Origin: Cinnamomum chago
Taxonomy: Eukaryota; Streptophyta; Magnoliopsida; Laurales; Lauraceae
Reading direction: 5' to 3'
Assembly (NCBI GenBank): GCA_038049695.1
Contig: CP142456.1
Span: forward strand, 17,326,501-17,390,500
Length of the DNA: 64,000 nucleotides
Within the stretch, counting starts at the first letter, position 1. Each line of letters starts with the position of its first letter. Positions 1-64,000 of the stretch are shown here, one piece after another. The notes beneath the pieces were generated by a model. The model saw only the letters and a list, made by a program, of their open reading frames with translations. It ran no database searches and had not been told where the DNA came from. Position numbers and translations under genes: made by a program.

Positions 1-1198
1 GCTTCCTCCCATTGGTCGGGGCCTCTCACGGGCCTAAGCCCCCATTGATTGTGTAAAAACAAAAAGCACATTCAAAGTTAAGGGGGTTTTCTTAAATATC
101 TTAAAGATTAGGCTTTTTTTTTTTTTAATAAATTGAGGCAAAGGTGAATGTTTTCTTTTTCTGAAATTCCCTTGTAAATTCATCATTGTGAGTTTGAATG
201 ATGCATAGACACTACATTTCTAGGGACCTATAATCAAGGATTTGGGTCACTTGGCCAGACTGGTACTTACGGTAATCCTGATCAATGATCAAACTGATCC
301 GTCCCTTTGCCTCTTTTGATCAATTATTTTCATACTTCTATTAGGTCTCGTTGAAGGTGGGCATGTTAGGAAAATGCAATATAGCATTGCTCGGATATAA
401 ATAACCTTATCAATCGCCCTTCTCATAATGGAGGGCTCATCTACCCATCTATTTTTATTTTTATTTTTTATTTTTATCAAACACTGCAACCTTAGATGTA
501 GAGAGTTTGGAGCGCCACCCCCCCCCGAGGCTTTAACCTAGAAAAGTCCTGAGTTGAGTGGAACTCAACAGTGGGACCCACCTATTAAGATCCGAGCCGT
601 TCAAAATAAACCCTGCCAAGGTATATTGGATATCCTTAAATTTATGTAAATCCAAGTTTGTTCCACCATTGGATAAATTTTAGGTAAATCCAAGTCTGAT
701 CCACCATTGGATTAAATTTTACAATATTATTTTCAAACTGACGGCGAGCCCAATTAATTTAGGCCTAAACAAAATAATAGGTCCCCTCTAAAGTGCTTTT
801 ATTGAAGGAAGACATACCTCAGATCATTAAATCATTGGCCACGAAGTCCTACATTCCTTTAAGAAGAGAAACTAGAAGAAATTTTTGGGTTAAAGTTGGA
901 AAGGTCTAAAGCTTATGATAGGATGGAATGAAATTTTATTGAGGCAACTTTAGAAGCATTTTGTCTTTCGTAAGAATTGTATTCAAAGCTTCTATGTTAG
1001 TTCAGAACTTAATGTTTGTGTGTGAGCACCCTATTCCCCTCTATGCTGACAATAAAAACTCTTATAGGACTCACTCCAAATATATAAAATTTCAAAAATG
1101 GACAAAAACATATCTTATTTGCTATCATTTCATTTGCAAATAACGTGAAGCTTAAACTATCACAATCCTACATCTCATCTCTAGTTGATTAGGTTGCT
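1..1198. other. Unassigned AT-rich DNA
   Basis: No coding exon or recognisable transposon is visible. The only structure is a two-copy tandem repeat of about 38 bp at 646-683 and 684-720 (each starts gtaaatccaagt and contains ccaccattgg) with two or three mismatches. Short ORFs here have no familiar motif and look random. Confidence 0.6.
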
Positions 1199-1220
1199 AA
1201 AGTCATGCCTCACAATCATC
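1199..1220. repeat. Target-site duplication of LINE insertion, left copy
   Basis: The string agtcatgcctcacaatcatc (1201-1220, extending leftward by one or two A) recurs perfectly at 2022-2041 just after the poly-A of the LINE. A perfect duplication of about 21 bp is the normal footprint of target-primed reverse transcription. Confidence 0.93.
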
Positions 1221-2020
1221 AGAGGCTCCAAAGTCCTTCCATCCCCCAGCAGGTGTTATCCTTCTCCTCTTCCATCATAGCCTCATTCTCCCTTGTTGAT
1301 GAGCCTGATCAGCTAATTTGGTCGAGCTCCAACTCCAGCATCCTCTCCTTTGCAGCTGCCTGGGAATCCATTAGAGCCAGAAATACCCCCACGGTTTGGT
1401 CCAAGTTTGCTTGGAACTCTCTCCTAAAGCCCTCTACTGCTTGTTTTGCTTGGGAATTATTCCATAACAAGCTCCCCACCAATGCTTGGGCCCAGTCAAT
1501 TGGAGTGCATCTGGCACCCTCCTGCAGCCTGTGTGGCACCCATCAGGAGACTGCTTACAATTTGTTCTTCCTCTGTCCCTTTGCTGCTGCTTTCTGGGCC
1601 TGGTTAGAAGACAAAGGGAAGTTCAGGTTCCCCCCTTCCAGCTCTGTCTCAGCTAAGTGGACAGCTTTCTCCTTCAACTTCTGCTCCAGAGCCAAGAAGG
1701 GGCAGGGTGCTCTCTTCATCACTGCTATTTTCAGCATTTGGAAGGTTAGAACCTTGTCTATCTTCCACAACAAGGTTCCTTCTCTGGACTCTGCTATCAA
1801 ATTCTTTATGGAGGATGCTTCTATTGCTCTTAGCAAATTGTCTTCTCCTTTCTCTAGCCTCATTTTAGATTCTTTTTTCCTTCTCAGTAACCAGCTCTAT
1901 CCTTCTATAAGATAGAGTTCTGTTTGTTGGTTTTCTAGGCTTCTTCTCTGTAGCCTGTTTGGCCTTTGTTTCTCTTTTGCTTTCTTAATTCAATTTGCAA
2001 CTTAGCAAAAAAAAAAAAAA
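1221..2020 (+). mobile_element. 5'-truncated L1-type LINE, 3' end with poly-A
   Basis: An 800-bp insertion carrying only the last part of a LINE ORF2. The frame open to the stop at 1913-1915 encodes a reverse-transcriptase zinc-binding (zf-RVT) domain: WSKFAWNSLL, ACFAWELFHNKLPT, then CSLCGTHQET and FFLCPFAAAFW, the usual CxxC...C core with N where most members have H. The ATG at 1205 lies in the duplicated target, so the natural start is not present; this is a fragment of a protein normally above 1000 residues. A pyrimidine-rich 3' UTR follows and ends in about 15 A (2006-2020). The frame is intact and the flanking duplications are perfect, so the insertion is fairly recent. It cannot move by itself. 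Confidence 0.92.
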
Positions 2021-2041
2021 AAGTCATGCCTCACAATCATC
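2021..2041. repeat. Target-site duplication of LINE insertion, right copy
   Basis: Perfect second copy of the duplicated target directly after the poly-A tract; pairs with 1199-1220. Confidence 0.93.
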
Positions 2042-3332
2042 ATAATTTCCTAGCGTCTAAATTGATGGCTCTTGATGATCCACATCAATTTGAGGGAGTG
2101 AAAACTAAAAAAAAAAAAGGTGACCTTTAGTAGCGGTTTTTTGTCCTGCTGCTAAAGGTTACTTTTTGACTGATTTTTTTTACACAAAAACTGTCATTTT
2201 AGCCCTCCATTGGCACCTTTTAAGAAATATCGATGAAGAATGCAAAATCCAGCCTTTAGCGGTAGCATCCTCTTTTTTTTTTATAATGTAGTGAGTAAAA
2301 AAAAATTTCCGGTACACTCTAGATAACTATTAACTACTTATATGTTACTTATTCCCGGGACATGCTTGTAAATGTCTTCTCGTTAAATCCTTTAAAGGGG
2401 TATTCATGAATTGTACATGGTAAACACTTATCTAAGTACAAAGCTCTTCCTCAGAGTGTACAAACACTTCTCATGCAAAATCTGAGATCGTCACCAACTA
2501 GGGGCTCAAACTTGACTACCAAGTTTTGATGTCCCTTCACCTGTCAACTACCAGTGGGATTATTCAGTTGAGTATTCACTTTTTAAATGAATATAGTTTC
2601 TGAGAGAAATTTAAGAACACTGAGAGTGTTATTGATTGCGTCCTAAATATAATGAGTACCACTATGTTAGACTAATAATGATTTTCGCACCATTTTAGCT
2701 TCCTGATAATGACACAGCCATTTCTCATGTTATGACTTATTGTAGTTTTAGAAAGGAGAGTTCATCCTGTCTAGATGAGTCAAGCAGAAAGTGGATTCAC
2801 ATATAGGGCTCATGCCGAAGTAATTCTAAGTGAATACGATCTGTCAAAGGGTCTAAAACTAAAATTTGGACTTCCAAAATTAAGAAACCGAGAGTCACAT
2901 TTACATCTCCATCTTATATCCTACACTATTACCACCTTAACATTTCTTTAGAATCCACTTTATTATGAATTCCCAGGGATTCATAGACGGTAAGCAAATG
3001 GGCACTGCAAGGGGTTCTATGTAAGGGACAGTAACGAAACTTGAGAATGCAATGTATTAACTGATTTGGGAGATCTAAACTTTAATTCCAACGTCTGGGT
3101 GGGAAAAAAGTCTATACACTGCCGTGGCAAATTTGATCGACCAATTCATTTCTCTCTTTTGTCAAGTCTATATATATAGCCGCATTTCAAGTACTGATAA
3201 AAATTTCAAGGACTAATCATTTGCCATTTACCCTCCAACCTAATGAGATACTCCTCTATTAATTGCAATGCTTTCGAGCATTTGATGGTAAGCGAATTTA
3301 ATTTCTCATCAGCTTACCAACTCTGTTAGTTA
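2042..3332. other. Unassigned AT-rich DNA
   Basis: No exon-like frame, RNA gene or element boundary recognised. 2120-2280 has poly-A/poly-T runs and the related strings tagcggttttttgtcc and tagcggtagcatcc, possibly the ends of a decayed small element. Confidence 0.5.
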
Positions 3333-3565
3333 AGAACGGCTCCTTACCCGAGTGGTAAGGAGCGACAGTTTTTTACTTGGCTGCCCGGGAATCGAATCCC
3401 AAGTACGTCACCTCTTTTTACTTGTACGGGCTCCTTTCTCATTTGCGTGGGCTTTCATCCCACTTGTGCGGACCTCCTTTCCACTTAAGTGAGTTACGTG
3501 TCCGTGTGCATGCGTGCTCTTTCTTGAGTACCAGCCCCCTTGGCCGGGGTAAAAAAAAAAAAAAA
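3333..3565 (+). mobile_element. tRNA-derived SINE with poly-A tail
   Basis: A unit of about 230 bp starts with an A-box-like segment (cttacccgagtggtaagg, 3343-3360) followed about 35 bp later by a B-box-like segment (ggaatcgaatccc, 3388-3400), an internal RNA polymerase III promoter, and ends in 15 A (3551-3565). The flanks caactctgttagtta (3318-3332) and caactctactaacca (3566-3580) match at 10 of 15 positions, all differences being transitions, so they look like an aged target-site duplication. It is not a tRNA gene: no foldable cloverleaf follows the B box. Confidence 0.78.
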
Positions 3566-5990
3566 CAACTCTACTAACCAGTTTTTTACTTGTTTCATTT
3601 TAATATATATCTATGTATGAATTTGTGTATGTATGCATATAATAGTTCCCACATTGGGGTACACGACCCATGTAAGACCACATAGAACCATGTCAATCAC
3701 TGGGGTTGAGATAGGGTAGGGGAGGTAAAATCCAAAACCACTAAATTCAGAGCATTATAGATATATATTCTGAAGCTCCAAAGTTCTAACAGTGAAGACT
3801 TTCGTTGGCTAAAGAGGGACACACAGCCTAGTTCTCATATGAAGACATAAATATATATATATATATATATCAAAGTAAAAACATACCTCTTAAGTCATAA
3901 ATCATTGACAATAAATATGCTACGTGATATTATCTAAATCTGTATATTTATTTCAAGAAACTACGAGTAAATGAAGTAGAACTGTTCATAATAAGCATGG
4001 ATCTGACTATACCTAATACATGCTCTATATCTCCCGGCAGAATCATCAAGAAGGAATTAAACCATCAGCAATGAACATGCCACTTAATAATTGCTACTCA
4101 GGTCAGTATAATATGTATAGAAGATGGAGAGAGGACTGACCTCAAGGTTTTCTTTTTCTCCTTTGTGGTTGTGGATGTCGATTCTTGAGTGCCTATGATA
4201 GCGATCAATTGTCCTATCCATTCTGAAACATCCCAAAATATAAGGAGTCAATTTCTAGAGTAATTCAAGATCATTAACAAGCATGCTGCAATTTTTTTCC
4301 ACAGGACATTAACTCCTCTCAACAATAAAAATGGTAACAACCAAAATTCATCAATGAGGTACAAATTCATCAATGATTTACTTGTAAATTTAAAGGCAAA
4401 CATAGGGAGAAGGACGACCCATCGAGCAAAATAATAGATTTCATGGTTTGCGCCTTTATCAAATGATACGTGCATGTCTGACTACGACCTGTCATCTAAG
4501 GAGAGCCCCCATGATGTTATCCTACCCAACCTGTAACCAGAGTGCACAGCAGAGGTGTTGTTTGTGTCCGTGGGCAAGCAAGCAAGACCAAGTCACGACA
4601 AGTCCCGATGCACAATGGGTAATATGGGGTTAAGATAAGGTTGCACAAATAAACTCAGGCTCAAGACTGGAATGTTTCTATGAGACTTATGCATCACTGC
4701 AAACCCAATGCTTAAAAGCTTCCCCCCGCCCTCTGTCTAGGCAGATGCTGGCCAAACCCAGCACTTGGATAGGGGGGCCACAGGCATGACGAACTTATTT
4801 GCATTGTTCTGCCAATTGCTAAGTGCTAAACTCTTGATCTCTAATCATTTTCTTGCATAGATTCTCGGGGAACGAACACAAAAATCATTCAAGAACTAGG
4901 TCCTTAAGTAGCATTTCACTGCAAGGGCATGATAGAAAGCAACTCGCACGTGATAAAAAAAAGTCAGAAATATGCCTTCCAGAATGGTTTTGAGGGAGGA
5001 AAGGAACAGAATAGAATCATCCAGAGGGCAGGAAATTGGAAAAAGTAATGGGATTGATTTTTTTTTATCATCAAATAATTAATAGAATCACAATGTGATT
5101 TTGTCATCAGATATTTTTGTGGCATGAGGTAAAACAAATTATGCAAAGGCATTTGGTGAAAATAAAATGATTATAAGAATTGAATCCGTGCATCATCAAG
5201 GGCGGAGGCACAAGATGGAAATATCCTCATAAGAATAGAATTCCTGTAATTCCTCAACCAAACAGACCTTAATATGTTGAAGTTGTCAATTGCTGCAATG
5301 GGTTTATCAGGAAAAAATTATCTTGGATTAGTATGATACTAAAAAAATGAAGATTTTCCATATAAATTAATGTCCAATGTTGTGTGTGTGTGAGAGAGAG
5401 AGAGAGAGACAAAGAGAGAGAGAGAATTAAGCATAGGAATAAAAAATATAATTCCTTATCATAATACACACATTTGTTAAGGAAAATATTCATCTACGAG
5501 CGCTTCCAAGTATAGCCCAGCACTATGGGACCCACTTGGCCCACCTTTCATCAATGCAACCCCTTTAATAATCTTTTCATCTCATGATCTGGCATTAACA
5601 TTCATTCACCATTAGAAAATCAATGGTTAAGACACCATTAAAATTTAAGTGTGTTAAATCAAGGGTTATGCGAATCTGGTGCGGCTTATTTTTTTGGATC
5701 CTCCTTGTCCATGAGATGATCTTTCCATTTGCCCTCCTTCACTTGATAAGCTCACATCTGAGTGGGCGCCGCAAGCTAACTGCATATAGCTTATATGTAA
5801 TAAGCTCGTAGGAGAACATTGCCCCATTTGTTGAAGATATTTGATGTGATTGCGAACTAACATTTGTGAAATAAAGAATTATTTCTAAATCAAATTAAAA
5901 GATCAGACATTGAAATGAAGTTGAATTTTTAACCTTGAGAAGCTCTATAATTCACATGAGAAGGAATTCTTCTTTTGGCTCACCTAAACA
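3566..5990. other. Unassigned DNA with simple repeats
   Basis: No gene recognised. Contains an (AT)n tract at about 3850-3870 and a (TG)n(GA)n tract at about 5381-5424. The short frames in this stretch match no motif I know. Confidence 0.55.
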
Positions 5991-5999
5991 AACTTTAAA

Positions 6000-6240
6000 G
6001 CCTGTTTCTTTGGCATTAAGTCCAGATATGAATTTATAATGCTAGAGGTTTCTAGATAATGATGTGATTATCATCCCCTTCGCATTTTCAAATTCTATCT
6101 TTCTTTGCCAAAATTCTGAATTTCAACCGCCTGAAAAATTATATTTATCCTTTGGAATTCCCAAATTCTAGCCCTTTTAAGTATTTTTGGATGCTCCAGC
6201 CAAGAGGAGGATTTAGGAATTCCACCCTGGGGGGGGGGGG
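6000..6240. mobile_element. Decayed MITE related to the 35.8-kb MITE
   Basis: Starts with aaagcctgttt and contains cgcattttcaaattctatctttcttt, close to a stretch inside the MITE at 35814-36106 (gcattttcaaattccatgtttcttt). Both share repeated gaattc strings. The right end carries a run of 13 G (about 6228-6240) instead of a clear inverted repeat, so the boundaries are approximate. Confidence 0.5.
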
Positions 6241-8622
6241 CAACTTCTGGAGAATTTCAAAAATGTAGTAAAATTTTCATTGGAATTATATCCAAAGTTT
6301 GGTTACCTAAATCATTGGAGAGCAATTCCAATTTGAAGACTGTGGTTTGCAAGATCCAAGATTATCATGGTTAATGAGGATAGGATGAGATCGTTTGTTA
6401 AATTTGAATTGCTTAATTCATAAGTTTTTTATTGTTCGATTTTTCTGCCTTGGTTCGTTTGGTTTTAAGTCTTGGATTACTTACTTCTAGGGCTAGGAGG
6501 TCATTTTCCAGGATTTTGGCTCGCTTCGCCTTTTGTAAGATTTTCTTCTTAGGTCTAGACATCCAATCAATACTTAAATATGGGTGTTTGCTGCCTCTAT
6601 TTCTACTTTCTACCCAAAGGGCTGCAGATCTTGCATTTGGGATATTTTCTTTTACAGATCTTTGCTATTTCTAAGCAATCCTAAAAGAGCCCACATATCA
6701 ACAGATTGGATACTTAAACAATGGACTGCTCTAACAGAAACATACCCCATTAAAATTCAATATGCACCAAGAATCTATCATATAATTTAATATGGACCAA
6801 AAATCTGTCATATCACATAAGAATTCAAATCTAAACCCATTCTAAAAAGCTATGATTAGTATAGTTCCTTGATATTACTTCAGACTTCTCCAAAATCAGC
6901 TATAAAGTAATTGGATTCAAGACTACATGATCTTCATTATTTTTTCATGATCTGTCCTTGCGATATCTAAGTGACACTCATGTACTCCTAGCAACATACT
7001 CATGTGAGCATATTAAACAGTGATATATACATCGTATATATGGTATTATTCACCATCGTAGATGGATCAAGAGCTGCAAAGTCCTCGACTCTAAACTTAT
7101 CAAAGATTTCAAAGATCCACTATAATTAGAATAAATATAAACCAATGAGATAATGTACATTTTTGAGAAAGAACATAAAACCAATCTGATCAGGCAAACG
7201 GGCATATGCATCAGCACAATGATGTTTTGCTAGGAGTAGATAGTGAAAGTATATTGATAGAAGCACAAAACTGTCGTGATGGGAGCCAGTCGTTCCTCAG
7301 ACGTAATTGGATTGAGCAGGCCCGAAGTTAAAGAAAGTAGTTTCTTAGCCACCCATTAAGAACTTTCATTTAATGGACACAAAATGGTTTGCTAACTATT
7401 TGAGAGGATGATCTATTTAATTCTGGCAGATTCAGACATTGTTCATGCAGCTCACCTACACATTTTGAATTGGACCTCATAAAGCCTCATTTCACAGCAG
7501 TTCATTCCACCATTAGTTATCTTCATGGTATTCTGGGCTAGAACCTATTCATTTTCATCTCTCTTTTAGCTAATAATCTATGTTGATGTCACACTGGTTT
7601 TCCTAATAGTTAATGCACATCCGCCACTAAATGATGTATCTTTCCTTGCTTTCATTTGCAAAGAAGAGCCAAAAGTAGCCAACATTGTCTCAATCATATC
7701 CCTTTTACTTCTGGCATGGTTCAATGTCATATTGAAGGTGCTACAGACTTTTCATGCTGACAATTATAAGTGGTGTTTAAATGACCTAAATCCTATGAAA
7801 CGGTTGTTACTCTCATGCCCATCCTAAAGTTCACTCTCAATGTCATAAATTTTAAAAAAGGGTAGAAACTACAGACACCTATGAACTCTCATCCTCCATC
7901 TTGAGCAATCCTTACCTCCAATTCTAATGATTGATTGTCATTGTACTTCTGTAACAGAAAGGAAGAAGATGAGCATAAACAAAGGTTATATATATACAAT
8001 TTGAGGAACCCTAGAATAGCTGCCAACATCATGGCTGTCAAGGGTACTTAAAAACCTAATGATATTAATTGAGTCTTTATATGAGAAACAAGAAAAGATA
8101 AACCCTAGGATGCCTTAGCCTTGGGCCACCCCAACCTCAACACAGATTGAAAAGCACGCAAATTGTTCACATATCAAACCACAAATTATTCTTTGATTCC
8201 TTGCATGTCATTTAATTTGGCTGAGTCTGTAGAATTCCCCCATAAATCTAGACACATTTTTTGCTTCTTGAATAAGATTGTTCAACTGAGAAGATAAACA
8301 TCGTGATTAATCTGAATGAGATGAATTTTCACCTTTAACCTTGACTTCATCTTGTTCCATAATGAAACCTAGACATTGCCTTTTCCAACACATTACACTT
8401 GGACATTGTCCCTCCATACCAAAAGTTCATTAGCCACCAATATCATATGAAAAGCTTTTAGTGGTTCTTTGAACTTAAAAAAACTTCTTGATGAAATTAA
8501 GCCAATAAAGAAACTCACTGGTGAGCAATATACCATGGAATTGTAACACTTACACTTGTAAGTGTGAAAAAATACTAAAACTTGCCGTAACACAGGCAGA
8601 GGTCCCAATAAAAACGATCTCA
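6241..8622. other. Unassigned DNA
   Basis: About 2.4 kb with no exon, conserved domain or element terminus that I can support. Short ORFs at 6432-6790 and 8393-8608 show no motif. Confidence 0.55.
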
Positions 8623-8627
8623 GACGA

Positions 8628-9579
8628 ATGTCAATTAAACGTGATTAAACTAGTAATTAACCACCCTAGTCCAGATTAAGCAATCAAACCACAAGAGAGA
8701 GGACACAAGGATTTATATGTGGAAAACCCTGCTCGGAAAAAAACCACGGGCCTTACTGTCTAGGCCAACAGACAACCAAGCACTAAGTAAAACTCGAAGA
8801 TTACAAGACACTTACAACCCTTCCCAGTTGTTGACTCAACCCGCTTCAGATCTTGTTGACTGCTCGTCACGAATCTTCACCGTGCTTGAACAAAGGAGTC
8901 TTCAAGAAAAGTTAAGGAATCAGACCAAGACTTGTATCATTAGCGCAACAACAGAATAGATAGCCTTGGGGCAAAACAATGGATCTCTCAAACTCTCTCA
9001 CACATGGATTTCTTCTAATTCAAAGTGGTGGTGAGAGGAGAGACAAATAGCGCTTTTCTAGAGAGTAATTAGTGTAGCAAGGGCTACTCAAAACAGGTTA
9101 CTTCCTTCAGAGAATTTAGAAAGAGGAGTTCGTCCATATTTAGAATTTCAAGGTTCGCTCGAGCGGACATGGGGTTCGCTCGAGCGGACTGCTCTCTGGA
9201 AACAAACGTTCAACGCATTGCTTCATGGGTCGAGCGAAGGTAGAGGTGCGGTCGAGCGAACAACTCTCTGTACGGGGTTCGCTCCACACTGTCTTCAAAA
9301 ACTTCATTCCAGAACTAACATCGGTCGAGCGCACATTTTGATGGGTCGAGCGAGCTAGGTTCTGTTTGGTCCGCTCGAGCGAAGGAAGGTTCGCTCGAGC
9401 GACCTTTGAAAACTTTCAGAATCCGGACTCTTTGGAAGTCTTTCTATTTTAGACTCTGGCAGTCCTTTCCTAAACTCAATACATGATTAAAGAAACCCAG
9501 TTTTGTCCAATAACCTATGAATTAGCCAACTAAAATCTTTACAAAGTGGATACATAACATGGAAATGTCATGATTGACA
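8628..9579 (-). mobile_element. Solo LTR M, probably copia-type
   Basis: On the minus strand this block starts TGTCAATC and ends TTGACA, a good inverted TG...CA pair. The 5-bp flanks gacga (8623-8627) and gatga (9580-9584) differ by one transition and are a likely target-site duplication. The distal half carries the open wording typical of plant LTR R/U5 regions (tatatgtggaaaaccctg on the plus strand). No primer-binding site or coding part adjoins it, hence solo LTR. It carries an array of GCTCGAGC-type palindromes (listed separately). Confidence 0.7.
9153..9404. repeat. Palindrome array with CGCTCGAGCG core in LTR M
   Basis: About nine copies of a motif: four complete palindromes (cgctcgagcg) and several half-sites (ggtcgagcga, ggttcgctcc) spaced 15 to 60 bp in the 5' half of the LTR. 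Comparable arrays with other cores occur in the LTRs at 26.1, 29.7, 42.3, 48.3 and 63.1 kb. Confidence 0.85.
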
Positions 9580-9893
9580 GATGATTGATATCAGATTCGT
9601 GACTAGAAGTTCAATGACCTCTATTATAATTTGAATTTTGATGGTTTTCATGATATTCTAGTTTATTATTGAAAAACAACTTGCTTTATTGCTTTCTGTA
9701 TCCACACAGTTATGTGTTGCATGATCTTAAATAGCTGGGATGGTTGTGAGATTATCAAAGTAATATGGTGAAGTGGTTACATAGGTTGTATGGACACAGT
9801 ACAATTGCAGCAAATAGATAATTGAAAGCGAGGGAAAGATAATATATGAGAATTGTAATGTTGATGTGAACATAGATTTCTTATCACGCCAAC

Positions 9894-10077
9894 TCAAGCA
9901 TGACGGTCCATTAAGTACGGTGAGCTTTGCCTGAAGAGAATCAAATCTTGAGGAGATGAGAGGCTTTATGAAGATGTCCGCTACCTTGCCATCAGTAGCA
10001 ACATATCGTACATCAAGCTGACAATTGGAGACAAGATAGTGAATGAAGTGAATGTCAACTTGAACATTTTTGCTCTG
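9894..10077 (-). pseudogene. Ty1/copia RNase H C-terminal remnant
   Basis: The minus-strand frame reads KNVQVDIHFIHYLV, then LDVRYVATDGKVADIF and KPL, the conserved end of the copia RNase H region, where the host-like consensus is HIEVDxHFVR...ADxFTKPL. The next residues resemble the usual ending before the stop and 3' LTR. Only about 60 residues of a pol protein of over 1000 are present, and no adjoining complete LTR was found. LTR M does not belong to it, since M has its own duplication. Confidence 0.75.
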
Positions 10078-10689
10078 GCCATGAACCCACACAGTCCAGT
10101 CCATAGAGTCTATCTTTAATTTTCCCTTTGAGGAACGCTTGTTCATTGCCCTAATCCTTAAAAGAACAAAAGGGTGGATGGAACTCAAAGAAAACATTAT
10201 TATATATCAATTGCAAACTACTGGACAAAGAGCAAATTTTGTAATATAAGATACATATAGTAGATTATTCATTTTAAAAGAATTATAGTGTGGAGAATAA
10301 AGCTACCAACATTCTTACCGGGAAGACTCTTACCATTCCCAATGTGTACTTCATCTAGGGTCCAGGGTGATCAACAAACGAAGCTAAAATTAGGAGAATC
10401 TTCTTGTGTGTTCTCATTCAGCTCACAATCTTATATTAAAAAATATAGTGTTACACTTGAGTATTCTAGTCTGATGAGAGTTTATGATCTATTATCTTGT
10501 TAGGTTCGATAATACAGTTAAAGTATTGTAACAAAAATACAAGCCTCATGTGATTATGGGTCAACTCATAGACCCCCGTATCTTAAGCCCAATGCCAATC
10601 TGATCCAACCCTAGGCTCATTCAGTCTAACTTCATATTTGTCCCTTCACCCCCCTCCCCCACCCCTTTCAAGCCCCGGATGAGCTGCAA

Positions 10690-11020
10690 AAAACAACAGT
10701 TTCCAATGTAGTCGAATGAATGTGATTTGGTGAAGAAGTTGGAAGAAGTAAAGTGAAGAAGAATGGTCTGAAGATGAACACGCCAGCAAACAAAGTGAAA
10801 ATCAAACTCAATGTGTCTAGCGCTTATAAAAGACATCATTGTCGGCAATATAGATTGCACATTTTGTTATCACAGTAAAAAGTTCAGTCGTGAAAGGCGA
10901 ATGCTCATGTCCGGGAGAAGATTCCAAAGCCAAAAGATTTTAGATGTTGTGTGGGCTTGAGAACAATATTCAGCTCTGGCAAATAAGCAAGAGATGAAAG
11001 ACTGTTTCTTACCTTTTCAG
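10690..11020 (-). pseudogene. Second Ty1/copia RNase H remnant
   Basis: Two frames on the minus strand give AEYCSQAHTTSKIFWLWNLL and HIEFDFHFVCWRV, the classic copia RNase H blocks (SSAEAEYRA...EIxWLRxLL and KHIExDxHFVR). They are in different frames and separated by stop codons, so the gene is dead. It is a different lineage from the fragment at 9894-10077, because both contain the same HFV block. Confidence 0.7.
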
Positions 11021-12365
11021 TTGATAAGAGAGTTCCCAAGAAATTAGCAATATCCTGTAGTAGCGCAATAGTCACTAATAATAATAAATCCGGCCTAGTC
11101 TTGAGTCTAAGTAGGCTATGAGGGCGAGAGACCTACTCAAGGGAAAGATCACACACTGTAAATTTGGAGATCACACCAATGAATGAGTACGTCATGAAAG
11201 CCCCCGGAGGAGAAATATCTCTTTGAGAACAGGAATCATACCTTTCACAGGAACTGAGGGTCGTATAGTAAAGGTAAATGCAAATCTGACAAAAGATACG
11301 AGTGGTTAGTTGAAGCACCAAATGAATTGTTGTGGTGAGAATGGAGACCACAATCACCCGTCCGTTGTAGTTACTACTGTAGACAAACAAATCTGACAAA
11401 GAAAAAGAAGCAAGAAAAGAATCTCTAATAGCAAGCAAAATGGATTCCGTGGAAAATCAAAGATTCCTTAGAAAATGAAGAACTAGGGAAAATGACTTCC
11501 TCAAGTCAACAGATTATCAAAAATAGATTGAGGGAGCTAATATGAAAAAAATGATACAAGTTGCATCAAAATCAGATAACAGAAGACCAAGGATAAGAAC
11601 AAAAATACCACCGTTTGACGTGGGTTCAACACTCTGAGCCAAAGTTACAAAATTCGTAGAGATGATAAAAAAAGGCTAAATTGGGCAAGGGCATTAATCC
11701 ACACTCATTGAAAACACATAATCCATGCTACGGAGGCTTTTCTCGGGGCACTAACACAGTTTAACCCTACTAAAAAGCTGGATGGTGACTTTTCAAGAGC
11801 CTTATCTTCCTTGATATGGTTCGGATTATTAACTTGTGGTCTACGGACAACAACTTGGAAGGACCTTTCCAATAGCGTATTGAGGAAAAAAAATTTGACC
11901 AATGGATCAAAAATCACGACTGATCGAAGTTTCCATAGAAATATGCAAAGGAGTAATGAGACTTAGGGGAGGGAAGTGCCCTCCCTCACCTAAAATAGTC
12001 AATTAGGCAAGGGAAACACACCTTCACGCCAAAGATTGACCGAGAACTAAATATGAGACCCCCCTTTCCCACCTAAAAGAGAAAAAGGGCAATCTTCCCG
12101 GGGCTATATCTATCTTAATACATATCGGATTGGGTTATCTTGGTGTCTAATAACAGCAGTGCTACGTGGACCGACTGGGGGGGGACCGAATTCTGGCCCG
12201 GTCCCCCAGGACCGTTGGATCCCAGATCCGGTCCAAGTGGAATTATTCGTCTAATAATATTTACTCGAAGAGAGCTTTCACATGACATATTGTGGGGGTA
12301 GATTTGATGGTCGGGTAAGAAATTAAAAAAAAAAAAGGGAAAAAAATGGGACTTGCCTCGGGGGG
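11021..12365. other. Unassigned DNA with a GC-rich patch
   Basis: No gene recognised. 12150-12230 is unlike its AT-rich surroundings: the start cagtgctacgtgg looks like a DNA-transposon terminus, and it is followed by gggggggaccg...cggtccccc, an imperfect GC palindrome. I could not find the matching opposite end. Confidence 0.45.
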
Positions 12366-12978
12366 GGGGGCTCTCCTTTTTTCACACTCTGCCCATTGTG
12401 TTCCCCCTTCCACTGCTTCTCTTGCTCATTTAGAGTTCTTATCTTTGGAGTCCCTCTCTCTGTGGTCCATGGCTATGTTGGTAACCTGGAGTTAGCAACA
12501 CTCTGACTTGGTTCATATATGTTGAGAACCAATTTATCTCCTTGTGGGTTCTCTTCGCTTAGTCTTGAGACTCCTTAGGACAAAACTACCTCCGGCCATG
12601 TTCTTTCCTTAGCTTGGGTCGATTTGCGGGTGTCTTTAGAACCATCCGCGCTTTATTGTGATCCGAGCACCTACCCCTTGGGCGCATGTCCCTTCCCCAC
12701 CGGTGAACCTCACTTTGGTGTTCGCAATCCTTTGGGTGGTTTTCTTTCGGTGTTTAGGCTCTCTAAGTGTCTAAACAACCATCAAGTTAGAGGTTTCTTT
12801 GAGGAATTTTGTATTGAGGACTTGAGATCCATTGGTTCCCAAAATCTACGGGTATCTTGGTTGATCTCTAGGATTCATACAAGGGGTATTGGCAGCCGTC
12901 AAAACCAAGATTTTACTGTTAACCCGGAATCACTAGTACTCCCAAACCATGTACCTTGTCCAAAAAAAAAAAAAAAAA
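12366..12978 (+). other. Retroposon-like segment ending in poly-A, origin unknown
   Basis: A less AT-rich stretch that ends in ttgtcc plus 17 A (about 12962-12978). A 138-codon frame (12624-13040) runs through it without a recognisable domain and over the poly-A, so it is not a convincing gene. The poly-A end suggests the 3' end of a LINE or a retroposed transcript. No target-site duplication was identified. Confidence 0.35.
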
Positions 12979-13900
12979 CGAAACCCAACTTTGTCAAATT
13001 TACTGTGCTTGAGCTTTTCTTCCATTTTCTTTCAAATTGAGTACTCTACACTCTCGCAATTCCATCTCTTCCTTTTGTGCAACTTACACGCTAACAACTA
13101 TATTGGCAGTTAGAAAGTTTTCACAAGTTTTCACAGAGAAAAGAATCCTCAAGAACTATTTTTTTTTTAGAGAAGAAACTTGGTAATATTATCAAGAGGG
13201 GTTCTAAATGTGTGGTGATGGAGGTGAAAAACATATCATAATCAGATACTAAGCCCATAGTTATTAGAATCCTATGATTCTTATCCCGAATCCCGATTCG
13301 TACTACTTTTAAGGAAAATGATTCGTATTCATGCAATGAATGCTATGAATGAATCTTAGGATTCAGGAGTGAATCCTACGATTCAATACTCGTTTCGTCA
13401 AATCTTATGATTCAAGCAATTCATCTAAGTGGGAATAGCTATAGCCAATGAGGTAATATTAAGAACCTTTTATTTACCTTTTTCCTTTCTTTATTCCTTC
13501 TTTTTTCAGTGCTTTTATTTGTAAAACATTATTTTGTAGTTAATGAAACATCTTAAGGATTTTTTGCGGCTTTAATAAGGTTTTAAAGATGGGTAAAAAA
13601 TATGCATTTAACTAAAGCATTTGACTTTACGTATGGTGCTTGTCTATATGTTCTTCTTTTTTTTAAATCTATTTTGGTTTTCTTCTTCATGAACACTTTC
13701 TTAACTATAAGAGATATCCTATTGTGTAAAATTGATGGCTTCGATTTTATTTTTATTTTTATATTTTGACTTAAAGATAATAAAAATATATATTGATACT
13801 TTAAACTTAGAGGATTTAACCGGAAAAAACACTTAATGTGTACGTGTGACGCGATTAAACACTTTAGATGGTGGTGTATCAATTAGAGCAATTGGGCGGA
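12979..13900. other. Unassigned DNA with GATTC-rich inverted motifs
   Basis: No gene. From 13265 to 13412 several imperfect palindromes of the form gaatcNtaNgattc occur (gaatcctatgattc, gaatcttaggattc, gaatcctacgattc). The remainder is AT-rich. Confidence 0.5.
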
Positions 13901-14100
13901 TTTTTTTTTTTTTTTACCTATTTGGCACATCGTTGGTGCCAACCTTATTTACACTACATAAGGTCGGTGCTGACCCTGTCCATGAATCCTATTAGGGCTC
14001 GAACCCCTGTTTCTTCTCATTCTTTTCTTCTCTCTCCCAGACTACCGCCAAGACCGACCCTGGACAAGTGCTCCTGCGTGGTAGCTACCATTTCCACTTG
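13901..14100 (-). mobile_element. SINE-like unit, minus strand
   Basis: A poly-T run (about 13902-13914) at the left reads as a 3' poly-A on the minus strand. Upstream of it on that strand lies GGGGTTCGAGCCCT (complement of about 13996-14009), a perfect match to the RNA polymerase III B box. The A box and the 5' end are less clear, so the right boundary is approximate. Confidence 0.45.
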
Positions 14101-16622
14101 TACTAGGCTTCAAACATCCTCCTCAACTGCATCTCTTTGATTTCAATTGGTTTTTCCATCATCTATTTTTTCTATCTTGACTGCAGAGGTATCTATCTCC
14201 TGCTCTTTTTTAGTCTTTCTCTATGTTTTTTGTATTTTCCTTCCTTTTGGTTCTCCCGCCATCCCGCATACGATATCGAAGTGCATGGTACATGGGCTTC
14301 AACGTCATTGTGGGATTTATAGATTGTTCATTTGAATGGACTAGGGTTTGTATGATTCCAAATTTGGGGTTTTTTGAGTTGAGAAGGACGATGGTCCCAG
14401 AGTAGTTACCGTCTTTGGCAGTTAGAATGAATTTGTTCTCCTTGCTCATTTTTCTTGTTTTGTGAGATGGATTTAGTTGATTTTGGTCCCAAAGCTTTAA
14501 GACAACAGATTCATTCTGTTTTTTTTGTGTTCAGTTGGATCTGTAATTAAATTAAGATTATGGTTTGATTAGTTTCCTTTTATTTGATTCATCTTTTTGT
14601 CTGTTGCTAAAACCTGCCTCATTGATGCAACCCAAATGCATGAGATCCATATGGAAAACATGTCTTAGTCAAGTGATCCAAAACTAGGCCATTTCGTGTT
14701 CCAAAAATGGTCACTAGTTTCTTTTTGAAACCATATTTGAGTTGAATTACGTCTAAAACTGTTATCAAGGAACCACCATGGGATTAATAATGAAACTCTT
14801 TTTAATCAGACCATTTATCAAAGGAATGGTTCAAATACAAAGATGAAGGTTACAAAATAAAAATGTTAGGGTAATTTAACTAGAATGATATTGGTCTAAT
14901 ACTTTACTAGCAAAGAGAAATCCGTGCCGAGCACTGGTAAGCAACCAATTAAATTTGTAATACAAAAATTGTGAAGAGAGTAAAAATTGGAGATGCACCA
15001 ATTTTTTAGTGCATATTTTTTTATACAATGCAATTAATAAGTAATAATAACAATATTAACAAATGTAGTTGGTTGCAAAAAACCAATAATACATCCTATA
15101 CTTCCTCGCAAAATCAATAATTTACCCTACATGAACTTTAACTATTGTGGTGTTCGACAAAGCTGTTTATCTCTTACTTCAAGTGGGCGTAATCTATCTC
15201 TAATATTGGATTGTTATGAAATGTAAATTTTTTACTATTCACTATTCCATATAAGCATGAAATTTTTAGTGTTCATTATTTCCATCTTGTGAACATTTTT
15301 AATGTATGCTTGCCTTCATTACATTCAATGCTATCATGTATAATTTGGATGTACACAGATGTCTAAAGAGATATAATGCAAGCAATAATGAATTGCCCCG
15401 CAACGAGGCTAGTACCTCAAATGCACAACCAGCCCAACTTTTGTGCAAGCAAAAGCATCACATTTCTGTCGCTATCGAACGTGATTTGGTATATTCTCTT
15501 TCACACAACTACTAATCAATTGAATTTCTTTTCAATGTATGGCTAACGTTATTCAAACTGTAATTTTTCGCATGACTGGTTATGTTTGAGTGCTTTATCC
15601 TAACCTCCCTCTCCTCTCGGTCTTGCCACATGGCTTGCAATGAACCTCCCCCTACATCTGTTGTGCTATATGTGTTCCTGGATATTGATCCTAATGTAAC
15701 TTGTAATTGAAATATGGTTATGTTGTGGATGTTGTCAATTTGTAACTTTAAACTTAGGAGATGTGCAGGCAATTTATGTAAATGTATATGGGATGTTAAT
15801 GGCTGATTGAATGTCAATTGAATGCATGAAATGTTTTTGTTTATATTTATATTCATAAATATTGTATTTGAAGCACATAGGGGCCTTTTGATGTAAATGT
15901 ATTGGTCCCCTTAGGATTTTTTTTCCAGATTTATATAGAGTCATCACCGATGTTGTATCACTTATTTTAGATTGCTATGGTCATTACCTACCCTGACTTA
16001 GAATTTTTTTTCTAGAGAATGCCTGAAAAAAGTTACAACTTTTGGTCAAAAAAGTAGGAAACCTGCGTCAGTGATGACCTTATTTTACATTGCTAAGGTC
16101 ATCACCGACCCTGACTTAGGAAAAATGAATCATGCGAAGATGAAAAATGAATGCCTAGCCACCACCCTAGTAATTAAGATCACAAGTCGAGATCCCATCT
16201 ATATTGGTATTATATTATTTATCCATCAAAACCAAAACAACCCCCCTGTTCTCATATCATTCACACTTCACCTCTTTAATAATTTCAATGGAGCTCATTT
16301 GAATCCATAATGGTTTGCATCCATAATGTTGAAGAGGGACAGTCAAATCATCCCAGCATGATTGTCCAAACAATTCATGACAAAAAACTCTAAGCAAAAG
16401 ATAAGGAAGATCAACTTAAATCATACGCAAATATATACCCAAATAGAAGATGCAAAGAAAGCCTAGTAATGGGTGTGACATCAAACTATATTCCGTTAAA
16501 ATATTCGACCAAAGTTTCTTTTACAATGTTATTATATAGAAATCTTCTTAAATATCAACTACAAATTACTATTGTAAGTTAATCCAAGCCATCTAATTAA
16601 AATTAATGAAGTTCTTATAGAG
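14101..16622. other. Unassigned DNA with a 42-bp direct repeat
   Basis: No gene identified. Two diverged direct copies of about 42 bp lie at 15960-16001 and 16078-16119 (both contain ttattttaNattgcta and ccctgacttag). The frames at 15306-15515 and 15512-15856 show no motif. Confidence 0.5.
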
Positions 16623-16627
16623 AAAAC
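16623..16627. repeat. Target-site duplication AAAAC of solo LTR A, left
   Basis: aaaac directly precedes TGTGACACC and recurs at 27886-27890 directly after the other LTR end. Confidence 0.85.
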
Positions 16628-17303
16628 TGTGACACCCCGACCCACCTTAATTTCAATTAATAGTTAGTTAATTAAGCTTAGTTGCTTAATGGATGTTTTG
16701 ACTGTATTTGGGCTTGTTTAGGTAGATTTAGTTGGGTTTGACCATTGACTAGGTAGATTATGACTTTTTGGAGTGTTTTGGATTTTAGGCGTGTCTTTAG
16801 ATTTTTGGGGGTTTTGGGTGCACTGCAAAAAGCATCTCATGGACTTTAATTCTTGCGTTTGGACCCAGCCCATTTGGACCAAACTTGACCCATTTCTAGC
16901 CCAAATTCAATTAAAAGCCCTTATTCCAAATTTCATTTAACCACCTGGGCTTGCATGCAACCCAGCCAGAAATCTTCCTCTTAAAACCCCATTGTCTCTC
17001 ATCTCTATTCCCTTCATTTCACTTCAGTTGAGAGCTCTTCTCTTCTTTTTCTCCTCTCAATCTCTTGCTACAAGCTTCAAGGCGGAGGGTTGCATGTGTG
17101 AAATCCAGCCACCATTTCACTTTCTTCATCTTCTCTAACCAAGCTATCATCTCCTTCAAGTTATCAGCTCTCTCTTCTTCCAAACTCCACCAAATTTGTC
17201 ACTAAAGGCTTTGCATGTGAGGTTTCTCAAGCACATCTCCATCTCCTTCCTCTCCTACATCATCCTCAAGGTCCCAATCTTGGCTAATTACCTCCATCCT
17301 CTT

Positions 17304-17515
17304 TGACGCAGCGCAGGGGAGAAGGAGTATGGCCAACGGGCTAAACTCCAAGCCAATGGCTTAGGGATCGGGATCCATGGCATCCAAAACGTCTTGGTCT
17401 CACACCACAGACAAATAACCAAGAGAATTTCTTAGGAGAAGAAATTTTATTAATCAATGCATTGTCCGTAAAGAGGAATTACAATCCTTTATATAGACTC
17501 ATACTCTAACCTATT
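17304..17515 (-). repeat. Element D, 3' LTR, first piece
   Basis: Aligns with 25183-25394 at about 93 percent identity by eye; starts tgacgcagcgcagggg where the other copy has tgacgtagcacagggg. Ends at the ctatt duplicated by element E. Confidence 0.85.
17511..17515. repeat. Target-site duplication CTATT of copia E, left
   Basis: ctatt precedes TGTTGTGATC and recurs at 22326-22330 after the other end of E. Confidence 0.93.
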
Positions 17516-17829
17516 TGTTGTGATCTAGGGCCTACGAGAAAAGATCAATCACGCAGAGAAGAACACAAAGATTTACGTTGGTCGGCTTTTGGCCTACATC
17601 CACGGGAAAGACGAGAGAATACACTATGCAATCAGAAGAGGTTGTACATCATAGAGACTCTTAGCCTCTATTTATAATATCAGCCCCAAAACCCTATTAC
17701 ACCCAAACACTACGTCTTAATCACAGTGGACCTATAACAGGCTTACGTCTAATCACAGTACAACTTGGGCAATCCAAGGGCCCGGTTAACCAAGATTAAT
17801 TTACTTCTATTGAGCCATACAAATTAACA
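17516..17829 (-). repeat. Copia E 3' LTR
   Basis: 314 bp, pairs with 22012-22325. Contains ttatataat/tttataatat-type TATA sequence and the segment cggcttttggcctac common to plant copia R regions. Confidence 0.93.
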
Positions 17830-17845
17830 AATCTCCACATTGGCG
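17830..17845 (-). other. Copia E polypurine tract
   Basis: The minus strand reads GCCAATGTGGAGATT directly before the 3' LTR, the standard plus-strand primer of Tork-type copia elements. F has CCAAGGTGGAGATT at the same place. Confidence 0.85.
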
Positions 17846-17909
17846 AACATTGAAGCTGGTCCTCATGCACAAAACACGTCTCACCATCCTCACCTGCCAC
17901 TTAGGGCAC

Positions 17910-18180
17910 TCAAGTACTAAGCACACCGATCAAGTCCAAGCAATGCTTGAACTTGAATTTAACGCATTCCTTCATGAATGCACCAAATCGCTTGTACCAC
18001 TGTCCAGAAGCTTGCTTTGACCAGTACAATGATTTCTTCAAACTGCATATATGATCAGGAACCTTAAACTGTACTCTACCTGCACTGGAAGCTCCTTCCT
18101 TTTCCTCGTAGAATCGCTTGCATACGATGGGTTGATTTTCCTCATCAAGAGACTCCATCTCTTCAGTCATAGTTGTTGCC
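17910..18180 (-). pseudogene. Copia E reverse-transcriptase remnant
   Basis: About 86 residues that join two distant parts of RT. MESLDEENQPIVCKRFYEEKEG corresponds to the start of the RT domain (ESLxxNxxW...CKWVYKxKxG). It passes directly into KKSLYWSKQASGQWYKRFGAFM, which belongs near the end of the palm (KSLYGLKQAPRQWYKRFDxFM). The fingers, the YVDD catalytic block and RNase H are absent. F carries the same join in the same frame, so the deletion is older than either insertion. The protein cannot polymerise DNA. Confidence 0.88.
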
Positions 18181-18218
18181 TATTGACTATTTTTCAGCCC
18201 TTCCATTAATTCAAGAGA

Positions 18219-19640
18219 CTAAGTCGTCAATGCGTATGCAACCATATCATCGCGGCCACTGTCTAATGTCGACGCGTACGTCGTCATATCCTCGAAACCG
18301 TATCTAACCGGCGGTTTCCTTTCTCTCTGCGATCTACCCGTCTGCGACATCTGAGGCTCTGTCCGCTGCATCTGCTGCACAATCTGACTATCCCTTATTT
18401 CCCAAGAGGAGCCAGATGCACTCTCCTTCCTCACTACGATGTCGAACTCCACCTGAACGATGTCACTGCTGCTATCTACTTTTGTCTCATCCACCTGCTT
18501 TCTCCATTCTAGTAAAGCATCCTCATGAAATGTAACATCCCTGCTGATGATAAATCGGGGTGAATCTTGATTAGTACACCACAACCTGTATCCTTTCACC
18601 CCAGAAGCATATCCCACCAAGATGCACTTCATAACCATTAGTTCTAACTTATCGGTTTTGACACGAGCATAAGCCGAACAACCGAAGATACTCAAGTTAG
18701 AATAATCAGCTGGATTACCTAACCAAATTTCTTCTTGCGTTTTGCAACCTATCTTTGTGTGTGGAGACCTAACTATCAAGTAGCTTACAACATTTATTGC
18801 CTCAGCCCAAAAGTCCTTGGACAATCCTGCAGTTAACAACATACAACGAGCTCTTTCCAAGATCGTTCTGTTCATCCTTTTTGCAACTCCATTCTGCTGT
18901 GGAGTTTTTGTAGTGGTGTAGTGCCAAACTATGCCATGATCTTTGCAATAGTTCTCAAACTCTATTGTTCTGTACTCCTTGCCATTACCTATCCTCAACT
19001 TCTTCACCTTCCTACCAATCTGTTTCTCAACCATTTCCTTCCATCGCTTGAATTTAACAAAGGTCTGATCCTTCGTCTTCAGAGTATAAACCCAGACTTT
19101 TCTTGAATAATCATCAATAAAAGTCAGCATAAACCGAGACCCTCCCTTGGAGTAAACCTTAGAAGGCCCCCATACATCTGAATGAACATAATCAAGGATA
19201 CCTTTCGTGCGATGAATACTTGTCTTGAAACTGACCTTTCGATGCTTTCCAAAGATGCATCTTTCACAGAAATCCAACTCGTCTATCTTTGTGCCACATA
19301 ACAAATTCCGATTGCTCAGTATTGTCAATCCCTTCTCACTCATGTGAACCAGGCGCAAATGCCATAAGCGTGTTAAGACAGATTCATGGTCATCTGAGAA
19401 AGACATTGCAGCTCCACCTGTAACAGTATTTCCAGACAAAACATATAAGTTTCCAACTCTATTGCCTCTCATAAGAATCAGAGCACCCTTCACAACCCTC
19501 ATAACTCCACCTTCAGCTGAGAACTTACAACCATCGGAGTCCAAGGCACCAAGAAAAATAAGATTCTTTTTCAAATCAGGAACATGCTGAACTTCTGCCA
19601 ACGTTCTGACGATTCCATCATGCATCTTGATTTTCACTTT
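18219..19640 (-). pseudogene. Copia E protease end, GAG-pre-integrase and integrase
   Basis: An open frame of 472 codons. In order: a post-protease stretch (DGCKFSAEGG), the zinc-binding HHCC region (LWHLRLVH ... CERC), the first catalytic Asp (VHSDVWGP), the RNase H-like fold, a C-terminal piece (FGCSAYARVK, CILVGYASGVKGYRLW, SRDVTFHED) and a variable tail. The second catalytic Asp, normally in TDNGGEY, is Gly (IGNGKEY). The catalytic Glu, normally in NGVAERMNRT, is Lys (NGVAKRMNRT). The frame is otherwise intact, but strand transfer activity is not expected. Upstream a TAG (about 19657) interrupts the join with gag-protease. Confidence 0.92.
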
Positions 19641-19655
19641 TCCAATTCCAACCGT

Positions 19656-20600
19656 CTAACATGCAACATTATTGCCCATCAAGACACTACGACGGTCGAT
19701 TTCTCTATAAGTGGTAAACCAATCCCTATTGGGACACATGTGGTAGGAACAAACCGAATCAAGAATCCATTCATCCTGAAGACAAATTCCATTTTCAATC
19801 ACAAAAAGTGCATTATGGAAAACATAATCTGATCTTTCATCTGCAACACTGACTGAATTATTAGATGACGAATCTTCTATTATTTCTTTCCCTTTCCTCT
19901 GCCTTTCGGGACAGTTTTTTTTTCTGATGTGCCATTTCTTATGGCAATAATAACATTCAATGTTTTTCTTGTTAGATCTATGTCTGCCCTTACTACTGTA
20001 GTCTTTTATTCTTCCTCGTACTACCAAACCCTCACCCGAACCATCATTGTCAACCACAACCTTTTTCTTTAACTCCTTAGAGTTCAAGGCTGCCTCTACA
20101 TCCTCTTTGGACAAAGTATTCTCTACAATACATCATGGAATCAATAAAATGCTCATATGAGGGTGGTAATGAGCACAACAACATAATAGCTTGGTCCTCA
20201 TCATCAATTTCAACATTGATATTTTCCAGATCCATGATAGCTTTTGTGAAAAAATCAAGGTGAGTTGAAATAGACGTACCTTCCTGCATTTGTAAGGTGA
20301 ACAACCGCTTCTTAAAATACAAGCGATTCGTGAGAGACTTCGTGATGTATAAGTTTTCCAACTTCTGCCATATGCCAGCAGCAGTTTTTTTTTCTGAGCA
20401 ACCTTTCGCAGTACACCATTGCTCAGAAGCAGCAGAATCTGACCGAATGCCTTCTCCAACAACTCATCATTCTCATCATCTGAAAATTTCTCAGACAAAC
20501 CATTATTTCCCTTCAAAGCTTTATGTAACCCATTCCGAACCAGCAAAGCATGCATCTTCAGACGCCAAAGACAAAAGTCGTTGTTTCCATTGAATTTTTC
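19656..20600 (-). pseudogene. Copia E gag and protease, frameshifted
   Basis: Gag (UBN2 type) starts near NDFCLWRLKMHALLVRNGL and continues, after a frameshift at an A-run near 20385, as [35 protein letters not shown] second break near 20110 leads to the zinc knuckle [15 protein letters not shown], whose spacing is CX2CX4HX5C instead of CX2CX4HX4C; the extra Lys comes from a longer A-run. The protease motif is [12 protein letters not shown]: the Gly of the usual DSG is Val. The capsid-like protein would pack the RNA and the protease would process Gag-Pol, but neither is intact here. Confidence 0.88.
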
Positions 20601-20636
20601 AATTTCAAATTTCGTAGCCCTTCCATAAATCTTTTA

Positions 20637-20923
20637 GGGCGTGTTTCGCACTTAACTAAGTTAAAGTGAAGTGAAGTGAATCCAGACAAGAATTGACAAG
20701 GGTCATATCAAAAGTACACAATTTCAACATTCCCTCCATCTTTTAAAAATAAAGTCAAAAAAGCAACCTCCTTTGTCCACTAAAAGATAAAAAAACTCCA
20801 CTTTTCTATACAAAAAGTCAAAGATTCTATGCCAAACAACTAAAAAAAAACATCATAATAACACCTTATATTTTATTCTTTTTTGATTTGATGCTTCACC
20901 TCACCATACATCCAAACAGGCCC
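20637..20923. mobile_element. Tourist-like MITE in copia E
   Basis: A 287-bp AT-rich insertion flanked by TTA (20634-20636 and 20924-20926). Its ends are GGGCGTGTTTCGC and, inverted, GGGCCTGTTTGG, the PIF/Harbinger-type terminus. Its inverted sequence aligns with the MITE at 36994-37254 (gtttggNatNgaatctttNacttttgtatag; tttttttatcttttagtgg). It lies in the leader just upstream of gag. Confidence 0.85.
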
Positions 20924-20929
20924 TTATAG

Positions 20930-22000
20930 TACTTGTGTAGATCTGGTCACCACGAGCACACCGGAAGAAAATGATCTGAAATCCAACTCTAGATGGCTAA
21001 AATATCACAGAAAAAGGTTTATGCACTCCAATCAGTCAATCTCCTTCATTGATTGTTGAACAACCAATCTTCTTCCACAATAGCGTAGATCCGCTCGCAA
21101 CGAGTCCATAGGTTCAAACGGTTCTCCGATCAGACCCCGAATCGACAAGATATCGCGAAAACAAACTTCAGCCATTGGTTTGGTCAAAACTGCCTTTGAC
21201 CGTACGGATCTACTGACGTCAGCGCTTAGGTCGGCACCTTTCTGCCTCTACTTTGCTTCTGGGCTTCATAAATGGGTCAAGTCAACCTGAACCTTGGCCT
21301 GGCCTGGAACTAACCTTTCTTCCTCTTCTCCCTTCTACAACAGGAACCCAAAAGACCAAGGGCTTCCCCTCTTCCAGTCTTCTTCTTCTTCCATGGCAAC
21401 AGCGCAGGTAGCAGTGACGTCCGACCGTTTCCTCTGGTGAACGCCCTCTTCTCCGGCAACCGGAAGAACAGCACGATGGCGGCTGCAATCTGCAAACAGA
21501 GAACTTTGTTGTCCCTCTTCTTCTTCCGTTTATGGGTTCTACAACAAGAACAGAGAGGCAGCAGCACCATCGGCATTGAGAGAGTAAGCTAGAACCCAAG
21601 CGCAAGTCTCCTCTCCTTTCTCTGACGAGGCTCTGTTTCATAACCCACTCCCTTCTGCAAGTCTTCTTCGATCTGATCAGAGAGAGCCCTTCTCCAATTC
21701 TGGTCAACAAGAATAAACCAGATTCCTCTCGCTTCTTCTTCCCAAGCCTGGACTCGACTCCTCCCTACTGCACCGAACTCAGAGTTTGTCCTTCAAATCC
21801 GGCGACGATCGGTGATCAAATCTGATGCTGCAAATCGTTCCAGAACCAGGCTACGATCTATTCTCTTCTCTTTTCACGCCCTCTGCACGATCTAGAAAAC
21901 ACTATCTCAATCTTGAGATCTAATCTATCGATCACGCAGCCACAACTCTAGCCCTCTGAGATCCGATCCATCGAATCTCCTCCGATCCCACGCAACTCTC
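20930..22000 (-). other. Copia E untranslated leader
   Basis: Between primer-binding site and gag. It has no conserved ORF; the frames at 21282-21710 are low-complexity. It contains cgagtccataggttcaaac and the region around ctgacgtcagcg, which are also found on both sides of the Pack-MULE at 37.6-39.8 kb, showing that another copia copy lies there. Confidence 0.75.
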
Positions 22001-22011
22001 TGATACCAATT
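21994..22011 (-). other. Copia E primer-binding site
   Basis: Directly after the 5' LTR end (ACAACA) the minus strand reads AATTGGTATCAGAG, complementary to the 3' end of plant initiator tRNA-Met. Confidence 0.9.
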
Positions 22012-22325
22012 TGTTGTGATCTAGGGCCTACAAAAAGAGATCGATCATGCAGAAAAGAACACAGAAATTTACGTAGTTCGGCTTTTGGCCTACGTCCACG
22101 GGGAAGACGAGAGAATTCACTATGCAATCAGAAGAGGTTGTACATCATAGAGACGCTTAGCCTCTATTTATAGTACCAGCCACAAAACCCTATTACACCA
22201 AAACACTACTACTTAATCACAATAGACCTATAACAGGCTTACTTCTAATCACAGTACAACTTGGGCAATCCAGGGGCCCGGTTAACCAAGATTAATTAAC
22301 TTCTATTGAGCCGTACAAATTAACA
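22012..22325 (-). repeat. Copia E 5' LTR
   Basis: 314 bp, same length as the 3' LTR, 26 mismatches by eye. Followed by the ctatt duplication at 22326-22330. Confidence 0.93.
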
Positions 22326-22330
22326 CTATT

Positions 22331-22488
22331 CTTGGAAACAACTCTAATTAAAATAAGCACTAAATCAAATAAGAGAAACTTTCTAATTAATCTCCCAATT
22401 ATTTTCAAAATCCAGCTAATACTAAAATTAAGACTCTTGCATGATTTGAAGATCTTTTTATGGGCTTGGGCCCAATGGTCTGCCAGAT
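22331..22488 (-). repeat. Element D, 3' LTR, second piece
   Basis: Continues 17515 without loss after removal of E and one ctatt. Aligns with 25400-25552 with about seven mismatches. Adjoins the (CCT)n polypurine tract of D. Confidence 0.85.
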
Positions 22489-22959
22489 CCTCAGTCCCCC
22501 CTCCTCCTCCTCCTCCTCCTCCTCTTGGAGGGAACTCGTCCTCGAGTTCAGTAGATGACCGCCTGGGTCGAAGATCAAACGCACAAACTTTCGATTCTCT
22601 TGTAGATCCTCATATGGTGTGTAAGCTTCACTTAAGCGTTTACTCTAGGAAAATTTTAGATATTGCCTCTTTTGATGGCGGGACTTTGCATGGACTCGTG
22701 CTCGAACAAATTGATACGTCGATTTTTGAATTTGTACCATCTACTCACAATCTTCTGATATCAACAATCGATTCTTGAAGATGAAATCAATTGGGGAACC
22801 TTAATGATCTGCTCTTCCTTTTCAACCTTTGAAACAATAGCCTGTTCTTTTGATGATTTAATTAGCTCTTCAGGAATTGGACATGATGAAATCCACCAAT
22901 TGATCAGGCTCCTGGTTGACTACATTCAATTCTTCAAAGTCTGCCTTTTCTTCCTTCGT

Positions 22960-23660
22960 TGCTTATACTTCTTGATCATCAATTTCTTTGTCTTCCAATG
23001 TAGCTAAAATAGGATCCGGTGGAGGAGTTTTGTCAATCACAACATCTGAATTTGTTGGGAAATCATTTGTTTCTTCCTTTTGTTCTTCAACATCAGCTTT
23101 GATAATCTCCGTGACTAGTTCCACCATAGGGACTTTGGTGGTTTGCAGAGACTTTTCTTTTTGCATCTTAGCTTTTTGGAGGCGATAGCGTTTGATCGAG
23201 TGTTCGACACAGATCGCTTCCCAAAATGCCTCGTGCTTATATTTGCATTCTTTCTTCATATTTTTCAATATGCTCGGACGCAAACCTTTGAGAAACTTAT
23301 GGAAATCAAGTGTCTTGCCCAAGTCACATAAATAGTGTAGCCTTTCAATTTCATTGGCATATTGTTCGACGGCCAACTTTTCCTTGTGTCAAACTAAGAT
23401 ACTGTGCAAAATGGCCAATGGGCTTCAAATTGGCTTCCACTGGTGGGGAGAATGGATCTCTTCCATGTACATACTTGTCCTCTAATAGTAATTTCATTTC
23501 ATTCCATGTCGGTGGATATTGACACAACCGGCATTTTGCTTCTTTCCACCACCTTTGTGCATCTCCTAGAAGCTTTCTTTTGGCATAATCTTTACATGAA
23601 TGACCTTTTAATTGACACCATGTAAAATACACTTCAAGTACTTTAATCCAATTCAAGAAG
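22960..23660 (-). pseudogene. Element D gag (Ty3/gypsy type), frameshifted
   Basis: The first frame (complement of 23351-23656) has the retrotransposon gag signature KVLEVYFTWCQLKGH, YAKRKLLGDAQRWW and YPPTWNEMK..LEDKYV. The second (22963-23376) continues with AVEQYANEIERLHYLC and FLKGLRPSI, then runs into an acidic, low-complexity tail ending before the polypurine tract. The two overlap in different frames near 23360, so one frameshift breaks the gene. There is no zinc knuckle and no pol. In a functional copy this would be the nucleocapsid-like shell protein in which element RNA is reverse-transcribed by a helper. Confidence 0.82.
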
Positions 23661-23669
23661 ACATATGGA

Positions 23670-25170
23670 TCTCTATTTCCTTAAAAAAGAAATGGAACTT
23701 CTAGAGTTTCTCTATAAACCTTGTTTGAGATTTTACCTGGATGATCAATGACCAATGAGTTGCAACATGGGCTACTGCTTATAAGAGCTGGATGAAGTGG
23801 TTGAATCAGTAAAGACACCCAAATGGAACGGGTTGAGCTGACTGGTGGCTTGGCGCCCTTTTTTATTCTCGGGTTAGGGCCCAACCCGAACTTAGGCTCA
23901 AGTGTTAGGCTTGCTTGGTGTCACGTGAAGTGGGCACGTGTGTCAGTGGTCGCAGGCTCGATGCAATGAAGTGAAGAAATGGGCTTTGGTCCCTTCTCGC
24001 TGCTGTTGTTCGACGAGGTCGAGAGGAAAGGGAGTAGCAAAGCGAAAGCGATGGTCATTGTGGCAGCCTGGATGCTGCCCGCTGGAGACAACGAATCTGC
24101 CGACTACTAGTCTTGAAGGAAAGAGAGGATGATGATGGGTGGGGACGAGGGCGATGTTGCAGGCAATGGATGTGGGCAGTGTGTCCAGACGACGACGACG
24201 ATGTCCGATTGGGGTTGGATATTTTCTGCGTCCGATTGGGGTTGGATATTTTCTAGGACTCCATCAAAGAGAAGGTGGCCAGGTATGCTTATGTCCTCTG
24301 TTCTCTTTCTCCTCTTCTCTATTCTTTTCTTCTTCTGTTTTAATCTCTGGGTATGGGCGATTGGAACAGTGGGCTTGATTTAGCTTAAGATGGAGTGATG
24401 GGGTTGCTGGGTTAAGGATTTGGGAATTTGGGGATTTGGGGTTTTCGTGGATTGGGGGTGAATAGGGGTTTGTGGATTGGGGAAATTTCGGGAGCTTTGG
24501 GTTTGGATTTAGGGGAAGGTTACGAAAATTGGGTTTTGGTGGAGGTTTGGGGTTCTAGATGGCTGTTAGTGGTTGTGCGAGGCAGGGATGTTGGGATTTT
24601 AGGGTTTTGGGCTCAAAAGTGGATGGGAGGGTTTCGGCAGGATGGATGATGATTGTGGCATGCTGGTGGATGGAGTTAGGTGCTAGGGTTTGGACGCAAG
24701 GTTTGGATTTTGGGAAATTTGGGAATTGGGTTGGAGTGGGAAAAGGGATTTCGTGTTCTGGATGTTTTTTTTTTTTTTTTAATCTGGGATGGGATTAGAG
24801 GGTTGACAGTAGGTGTGGGGGTACAATTTGGCTCGGGTGTGGCTGTGCGAATGGCTTCGGTGATGAATTCTGTGGACGGAATGGTTGAAGGTGGGTTTTT
24901 TGGGTTTCGGCTTAGGTGGGAAGGTGGGGTTCTGTAATGGTTTGATGGTGATGGTGGAATCTGGTTTCGGCAGAGCTTGGATATATATTTTTTTTAATTG
25001 AATTGGAGAAGTGATGGAAGAGGATGAGGGATTGGGGATGTGATGGAAGACGATGATGATGATAATAATGGATGATGATGATGACTGGTGGGGATGATAA
25101 TGGATGGATAGAAAATAGAAAGATGGGATACAGGCTTGCTAGGATCGGCGATCTGAGATGGATCTTTTCT
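23670..25170 (-). other. Element D leader, low-complexity
   Basis: About 1.5 kb between primer site and gag, plus-strand G/T-rich (gggtttggg-type runs) and with GAT repeats near 25050-25100. Plus-strand frames here (24129-24937) are antisense, Gly/Trp-rich and motif-free. A 24-bp unit around gattggggttggatattttct is tandemly repeated at about 24210-24255. Confidence 0.6.
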
Positions 25171-25182
25171 CTAATACCAATT
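25171..25182 (-). other. Element D primer-binding site (variant)
   Basis: The minus strand reads GCTACGTCA (LTR end), A, then TTGGTATTAGAG, one or two changes from the initiator-Met primer site. Confidence 0.7.
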
Positions 25183-25553
25183 GACGTAGCACAGGGGAGA
25201 AGTAGTATAGTCAATAGGCTAAACTCCAAGCCAATGGCTTAGGGATAGGGATCCATGGGATCCAAAACGTCTTGGTCTCACTCCACAGACAAATAACCAA
25301 AAGAATTTCTCAGGAGAAGAAATTTTATTAATCAATGCATTGTCCCTAAAGAGGAATTACAATCTTTTATATAAACTCATACTCTAACCTATTCTTGGAA
25401 ACAACTCTAATCAAAATAAGCACTAAATCAAATAAGAGAAACTTTCTAATTAATCTCCCGATTATTTTTAAAATCCAGCTAATACTAAAAATAAAACTCT
25501 TGCATGATTTGAAGATCTTTTTATGGGCTTGGGCCCAATGGACTGCCAGACCA
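25183..25553 (-). repeat. Element D 5' LTR
   Basis: About 370 bp, uninterrupted, TGGTCTGGCAG...GCTACGTCA on the minus strand. Short LTRs with a gag-only interior fit the TR-GAG layout. Confidence 0.85.
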
Positions 25554-26077
25554 AGGATTTGGTATGCATCACTCTTTGTAAGTAAGTCTCCCTTTCCCAA
25601 TGAAAGCTAAAATAGTTGCATGCATGCTAATTCTAATCTTCTTTACTCAACCACCATTGTAGAGATCTCTTCTTGAGCTTTCATTTGGGGGTTTCATTGT
25701 TTTGAGCTTTCTTTGAGTGGGCATAGCTTGGATTTGTGATTATTAGCTTTAAGCACCTTCAGAAAAGTAAAACAATTTACAGCTTGTGCATGCACCTTCA
25801 TTTCTTTTGATTCTCGTCATGATTCATGTGTTAGAGACCCCATTTTCAGCTCAATACTTAGTTTGATTTCAATTTGTTAATGGGCTCTTGTAAATGTATG
25901 AAATGGGTGTGGTTTGATATATTTTGGTCAAGAGAATGGATGTGTATGTTTAGAGAGCATTGGTGGCTCATCTTGCAAGTTTTTGAACATTGGAATGGGC
26001 TACAAATGGTTGTATAGGAAGCCAAGAGGGGCAGAACAGTCCCTGTCAGAGCCCCATGAACTTTGGCAGCAAGCACC

Positions 26078-26174
26078 CTCGCTCTAGCGAGATTCCAGCT
26101 CGCTCTAGCAAGAAAGGGAGCTGCCTGGCAGAGAGCACTCTCGCTCTAGCGAGCTCCCATCTCGCTATAGCGAG
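26078..26174. repeat. Palindrome array with CGCTCTAGCG core in LTR A
   Basis: Four copies: ctcgctctagcgag (26078-26091), ctcgctctagcaag, ctcgctctagcgag and ctcgctatagcgag (26161-26174). It is followed by the conserved segment ggccataacttttgatccg found after the arrays of LTRs B and C. Confidence 0.88.
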
Positions 26175-27885
26175 ATGGCCCATTGGGCCCGGCAAGCCAA
26201 ACTTCAAAATGGCCATAACTTTTGATCCGTATGTCCGATTTTGGTGTTCTTTATATCGCTAGAAAGCTCTTGAAGCATAGAATTCAATGGACCATATATC
26301 TTATAAATGAGAGGTCTAGGAATAAAGGAGATATTTGAATTTAAAAATCTTGGCAACCGGAGTGTACCGCGAGCCAAGTGAAGAATCATAGGATGCTTAG
26401 ATGGTTTTAGCCCAATAGGTGGGCTTTAAGGATGGATCCCTTGAACCATAAATCATGCCTAATTGAATTTTAATTCATGTGGGTGAGGTGTGAGCAACCA
26501 TACACCCACAAAGGACATCGTGAATCTTCGTATTTGTAATCTGAACCAAATGTGTTATACTAAGGGATTCGGCGTCCAAATTAAGTAACACCAAGGGTTC
26601 CTTTGTAGCCCAATAACATCGGAATCCTTAGTACTACACCGAGTTGGACGGTGAAGACCACGAGTGTTCCAAGACCGTAGTCTTGGTTTGATTCATATTT
26701 TGATTCCGTATATGATCTATATGAAAGTATTTGCATTCTGTTTCTAGTATTCTTGTATGACTTGATCATACTTCTATTTAATTCATGTTTATCTTGTTTT
26801 GCACTTGCTTATGTCCATAGTCATTCTTATGATAAGTTTCGATTATGTACCACAAGATATGATTTGTTTCTCTACTATGTTCTATTATTTTTGTACACTC
26901 CATTCCACGAGTCGACACCACTTGGCTTCGACCCTATCTAAGTCGGACCTGACTAAGTGTGGGTTTAGTTATATTTCTGGCCCTCTGCAGATGAGATTAT
27001 GTTCTGAGGGTTGACCAGCAGACCAGCACCCTAGGTCCACGACGGAGAGTTTCAGGCCCACTGTCTCCTAGTAGCACCACCTTGTTTTGTTCTGTATTCT
27101 ACTCTCACTTATTATTCATGTTTACATGATTTATTTGGGATAATTTAGCTAATGTGGATGTGCCATCTAGTTTTGTTATTTAGGTGTATCCATCATTTAT
27201 GATTCGTAAGTCTCATACTTATTCATGCACAGACTTGCCTAGTGTTCACACTTTGACCTCTTATGATCTATATATGTCCAGGTACTCATTTGCCACATGT
27301 TACATTATATATTTTATTTATCTTGCTTAGCCTAGTCTAATGGTGCTACACTTGTTGTTACAGGTGAGGACCTCGATTGCATTGCCCCGGACGCTGAGGA
27401 GGAACAAGAAACTCCCTAGTAATTAGCTAAGTGGACTTTTGATGATGTCCAGTAGACATCACTTGCGTTGAGCATTCGTGGAAGTCACTTAACCCTAGAT
27501 TTATGGCCTTGATGGTCATGATGATTAGTTGTTTAGATTTGCATTTCCTTGGGTACTTAACCTTAACTACTCTTTTCTTTTCTTTAACTTGAACTTGAAC
27601 TAAAGCATTCACTCTATGGACTGTTTGTGCCATTGATTATGATTCAAATATGACATGGTTGGTGAATATAAATGGATGCCAGTTGGGTTAATTATACATG
27701 ATAGATTTATACAGGTTCACAGGAAATTGAAAGGTACCCTTAATGTGATGGGTTTATGACCTCACACGTGAAATCCTGTGGGAATCCTGTTCGTGGGGAA
27801 AATTTTTAGCAAGTCTAACTCAAATCCCCATGCAGGCGTACGTCGCCCCTTGGAATGGGTGAAATCTCGGGTTCAGGGCATGGCA

Positions 27886-27890
27886 AAAAC
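27886..27890. repeat. Target-site duplication AAAAC of solo LTR A, right
   Basis: Pairs with 16623-16627. Confidence 0.85.
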
Positions 27891-28616
27891 TAATTAAAGG
27901 AAAGAGGTCTTCTTAAAAGAGGAAACCAACTAATAGAAAGAGAGAGAGAAAGCAAAGAAATAAAGAATGAAACAGATCTGAAAGTAGAAAAGCAAACAAA
28001 AGAGGGGTATTAGAAAACAGGAAAGTAACAAATTTAACAATATCTTAAAGGGAAAACCTAGAGAATAAGTAGGAAAAATAAAAGAGACATATTTTAAGCT
28101 AATAAGAAAGACTAAAATACCCTAAATCACGATTTAAAAAATAAAGTGAATGCCTTAAATTCATCATTAATCTACATCTAATCACAAAATGTAATAAAAA
28201 ATTTCAAACAAAGTCAGAAAACTCAAAATGCACAAACTTAGGCTCGTTGAAAAGCTAGCTCAGAAATCCAACAAATAGATCTATAGTCTCATTCCATTCC
28301 GATCTAATTTGATGCATAAAATACAAAGATTATTAAAAACACGAAAATATAGCATGGATGGGTTCTGTGTACGTACCAGGAATAGCTTGGGCCTTCATGG
28401 CATCTTCCTCTTGGGATGCATCACTCACCTTGCAATTGTCCTTAGACCATAATAGTTAACTTTATTGATGGTGTTCACAACAACTACCAAGGATGATTGA
28501 GATTTTCCGTTATGTAATTGAGGTCTTCAATCAAGGGTATAAACCTCCATTAGATCAATTTCCATTACTTAACTCAAACTAGTATTTATCTAGAATCCAA
28601 TATGTTCTATGCTTAA
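27891..28616. other. Unassigned DNA; end duplicated at 31.3 kb
   Basis: A purine-rich AT-rich stretch with no gene. 28540-28605 (ccattagatcaatttccatt, tagaatccaatat) is repeated at about 31325-31390. Confidence 0.55.
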
Positions 28617-28621
28617 GTCAT
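28617..28621. repeat. Target-site duplication GTCAT of solo LTR K, left
   Basis: gtcat here and at 30330-30334 flank the LTR exactly. Confidence 0.88.
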
Positions 28622-28875
28622 TGAAAGTCCCAGGATCCTAACCCTAGGGGGGGGGGGGGGTGGGCTACAAATATGACCAATATAGAGAAATTTTAATTTC
28701 TTAACATAAACTAGTCACATGTGATGATTAAACAATCTAAATGCGGAAGTTAATAAAAACAATCACCACAAAAGCAAGCACCACAACACAAAGGTTTATA
28801 GTGGTTCGGCCTCAATGCCTACGTCCACTACCGGCTTGTGATCCAATCACCCCACCGGATTTCCACTATTTATGC

Positions 28876-29012
28876 TTTTCAATAGGCTAAGCAATAACCC
28901 TTACAAGATGCTTTTCTTAGGCTAAGCAATAACCTTTACACAATGCTTTTCTTAGGCTAAGCAATAACCTTTACAAGATGCTTTTCTTAGGCTAAGCAAT
29001 ATCCTTTACAAA
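28876..29012. repeat. Tandem 35-bp repeat, four units, in LTR K
   Basis: Units begin ttttcttaggctaagc and differ by a few bases. The corresponding place in LTR L has a single unit (around gcttagcctattgaaaagc, 43108-43130), so the expansion is private to K. Confidence 0.85.
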
Positions 29013-29664
29013 TAAAGGTTTCTCTAAGAAGGTATCTTCACAAAAGATCACTCTAAGAGATACAATTTAAGCACAATGTATTTGCCTCTAAAATAGGCTA
29101 ATATGAAAGTGAATAACAAATTACAAACATACACTAAAACAAGCTAAAGTGTGTGCACAAGTGTATGAATGCTTTACTTCAATCAATTTCTACAATGAAG
29201 CTCCTAAATGAATGCTTGATGCATTTTAAAATCAAAGCTTAGAAAATGATGATTGAAGATAAAACTAATCACATAAAAGATTCAAACAACTTTGAAGAAA
29301 TGAACTAAACAAGTTGTATGAATATTTAAAGTCTAAGAATGCATGTGATTTAGTTAAGAGAGTTTGCAAACCAATCTTATTTACCAAAGATGATTTTGAG
29401 TTTGCTAAACATCTCTAGAAATCATGCATAAGTGAAAATACAAAGATTTAAGCATGCATGGATTTCATTTTAATGGAAATCAAAATACTAGTAAGATGTA
29501 CCTTTTAAAAACTTAAGCATTTGATATCCAAAAAGCCCTCTAGCCTTTCCAACTTCTTCCCCTTTCTTTGGCTCCAAAATGGTCTCAAAAGTTCATGAAT
29601 CAAGCCTCTTGAAAGATGGAAAAAGAGTGGACTTTATAATGAAAAACAGTCCAACGGCTAGTCC

Positions 29665-29828
29665 CAGGTCGACCTGGCAAAAGAGGGGGGGGGGGGGGGG
29701 GGGGGTCGACCTGCCCTATACAACGGCTCAATTTCTGACCGTTGGAGCTTCAGGAACCAGTCAACCTGCAGTGTGGCAGGTCGACCCGGGTCCCTGGCCA
29801 GGTCGACCTGCCACACTGCAGGTTGACC
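29665..29828. repeat. Palindrome array with GGTCGACC core and G21 run in LTR K
   Basis: Four copies of the motif aggtcgacctgNc or variants, with a 21-base G run inserted after the first. An inverted pair (caacggct ... gaccgttg) lies in the middle, as it does beside the array of LTR L. Confidence 0.85.
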
Positions 29829-30334
29829 CCCTGGGACCAAAAATCCTATTTTTTCCACATTTGAAGGTTTTTCTTGGAGATGATTTTTTGGGCCAATAAA
29901 TCAATCTTGGAAACATGTTTTAAATCAAACCAAGATGTTTAAAAAACATGAAACACAAAAAGCCTAAAAATGATTCGACATTTTAAAACCAAAGGCTTGC
30001 TTGATTTCTAAAACTCTTTTAAAAAACAAATGCATACTAAAATGATTCTGAAAATGATGAATGTATGCAAGGCACAAACCTAAATCCTCAATTTGATTTC
30101 TTAAAAGTAATGCACAAAGAATTAGGTTTTCAAAAGAGTTTGGATTCTAAAACCAATGCATCCAAGTTTAGAAACAAAACATGCATAAGTGATTAATTCA
30201 ACAAGTCTAAAATCCAATGCATGTATAAAACCAGATTTCAAGATTTTCTAAAACAATGCATGTGTGAAAATTCAAATGATGCTAAAGTGAAAATGCATCC
30301 ATCAAATTGCAAATACAAAATCCCTAACAGTCAT

Positions 30335-30546
30335 TTTTGCAAATGCACAGTAATTGATTGTCATGCTCATATTGTACTTCCTGTGAATCTTTGTTATGAA
30401 GAGGGCAAAATAAGGTTTCCTAAGTTCTCTTAGTAGTGGCAATTTTAGGGAGTGTTTGATTGAGCTTCTTAAAAGTCAAAAGTGTTTTCTCAAAAGTAAT
30501 TTTGAAAAGCTACTAACTGAAAGCCACATTTTAGTACAAATTGTAG
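30335..30546. other. Unassigned DNA, partly duplicated at 31.42-31.51 kb
   Basis: 30355-30440 (ttgattgtcatgctcatatt, gaagagggcaaaa) matches 31423-31510. With LTR K removed it joins the block at 28540-28616, so a segment of at least 170 bp exists twice in direct order here. Confidence 0.65.
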
Positions 30547-31323
30547 TTTTAAAGAAATGAATTCATTGAGATAAAATCATGCACTGTGATATTCATCAAG
30601 GACTGATCTCAATTTATACAACCTAATAACAATTAAAGTTTAAACTAATTCTTATCTAAAGGTAATGATCAACGCATATCTGACCATGTCCTATCCAATC
30701 CTTCATCTCTAATACCCTTCCACAATCGCATTCCCATGTCCTATTGGAAAAAAAGATAAGTTATTGTTAACAAAAAGTACAAACCCATTGATCTCTGAAA
30801 AATATAATAATAAATTTCTTTGAGAAGCGATCATCATGTCTTCCTAGTGATCATTGTCTATCTATGGATCCATCACTTTCGCAACCCGCTCCCTTTTGAA
30901 GCGATCATCAAATCTGCGTGATCTCTTGCAGAAGCTTCTGATCAAGTAACTTGATGAAGATGGTGAGATTGTAAAGCTTGGATAATTGAGTGGATGAGAG
31001 AGGATACTTGATTATATTGAAACAAGAGAAGATGAGAGAGGATACTTGATTATATTGAAACAAGAGAAGGTGACAGTGAGATTAGTGGGGAAGCATAAAA
31101 TTAGAACTATGGGCGGCTTGATCGCAAAATCACCACCAAGCCATGGATTGGATACCATGATAAGTTTAAAGAAATGAATTCATTAAATAAAATCACTGTA
31201 AGATTCATCAAGTAACGATCTCAACTTATACAATTTAATAATAATTCAAATTTAAACTAATCCTTATCTAAAGGTAAGGAACTTATATCTAACAAAATCC
31301 TAACTAATCCTTTATCTCTAATA
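30547..31323 (-). mobile_element. TRIM-like element with 160-bp direct terminal repeats
   Basis: Diverged direct repeats at 30547-30714 and 31165-31323 (aaagaaatgaattcatt, tttaaactaatNcttatcta, ttNatctctaata) enclose about 450 bp without coding capacity. Next to the right repeat the minus strand reads ATCATGGTATCCAATCC, which keeps only the TGGTATC part of a primer-binding site. Size and layout fit a terminal-repeat retrotransposon in miniature. The interior holds a perfect 38-bp tandem duplication (30993-31030, 31031-31068). No target duplication was recognised. Confidence 0.55.
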
Positions 31324-33262
31324 TAAGCCTCCATTAGATCAATCTCCATTACTTGACTCAAAGCTAGTATTTATGTAGAATCCAATATATTTTCTTCTTT
31401 ACTCCTTTTTTGTAAATGTGGAAATTGATTGTCATGTTCATATTGTACTTCCTGTAAGTCTTTGTAATTGAAGAGGGCAAAACCAGCATTCCTAACTTCT
31501 CTTAGCAATGATGATTATGTTGCTTGCCTAGGTTTTAAATGGAAGAAGAGATTCTGTTACATGATCCTTCTGTTAACCTACATTGTGATTCAACTTCCTT
31601 TCCACAAAATCAATAGCTTTCACATGTAAAAAAAAACAAAATTGAACCATAACATTGTAAGGTTTAGATTTATGAAATAGAACCCTTGGGTCTTCTCAAT
31701 GCTATGATTGTTTCTTAGAATTATTTCAAAGAGCTAATTTGGATCAATATAAACATCAACAATGACTGTTATGTCTAATTTCATGATGTAAAAAACTTTC
31801 ATTGCACATGCTAAAGAGGAAAACAGGTGTGCTCGCAAACATAGGGATAGACCTCATTGAGCTATCTTCATAAATAAATCCTTGTGCCAAAGCAATAGAA
31901 ATGAAAATGGTGTGCAGATTAGATAGTTAACTCTATTTTTTTCCTCTATACTGATGGGATCTAAGTAGATCATCATGATGCTGATGATTTAACTTTCACA
32001 AACCTTGGTCTAGCCAACCAACAGGTTGATTCTTCACTAACCAACCTGACGAACAATGAGAAATAATAATATTTATAATAATAAACATAATAGATGTTCT
32101 CACCTAAGCATACTGTCTAAGACTACAAAATGTGATAAACAAATAAATTTGGAGGCTCACTATAAGCCCTGTGAAGAGAATAATAAACAAACAAATAAAT
32201 GATTGCCTTTCGGTCCAGATGAATTTTCTTTCTTAATTAGAAGCAGCTAATTAGACACAACTGTGGCTATAGTTACTGGTATTCAAATATAACAGGTCAA
32301 TGTACTAATAAATCAAAATCCGTATGTAAAGATATTGCATAAAAAAACTATTGACATTGACATAATATAGCGAAGAGAACTGAGGTATCACCAAAAATTA
32401 CATAATTCTTACTCTAAATTGTTTTTAGACTATCTAAATTTAGTACCTTTTGAACATCTTTCACCATGATTAATGACCGTCAACCCAGAGAAGAAAATTT
32501 TATATACTTACGATGCAAGGTAAGGCGATTAATCATTCATATTGCTTTGTTGAGATTTCAAGAATACTAAAATCTAGAAAAACTTATACTAACTACAATA
32601 CATAAACTATCTTGCTGCACATGAAAAATGGAATCATCAAAAGGTTTACAAAAACCGGTCCTGACTTAGGACATGGACCGACTTAGACTCAGTTGACTTT
32701 GGGTGGTTTATACGTTGTGACCCATAAATCATAATAATAGCTAGTTCAAAAGAAAAGGGAACCTGAAATGAATGGATAGAACGCCACAAAATACACATTT
32801 AAAGTGAGTCTAAATCACTTCATGAGATTTTGACGCAATTGTGTCAATCTTTTCCACGGTAGGCGGGTGCAATGGAGAGAGAGAGAGAGAGAGGTAAGTC
32901 CTCTTGGGTTTCCCCCTGTATTGTTAATCACTCAACTAATCAAGGGAATTAAGGACACCAAGGAGCCATTTCACTTCATCATGGTTTAGGATTTGAAAGA
33001 GAAACCCCATTTGAAAAAAGCCGACCCCCTATTGCAAGGACATGTATAGCTGGCATAGCGAATAGAGATTAGCCCAAGTACATTAAAAAGACATAAATAA
33101 AGACAAAGCCGATCGAGTACACGAGAGAAAGGGAAAGAGATGTCCTTTTGCGTCTCTCCCTACTCATGTCAGACCCATCTATCTAAATTAAGCATCCAAA
33201 CTAGGAAGATGATGGACCCATATGGATCCGCTGATGATTTGAAAAGCTAAAAAAATGCAGTC
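31324..33262. other. Unassigned AT-rich DNA downstream of MADS exon
   Basis: If the MADS-box gene is intact, this would be its first intron. I looked for K-box exons on the minus strand and found none. A (GA)n tract lies at about 32874-32893. Confidence 0.5.
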
Positions 33263-33367
33263 TCAATTGCAAAGCATGCGGCATATATGCAGATTAGCCC
33301 AAGTACTAAGAAGAGACGGATAGAAAGGAGGAGAGAAGATTAACCCAAAAAGTACATACAGAGAAGA

Positions 33368-33398
33368 AATGTGTGTGAGAGAGAGAGAGAGAGAGTAC
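33368..33398 (-). other. Start of MADS first intron, CT-repeat
   Basis: The minus strand reads GTACTCTCTCTCTCTC... directly after the exon: a GT donor followed at once by a (CT)n tract of about 25 bases. The open frame running on past it (to 33263) is intron read-through. Confidence 0.75.
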
Positions 33399-33580
33399 CC
33401 TGCGCTTGCAAATTCATAAAGTCTCCCAGTGGGGGAGAAGACCATGAGTGCAACCTCCACATCGCACAGTACTGACAGCTCAAACGCCTTCTTCAGAAGC
33501 CCATTTCTACGCTTCGAGAACGTCACTTGCCTGCTCGCAGTATTCTCTATCCTTCTCATTTGCGTCTTTCCCCTCACCAT
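33399..33580 (-). CDS. MADS-box transcription factor, first exon (SOC1/TM3 type)
   Basis: Encodes the complete MADS DNA-binding domain of a type II (MIKC) factor: [20 protein letters not shown], then [20 protein letters not shown], then [20 protein letters not shown]. The start MVRGKTQM and the RLYEFAS end are typical of the SOC1/TM3 (AGL14/AGL19) clade, flowering-time and meristem regulators that bind CArG boxes as dimers in the nucleus. The exon ends after 182 coding bases at a GT donor (33398-33397), which is the usual first-exon length in this family. The ATG is the family start. Differences from the common form are DVEVALMVF for DAEVALIIF and PTGRL for PRGKL. The I, K and C exons were not found further down the minus strand, so this is either a gene with a very long, repeat-filled first intron or an orphan exon. 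Confidence 0.88.
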
Positions 33581-33798
33581 GATCTCTTTCTCCCTCTCTC
33601 TCTCTCTCTCTCTGCAGAAAGTAAACGGAGACCCTATAACTGAATGAAAGAATCCTCACATAGACACATACCAAAAGGAAGGAAGAATCTAAGACCCAAA
33701 TAGACCTCTACAGACCTTACCTCTACAAAAAGCATCTTCCAGTTTAGGTAAATGGAACAACTTCACACTTTCCTTTTTTTTTCCTTCTATTTTTATAC
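33581..33798 (-). promoter_or_regulatory. MADS 5' UTR with (GA)n and candidate TATA box
   Basis: On the minus strand a TATAAAAATAG sequence (complement of about 33787-33797) lies about 210 bp before the ATG. The leader contains a (GA)n tract (complement of about 33592-33613) ending 20 bp before the ATG. GA tracts near MADS and homeobox genes are known binding sites of plant BPC GAGA factors; that this one is used is inference. Confidence 0.5.
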
Positions 33799-33799
33799 C

Positions 33800-35810
33800 T
33801 CAGATGTTGATAAAGCTCAAAAATAGAATAAAAAATAATATCATTTGGTCTCGGCTTTCCCTTTCTAGTTTATGCCTCTTTGGGTAAAGGCCAAAGCAAA
33901 AGCTATCAGTAAAACACTAACCAATCGGAGAAACCGGTTAACAGATTGCTGTTGCCAGTACAGAGAGGAAACACAAACCCCACCCCACCTTACTTGGGCC
34001 AGCGTTAACATCGGGTTCGGGTCTTACCTCATCTGGTCCGTCTTAATCCAAGAAATCCATCAACATTCACACTCTTGCATATCTGTCGGTGGGGTCTGCT
34101 TTCAAAATCCCAAGACCTCAAAATGAAATATCCAACAAGCCCTTGTATGATATTTACAGCTTGAGAGAATTATAAAAATTTCTAAATGCTATTTTGTACT
34201 TCAACTGTCACTAATTCCACGAGAAAATCTAAAAATTTTAAAATTTTAAGTGATGAAACATAGCATTTACAAATGACAAAAGAGAAATGATCAATTTAAT
34301 TTCGCACGTGCCAAACTTAGTTGAGATTTGGGCCACTGTAAGATTGTTCGCTATGTAGTCAAGACCAACATTATTTACCGTGTATTCTTTTTTATCAGCA
34401 AATCTGATAGTTAAAAATGGCTTCTAATTTGGAAAACTAGGCAAGTATTTACGGTGAGGCCAGGCCACCCATGGATTAGTGTGAGTATGGTTCTCATTGG
34501 ATTGGAGTCTGTGAGATGACATGCATACTGATAATGAAATACGGAAACCTGTTTGGACTACTCAGGATGCCATATGACGGGAGAAATGTCAAATTAATAA
34601 TATCTCATCTCTTCCACACGAAAATAAAAATTAAAAAAAAAAAAAAAAATTCCCATGTGAGCCTTTTCCGGACGATGAGAGATGGGTCAGGATTCCGGAC
34701 TCTTGGGCCCGCCCACAGTACATCCCATCAATGGATGGCTAGCGACTTAGCGCTGAGAGGGTGGGGCCCATATCAAGGAGGTGTCTTGAGCTCAACATCC
34801 GAATGCCGTACGATTCCGTACGAGGCGTGACCACTGGGACCTAGACGCGTGGATGGGATGGTCGCCTCGACGGTCTGGACGAGACGGCTCCAGGGCATTT
34901 ACCCGATCTGCGTTGCCGATATTGATGTAGTAGTATTAAAGAACAATTGGATGTTTATAGTGGTAGTTGTTTTTTTTGCTGTATATAGTGGTAGTTATTC
35001 TAGCGTACTCTGCGAGAGTAATGGAGGATGTACGTCCCGCAGTCATATCTTATAAGGCTCATCGTACGTACTCTTTGGAGAAATAACTCGCTGGAGTTCT
35101 TTTTCAAATTTTAAGCCGTCGTTCCGGAGAGAACGGCCTTAATGAGAGAACATGGCAGGTGGGATGGGTTGTATCTGTTCTTTTCATTAGTAGAAGAAGG
35201 CTTTGAGAGCTGCATACTGATATTTTTGCTATCCACTCACGGCAGTGTTTTTATGACTAATATACTCGAGTGTTAAATTATTTAAATGTACATCTCATTA
35301 TTCTTAACTTAATTCGATACCAACACCCTCTCTCATCAAGGGAGAAATTAATGAAATCAGAGAGAAGCACGATGAACATGGCAGAGGGTGGCCAGGAGTG
35401 TCGAGAGTGATATGGACTGAAATGCGTGTCCGGGATACTGCATACTCTGCTGGAGCATGATACAACAGTTGGAAAGGCGGGGCCGACTAGGCGGGATTTT
35501 TTTCCGATTTCTGCGCCATCGGGATGTTTGCTCCTGCAGCTAGTGGGGGGGACCAGCACGTGTGACCATGTTTCTCCACTTCTAGCTATAGTTCCAACAA
35601 AGAAAAATCCCAAGAAAGGTCGATACGTACTTAGATGGGATAATAAACATGTAGTTTCCCAATGTATCGAACAAATTAATTGAAGGTATGAATCCATCGT
35701 GGGCTCGGTACGTCAAAAGTCTCTAGAATTCATAGAATTCCTTTTGGGGATTGTTTACCCAAGAGGATACATGAGAACTTCAAATGATGTCCATTCTTGA
35801 GTTACAACTC
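33800..35810. other. Region upstream of the MADS gene, unassigned
   Basis: No other gene recognised. 34800-34825 contains a short palindrome (cgtacgattccgtacg). The frames at 34516-35055 and 35278-35697 show no motif. Confidence 0.5.
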
Positions 35811-35813
35811 TTA

Positions 35814-36106
35814 GGGCCTGTTCACTTACTAGAATTCCTGACTGGAATTCCAGTGGTTGGGGTTTTTGGGGACATGATGTGACATCATGTCCTCTTGCAT
35901 TTTCAAATTCCATGTTTCTTTACAGGAATTTATAAATTCCAGCACATGATAACCTTTAGGAATTCTTGGAATTCCACCTTCTTTGCATTTTGGTGGAATT
36001 CCAAAATTCTCATGCCCTTAGGAGGATTTTGGAATTCCACCTTGTCTAGGAATTCAAGAATTCCCCAGACAAGAATTCTAGGAATTCTAGTAAGTGAACA
36101 GGCCCC
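35814..36106. mobile_element. Tourist-like MITE with TTA duplication
   Basis: About 293 bp bounded by GGGCCTGTTCACTTACTAG and its inverted copy ctagtaagtgaacaggccc, with TTA on each side (35811-35813, 36107-36109). The TIR is about 25 bp. The interior is full of gaattc palindromes. TTA target and GGGCCTGTT ends point to PIF/Harbinger mobilisation. No coding capacity. Confidence 0.88.
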
Positions 36107-36109
36107 TTA

Positions 36110-36345
36110 GAGTACCTCGAGAATTTGGAGAGTTTTTTTTTTTAATAACTAATTCACAAGGTTGGATGTTTAAAAAATATCTCATGAATTAAATAGGGAT
36201 TTATTTCCAAATGCTAGGGAAAATCCACTTATATGCAATGAAAAAACTTTTAATACCAAGAAATTATGTCAGAAATTCTTCCATACAAATGTCTCAGTGA
36301 TTTTAAACGAATTTAAATTCTCCAAATGTCGTGCCTACGGTTGGG
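36110..36345. other. Unassigned DNA
   Basis: AT-rich, no feature seen. Confidence 0.5.
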
Positions 36346-36590
36346 TTCATTTGGTTGGCCAAAGAACAAGTTCAGGATAGGGTATTTTGGTAATTGTCCT
36401 GAAACTTTTTTTGGGGGCTAAGAGATTTTATATTGTATTTTGACGCAATTTGTAATCTTAAACATAAGATATTGAAGAGTGACAGCAAAGTCAAGTTTCT
36501 CTCATGTGATTGTCTCTCTTCCTCCTTATGTGGCTTGTTTGATTGGCGATCACAAGTTTTGTACTTCTGCACACACACGTACTACAAGTG
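36346..36590 (+). mobile_element. Probable LTR end with primer-binding site
   Basis: A block starting near ttgggttcatttgg and ending cacgtactaca is followed by agTGATATTAGAGCgag (about 36587-36600), one or two changes from the initiator-Met primer site, then by a purine-rich leader. That is how a 5' LTR of a copia element ends. The start is uncertain and no second LTR was found; the following 350 bp carry only broken frames. Confidence 0.45.
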
Positions 36591-36600
36591 ATATTAGAGC

Positions 36601-36993
36601 GAGGTGGAGATCGCTTGGGTTTTTAGAAAACTTTGGTTGTGAGTGCGATCAATGTTTTTGTAGTTAGATCTTTGGATTCATGCAATCGTACATTAAATAA
36701 AGAAGGAAGGAAAAAAGAAAATCAAGGTCTTGAGTTTTCGGTTGCTGCACAATTGAAAGGGAGAAATCGTCTCTGATTGTTAGACGTTATGGGCTTATAC
36801 CTCGATCTACTCTAGATTGAACAATAGATATTAAGAAAAAGAACAAGGATTGTGCTACGCAATGGGAGATTGGACTGATTGAATCTCAAAGTAGGGCTTA
36901 GAGTACTATTAAATTGCACTGTACGCCTTTTCTAGCAACTCATTTGTCTCTGTCTTACATTGTCTCAAGCGGGGTGTTTTATTCCTTTGAAAC
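36601..36993 (+). other. Leader or gag remnant after the 36.6-kb LTR, decayed
   Basis: No intact frame. Some codons near 36845-36960 loosely recall a copia gag but not enough to name it. Confidence 0.3.
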
Positions 36994-37254
36994 CCGTTTG
37001 GTAATTTTACATGTAAAATAAAGTATAGTAAAACATCAAATCAAGAGAGAATAAAATATAATGAGTTTATTGTGGTATTTTATTTTTAGCTGTTTGGTAT
37101 GAAATCTTTTTTACTTTTGTATAGAAACGTGAAGCTTTTTTATCTTTTAGTGGAAAAAAAAGATTATTTTTTTAACTTAAAAGAAAAAAAGACAGGAAAT
37201 TTTGAATGCTCAGTGTTTTTTTAACTTTTACTAATCATGTAAAATGTCAAACGG
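36994..37254. mobile_element. Second copy of the copia-E MITE family
   Basis: Ends ccgtttggtaattttacatg and, inverted, catgtaaaatgtcaaacgg form a TIR of about 19 bp with one gap. The interior aligns with the inverted sequence of the MITE at 20637-20923 (catcaaatcaaNaNagaataaaatata; gaagcttttttatcttttagtgg). The outer bases are decayed and no clean TTA duplication remains. Confidence 0.7.
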
Positions 37255-37289
37255 ATGCTCAGTGCTTTCTATAACATATTTTGAACAAA

Positions 37290-37603
37290 AAAAGCATACA
37301 TTTTAAAACTCCATAGATTGAAGTCACTTTTTCTATTGAGTTTTTCAATTTTGAATTTTGTAACCATTGCAAATTTCAAAATTTCCCATTGCCTTTATGG
37401 ACAATTTCTTACTACAGCTGTATGGATCTCTTGATCACGAGCACCGCAGAAGAAACAAATCTGAGATTCGACACCGGATGTCTTCGATATGGCACAAACC
37501 AATCTTTGACCTCTGATTGGTCAAACTCCATCGTTGACATTTAAATAGTAAATATTTTTCCACAACACTGTAGATCTACTCGCAACGAGTCCATAGATTC
37601 AAA
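37290..37603 (-). mobile_element. Copia leader fragment J, left part
   Basis: Matches the E leader at 20560-21120: gagtttttcaattttgaattt, gatcacgagcaccgcagaag, and ctcgcaacgagtccatag. It breaks off at agattcaaa, where the Pack-MULE is inserted, and continues at 39842. It therefore belongs to a third copy of the E/F family or a close relative; no gag or pol adjoins it. Confidence 0.75.
37595..37603. repeat. Target-site duplication AGATTCAAA of Pack-MULE, left
   Basis: Nine bases, repeated exactly at 39842-39850. A 9-bp duplication is diagnostic of Mutator-like transposition. Confidence 0.93.
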
Positions 37604-37839
37604 CAGAAAGTCTATGGAACCTGACTCTAGATCCCGAATGGGGAGCCCGATCCGAGCTGGAGGTCCCAGCTGGAACTCACGTTTAAAGACATTCAAGTGA
37701 GAGCCCGCCCAGCGTTTTAATAGACCACCTGAAATTTTTGGAGAAAGGGGAAAACGCAGAAATTTTCGGAGAAAGGGGAAAACGAAGATCCAGCTCTTCC
37801 TCTCTGCAAATTTGAGAAATTTTGAGACTCTGCAAGGAT
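37604..37839. repeat. Pack-MULE left TIR, outer part
   Basis: 236 bp, about eight mismatches to the complement of the right TIR. Broken at 37839 by the retroposed segment; resumes at 38758. Confidence 0.9.
37821..37839. repeat. 19-bp duplication flanking the retroposed segment, left
   Basis: tttgagactctgcaaggat, repeated exactly at 38739-38757. Confidence 0.9.
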
Positions 37840-38738
37840 CATGGGTCTCACCCATTATAACTCTGCAGCTCCTCCTCAACGATTATCTCCCACCATTCAA
37901 ACGCTTGACTCCTGAGCAGGAGAAGGATTGATAAGCTGATAACCAGGTTGGTCTCAAGGGAAGAAGCCCACATTGCTCTGATGGAGCTCATGAAGTGGCG
38001 ATCGGAAGGGCTTGAACCGCTCTATGCGCAGGCAGTCCAGGTGAAGCAGCGCGACCCCATGATTGAGGTGGGTCAGTGCTCATGGCCACTCAAGGTCTGG
38101 GATGGATAGGATTCAGAAGGTGATATTTATTGCTGCACATTCGAAGCTTGAGCGGCGGGACTTCTTTAGTGAGGAAGAGAAGGATTTCAAGCTTTTTGCA
38201 AATGGCGAAGACCATGTGCTCAGTGAGGTTTTCACAGATGGGTCCTCTCTGTAACATTTTTACTTGTAGAATTTACTATGTAGGATCATTGAATTCTTTC
38301 TTGTGATTGTGTCCTTGTTGTTTATTACTCTCTTATGATAGAGGTTTTAAGGGTAAAGAAAGGGGGACATTAGAATGATAGAATTATCAATGTCTGGCAT
38401 TAGAATTCGACTGAATCAGCATCCCCTGCACTTCCATGATTTTGAGGCTTTTGAGTCTGTCCAAAAAAAGGAAAAAAAGAAAAGAAAAAGAAAACTCCTT
38501 TTGTTTATAAGATAGAATGTTGAAGGAACAATGACAGAGAAATGTAGCATTTTGTTATCTGGAGTAATTGCAATTAATTAATAATATTATGAAGGTATTT
38601 CTGGGTTTGAATCACAGAACACCGCTCTACTTTGATGGGATTTCTTTCTTTCTTTCTCAGAACTTTTTTTTTTTTTTCTGCTTTGAAATCTTGAGCCTTT
38701 TGCCCTTGATAGACCCAACAGTCTATGACATTAAGGTG
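37840..38738 (+). pseudogene. Retroposed gene segment inside the MULE TIR, gene unknown
   Basis: 899 bp between perfect 19-bp direct repeats, absent from the right TIR, so it arrived after or during TIR formation. Plus-strand frames with coding character read LISRL/TRLVSREEAHIALMEL, MKWRSEGLEPLYAQAVQVKQ, DRIQKVIFIAAHSKLERRDF and FANGEDHVLSEVFTDGSSL followed by a stop at about 38252. They lie in different frames, so it is disrupted. I do not recognise the protein family. The long TSD suggests LINE-driven retroposition of an mRNA. The A-rich tract at 38462-38493 could be the original poly-A with 245 bp beyond it of other origin. Confidence 0.6.
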
Positions 38739-38757
38739 TTTGAGACTCTGCAAGGAT

Positions 38758-38820
38758 TAAAACTGCTCTGAAGACCAGGGCCACGTCACCATGGGCACTC
38801 CCACACTCACAGCCTCCAGC
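38758..38820. repeat. Pack-MULE left TIR, inner part, UGT sequence
   Basis: Continues the left TIR after the retroposed segment. On the minus strand it encodes [20 protein letters not shown] of the PSPG box. It is inverted at 39544-39606. Confidence 0.88.
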
Positions 38821-39543
38821 AACGAGTTCCATCCGCAGTGGGTCACGAACCCACCAACGGCAAGATGGTTCAGAATCATCACCTGTGGGGCCCACCCCCT
38901 TATGATCAGACCCTTCCCTTTCATCCTCTCCTCAAACCCATCCGGCATCCACTCTTCATCTGATCCCAACTGGTCCGTGTTCCTCACCACCCAAATAAAT
39001 GGATGGCCAGATGCTTCCAATGCCAATGCAATCTCCATCAGCTAGGCCCCAATCAGATCACAAATGCTCCCAAAGCAGAAGTAGAGTACTGAGCCGGGTT
39101 GTCTCGAACTGAGCCAATCCAAGCACTGGTTCGTGTCGATGAATGCCTTGTTCCCTCTCTCGGCCATGTCTATCTGGTCACTGTTGCAGAGAGAAACAGG
39201 GCCTATGTGCCAAGCTCTGTTGCTACCAATCACCTCGTCTCTATAGTGCTTTGCGTAGTCAGGCTCCAGCTCGTAGAAACTGTTCACGACCACGCCGTAG
39301 CTCCTTCTATCAGCCTCATTCACTTTCTGCATTGTCTCTGTAAATGGGGTTCGAGTTTTCACGAAATCCGCCATCTGGGACTTAGTTATCTCGATCGGGT
39401 GAGGCAGTTTCGGCACCAGGAAGAGCTCTGTTTCTGTGGACATGCTCTCATGGGGGGAGTATCTTTGCATGCTGTTAGAGACGCAGAGGGAGAAGTAGCT
39501 GGTCCCGTGGAAGACCAGCCTGGGTATGTTGAATTTTTCCGTG
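38758..39543 (-). pseudogene. Captured UDP-glycosyltransferase fragment (UGT73 type)
   Basis: About 260 codons of a plant family-1 glycosyltransferase, read from ATEKFNIPRLVFHGTSYF through ELFLVPKLPHPIEITKSQM, DWLSSRQPGSVLYFCFGS to the PSPG box ([20 protein letters not shown], then [15 protein letters not shown], then TWPWSSEQF). It covers roughly residues 130-390 of a 490-residue enzyme; the N-terminal half with the catalytic His and the C-terminal end are missing. The motifs are those of the UGT73 group, cytosolic enzymes that move glucose from UDP-glucose to phenolics or terpenoids. One in-frame TAG (complement of 39042-39044) lies in [12 protein letters not shown] where Gln is expected (CAG to TAG). 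It cannot be a working enzyme; it is the cargo of the Pack-MULE. Confidence 0.9.
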
Positions 39544-39841
39544 GCTGGAGGCTGTGAGTGTGGGAGTGCCCATGGTGACGTGGCCCTAATCTTCAGAGCA
39601 GTTTTAATCCTTGCAGAGTCTCAAAATTTCTCAAATTTGCAGAGAGGAAGAGCTGGATCTTCGTTTTCCCCTTTCTCCGAAAATTTCTGCGTTTTCCCCT
39701 CTCTCCAAAAATTTCAGGCGGTCTATTAAAACGCTGGGCGGGCTCTCAGTTGAATGTCTTTAAACGTGAGGTCCAGCTGGACCTCCAGCTTGGATCGGGC
39801 TCCCCATTCGGGATCTAGAGTCAGGTTCCATAGACTTTCTG
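39544..39841. repeat. Pack-MULE right TIR
   Basis: 298 bp, uninterrupted. Its inner 60 bp on the plus strand repeats the PSPG-box coding sequence with a TGG to TAA-type change (gtggccctaatcttcag versus gtggccctggtcttcag on that strand). Confidence 0.9.
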
Positions 39842-40600
39842 AGATTCAAAAGATCTCCGATCAGACTCCGAATGACCATGATATCGTGGAGACAAGTTGC
39901 AGCCGTCGATTGGTCAACATAGGTTGACCGTTCGGCTCTGCTGACGTCGGCGTGCTTGCGTCAGCTTCTGCTGGCTTCTGTAGATAGGTCGGGTCGGACC
40001 TGTCCTGGAACCAAACCGAGAATGACCTAGAGCAGAGTCGTCTCCTTCTTCGTCTTCAATAACCCGTGACAGGTTCTGTAACCAGGGCTTCTGTGAGGTC
40101 GGACGATCAGAGACGGCGATACTCTCCGTTCTTCTCCGGCGACGACAGTCGATCTCCTCTTCTGGTGACAGTCTGCAGCAACGAACCAAGCAGAAAACCT
40201 CTGCTTTCCCTGCGATGTGTTTGTGGGTCTTCTCCGGAGACAATCAACCAGTCCCAGTCCTCTCCTCCGGTTTCGATCAGCAAGACGAGCCAGAACACTC
40301 TCGATCCGGAAACACCCGAATGTCGGAACGGACCTCTGCAAACTGTCGACGGCGAAACACACCAGAACCCAAAACCTCTCGCTCTGTTCGTTTCTAAACC
40401 AGGGTTCTTCTCCGATCAGCCTTCTGCACTGCAAGATCTGTACACAATCGAATCGATCTCTCTGCAATTCGATTCCCGGATTCCTTCTGCTCTGTTTTCC
40501 CTCTCCAGATCTTGGGATAACGCCAAAGCGAAACGTGTGCCCCACCATCCTTTCACCGATATCCAATAGTACAGATCTCCGTAGACTTCCGGTCTGTTTG
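39842..40600 (-). mobile_element. Copia leader fragment J, right part
   Basis: Resumes the copia leader after the Pack-MULE: gatctccgatcagactccgaat, tggtcaac...ttgaccgt...ctgacgtcggcg, and ggacctgtcctggaacc match E at 21125-21310. The following pyrimidine-rich stretch to about 40600 is leader-like but diverged. No LTR or primer site was found at its right end. Confidence 0.65.
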
Positions 40601-40939
40601 ACGGATCTTATCTGTTTTGTAATTGATCCGGCTCAATTAAACTATTTCAAATAGACTTCCTCTCAAATAGACCGCTTGGAATATATTTAATTCAAATGGA
40701 TCTATTTAATAAAACTTGTTTGATAAAAATACAAAGAAGAGTTTATTATAGGAATATTTTTTATCTTTTCTAAAAAATAGTTAATTTATGATAAAGATTT
40801 AATTTGACATCCATTATAAATTATTTTTAAATTCATTCAGAACATGTATTATTGCATCGGTAAAAGTTTGAAAGCTAAAAATAAATCTTTATTTATTTAT
40901 TTGATTTTTAATTTTATTTTCTTGTATATACATTAGGAC
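40601..40939. other. Unassigned AT-rich DNA
   Basis: No feature seen. Confidence 0.5.
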
Positions 40940-40954
40940 ATCATCACAACTTTC
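40940..40954. repeat. SINE target-site duplication, left
   Basis: atcatcacaactttc, repeated exactly at 41134-41148. Confidence 0.93.
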
Positions 40955-41133
40955 TAACCCCAAGGGGTAGCTTAGTTGGCCTAGGACCACGGTTTGCTCC
41001 CGGAGGTTGTGGGTTCGAAACTCTGCTACCACACTAGGGCTATAGGGGATTTATCCGGCTTCCCTCTGGGCCCGGAGGGATTAGTCTAGCCCAAAGGGTT
41101 GGGAACCCTCCGACAACAAAAAAAAAAAAAATA
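40955..41133 (+). mobile_element. tRNA-derived SINE, young copy
   Basis: About 175 bp. A box ggtagcttagttggcctagg (40966-40985) and B box tgggttcgaaact (41010-41022) are close to consensus RNA polymerase III promoters and spaced as in a tRNA head. A tRNA-unrelated body and about 14 A (41118-41131) follow. The 15-bp duplication is perfect. It differs in the body from the SINE at 3333-3565, so two SINE families are present. Confidence 0.92.
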
Positions 41134-41148
41134 ATCATCACAACTTTC

Positions 41149-41580
41149 AACCAGTGTCATGTGAATAAATTGAACCCGCTAATTCCATTATCCAAGACCA
41201 AATTCGTACTACACACCCAACATTCATTTCCATTCCAAAACCATTAAAAAAATTAAATAAGAAAATTCATTCCACTTCATATTAATATTCAAACATCCTT
41301 TCAACATTTAAAGGACTTTACCATTACCATTAAAAAATTAAAACACATGCTAACATGCTACTCTGTATCAACATTCAAATGCCAATGAAAATTTACATAT
41401 TCATATATGATCATTTCTTTATTGCACCATTCCAACACCTGCAACCTTTTTTTCAAAAAAAAAACTTCTTGCCTCCCATTTTAACATATAGCAATCTGTT
41501 ACTCTACATACTTGGCCTTCATGTTGGTTGCATCTTAGCCTCATGGACTCTTTCAATAAAAAAAAATTCCTAAATTTTCA
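41149..41580. other. Unassigned AT-rich DNA
   Basis: No feature seen other than A-runs. Confidence 0.5.
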
Positions 41581-41946
41581 TTTTTTGCTAAATGGTAAAT
41601 TTGTATTGCAGAATGAGAGAAAAGGAAAGGCTGTTAGCCCCTAGTACAAAAGAGAAAGCAAGAGCAAAAAAGCCCCTACAACAGAAGAGAAACGAGAAAC
41701 AAAGAACTAACAACAGAGAAACTAAAATGCAATAAGGACGTAGAAACAGGGCAGACCAAAAAAGTTAACTAACCAATCCAAAATGGACTAAAATTTGGTG
41801 AGTTGGAAGGGCGTGAAATTGAGCTGGCTAGTAGATAGCCATACCTTTCAGTCGGTCCATGAGAAGAAGCTTTGCTCTATGCAGGGATGGCATCCTTCCT
41901 TGGTGCTTGGGGTCATTGCGGAGAAACCAAAGAACGGAGATGCCAT

Positions 41947-41951
41947 GGAAG
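41947..41951. repeat. Target-site duplication GGAAG of solo LTR L, left
   Basis: ggaag here and at 43519-43523 flank LTR L exactly. Confidence 0.88.
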
Positions 41952-43518
41952 TGTTAGGGTTTTCATTAGTTTGCAATTTGATTGGATGTATTCATTTTAG
42001 TTTAGCTTGAACTCTCATGCACTCATACTTCTTGAAATATTGGGATCTTCATGCATTGTAAGTTTTTAATCTTAGCATCAAAAGATTTTGTAAAAGCATG
42101 CACAAACATGTTTTAAATTGCACTTTAAAAACTCCTTTCTTCAAACATTTTAGCCTCTAGTCGAGCCTAGTTCTCCAAGACCAAGTTTCCCTTTATTTCA
42201 TCTTTAAAAGTCATTTTTAAAACAGGGAAAGTTCTGTCAACCGAACCTTGTTAGGTCAGCTATCGGTTCCGTATCCAGACTGTAAAAACTGTTATATCAG
42301 GGAACCTTGGTCAGTTGTCGGTCAGGTGTTGGTCAAATGTCGGTGACCGAACTTCAGTTTGGTGAACCGACAACTGTACAACGGTCCGCATATTTCAAAT
42401 TTTATGACCGTTGGGATTTGACCTTTGAGTTCGGTCGGCCAACAATAGATCCGTTTGAGACATTTTTTCCTTATAAAAAGAATCCTTCGTTGAGACTTGT
42501 ACCAACACTTTTGAGACTTTGGAGGGCCAAGGAAGGTGGGACATCCATGCTAGGTTATAAGGAAGTTAGGAGAGCAAATCAGTCATTTCAAACCTTTGAT
42601 TCTTCAATGGGTTTGCACTTCTTAAGTTATTTTATTCTTGCTTTTCTTTAAATCTTTGATTTCTTCAAATGACATGATTAAAGTATTCAAAGTGTTCAAA
42701 TGTTGAGTGTTTAAACATGCTTTGATTTTTAAATATGTTTATCATTTTAACTTCATCATTTGAATATGATTTCACATGTTAGTCATTTAATGTTTCTTTC
42801 AAACTTGCTAGTTTTATGTTAAAATTTCCAAAACAAATTTTTCATTATTTCAAAAACATGTGTTGAATCTTTTAAGTTACTCTATCTCACATTTGCATCA
42901 TTTATGAGCATTGAATTTGAAAAGAGATAGAAATAGGTTTTAAAGCATATGTATCATTTATTGATATTTGCGTTTACCATGCATATGTCTTAGATATAAT
43001 TACCTTTCATATCAGCCTAAGTTAAGAGGCATTTATATGTATTCACTTGCATCTCATCTTATGCTTGTTTAGGCATAGTTTATTGAGATAAAATCATGTT
43101 GTAAAAGTTAATGCTTAGCCTATTGAAAAGCATATGAGATCGAATAAATTAATTCTAGCCTTGTGTAAAAAACATTTGTGGTTGTAAGGTTGGAGGTTAG
43201 CTTAAACCTTAAATTGATAGTGAAAATACTGGTAAGGATACCCGAAGTGGATGTAGGCTTGTTTGGCCGAACCACCATAAATTTGCTTGTTATGGTGATT
43301 GATGATTGATTGTGTGGATGTACTTATGAGCAATGTTTCTTTTTCAATGTCAATATTGAATGATGTTATAGATTCTTTACTTATTTCACTTATAATTAAG
43401 ATATTGAATCTACAAAGCATGATTGACATAGGATTAAAAAGAATTGTTTTAGGTTTTTGAGTTCATCGTATTCAAAACGAAACCCCCCCTCCCCCCAAGT
43501 TTTGGTTCTGGATTTTCA
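41952..43518 (+). mobile_element. Solo LTR L, 1567 bp, same family as K
   Basis: Starts TGTTAGGG and ends GGATTTTCA; shares with K (opposite strand) the starts, gcaatttgat, the ggttcggcc segment and the C-run near the end. A perfect ggaag duplication and no internal sequence make it a solo LTR inserted in LINE G. Confidence 0.88.
42236..42444. repeat. Degenerate palindrome array (GGTTCGG/CCGAAC type) in LTR L
   Basis: Repeated ccgaac, cggttcc, gtcggtcag, cggtgaccg and ggtgaaccg strings at the place where K has GGTCGACC arrays, beside an inverted pair acaacggtc ... gaccgttgg. The motif differs from K although the LTRs are related. Confidence 0.65.
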
Positions 43519-45570
43519 GGAAGAAGATGGCAGTTGTGCATTTTCTTCCATTTGCATCTCCCCCGTTTGCAAAGGCCTGCCAAATGAAAGGAGTGAGAGG
43601 AGGGCGTGAAACAGAACCCAAGATGCTAAGAAGCCAGGACCAGAACTAATATGCTTGGTCGCAAGAGAAGAAAAGATGGGATTCGTCTTCCTCTAAGCTG
43701 AAGCAGGAGAAGCATCTGGATGCCAAAGACTGACCTCTGTTTTTCGCCCAATTGTCAGTGGGGGTTCTCCTGTCGAGGAGGCGCTCGCTAAAACATGCAA
43801 GATGTGGACAAACAAAACTAGACCAGATCAGACCAACCCATGCCACTTTATCTGCTGAAGTTCTTAGAATATTCAAGGCAGCTTTGAGGGAAAGAGAACA
43901 TGTGGGATGCCCTTGCCAAGAAAGGGTGTCCTTAGTAGAAGGACCTCCTAATAGAATTTGGTAGCTTTCGAAAGGAAAGCTTTGAGATCATCTGGAAGGT
44001 GACTTGGGATAAGCCAGGAGTTCCCTTGAATAATGTCCTCTACTAAATCAGAATGAGAAAACTGAAGAGGGAATCTAGAAGCAATGGGATCATTGTCCAG
44101 CTAGTTGTCAAACCACAGACTGATGAAGGAACCATTCCCCACTTTCCATCTGCTGCCTTTCTGAAGAAAGGAAGAAAATGGCCTAATTTTCTTCCATACA
44201 CAGGAAGCTGGCACTGGATTATTGTCATTCCAGATTGAAGAGTTTCGAAAGTATCTTGCACGAAACCACCCTCCCTAGAGGGATTCAAAAGTTGCAGTCG
44301 ACCAACCCAATCTCAACATACAAGCTGCATTGAGATCCTTCATCCTCCGTAAGCCCAGACCACCTTCTGCTTTTGGAAGGCAAACAGATTCCCACCTAAC
44401 ATAGTTAGATCTCGCCTTATCCAGATTTGCTGACCAGAGGAGATTCCGCATGAACCTTTCTATGAGGTTACAAGTTTTGATTGGAATGGGGATGACAAGT
44501 GAGATATGAAGGGGAATTGAGGCTAGAACATGCTTAACTAGAATTAGTCTCCCAGCAAAAGATAGGCACTTTGTTTTCCATCCTTGAAGCCTAGATCTCA
44601 TGTAGTTCAGCCAATGGTTAAAGTGAGAGTGCCTTGAGCTGCCAAAGAAAAGAGGGACTCCTAGATATGATGAAGGGAGAGAGGCTTGGAGAATATGGAG
44701 AAGACCAGTAACCATAGAGGCTCTCCTAGCTGAACCTTTACCTTGGAACAGATTGCTCTTTTGGGTATTAAAGCTTTAGCCCAAAGAGTCCTGGTATGAA
44801 CTGAACAATTCAAAAGGCCTACTTAAGCTCCTCTTATGGGCCTTAAGGAAAAGCAAGATATCATCTACATAGAGAAGGTGGCAGGGAGTACAGTTAACTG
44901 GGGAGACTGGGACAATGATACCTGCTAGTCTGAGTTCTTCAATCTGAAGGCTGAGATTCTCCTCTACAATTATAAAAAGGAAAGGCGATAGGGGATCACC
45001 TTGCTGCAGACCACAGCTAGAGGACAAAAGGCCACAAGGGCTTTTGTTGATCAGAACAGATCCTCTACAGGTGCAAACCAGCTCTTTCATCAGGATGATC
45101 CAATCCGGAGAGAAATTGAAGAATTGAAGGGCCTTGAAGAGGAAGTCCCATTGCAACTTGTCAAAGGCCTCGGAAAAATCCAATTCGAGACAAACTGAGC
45201 CCCCACTAATTTTGGAATTGAGTTTTTGGAAAAGGTAATGGGCCAAGGCTACATGGTGATGAATTGAGTGTCTTGAGACGAAAGCTGATTGGTGGTGATA
45301 GATAATAGAAGGGAGAATTTTGCAGAGCCTAGCAGTAAGAATCTTGGATATGATTTTGTAGGTAAAGTTTAATAGGCTAATTGGTTTGTAGTTCAAGATG
45401 GAAACAGGGGACTGTTTTTTTGGGATGAGAGTTAGGAAGTACGGATTAGATTCTCTTAAAAGTCTTCTGGAGGAGAATAAATGAGTGACAACTGCTATCA
45501 CATCTGAACAAACTGTCTGCCAACAGGAAGTATAGAAGATCCCAGAGAAGCCATCGAGACCTGGAGAACT
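43519..45570 (-). pseudogene. LINE G ORF2: RT to zinc-binding domain
   Basis: From the 5' side: SSPGLDGFSG, LTLIPKK, NYKPISLLN, YKIISKIL, QSAFV, CLELDFSEAFD, GLQQGDPLSPFLF and the catalytic YVDDILLF (complement of about 44860-45560). Then an ASLPSSYLGVPLFF...WKTKCLSFAGRLILVKHVL segment (44275-44715) and the zf-RVT CFSCFSLEEDESHLFFSC (43646-43876) follow. The three frames differ, so at least two frameshifts separate them. In an active LINE this protein nicks the target and reverse-transcribes the RNA there. Confidence 0.9.
45566..45570. repeat. Target-site duplication GAACT of copia F, left
   Basis: gaact here and at 51632-51636; joining them restores the LINE frame. Confidence 0.85.
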
Positions 45571-45829
45571 TATTGATCTGTACTCCTTGCCATTACCTGT
45601 CCTCAACTTCTTCACCTTCCTACCAGTCTGTTTCTCAACCATCTCCTTCCATGAAGAAGTTGAGGACATGTAATGGCAAGGAGTACAGATCAACAGAGTT
45701 TGTGAACTATTGCAAAGATCATGGCATAGTTCGGCATGACACAACTACAGAAACACCAAGGCAGCAAATGTTGCAGACTACTTGATAAATAGGTCTCCAC
45801 AAACAAATATTGGTTGCAAAACACCGGTT
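45571..45829. repeat. Fold-back integrase fragment at the left end of F
   Basis: The inverted copy (45571-45652) and the direct copy starting at 45653 share gaagttgaggaca and ggcaaggagtacagatcaa in opposite orientation. The direct copy then continues (TEFVNYCKDHGIV), skips part of the integrase, resumes at about 45763 (LINRSPQTNIGCKTP) and jumps at about 45830 into gag. Confidence 0.85.
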
Positions 45830-46146
45830 GACAATGCTGGTTCGGGTGAGGGTTTGGTAGTACAAAGAAGAACAAAAGACTCCAGTGGTAAGGGCAAACA
45901 TAGATCCAACAGGAAGAACATTGAATGCTATTATTGCCATAAGAAATGACACATTAGGAAAAACTGTCCCGAAAGGCAGAAAAAAGGGAAAGAAATAATA
46001 GAAGATTCGTCATCTGATGATTCAGTCAGTGTTGAAGATGAAAGATCAAATTATGTTTCCGATAATGTGCTTTCTGTGATTGAATATGGAATTCGTCGTC
46101 AGGATGAATGGATTCTTGATTCGAGTTGTTCCTACCACATGTGTCC
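45830..46146 (+). pseudogene. Copia F gag end, zinc knuckle and protease start
   Basis: Frame: [17 protein letters not shown], stop (TGA where E has Trp), HIRKNCPERQ, then WILDSSCSYHMC. The knuckle spacing after the His is the normal four residues here. The protease DSG is DSS. The reading continues in the same frame at 49419 (PNRDWFTT) once gypsy C and one tgtcc are removed. Confidence 0.85.
46142..46146. repeat. Target-site duplication TGTCC of gypsy C, left
   Basis: tgtcc here and at 49414-49418. Confidence 0.92.
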
Positions 46147-46218
46147 TGTCACGCCCCGAGCCCGAGACTGCACCCATCTCGAGGCGTGACAAACGCCCGC
46201 ATGGGGACTCGAGTCAAA

Positions 46219-46428
46219 CTCATTTTGTCTTACTAGCTGCGTAGACATAGCTTGTAGAATGTCTCTCAACCCTCCATCACCACCCAGAGGCGGTGGAGGT
46301 GGTGGTGGCAATTCTTCCTCTTTAACACGTTCATTCCCTACACCTTGAAGCTCAACAAAGAGAGTGCCCTCCGAATTTTGACTACTACTTGAGCCATTTC
46401 GTACGTTAGTAGCCCGACGAGGAGGCAT
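46219..46428 (-). pseudogene. Gypsy C gag, N-terminal 70 codons
   Basis: Starts MPPRRATNVRNG, the usual Tekay/CRM-type gag start (ATG at complement of 46426-46428), then a Gly/Glu/Pro-rich linker with seven Pro and GGLRDILQAMSTQLVRQNE. The frame then enters the 3' LTR. The longer upstream start at 46485 lies in the leader and is not preferred, because MPPRR is the conserved start. Confidence 0.85.
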
Positions 46429-46571
46429 TTTCTGAAAAACAATTGGGTTAGCACAGACAATTAAACAAACCCTATGAAAACCCAAAAGAATTAGTACACC
46501 TAAACGTCCTATCGTGTCTTCACATCGTGCCCTAAAGTTCTAAGTATTTTAAAACTCTTAGAACAACATAT

Positions 46572-46583
46572 GCTCTGATACCA
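46572..46583 (-). other. Gypsy C primer-binding site
   Basis: The minus strand reads TGGTATCAGAGC, 9 bp after the LTR end: an exact initiator tRNA-Met primer site. Confidence 0.93.
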
Positions 46584-46592
46584 ACTTACGTA

Positions 46593-49413
46593 TGTCACGC
46601 CCCGAGCCCGAGACTGCACCCATCTCGAGGCGCAGCAAACGTCCGCATGGGGATTCGAGTCAAACTCGATGACCCTTGTCCCCACGAACGGAATTCACCC
46701 ACAGGATTTCACGTGTGAGGTTTCAAATTTTCTATTCACCTATATAATTTCTGTCAAATAGATATCAAATCGTAATCCAACAACATCAAATGCATCAAGA
46801 TATAGAGCATAAGGTTCATGAGCATAGATTAAAGGTTCAAGTTTAAGTTCAAGAGATAGAAAGAGAAAGGAAGTACGTTAAGTTAATGTTTACAAGCCAT
46901 AGTCTAAACAAGTTTATAAACTATAACAAAAGATGTGGCAATCCAAGCCACAGTCCATGGGTCATTTTGCGTTCAATCTCAATGAGTAGATGTCTAGAAG
47001 ACATCATCAGAAGTCCATTCAGCTACGTAACAGGGAGATTCCTCCTCATCGTGGATATCGGGGTCAGTGGCATCGAGGTAGTCACCTGTAACGCCAAGTG
47101 CAGCACCATTAGACTAAGCTAAGCAAGATAAACATATATAAATCATATAACATGTAACAAATGAAATTTTTAGACAGATATAAATCACAGGAGGTCAAAG
47201 AATAATTACTAGGCAAATCGGAGCAAGAATAAGCATGAGACGTATGGATCAAAATTTTACAGGTATACACAATAACAGAACTAAATGGCACATCCACATT
47301 AGCTAAATTCTTTCAAATTAACCATGTAAACATGTATGTAAAGTGAGAGCAGAATACAGAACAGAACAGGGTGGTGCCACTAGGGGACAGAGGCCCAAAA
47401 CTCCCCATTGTGGACCTAGGGTGCTGGTCAACCCTTAGAATATAATCCCATCTGCAGAGGGCCAGAAGTATATACTAAACCCACACTTAGCCGGGTTCGA
47501 CTTAGATAGGGTCGAAGCCAAGTGGTGCCGACTCGCGGAATAAAAGTACAAATTAACAGAACATATACAGAACATATCATATCATAACTTAGAACTTATC
47601 AAGATGTAACGGATCAGAAGTAGAAACAGATATAATATAAACAAGTACATAAGAAAGATATACATAGCTAGACAGAAGTATGATCAAGTCATACGAGAGT
47701 ACTGGAAACGGAATGCAATGCATGAACATAAATCATAGACAAAATTAAGATATGAAACAAGCCAATCCTACGGTCTTGGGAACTCTCGGGGTCTTCACCG
47801 TCCAACTCAGTATAGTACTAAGGATTTCGGTGTTAGTGGCGTACAAAAAAACCCTTGACGTTACATAATTTGGGCACCGAATCCCTCAGTATAACACATT
47901 TGGTTCGGATCTCAATTTCGAAGAACACGAGGTCCCTTGTGGGTGCACGGTTGCTCAAACCGCATCCACATAATATACAAGTCCATTGGTCATGATAAAA
48001 TGTTCAAGGTATCCATCCTTAAGGTCCAACTATCAGGCCAATTAATCTAAACATACTACGGTTCAACGCTTGGCTCACGGTACCATCCGAAAGCCATAGT
48101 TTTTACTAAAATCCAATATCCACTTATTCCCTGAATTTCAAATCAATTATATGTATAGACCATTGGATTCTACACTTCAAGAGCTTTCTAACGATATGTG
48201 GAACTCCAAAAACAGACGTACATTTAAAAAGTTATGGCCATTTGAAGTTCTTACTATTGGGCCCAATGGGCCCATCCGCTCGAGCGGGCCAACACGCGCT
48301 CGAGCGGACAGTCCAGCACGCCCAAACAGCAAGCACAAGCGCTAGAGCGGGCAGTGCAGACTTCTGAATCCAAAATTTGGCTTTTCCTGTCCTCTTCCAA
48401 CCCATCCATTGCCTACTCCCAGCCTTCAAACAACATTGATACACAAAGATGAGCCTCCAAACATGCTCATAAACATCACCATTCAACCACATTTAAATTA
48501 ACAAAAGATCAATCCATTTAATATCAAAACATGTACAAAATTCATTTTTGAGCAGGGAAATGGGTGTCTAACATGATTGAACATATTCAAAGGATCAAAT
48601 AAAGAAGCATGCATACAATTATATAAGTTTAACTTGCCTTAAGGTGCTTAAATTCGAATCCTACACCAAATCAATCCCTCCTAGCAAAGTCAAGCTCTCC
48701 AAAGTAAAAACCCCAAAATGTAAGATCAAGAAGCAACCTAAAATGATGGAATGAGGGAGAAGAAGATGCATGCATGAGTTGTAACACCATCTCACTGATT
48801 TGAAGCAAAAGCAAGGGAAAGAATGAGAAATACTTACCAATGAAGAAGATGAAGCACACTTAAATGAAATGGAGACTTGGAGAAGATGGATAAGAAGATG
48901 AGGATGAAGATAGAGTCCACAAATCTCACATGCAAGGTCACTAACCATTCAATCTTGAGAAGCTCTTGGAAAAGAGATGAAGTAATAGAGAGGTAAGGAA
49001 GAGGATACTCAGCTGCAACTGAAGGGAGATCCGTTTGAAATGAGGAGAAAGAGGTTTTGAGTTGGGATTTCCTATAGTTGCATGCAAGTCCAGTAAGGGA
49101 CTGAAATTTTCAAAAAGGGACTTAGGTTGGAAAAATGGGCTAGAAATGGGTCAAGATGGATCCGAATCCATTGGGTCAAAACATGAAAATATATCAAAGC
49201 CCATGCTATGCTTTATGCAATGCTCTAAAAATCCATAAAATTCTAAATACACACAAAAGCCGAAAACACTCCAAAAGTCATAGTCTACCTAGTCCATGGT
49301 CAAACCCAACTAATTCTACCTAATCAAGCCCAATTACATTCGAAACATCCATCAAGCTACTAATCTAAGTTAATTAACTCTAAATCAGAATTAAGGTGGG
49401 TCGGTGAGTTACA
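46593..49413 (-). repeat. Gypsy C 5' LTR, 2821 bp
   Basis: Aligns along its length with A and B. Its last 72 bp match 46147-46218 with about four differences. Confidence 0.9.
48276..48350. repeat. Palindrome array with CGCTCGAGCG core in LTR C
   Basis: ccgctcgagcgg (48276-48287), gcgctcgagcgg (48296-48307) and gcgctagagcgg (48339-48350), at the place matching 26078-26174 in A. Confidence 0.87.
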
Positions 49414-49418
49414 TGTCC

Positions 49419-50778
49419 CAATAGGGATTGGTTTACCACTTATAGAGAAATCGACAGTGGTAGTGTCTTGCTGGGCAACAATGTTGCATGTAAGACGGTT
49501 GGGATCGGAACAGTGAAAATCAAGATGCATGATGGAATCGTCAGAACATTAGCAGAGGTTCGGCATGTTCCTGATCTGAAAAAGAATCTTGTTTCTCTTG
49601 GTGCCTTGGACTCCGACGGTTGTAAGTTCTCAGCTGAAGGTGGACTTATGAAGGTTGTGAAAGGTGCTCTGATTCTTATGCGAGGCAATAGAGTTGGAAA
49701 CTTGTATGTTTTGTTCGGAAATACTGTTATAGGTGGAGCTGCAATGTCTTCCTCAAATGACCATGAATCTATCTCAACGCGCTTATGGCACTTGCGCCTA
49801 GGTCACATGAGTGAGAAGGGATTGACAATACTGAGCAATCGGAATTTGCTATGTGGCACGAAGATAGGCAAGTTGGATTTCTGTGAGAGATGCATCTTTG
49901 GAAAGCATCGAAAGGTCAATTTCGACACAGGTACTCATTGCACGAAAGGTATCCTTGATTATGTTCATTCAGATGTATGGGGGCCTTCGAAGGTTTACTC
50001 CAAGGGCGGGTCCCGGTTTATGCCGACTTTTATTTATGATTATTCAAGGAAAGTTTGGGTTTATACCCTGAAGACGAATGATCAAACCTTTGTTACATTC
50101 AAGCGATGGAAGGAGATGGTTGAGAAACAGACTGGCAGGAAGGTGAAGAAGTTGAGGACAGGTAATGGCAAGGAGTACAGATCAACAGAGTTTGTGAACT
50201 ATTGCAAAGATCATGGCATAGTTCGGCATGACACCACTACAGAAACTCCAGAGCAGAATGGAGTTGCAAAGAGAATGAACAGAACGATCTTGGAGAGAGC
50301 TCGTTGTATGTTGTTTACTGCAGGATTGTCCAAAGACTTTTGGGCTGAGGCGACAAATGTTGCAGGCTACTTGATAAATAGGTCTCCACAAACAAATATT
50401 GGTTGCAAAACACCGGAAGAAATGTGGTTAGGTAATCCAGCTGATTATTCTAACTTGAGGATCTTCGGTTGCCCAGCTTATGCTCGCGTGAAAACCGATA
50501 AGTTAGAATCAAGGGCTGTGAAGTGCATCTTGGTGGGATATGCTTCTAGGGTGAAAGGATACAAGTTGTGGTGTACCGATCAGGATTCACCCAGATTTAT
50601 CATCAACAGGGATGTTACATTTCATGAGGATGATTTACTCGAAGTGAGAAAGCAGGTAGAGGAGACAAAAGTAGGTAGCAGCGGTGACACCATTCAGGTG
50701 GAGTTAGACATCCTAGTGAGGAAGGAGAGTGCATCCGGCTTTTCCCGGGATACAGAGGATAGTCAGACTGTGCAGTAG
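49419..50778 (+). pseudogene. Copia F protease end and integrase
   Basis: Continues from 46146 ([12 protein letters not shown]), then an open frame to a TAG at 50776: HHCC region (LWHLRLGHMSEKGL, CERC), first Asp (VHSDVWGP), TGNGKEY where TDNGGEY is expected and GVAKRMNRT where GVAERMNRT is expected, then FGCPAYARVK, CILVGYASRVKGYKLW and NRDVTFHED. It has the same two catalytic losses as E, at the same positions. Confidence 0.92.
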
Positions 50779-51240
50779 ATGCAGTGGATAGAGCCGCAGA
50801 TGCCGCAGACGGGTAGACCGCAGAGAGAAAGAAAACCGCCGGTTAGATACGGTTTTGAAGATATGACGATGTACGCGTGACATCAGACAGTGGTCGTGAT
50901 GATATGGTTGCATACGTATTGACGAATGAGTCTCTTGAATTAATGGAAGGGCTGGAAAGTAGTCGACATGCAACAACTATAACTGAAGAGATTGAGTCTC
51001 TTGATGGGGAAGATCAGGCCATCGGATGCAAGCGGTTCTACGAGGAAGAGGAAAGAGCTTCTTGTGCAGGTAGAGTGCAGACAAAGGTTCCTGATCATGT
51101 ATGCAATTCGAAGAAATCATTGTACGGGTCAAAGCAAGCTTCTAGACAATGGTACAAGCGATTTGGTGCATTCATGAAGGAATGGGTTAAATTCAAGTTC
51201 AAGCATTGCTTGGACTTGATTGGTGTATTTGGTACCTGAG
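50779..51240 (+). pseudogene. Copia F linker and RT remnant
   Basis: After a TAG and a frameshift (GRPQRERKPPVRYGFEDM, then a break near 50877), the frame 50877-51239 encodes EEIESLDGEDQAIGCKRFYE directly joined to KKSLYGSKQASRQWYKRFGAFM and ends in the same C-terminal words as E (CLDLIGV). The RT deletion is identical in position to that of E. Confidence 0.88.
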
Positions 51241-51306
51241 TGCCCTCAGGGGCAGGTGGAGACGGTGAGACGTGTTTTATGCTTGAGGATCAGCTTCAAT
51301 GTTCGC

Positions 51307-51631
51307 CAAGGTGGAGATTTGTTAATTAGTATGGCTCACTATTAATTAGTAAGTCTTGGTTAACCGGGCTCCTGGATTGCCCAAGTTGTACTTTGATTAG
51401 AAGTAGGCCTATTATAGTAAGTCTACTGTGATTAGAAGTAGGGTTTGTGTGTAACAGGATTTGGGGCTGATATTATAAATAGAGACTCAAAGTCTCTAGG
51501 ATGTACACAACTATTCTGATTGCATAGTGATTCTTCTGTCTTCCCCGTGGACGTAGGCCAAAAGCCGAATTACGTAATTCTCGTGTTCTTAGTGCGTGAT
51601 TGTTCTCTTCTCGTAGCCCTAGATCACAATA
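51307..51631 (+). repeat. Copia F polypurine tract and 3' LTR
   Basis: CAAGGTGGAGATT (51307-51319) then TGTTAATTAGTATGGC...CTAGATCACAATA (51320-51631, 312 bp), homologous to the E LTR; the terminal CA of E is TA here. Confidence 0.88.
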
Positions 51632-51636
51632 GAACT

Positions 51637-52370
51637 GTTTTTCTTAAGCTGGAAAATTGCCTCTTTGATCTCCTGGGAAGAGTGGCTATGAGAAGCTTAT
51701 TATGGTCAGGGGAGACAGAGGGCCCTGCCTTCTCAAAAAGGGTTTCATTAATGTGCCCTGGAGAGGACTTCAGAAGGTTGGAGAAGAATATAATTGCTTG
51801 GTCTCTTGTTTGCACTTCCTCATCAAAAAGCATGCCACCCACAGAGTTGTTGTCTATCCTATTTCGGATACCTCTAGGTTTCGCAGAGAGGTGAAAAAAG
51901 GTTGTATTCCTATCTCCATCTTGCAGCCATCTAATTTTAGATCTTTGTTTCCAAAGTATTGACTCATCATTGAGCCAATTGTGGAGATCAAATTTGGCTG
52001 AATTAAGTTCCAAAAGGATGGAATCACAGGGGCTATCATCAAAAGCAGTTTGAAGATCCATCACCATTTTGGACGAGTTGATGGAGGGTAAAGGGCCAGG
52101 GTTAAGATTTGGGGTCTGAACAGAGGTCGAGTTTGCTGGAAGGAGGGTTTTGATTTTAGGGCCCAACTGAGAGCCGGGATTTTGAGGGTAGGAAGCTACT
52201 TGATTCAGAGGATTAGCGCATGGAGTGGTTTGATTGGGGACAAGGTTGGTAGGAGAAGTGGTAGACTGAGCGAAAAGAGAGACGTTTGACTCAGAAGGGG
52301 TTGTGGGCAAAGACAGAGGGATTGAGGGAGGGGGCGGAAGGAAATGGGGGAAATCCGCAACAGACAACAT
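51637..52370 (-). pseudogene. LINE G pre-RT region fused to a Pro-rich segment
   Basis: The frame starts with a Pro/Ser-rich stretch (about residues 1-110) and passes into EE-less ILWKQRSKIRWLQDGDRNTTFFH, the conserved block before the LINE RT (QKSRxxWLxxGDxNTxFFH). No endonuclease motif is present upstream. The Pro-rich part may be ORF1 joined to ORF2 by a deletion; that is inference. Confidence 0.75.
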
Positions 52371-52378
52371 TCATGCGG

Positions 52379-53890
52379 ATGACTTGATCACAAAATTTGA
52401 AATGAAATCCTCAATTTTATTCAATCTGCATAAAAAAAAAAGCAAGATCAACATATGATTTTAAATGTCATATTTTTTGGCTGAAAAAAAAAAAAACATA
52501 TAGCAACATCAACGTTCAAGAAATATCTTTTTTCTTTTGACACATGCATAAACAATGAAGAATAAAAAAGCTTTGCTTGAAAACATGCTACAGAACCAGA
52601 AAAATTGACCCAGATGATAGCAGACTGCCATGGAGACTTGCTCACATTGTTAACAAGACAAGGAACACATCATCTTCTATCAAGGAAGTTGAGTGATGTG
52701 CCAAACAGAGTAGCTTAATAACAATCAGCTAGATCTAATTTCCTCATAGGAAATGAAATGCCAAATCAAAAGCAAAAGCACATATACTGATTGGTTAATA
52801 GTTAAAGAAATTAGAAAAAGAAAAGGGCACACCTGATGTAGTTGAGGAAACTGCGAGGAGAGAAAGGGATGCTGCGATTGAGATGAGAGAGGACTGCAGA
52901 CCGAAGGAAAAAGAAAAGAAAAATAATGAGAAGAAAAGAAAGAGAAGAGAAGAAAGGACTAGGCTTCCTCAGTCCATCTACAATCCCTCTGTATAGCCAT
53001 CTTTCATCAATGATTTTGGAAAGGAATATATGTTCATGACAGTAGGTTAGGGGTAGTGGTGCTATTGGTTCAGATGGAAAACTCAAAATCCATGATATAT
53101 TCTTGCACAACTTATCTATCATGCTCCTGTTCTCCTAAAAGCTTCTAACATGTTGGCTTGTTGACCTCTCTATTTCTTTTTGAACCTCTCCAATCAGATC
53201 TCCATCTCCATAGCTTAGTCAACTTCATTATATTAACCAAGTGCATCTACCACATTCTCTAGACACAAGCAAAATGAACAATAACAATTACAAAGAACAG
53301 AAAAAAGATCCTTATACAATTGTAACAGTTTCTTATGTTCCTCTGTTACTTAAAAAAGCTTCCAATGATTCCAAGCACCACAGTCCAAACCCATAAATGC
53401 AAAAGCAAAATAAAAATCATATCCTCAAAAAATCCAAATCCAAATCCAAATACAATTGCAACATGTTTCCTTCCAAACATTATAAATAATACAAGCATAT
53501 TTACCAAAAAAATACAAGCCCATCTACAAGAAGATGGTGGAAAAGAAGAAGGGAAACAAAAAGATAAGAGAGACAAAAGGAGGCATATGGAGTTGAAAAG
53601 GATATAGAAGTGGAGGTGGAAGTGGTGGGAATTGTACTTCCTGCTCTGCCTACTCTAAGATCTCTAAGACCCATGTGTGAAGGAGCAAGAGCAGGGCCTT
53701 CCACAACTATTGCAAAACCACCCATCATCATCAACATTAAGAGAATCATTCCTAGAGACAAACCAAAGAAGATGTACTCATTTTTCTCGTCTTCTGTTTT
53801 TTAAAGAGTGAATTGAAGACAAGGAAGGAGATGCCACTATCATCATGAATGAAAGAAGGCATTTGCTATTGCATTTCTAACTTTTGACAT
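52379..53890. other. Unassigned DNA; possible short secreted-peptide frame
   Basis: No recognised family. On the minus strand 53501-53761 has a hydrophobic start (MILLMLMMMGGFAIVVEGPA) followed by a Ser/Thr-rich part, which could be a small secreted protein, but the frame is on a low-complexity background and lacks support from conservation. Confidence 0.3.
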
Positions 53891-53979
53891 CTCCATCTGT
53901 TCTGTAATATCGACCACTACGTTGGTGTCGGAGATGCCACTATCATCATTATCAATTGCCTCTAAAGATATGTCTTCAT

Positions 53980-55132
53980 TCTCGTACTATATAAAGAGTG
54001 CATCTGCAATAGCCTCTTTTCTGTTAAAGTTGTGTACAGTCATTGCAGCGACTACTATACTCCTTTGTACACAAAATGAGTAGGGAGGTATCCTTTTTAA
54101 AATTGGGAAACGAGCTTTCAATACTCCAAAAGAACGTTCTATTACATTCCTTAAAGATGATTGAACATCATTGAAATGTTCATTCTTATTTCGAGGACGA
54201 CCACCGACCTTAAAATCTAATAGCCAATACCGAACATTACGGTATGGAGCAAGAAAACCACACATATTCGTAAATCCAGCGTCAACAATATAATATTTAC
54301 CTGAACAGAGAAAATATATATTAAGATAAAAAGTGTAATATGATTTATAATTGACTAATCATTAAGTACCTGGAGGGGCATATGGAAAATTCAGATTTGG
54401 TTTATAGACAGTATCCAATAAAATACGTGAATCATGTGCAGTGCCTTCCCAACCAGCAATAACGAAAGTAAACAGCATGTCAAATGAGCAAGCCACTATA
54501 ATATTTTGTTGGCATTCTCCTTTCCTTCCTCTATAAGGAACTTGGTTCTCAACGGGGATCACAACATTTATGAGTGTACTATCTATTGCCCCAACATAAT
54601 CCTTCCGAAAAAGAAATCAACATAAGATTTAAAAAAAAAGCTTACTTTATTGATAAATAATTGCAAATATAATTAAGGGTAGGATTATACCTAAAAATAT
54701 CTCCTTAAGCATTTGGTCGTATGAAGGTGGCTTTATAATATCCATTGAGAGGTGAGTCATTTCTGCTAAAATTGCATGAAAGTGACGATCGATAGTTTCA
54801 CCTGAGTGTTGAAATATATCTTGCAAAATTCTATTCCTATGATTTTGCCCAACTGTCATTAAAAATATAGCCACTTGCTCCTCTACTGAAACAAATTGAC
54901 TATCTTCAAGTAGCCTTTTCTATCGTCAAACCACACACAATCACAAGAAAACATGTTTTTTCATACACAGTAGCTCCAAAAATACTCTTCGATTAGCTTC
55001 CAAAATGCCCCGAAAGAAAATATGGCCTGATAAAATTGAAGTCCTACATGGCTCCTTCGATATGTACATCCCTCGCTTCTTTACAAGTGATAAAGCAAGA
55101 AGTGCTATTACTTTCCGTTTCCTTGGTGTCAT
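53980..55132 (-). pseudogene. PIF/Harbinger transposase (DDE_4 type), inactive
   Basis: In order: an N-terminal part (RRVFLELLCMKKHVFL), then three in-frame stops within about 40 bp (near 54905-54940), VEEQVAIFLMTVGQNHRNR, GETIDRHFHAIL, then GAIDST with the first catalytic Asp (usual form GAIDGTHI), PYRGRKGECQQN, AGWEGTAHDSRIL with the second Asp, YYIVDAGF, GFLAPYRNVRYWL and the ERSFGVLKARFPIL block with the Glu. A clean GT-AG intron (complement of 54301-54369) joins PPG to GKYYIVDAGF; another probable intron lies at about 54602-54690. The family excises and inserts at TTA/TAA sites, the target used by the MITEs in this window. The stops make this copy dead. Confidence 0.88.
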
Positions 55133-55134
55133 AA

Positions 55135-55530
55135 TCTCCTACATTCATTCCATCCAACAATAAAAAAAATAAAAAAAAAGGAAAACCAAAAGCTCATACA
55201 TTCATTCCATCCCATAATAAAAAAGAAAATCATAAGCTCCTACATTCATTCTCATAATAAAAAAGAAAACCATAAGTTCCTGAATTCATTTCATCTCACA
55301 ATAAAAAAGAAAACCATAAATTCCTACACTCATTCCATCTCAAAATAACAAATAAAATCTTAAGTTAATTCCTACATTCATTCCATCTCACAATAACAAA
55401 GAAAATCATAAGTTCCTACATTCATATCATCTCATAATAAAAAAGAAACTCATAAGCTCTTACATTCATTTCATCTCATAACAAAAAAGAAAATCATAAG
55501 TTCATATATTCATTCAACCCCACAATAATA
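55135..55530. repeat. Tandem repeat between the two Harbinger genes
   Basis: About nine degenerate units of 42-55 bp, each with cctacattcattccatctca, then aataaaaaagaaaatcataag. It lies between transposase and ORF1. Confidence 0.85.
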
Positions 55531-55676
55531 AAAACTCCAAAAAAAAAAAAAAAACCTAGAATATTTACATTCATTCCATAATCCCCCCAATTAAAAAAAA
55601 AGATAATAAATGAAAGCTACAAAAGTGATGAGTCATGTGTTCTATCATTCATCCCATAATACTCACATAAAACTCA

Positions 55677-56690
55677 TCAAGGGCGCCCATGCTTCATCAT
55701 CATATTCAGCCAGTAGAGGTGGGCATCATTACTTTCAAACGACATGAAAATATCTCTATTGTCCTTGTCTTTAAATGCCCTTGTGCCAAAAAAAAAAAAA
55801 AATTCTAAGGTCGCTTGAATATTTGGCATTTGCTTTAAAATATCAATACAATCCTGCATAGTAGGACCTCGCTTCTTCTCTTCTTCTTTCCTCGCTTCTT
55901 CTTTCCTCTCTTCTTCTTTCCGCTCTTTTTTTTTTTTTTTTCTATCTTCTTCTTTCTTATCTTCTTCAAGTATAATTACTAGGGGCTCCATATTCTCATC
56001 GTATTTATTGTTCCTAACATCCCTCCTACTTCGTGAAGGACAAGGTCGTTTCCTCCGAGCACTTGTCATTAGCTCCTCTGTCAAGATATCCTCAAAAGTG
56101 TCTTCTTGCACATGATTCTGGGTATTTTCTATATGAGGTGGCGGAGAGGGCATCTGTGTATTCAATTCTTCTGGAAAGGAGCCAGAAGATGGTGTCCAAG
56201 TCTCTTCTCCCCTAGCCCGAGTTCCACCAAAGAGAATTCCCATTTCATTCGGGAATGACAAAGGTCTAGTCCTAAAAATTTTCGCTTTAAGGTGCCCCTG
56301 CATTAGATGTTAAATATTTATTTATTATATAATAAGTAATATATACTACAAAATGTCAAATAAATATTACCTTTAGATATTCATCACATCTCTCAGGATC
56401 CATTGTAATTGTTTGAGTTGCTTTATTAAGCCCAACACCAATTTGCCCAAATAATGTTATCCAAGCATTATCTTGTTATCTCATTCCATCCCATTGATTC
56501 TTTAATTGTTTTTGTCCATATAAAATTTCAATTTTCTCCTTAAAACTCTCGATAATTCTTGTCCATGATTGTGTTTTTAGATTTGAGTTCGGTCTTCCGC
56601 CTTGCAATACTTCTACAATGCTTAAGTCAATGAAAATCTTCTTCATAATATCTGACCAAACAACCCTACTCATCTCCGCCTTGTCCTTAC
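55677..56690 (-). pseudogene. Harbinger ORF1, Myb/SANT-like DNA-binding protein
   Basis: The first exon (complement of about 56371-56690) encodes VVWSDIMKKIFIDLSIVEVL, QSWTRIIESFKEK and QLKNQWDGMR*QDNAWITLF, a Myb/SANT-like domain as in PIF ORF1 and related host proteins; the stop (TAA) replaces a Lys-type codon. A GT-AG intron (CTAAAG/GTAATATT to CATCTAATGCAG/GGGCACC, about 56301-56370) joins DEYLK to HLKAKIFRTRPLSF. The second exon ends in a long Lys/Glu coiled-coil-like stretch and QDCIDILKQMP. In active elements ORF1 helps the transposase bind the ends. Confidence 0.8.
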
Positions 56691-56699
56691 CCTTATGAG

Positions 56700-59600
56700 A
56701 TGGAACCCTTGATTAGGCCATCTACACCTCGCTAAAATATTTTATCAAAAGTAAATCAATGTCAAATCAATCATAGAAAAAGAAGCGAATGAGTCCAACT
56801 TGAAACAAAACCTCTATATTCCTTACAAATAGTGGCCCTTGAATTTTCCCCAAAGCATAAGACCATCAAGTTCTAAGAAATCATGTGGACAAACTAAGAT
56901 ACATTTGAATATAAGTTAATTTTTAATTTATGAGACACCTTTTAAAAGAGATCACATCATGTAGTTAGTTGAAAATTCATTTTAACACATACGCAGAGTC
57001 ACAAGCCCATAACATTATTACATCAGTCTACTTTATACTCTTTATATGCTGTCATTTATATACTCTTTATTTGCACTTGGGTATGACGATGGAATCGATG
57101 CGCCCCGAAGGTGTTCTAAAGCATATGGCAATTGTACTGAAGGAAACTTTGGGACCGAACCTTATATTGTCGTACACAATTTTCTGCTCATGATGGTGAA
57201 GTTCAAAGATACCATCAAAAGTATCAGATGAGAGATCTAAAATTTTAATGCTACTCGTACAAAATAGAACACAAGCATGGAATGATATATGGTGAAATTG
57301 TATGCACGTAAGAAATATTAGCATAGGAAGATTGGAATTCTATTGGGTTTTTTTTGGAATGAACTTCTTACCAATTCTGTCAATGACATGGCTGCTAAAA
57401 GATCTAGGGATTTCCATATTGGATGGTCACAACTACAACTCTTGCATGATTAACAACACGCGCGCGCGCACACACATACTTAGAAGTATGTATTGATATC
57501 TTTTTAAGTTCATATTAATATCTGCAGGTTTCTTCATCCCATCACATAAGGATGCTACCCAGATGTAGTTTGGTTCCTTGTAGGTGACAGGTTACCTAAA
57601 ATTTTTTACAAAGAGGAAAAAATTGCTTCATCCATCTGGACCTTTAAGCAAGAAAAGCAAACAACGACACAAATTGAGCTTGAAAGTAAACAACCATTTC
57701 ATATCTTGGGGGTCATGTTGTCACACAGAAAATCATCACAATTTGACACCAAATGCATCTTTTGATGGATCCAGTGATTTGAGACTTTGGCAAAATGGTT
57801 AGAAAAAATACCCACTATAGAGCATTTACCATTTCACCAACTTCAGCCCCTCATGAACCAACCAGCATGAGCCAATCCCTAAGATAAACTACCAAAACAA
57901 ATAAAAAATCCATAAAAGCAAAAATGTCAAATCATAAAATGCACATTGAAAAACCTCCAACTGACAAAATCAAAACCTAAGTTCTTCTCTACCATGGCTG
58001 TCGATATTCTGATCACACAAAAGAAAAAAGAAAAAAAACCCAAACCCAATAACAAAGTTGAAGAGAGGAATAGAGAGACAAAGGAAGAAAATCATAGACA
58101 CAAAAAGAGAATATTAAGATAGAAGTATCGAGAAATGGCCTACCCGCTTTAGACATTTTTATCTGTCCAAAGTAGCACAGTTTCTGGGCCATTATGAAAT
58201 AGACAACAAATGTCTAGTTTCTATTTCAAACATACATATAACTTGGTACATCCAAACAGTCTAATAACTTAAAATGTCTTTCTCAAACAATTTTAGGAGA
58301 TATAGACCTTGAAATTAGACATGCCAAACGGGCCCTTCTTGTATGAGTGTGTAAGTGCGAATGGAAGATTTATGTGCCTTGGCAAAATCGCCTACATATC
58401 TAATCGCAACATTAGATGGAGACAACATGCCAACTATTAATACAGAGTACTAATTTGATTTGGAAAGAAAATAGTTCCAAAACTACACTTTATATATATT
58501 TGTATAACTAGCAAACCAGTCACTAGATGACACAAGGAAAATGCTTACTCTTGTGGGTCCCACTAAAATATTTCTAATAACAACTTTTTAAGACTTTTCT
58601 GAGATTTTTTTAATCAACCATTTATATTCATATGACTTGTGATACAAAAGATTAAAATATAAATAAATAAATGCTTACTCTTATGGGTCCCACCAAGATG
58701 ATTCTAATTATCCATCCAACATGTACTATAAATATTTTTTATGGTTTATACAACAACATTATACTTCCGCCACTAGAACCCCTCCTCAGTATGGTCCAAT
58801 ATGCTTGATCGCATCCCATGATTTACAACTATCAGAATGAACTGGACTGCTGGATCGAAGGTCAATTTTTAATGTTATGAAGCCGTTGAACTTGTGGGCC
58901 TATATCAAGGGCTTAGTGGCATGAGAATGACCCCGGATTTGATATTTAGACCCTACAAAACTAGGATCTTTCGATCCCCCTCTACCCATGATATGTGTGG
59001 CTCCATGTGGGTCGCACTAGGTGGTATGCTGAAGAATGTATCTCTCTAATATATATACATTTTTTTCTATCTTATTTCAACTATGGCCTAACGAGTTAGA
59101 TTTATGATGTAATTGCAATCAAGGTTGGAAGACTTGTGACCCAGAATTGACTCATCCAATACAAAAAAAATTTGACATGGATAGAGCCAGCATGGTAACT
59201 CGAGAGATCATGCATTTTCAAATAATTTCAAGATTATTTAAAAATGGGTCAAATACTTATAAAATATAAATATACATTACTTACATGCATTCACTGTAAT
59301 CATTGGCAGACCTGGGATTGTCATTTGAAAGGTGCGGGCCCAAACAAACTATTGTATTTTGGGAGCAAACACAGGATCTTCATGTGGAGTTTGGGGGTAG
59401 ACACAGGATATTTATGCGAGTCTTTGAAGCAGATCTAGAATCTTCATTATGGTTTTAGAAGCGGGTCGAAGTCCAACAGGTGTGAGAACCCACATAGACG
59501 TATTTGGGCCCCCCTGGTTGTAATCAATTTAACACAAGAAAATACTATAAAAGGTAAAAATGAAAGAAATTGATTGCATATTATATAATTCTTTAATCCA

Positions 59601-60815
59601 AATATCAAATGAAAGAGATCAAATATAAGTTTCAAATTACACCTCGATCGTCACTTTTTTAAAATTGAAAACTCGAAATTCCAGGCATAATTACTTAAAA
59701 ATAGGCATCGGTTGTTTAAAATCACACCCGTCAATCAAATGTTTAAAATGCAACTTACTAAAGTAATGTGACTCAGTCGAATCTCCCCTCTATTTGACTC
59801 GGTCTTCGGTCCTTCTTGAAATGAGATGAATTGGGAGAGTCAAGAGTTAACTTACAAAATTCCCTACATTAATTGCAATAGATGCATAGCATTGATATCA
59901 TTTGTAATAATAATTCTTGTACATTTAGAAAAACGCTAGCCCCACTAGTACGATATCGCTCCATTAAATTTTATGGATAATAGATGCATGTACCATATAG
60001 TGGGACCAACATTACTAATGAGATAGGATCTATGACGTAATTACAATAGATGCATGTCTCATGTTGTAATTCCTTAATGTGATAATCGTTTTTTTAATTT
60101 TTAAATGTGGGTCCCATATTATAATTTCTAAGCTGAGCCCATGTACAACAATTTACAAAGGTGGGTCAATTATAATTGAAAGTCCTCTCCCCATGTTTCA
60201 ATTTCAACAATGGTTGATCCATATTAACGATTGATACAAAAAAAAAAAAAAACTCAAGCAGAATTTTGAGAGGGCCACAATGTCTTGGTGGGACCCATAG
60301 AGTAAGTATTTTGTATTTTCCATTTGGTGTGCTAGCTATACAAATATAAAGGGTAATTATGGAACGATATTGTTTCCAAAGAAACCGTTTGAAGCTTTAG
60401 TGCATGTTTGTTCGATACTTTCTACAGGAAAGGGGATAGTTTTCCGCGGAAAACCCATTTTTGATGCATTTGGTGCGGTACAATTATGCGGAATCACTTT
60501 TCTACCACGTTAGCATTTTCCTTGAGAATGTTGGAAACAAAGTTCCTATGAGGGGCATCGGACTTCTATTTCTGCAGAAAAGTTGCCTCCCTTTATTATC
60601 TCATTTCCACATCTCAGACGCTAGAACCCTAGTAGCAGCCTCTTTCCTTGGATAGCAACTACAAGCCTCTTCCCTACCACAGTTTCATCTATCCACCACC
60701 ACAAACTCAGACTCAACCTTATGTTCTTACGTACAGATTGTTGGAGGATTTGGTTGATTTAAGGAGTGCAGATGGAGGGGTGAAGACAAGTAATACTCGT
60801 GCAAGTTTGTCCGAA
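56700..60815. other. Unassigned DNA
   Basis: About 4 kb without recognised genes; the left part may be the 5' end of the Harbinger element. Noted: (CG)n(CA)n at about 57459-57475; direct repeats of tgcttactctNNtgggtcccac at about 58543 and 58670; a terminus-like caaacgggccctt at about 58327-58339 with no partner found. Confidence 0.5.
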
Positions 60816-60821
60816 ACATCT

Positions 60822-61992
60822 TGTCACGTCTCCCGAACCCGATTAGAGAATAAACCGGATCTAGGGGCTAATTAAAAATATTCACCCTTTAAACCAAAGA
60901 TCGTAAGTCCGCTGTGGGGATGATATAATTGAAAACTCATTCCAAAATACAACATGCGGAATTATTCATAAATCACTTCATAATTAATACCAAAGCAAAT
61001 GAAACTAATTCTCATTAATATTAAAGTCAACTCAATAGCAAATGAAGGCTAGACAAGATCATATTAATTATGTCTTAATTACAAATGGTCGTGGCAAACC
61101 TAGACCATTTTAAAACATATGAATCAATAAATAGAAAGGTTCAAGCCATGAATAATAAATGAATAAAGACAATTCTAATAGATTCCCATGTAAGTCTCTC
61201 TCGTGGTGGGAGTGATGATGCTACTCTACGTCATCGGCACACCGCCCTCGCTCCTCCTCTGCCCTCACCTACCGGCTCCTCATAGCAGTCACCTAGGGTC
61301 TCTACACACCAAGGAATAGAACCAACGACATGTTGAGCAAGAATAAATAGTAAATAATAACAATGTATATCATGTATCAAAATGAGAGTATAGACAAGTA
61401 TAATCATGTGAATACAAGGTAAAAGAATGAGGCATATAGAATGAGAATAAAACAGGAATCAACAACGATAAAGTCCTAGCAACATCTAGCAATAAACACC
61501 ATCCACACACATGCAAGATGCAAGAATCAAGAAGGAGACTCTGAGGGTGTCCAAGCCACCTCCTGGGGTACCAGTAGCAATCATATCCAGATCACTGATA
61601 CCAAAGTCCGACTCTAGGGGGATCCAAGCTCCCAGTCCTAGGAATAACAGCACAGTCCAAGCCCACTGCTAGCATTTCAATGCCATGGACGCCGTCCAAG
61701 TCGATTGCCCATCCCGATGTCTGAGTAACCGTCCCTTCGAAACAACCGTCAAACTGCAGTTGGTCATGATATGCAATCCTCCCCACAGTGGGTCCTACGT
61801 ACTGTGGTCGGATGATAAATAGTGAAGTGGTGTTAACACGAGGATGCCAAGACAAGAAGGTCTAGCTAGTCAAGATGCACGACCAAGATCAGGGGATTAT
61901 CTCATTCAAGCCAAGTTGCAAGACAAGTCTATACCAATTGATAATCCCTTACATTCTAGCCATCATGTTTATCAAGTATAAAACACAAGGGT
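60822..61992 (-). mobile_element. Ty3/gypsy-type LTR H, partial, interrupted by LTR B
   Basis: On the minus strand it ends CGGGTTCGGGAGACGTGACA, resembling the ends of LTRs A and C (CGGGCTCGGGGCGTGACA). Its other end is not reached before LTR B starts at 61993. No coding sequence. The 88-codon frame at 61592-61855 is LTR sequence. Confidence 0.6.
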
Positions 61993-64000
61993 TGTAAGAC
62001 CTCGACCCACCTTAATTTCGCTTTAGAGTTAATTAACCTAGATTAGTAGCTCAATGGATGTTTAATTTGCATGTAATTGGGCTTGATTAGGTAGTATTAC
62101 TTGGGTTTGACTATTGACTAGGTAGGTTATCACTTTTGGAGTGTTTTGGGTTTTGTGTGTGTGTTTTAGATTTTTTCGGATTTTTGGGTTCATTGCATAG
62201 TGCATATCTAAGGTTTTAACTCTTATGTTTTGACCCAATTTTTTTGGACCCAAACTGACCGAAATTCGAATCCACCTTGGCCCAAATACCAGCAGGAAGT
62301 CCTTTTGTGAAACTTTGATCCTAAATTTGGGTTTGCATGCAAGACCCAAAAAAGTTCATTTTAAATCCTCAGCCCAGCCATTCTACTCTTCTTCTTCACT
62401 TCAACTGTAACTCTTCTTCTTCAACTCCTTTTCCCTCATTCAAAGTTCCTTCAATTAGTTGAAAGAGATCCTGCATGTGTGGAAGCCAGCCACCACTTCA
62501 TTTTCTTCATCTTCAACCATACCTTCCTTTCAAGAATTACATTCTCCTTCAAGCTCACACTTTTAATCTTCTCCATTGGTAAGTATTCACCTTCCTTTCC
62601 CTTGCTCTTGCTTCAAATCATTGAAATGATGTTACAATTCATGCATGCATCTTCTTCTCCCTCATTTCATTTCATTTCTTCATTTTAGGTTGTTTCTAGA
62701 GGTGCATTTTTGGGGATTTTGTGTTTGGAGGGCTTGGACTTGCTAGGAGAGGTTGATTTGGTGTAGGATTTGAATTTTAGCACCAAGGCAAGTTAAACTC
62801 ATATGATTGTATGCATGCTTCTTCAATTGATTCTATAAATATGCTTCTTCTTGTTAGATACCCATTTCCTTGCTCAAAAATGGATTTTGTTCATGTTTTT
62901 TATGTAAGAATTGGATTGCTTTCTTGTTGATTTAATGTTGGTTTATTGGGGATGTTATGAGCATGTTTGGAGGCTCATTTTATACATCAAATGTTGATTG
63001 AAGGTTGTGAATAGGCAATGGTTGGTTTTGGAAGAGAACAGGGAAGTGCATTATTCGGATTAGAATCTTGCACTGCTCGCTCGAGCGCGTGATTGCTCGC
63101 TCGAGCTCGCATGACCTCTAGTTGGGTCCGCTCGAGCGCTCGAGTGCATGTTTGTCCGCTCGAGCGCACCTAATATATGGAATTTTATGTCAACTTCCAA
63201 TGGCCATATCCTTTTAATCATACGTCCGTTTTTGGAGGTTCACATATCGATGGAAAGCTCTTGAAGAGTAGAATTCAATGGTCCCAACATATATTTGATT
63301 TGAAATTCGGGGAATAAGTGGATATTGGATTTTATATTAATCTTAGCAACCGGATGGTACTGCGAGCCAAGCGTTGAATCGTAGTATGTTAGATTGCTTT
63401 GGCCTGATAGTTGGACTTTAAGATTGGATCCCTTGAACCCTTTATCATGCCCAATGGAATTGTGATTTAAGTGGATGCGGCTGGAGCAACCGTGCACCCA
63501 CAAGGGGCCTCATGTTCTTTGAAATTGAGATCAGAACCAAATGTGTTATACTAAGGGATTCAGTGCCCAAATTAAGTAACGCCAAGGGTTCTTTTTTAGG
63601 CCAATAACACTGGAACCCTTAGTACTACACCGAGTTGGACGGTGAAGACCCTGAGCATTCCCAAGACCGTAGGATTAGCTTGCTTCATAACTTGATTCCG
63701 TTTATGATTTATGTACATGATTGCATTCCGTTCCAGTACTCTCGTATGACTTGATCATACTTCTGTCTAGTTATGTATATCTTGCTTATGTACCTGTTTA
63801 TATAATATCTGTTTCCGCTTATGATCAGTTACATCTTGATAAGTTCTGAATTATGTACCATGATATGATCTGTTCTGTATATGTTCTGTTAATTTGTACT
63901 TTTATTCTGTAAGTCGGCACCACTTGGCCTCGACCCTAGCTAAGTCTGACTTGGCTAAGTGTGGGTTTAGTATATATTTCTGGCCCTCTTTAGATGAGAT
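61993..64000 (+). mobile_element. Ty3/gypsy LTR B, cut by the window end
   Basis: Starts TGTAAGACCTCGACCCACC and aligns with A and C throughout: gactattgactaggtagg, the palindrome array, ccaaatgtgttatactaa, and tgacttgatcatacttctg. About 2.0 kb of an expected 2.8-3.0 kb is present. Whether it is solo or part of a full element cannot be seen here. Confidence 0.88.
63075..63168. repeat. Palindrome array with CGCTCGAGCG core in LTR B
   Basis: gctcgctcgagcgc (63075-63088), gctcgctcgagctcgc, ccgctcgagcgctcgag and ccgctcgagcgc (63157-63168), followed by the conserved ggccatatccttttaatcat segment. Confidence 0.88.

Follow-up and report, generated by a model that had tools for sequence, protein, structure and literature searches.

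Phased palindrome arrays in the long terminal repeats of Cinnamomum chago retrotransposons

Palindrome arrays in the window and the elements that carry them

The DNA studied is a stretch of 64,000 nucleotides of Cinnamomum chago (assembly GCA_038049695.1, contig CP142456.1, positions 17,326,501-17,390,500 of the forward strand), referred to below as the window. A first-pass annotation had described clusters of short perfect palindromes in six LTRs, named M, A, K, L, C and B (Table 1). When the window was searched for identical palindromic 10-mers at most 250 bp apart, 10 pairs were obtained; 50 dinucleotide shuffles averaged 0.06 pairs and never gave more than 1. Seven of the window pairs come from M, B, C and K, and the other three are formed by TGGAATTCCA in a MITE-like element (35843-36030). 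The palindrome arrays of the window are therefore real and far beyond chance, and the description holds for the exact words of M, B, C and K. It does not hold for the other two LTRs: the A word, CGCTCTAGCG, is an imperfect palindrome with arms CGCT/AGCG around a non-palindromic CT, and L contains degenerate half-sites, the same search having found no clustered exact palindrome there. The C array had been assigned mostly to the word of M and B. Two of its sites are indeed CGCTCGAGCG, but the third, which reads CGCTAGAGCG on the + strand, is the word of A in the LTR direction of C. The core is of the CGC-GCG type in M, and A, B and C have CGC-GCG arms. A CGG-CCG core is present in K (GGTCGACC) and in L061 (TTCGGTTGACCGAA), a K/L member, L itself being only degenerate; other subfamilies of the LTR to which A, B and C belong also have CGG-CCG.

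Table 1. Positions of arrays, host elements and promoter motifs in the window
Feature	Positions	Strand	Remarks
M array	9153..9404	-	four CGCTCGAGCG (9156, 9177, 9372, 9392) and GGTCGAGCG-type variants
LTR A, 5' part	16628..17302	+	Ty3/Gypsy family; interrupted by nested insertion ~17303-25550
LTR A, remainder	25551..27885	+	both ends approximate
A cassette island	25893..26204	+	approximate; bounds from comparison with L035
A array	26078..26174	+	two CGCTCTAGCG (26080, 26142) with adjoining CGCTCTAGCA (26101) and CGCTATAGCG (26163); two pairs, each 21 bp apart
Conserved block GGCCATAACTTTTGATCCG...	26211..26244	+	directly 3' of A array
TATAAA of K	29633..29638	-	28 bp downstream of last palindrome, LTR direction
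K array	29665..29828	-	four GGTCGACC (29667, 29704, 29779, 29801), two inside CAGGTCGACCTG; inverted repeat 29760-29827
L array	42236..42444	+	degenerate half-sites CCGAAC, GTTCGG, GTCGG
TATAAA of L	42472..42477	+	31 bp past degenerate site GGTCGGCC
Element C	46147..49413	-	5' LTR 49413-46593, PBS ~46583, ~360 bp internal, final 75 bp of 3' LTR
C array	48276..48350	-	two CGCTCGAGCG (48277, 48297), 20 bp apart, and one CGCTCTAGCG in LTR direction
LTR B	61993..64000	+	truncated by window edge
B array	63075..63168	+	three CGCTCGAGCG (63078, 63129, 63157) and one GCTCGAGC, with overlapping GCTCGAG

Sequence comparison confirmed that A, B and C belong to one LTR family, and each of the 23 members compared has, at 1-7 mismatches, the conserved block that lies next to the A array. 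Judged from its coding domains, the host of this family is Ty3/Gypsy. The exact LTR-PBS junction of C occurs at eight places, C among them; Ty3/Gypsy gag domains come after it in all three places read, together with protease and RVT_1 in two of these (L070 and L071), where the LTRs carry partly decayed C-type arrays. Element C itself sits in a Copia fragment and is flanked by a 5-bp target duplication, GGACA; its classification as a solo LTR was dropped when a PBS was found inside it.

No LTR pair enclosing M, K or L was found within the window, and the LTR and promoter context of these three was taken from relatives. The LTR of M lies on the - strand and belongs to a family in which member L018 is Ty1/Copia: its junction CA-ATTGG-TATCAGAGCC, which conforms to the Sirevirus pattern CA/ATTGG/TATCAGAGC, precedes Copia gag and RVT_2. 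This junction is not diagnostic, since a short-LTR Copia element at 22008 is nearly identical there. A Gypsy-type ORF, perhaps of a nested element, adjoins another M member (L023) and is a sign contrary to a Copia assignment. L007, considered as Copia on account of a nearby Copia pol, was dropped because its flank resembles that of family F2 by eye. Copia gag also lies downstream of a Gypsy-family LTR at L065, perhaps again through nesting, and this locus was left out of the argument. Family borders are blurred, F5 sharing flanking sequence with F2 (~490 bp, 68%) and with M (190-220 bp, 72-75%).

A TATA box follows the end of the last site at 28-31 bp in every one of the seven K/L members examined. 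Among five members checked in the M family, a TATA-like box at 94 bp is present in only two; L018 has a weak one at 64 bp, and none was found in L015 or behind the M copy of the window. Boxes with 2-3 mismatches in 11 were present at 108-129 bp in three of three family-4 members, and no TATA-like box was found in the two family-1 members tested. The nearest TATA lies 128 bp on from A and 630 bp on from B; none was found near the C array.

Spacing, uniformity and covariation of the sites

Throughout the genome, close pairs of CGCTCGAGCG number 11,348 (control, 0) and those of GGTCGACC 36,642 (control, 52), counts that take in many copies of the same families. Neighbouring sites are mostly two or three helical turns apart. 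Among the first 50 matches listed for CGCTCGAGCG the spacing is solely 19-22 or 31-32 bp, which holds for their 39 distinct spacers as well, and spacings of 23-30 bp account for 107 of the 11,348 pairs genome-wide. The matches listed for GGTCGACC fall at 19-23 bp in 43 of 50 cases (the other seven at 16, 24, 25 and 32), and those for GGTTGACC at 20-23 bp in 95 of 99, the remaining four being at 12 bp. Likewise, the matches listed for cores CA, CC or CT (the CH-core set) comprise 86 distinct pairs, of which 68 are at 20-22 bp and none at 23-28. The pattern TTCGn6CGAA occurred twice in close succession 714 times versus 17 in the control, with 27 of 34 distinct pairs among the matches listed at 20 or 22 bp. 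The phase is lost past three turns: 15 of the 50 longer-gap pairs listed are at 69-71 bp, which does not correspond to whole turns.

The copies within an array are uniform, as had been proposed from the window alone. Among the 86 distinct CA/CC/CT pairs (matches listed), the like-with-like combinations CT-CT and CC-CC numbered 11 versus 4.0 after shuffling (p ~0.0008). Of the 34 distinct TTCGn6CGAA pairs among the matches listed, none joins the CTCGAG group with the GCTAGC/GTTAAC/GTTGAC group, and two hold a CTCGAG/GTCGAC hybrid. The two palindrome halves also covary, as proposed: in these 34 pairs (+ strand rows folded, from 50 matches listed), inner positions 1-6, 2-5 and 3-4 are complementary in 55, 60 and 53 of 68 sites, against 35.6, 54.9 and 39.0 expected from shuffling. 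Fixed flanking positions show base preference but little excess pairing outside the core, seen at flanking positions 1-3 of GGTCGACC (p 0.009-0.04) and at positions 1 and 6 of CGCTCGAGCG (p ~0.02). Selection for stems longer than the core was rejected, this excess being weak. By eye and from base counts, half-sites of the main types share a plan of approximately G-Y-Y-M-G-S-T-C.

Replacement and sharing of arrays

The first-pass annotation had further held that the copies within an element change together. This was not borne out. When A/B/C-family members with unlike motif types were compared in pairs, the alignment was broken by the array, spacers included, in seven of the eight pairs tested, and the flanks still aligned on both sides (67-88%); two other families show the same break. 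We relied on the positions of these breaks in preference to fixed-window identities, which are noisy because array length varies. Since the array region is unalignable while its flanks are alignable, cassettes have been replaced or turned over rather than converted site by site, and concerted change of the sites in place was rejected for A/B/C. Motif type does follow LTR phylogeny in part: mean identity in the 5'-flank tree is 0.77 within and 0.62 between types, which counts to some extent against the first-pass reading. With types assigned by eye, however, the four GGCCANC-type elements do not group together, and L040 is separated from the remaining CG-type elements.

The arrays recur across LTR families, and simple inheritance does not explain this, as had been stated; in part, however, the recurrence goes back to cassette sequence held in common and not to convergence. 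Seven chosen pairs from different families share cassettes, spacers included, at 65-82 bits, versus maxima of 39-56 bits with shuffled spacers. The F2-M match is marginal (50.9 bits against a highest value of 47.3 in 12 shuffles), ABC-F2 is slightly above its control (44.6 versus 37.4), ABC-M is not usefully so (42.8 versus 41.9) and F5-M is below it (41.9 versus 45.5). The F4-M match (73.4 versus 49.1) was discarded as cassette evidence because it falls outside the sites. By these comparisons, direct sharing between Gypsy and Copia appears marginal. Family 1 has cassette sequence in common with both F2 (Gypsy) and M (Copia), and therefore at least one link should cross superfamilies. We tentatively raise the possibility that a small code of enhancer cassettes, made of phased palindromes, is shared and exchanged by Ty1/Copia and Ty3/Gypsy elements of one plant genome, so that unrelated elements would form common regulons according to the dimeric protein that reads them. 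Simple tandem duplication was rejected as a general explanation in view of the many different spacers, and was kept for L061.

Known systems and the function of the arrays

In Tnt1-like Copia elements, U3 contains activator boxes in repeated copies, with differences from one subfamily to another; these are few in copy, belong to one family and are not known to draw on a motif menu common to families. Among known systems the arrays are closest to the RM boxes of Sirevirus (Ty1/Copia) LTRs. In the available part of the original account (Bousios 2010, PMC2829016), the upstream half of each LTR holds many copies of a palindromic dyad, which are alike inside an element and differ between elements. 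The boxes lie within CpG islands, a short way upstream of a conserved TATA, and are defined by a CGG-CCG core and at least 8 copies per element. They are called Sirevirus-specific there on a comparison within Ty1/Copia, and no common factor binding them was found. The Vitis RM motif of that text, CGGTCGACCG, is the word of K. K and L, known here from LTRs alone, resemble RM boxes in core (K, L061) and TATA distance; four exact copies were counted in the K array, the part of the element covered. M matches, through its relative L018, in Copia host and junction but has a CGC-GCG core, and A, B and C differ in both their Ty3/Gypsy host and their CGC-GCG arms. The Gypsy host, the CGC-GCG core, helical phasing and cassette replacement go beyond the 2010 account as far as available. 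A literature search with the palindrome words gave no retrotransposon title among the matches listed, and the accessible part of PMC11656987 does not mention palindromes.

We consider it probable that the arrays act as enhancers close to the promoter in the U3 of LTR retrotransposons, bound by dimeric proteins and inherited as replaceable cassettes. Each palindrome would be recognised by a sequence-specific protein that binds as a dimer, one of several readings offered at the outset and the one that the data favour, and the observed spacing would put bound dimers on one face of the DNA. The common half-site plan suggests that motif types are variants read by related proteins; within an element, uniformity would follow from the sites serving the same protein. 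As the break of homology indicates, the array would be passed on as a ~220-410 bp cassette and swapped as a unit, presumably by template switching in reverse transcription, different LTR families drawing on the same small menu of motifs. The TATA distance kept in K/L speaks for this reading; the loss of phase past three turns, the missing, distant or imperfect TATA boxes outside K/L, the strong predicted hairpins and the slight pairing excess outside the core speak against it.

It is less likely that neighbouring identical palindromes pair in the transcript, uniformity producing hairpins for small-RNA silencing or for an RNA function such as dimerisation or packaging; we regard this as rather unlikely. 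Folding of the RNA, suggested as a check, did predict strong structures (z -3.4 to -5.9 for pieces of M, A, B and C, -3.6 and -9.9 for K, -2.0 for L). As related in the accessible parts of PMC10760457 and PMC5311732, a Genome Research study (Bousios 2016) found the palindrome-rich regulatory part of maize Sirevirus LTRs to evolve fast, fold into hairpins and be a small-RNA hotspot and target. Here the phasing points instead to DNA-bound proteins, whole-turn spacing not being predicted by RNA pairing. Moreover, GGTTGACC pairs are in the same orientation in 2 x 1294 cases versus 336 + 221 in the opposite, fully complementary one (a test weakened by G-U pairs), the CT centres of A, all in one orientation, would mismatch in a hairpin, and the pairing excess outside the core is weak.

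A role as anti-silencing targets, bound by an element- or host-encoded protein that removes or excludes DNA methylation, with subfamilies diverging by motif change, seems improbable. The precedent is VANC, whose target motif arrays in VANDAL DNA transposons (Hosaka et al. 2017, PMC5735166, in the part available) likewise lie in non-coding DNA and differ among related elements. CpG observed/expected ratios of 0.84-1.46 in five arrays (0.42 in K), compared with 0.18-0.42 in the flanks, would also fit. VANC motifs, however, are same-orientation tandem repeats with a reader encoded by the transposon, whereas LTR palindromes are helically spaced with many spacers, and the ORFs scanned, from elements covered in part, gave no match to a DNA-binding-protein family beyond retrotransposon and host-gene domains. 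Functionless turnover, in which tandem duplication and quasi-palindrome correction by template switching yield uniform perfect palindromes, is very improbable. It could account for L061, where a 20-bp unit is repeated together with its spacer, and for the few sites whose perfect arms reach 22 bp in all, but not for equal spacing despite many spacers (39 distinct in 50 matches listed; 86 distinct CH-core pairs, matches listed), for one spacing common to three different motifs, or for a TATA distance kept across motif types in K/L.

Sirevirus palindrome arrays entered the literature in 2010, with transcription and small-RNA silencing as candidate uses and no reader reported for them. Whole-turn spacing, equal across motifs, provides a sequence-only argument for DNA-bound proteins, and the apparent replacement and sharing of whole arrays between elements suggests switches that are interchangeable and read by proteins of one kind. 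Should cassettes pass from one LTR family to another, or even cross between Copia and Gypsy elements, retrotransposon regulation would evolve by module exchange and not by mutation alone, and the many genomic copies would bring enhancers of known type, ready for use, to positions at which genes could exploit them.

Palindrome arrays and their spacing

The words that the first-pass annotation had named in six LTRs (M, A, B, C, K and L) are present in the window where it placed them. The word CGCTCTAGCG of LTR A, which had been taken for a palindrome, is not palindromic; in L the degenerate half-sites were recovered, and nothing beyond these. Identical palindromic 10-mer pairs at most 250 bp apart occur 10 times in the window, against a mean of 0.06 in 50 dinucleotide shuffles of it; seven lie in M, B, C and K, and three in a MITE-like element. 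The GGAATTCC words of the latter form a further palindrome cluster, whose host is a DNA transposon. The ratio of observed to expected CpG was 0.84-1.46 in five of the six arrays and 0.42 in K, with flanks at 0.18-0.42.

Features of the window (window coordinates)
Feature	Position	Description
Array of M	9153-9404	
Insertion nested in LTR A	17303-25550	Element with ~370-bp terminal repeats, interrupted by a 4.8-kb Copia element
4.8-kb Copia element in that insertion	LTRs 17509-17829 and 22005-22325	
Array of A	26078-26174	
AGCCGTTGG block of K	29650-29661	
Array of K	29665-29828	
21-G run in array of K	29685-29705	Leads into a GGTCGACC
MITE-like element	35825-36110	Inverted ends GGGCCTGTTCACTTACTAGAATTCC; interior rich in GGAATTCC words
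Array of L	42236-42444	
Array of C	48276-48350	
5' LTR of element C	49413-46593	2.8 kb; PBS at 46583, short internal piece, 3' LTR end, target duplication GGACA
Array of B	63075-63168	

Close pairs (gap 0-30) were then counted over 1.06 Gb in 14 contigs, where the pairs are family copies and not independent: 11,348 for CGCTCGAGCG (reversed control 0), 36,642 for GGTCGACC (control 52) and 1,294 per strand for GGTTGACC (controls 19 and 12). The sites are phased at two and three turns. Among the first 50 CGCTCGAGCG pairs listed, which have 39 distinct spacers, start-to-start spacing is 19-22 or 31-32 bp, and only 107 of the 11,348 pairs (0.9%) fall at 23-30 bp, whereas 8 of 31 possible spacings would give 26%; 33 of the first 50 listed of these 107 are at 30 bp. 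The same spacing is favored by GGTCGACC (19-23 bp in 43 of 50 listed pairs) and GGTTGACC (20-23 bp in 95 of 99), and the pattern is repeated by the CH-core pairs once reduced to distinct ones, with 68 of 86 at 20-22 bp and none at 23-28. Phase is lost at longer distances, the 50 pairs listed there lying at 43 (4), 46-54 (26), 62-65 (5) and 69-71 bp (15).

Half-site preference is symmetric. Pairs of TTCGn6CGAA, in which the inner six bases are free, number 714 against 17 in the control; the 34 distinct pairs listed comprise 26 of the CTCGAG group, 8 of the GCTAGC/GTTAAC/GTTGAC group and no mixed pair, and two of the 34 contain a CTCGAG/GTCGAC hybrid site. A longer related site, GGTCGAGCGACC, with one K-like and one M-like half, recurs within CGCTCGAGCG arrays (in genomic copies L007, L015 and others).

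Host elements of the arrays

A, B and C belong to a single LTR family, as had been proposed. The PBS, internal piece and 3' LTR end of C rule out that it is a solo LTR. The LTR-PBS junction of C, CGTGACATACGTAAGTTGGTATCAGAG, is present in exact form at 8 genomic places including C itself; Ty3/Gypsy gag domains lie downstream in all three places read, together with protease and RVT_1 in two. On the upstream side of such junctions five LTR stretches were read. Partly decayed arrays of the C type are present in three of them: L074, and L070 and L071, which are the LTRs of the two places with gag, protease and RVT_1. L072 has a weak array that by eye is of a different type, and the conserved block of the family was not found in L073.

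The family of M includes L015, L016, L018 (123 bits) and L023. In L018 the array is followed by a PBS with CA-ATTGG-TATCAGAGC, Copia gag and RVT_2, and L015 has a Copia RVT_2 frame; the Gypsy-type frame adjoining L023 perhaps belongs to another element. The family 4 copies L019 and L024 have true LTR pairs, with array sites in each LTR and Copia gag remnants between them. Family F2 is assigned to Gypsy by a single member, L017 (gag match 3e-14).

Breaks over the arrays and shared cassettes

Thirteen chosen pairs of A/B/C copies, with motif types judged by eye, were aligned. In seven of the eight different-type pairs the alignment is lost 230-410 bp short of the conserved block and restarts between ~12 bp before and 3 bp inside it; flank identities are 67-88% and 79-84%, and no more than a 30-bp scrap aligns in the interval. 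The remaining different-type pair, L031-L035, can be aligned unbroken at 75%. All five same-type pairs align across the 130-190 bp adjoining the block, three without a break, and L031-L034 and L040-L044 with one at a greater distance upstream. The same behavior was seen in two other families: L007 with L049 or L056, L013 with L059 (apart from an additional 21-bp match) and the window copy of K with L061 align outside the array only, and alignment of the K copy with L046 and L047 continues through it. In a tree of A/B/C 5' flanks the CT, GGTNAACC and GGCTAGCC types largely cluster, the four GGCCANC members are dispersed and the CG member L040 stands separate.

Cassettes, that is arrays with their spacers, are shared between families. 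The best between-family matches span both (L007-L015, 82 bits; L021-L022, 72; L022-L007, 69; L021-L016, 67; L017-L007 and L006-L007, 65), against shuffled-spacer maxima of 39-46; L005-L006 gave 67 bits, and 56 with spacers shuffled. By group, F1-M reached 67.1 against 48.2 in the control and F3-M 82.4 against 46.4, and the direct Gypsy-Copia comparison, F2-M, only 50.9 against 47.3. Family 1 has matches to F2 as well as to M, so that one of these links should cross superfamilies, an argument qualified by the fact that family 1 carries no superfamily assignment. F5 has flank pieces in common with both F2 and M, which slightly lowers the odds of cassette exchange between Copia and Gypsy elements, a rather doubtful proposition on these matches.

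Promoter position and possible function

In all seven K/L relatives examined the last site ends 28-31 bp upstream of TATA, whether that site is GGTCGACC, GGTTGACC or the degenerate GGTCGGCC of L. A TATA-like box is found 94 bp downstream of the array in two of five members of the M family and, with 2-3 mismatches, 108-129 bp downstream in all three of family 4; none was found downstream of the array in two family-1 members tested, and the A/B/C promoter was sought and not located.

The arrangement of sites suggests that the phased arrays are probably enhancers: dimeric proteins would read them, and cassettes might be replaced by template switching. The failure of phase beyond three turns weighs marginally against this reading. 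Hairpins, which are strongly predicted since identical palindromes stand side by side, may be a second function of the arrays; helical spacing does not follow from them, however, and the excess of same-orientation over opposite GGTTGACC pairs (2,588 against 557) is ill-suited to selection for perfect stems.

RM boxes have been described from 13 Sireviruses, and in 12 of these they have a CGG-CCG core; they are uniform within an element, lie upstream of TATA within CpG islands, and were called Sirevirus-specific (Bousios 2010, PMC2829016). To boxes so described K and L correspond, and M in part; A/B/C, with a Gypsy host and a CGC-GCG core, do not, yet they seem to be built alike. Within the partial literature searched, neither helical phasing nor comparable arrays in Gypsy elements appeared among the titles and abstracts listed.

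A AGCCGTTGG-like block before TATA is common to K, L, L046, L047, L055, L057 and L061; in K and the five genomic copies it sits between the last palindrome and TATA. Its AACGG is similar to the MSA element of mitotic genes, a likeness that would suggest expression in dividing cells.
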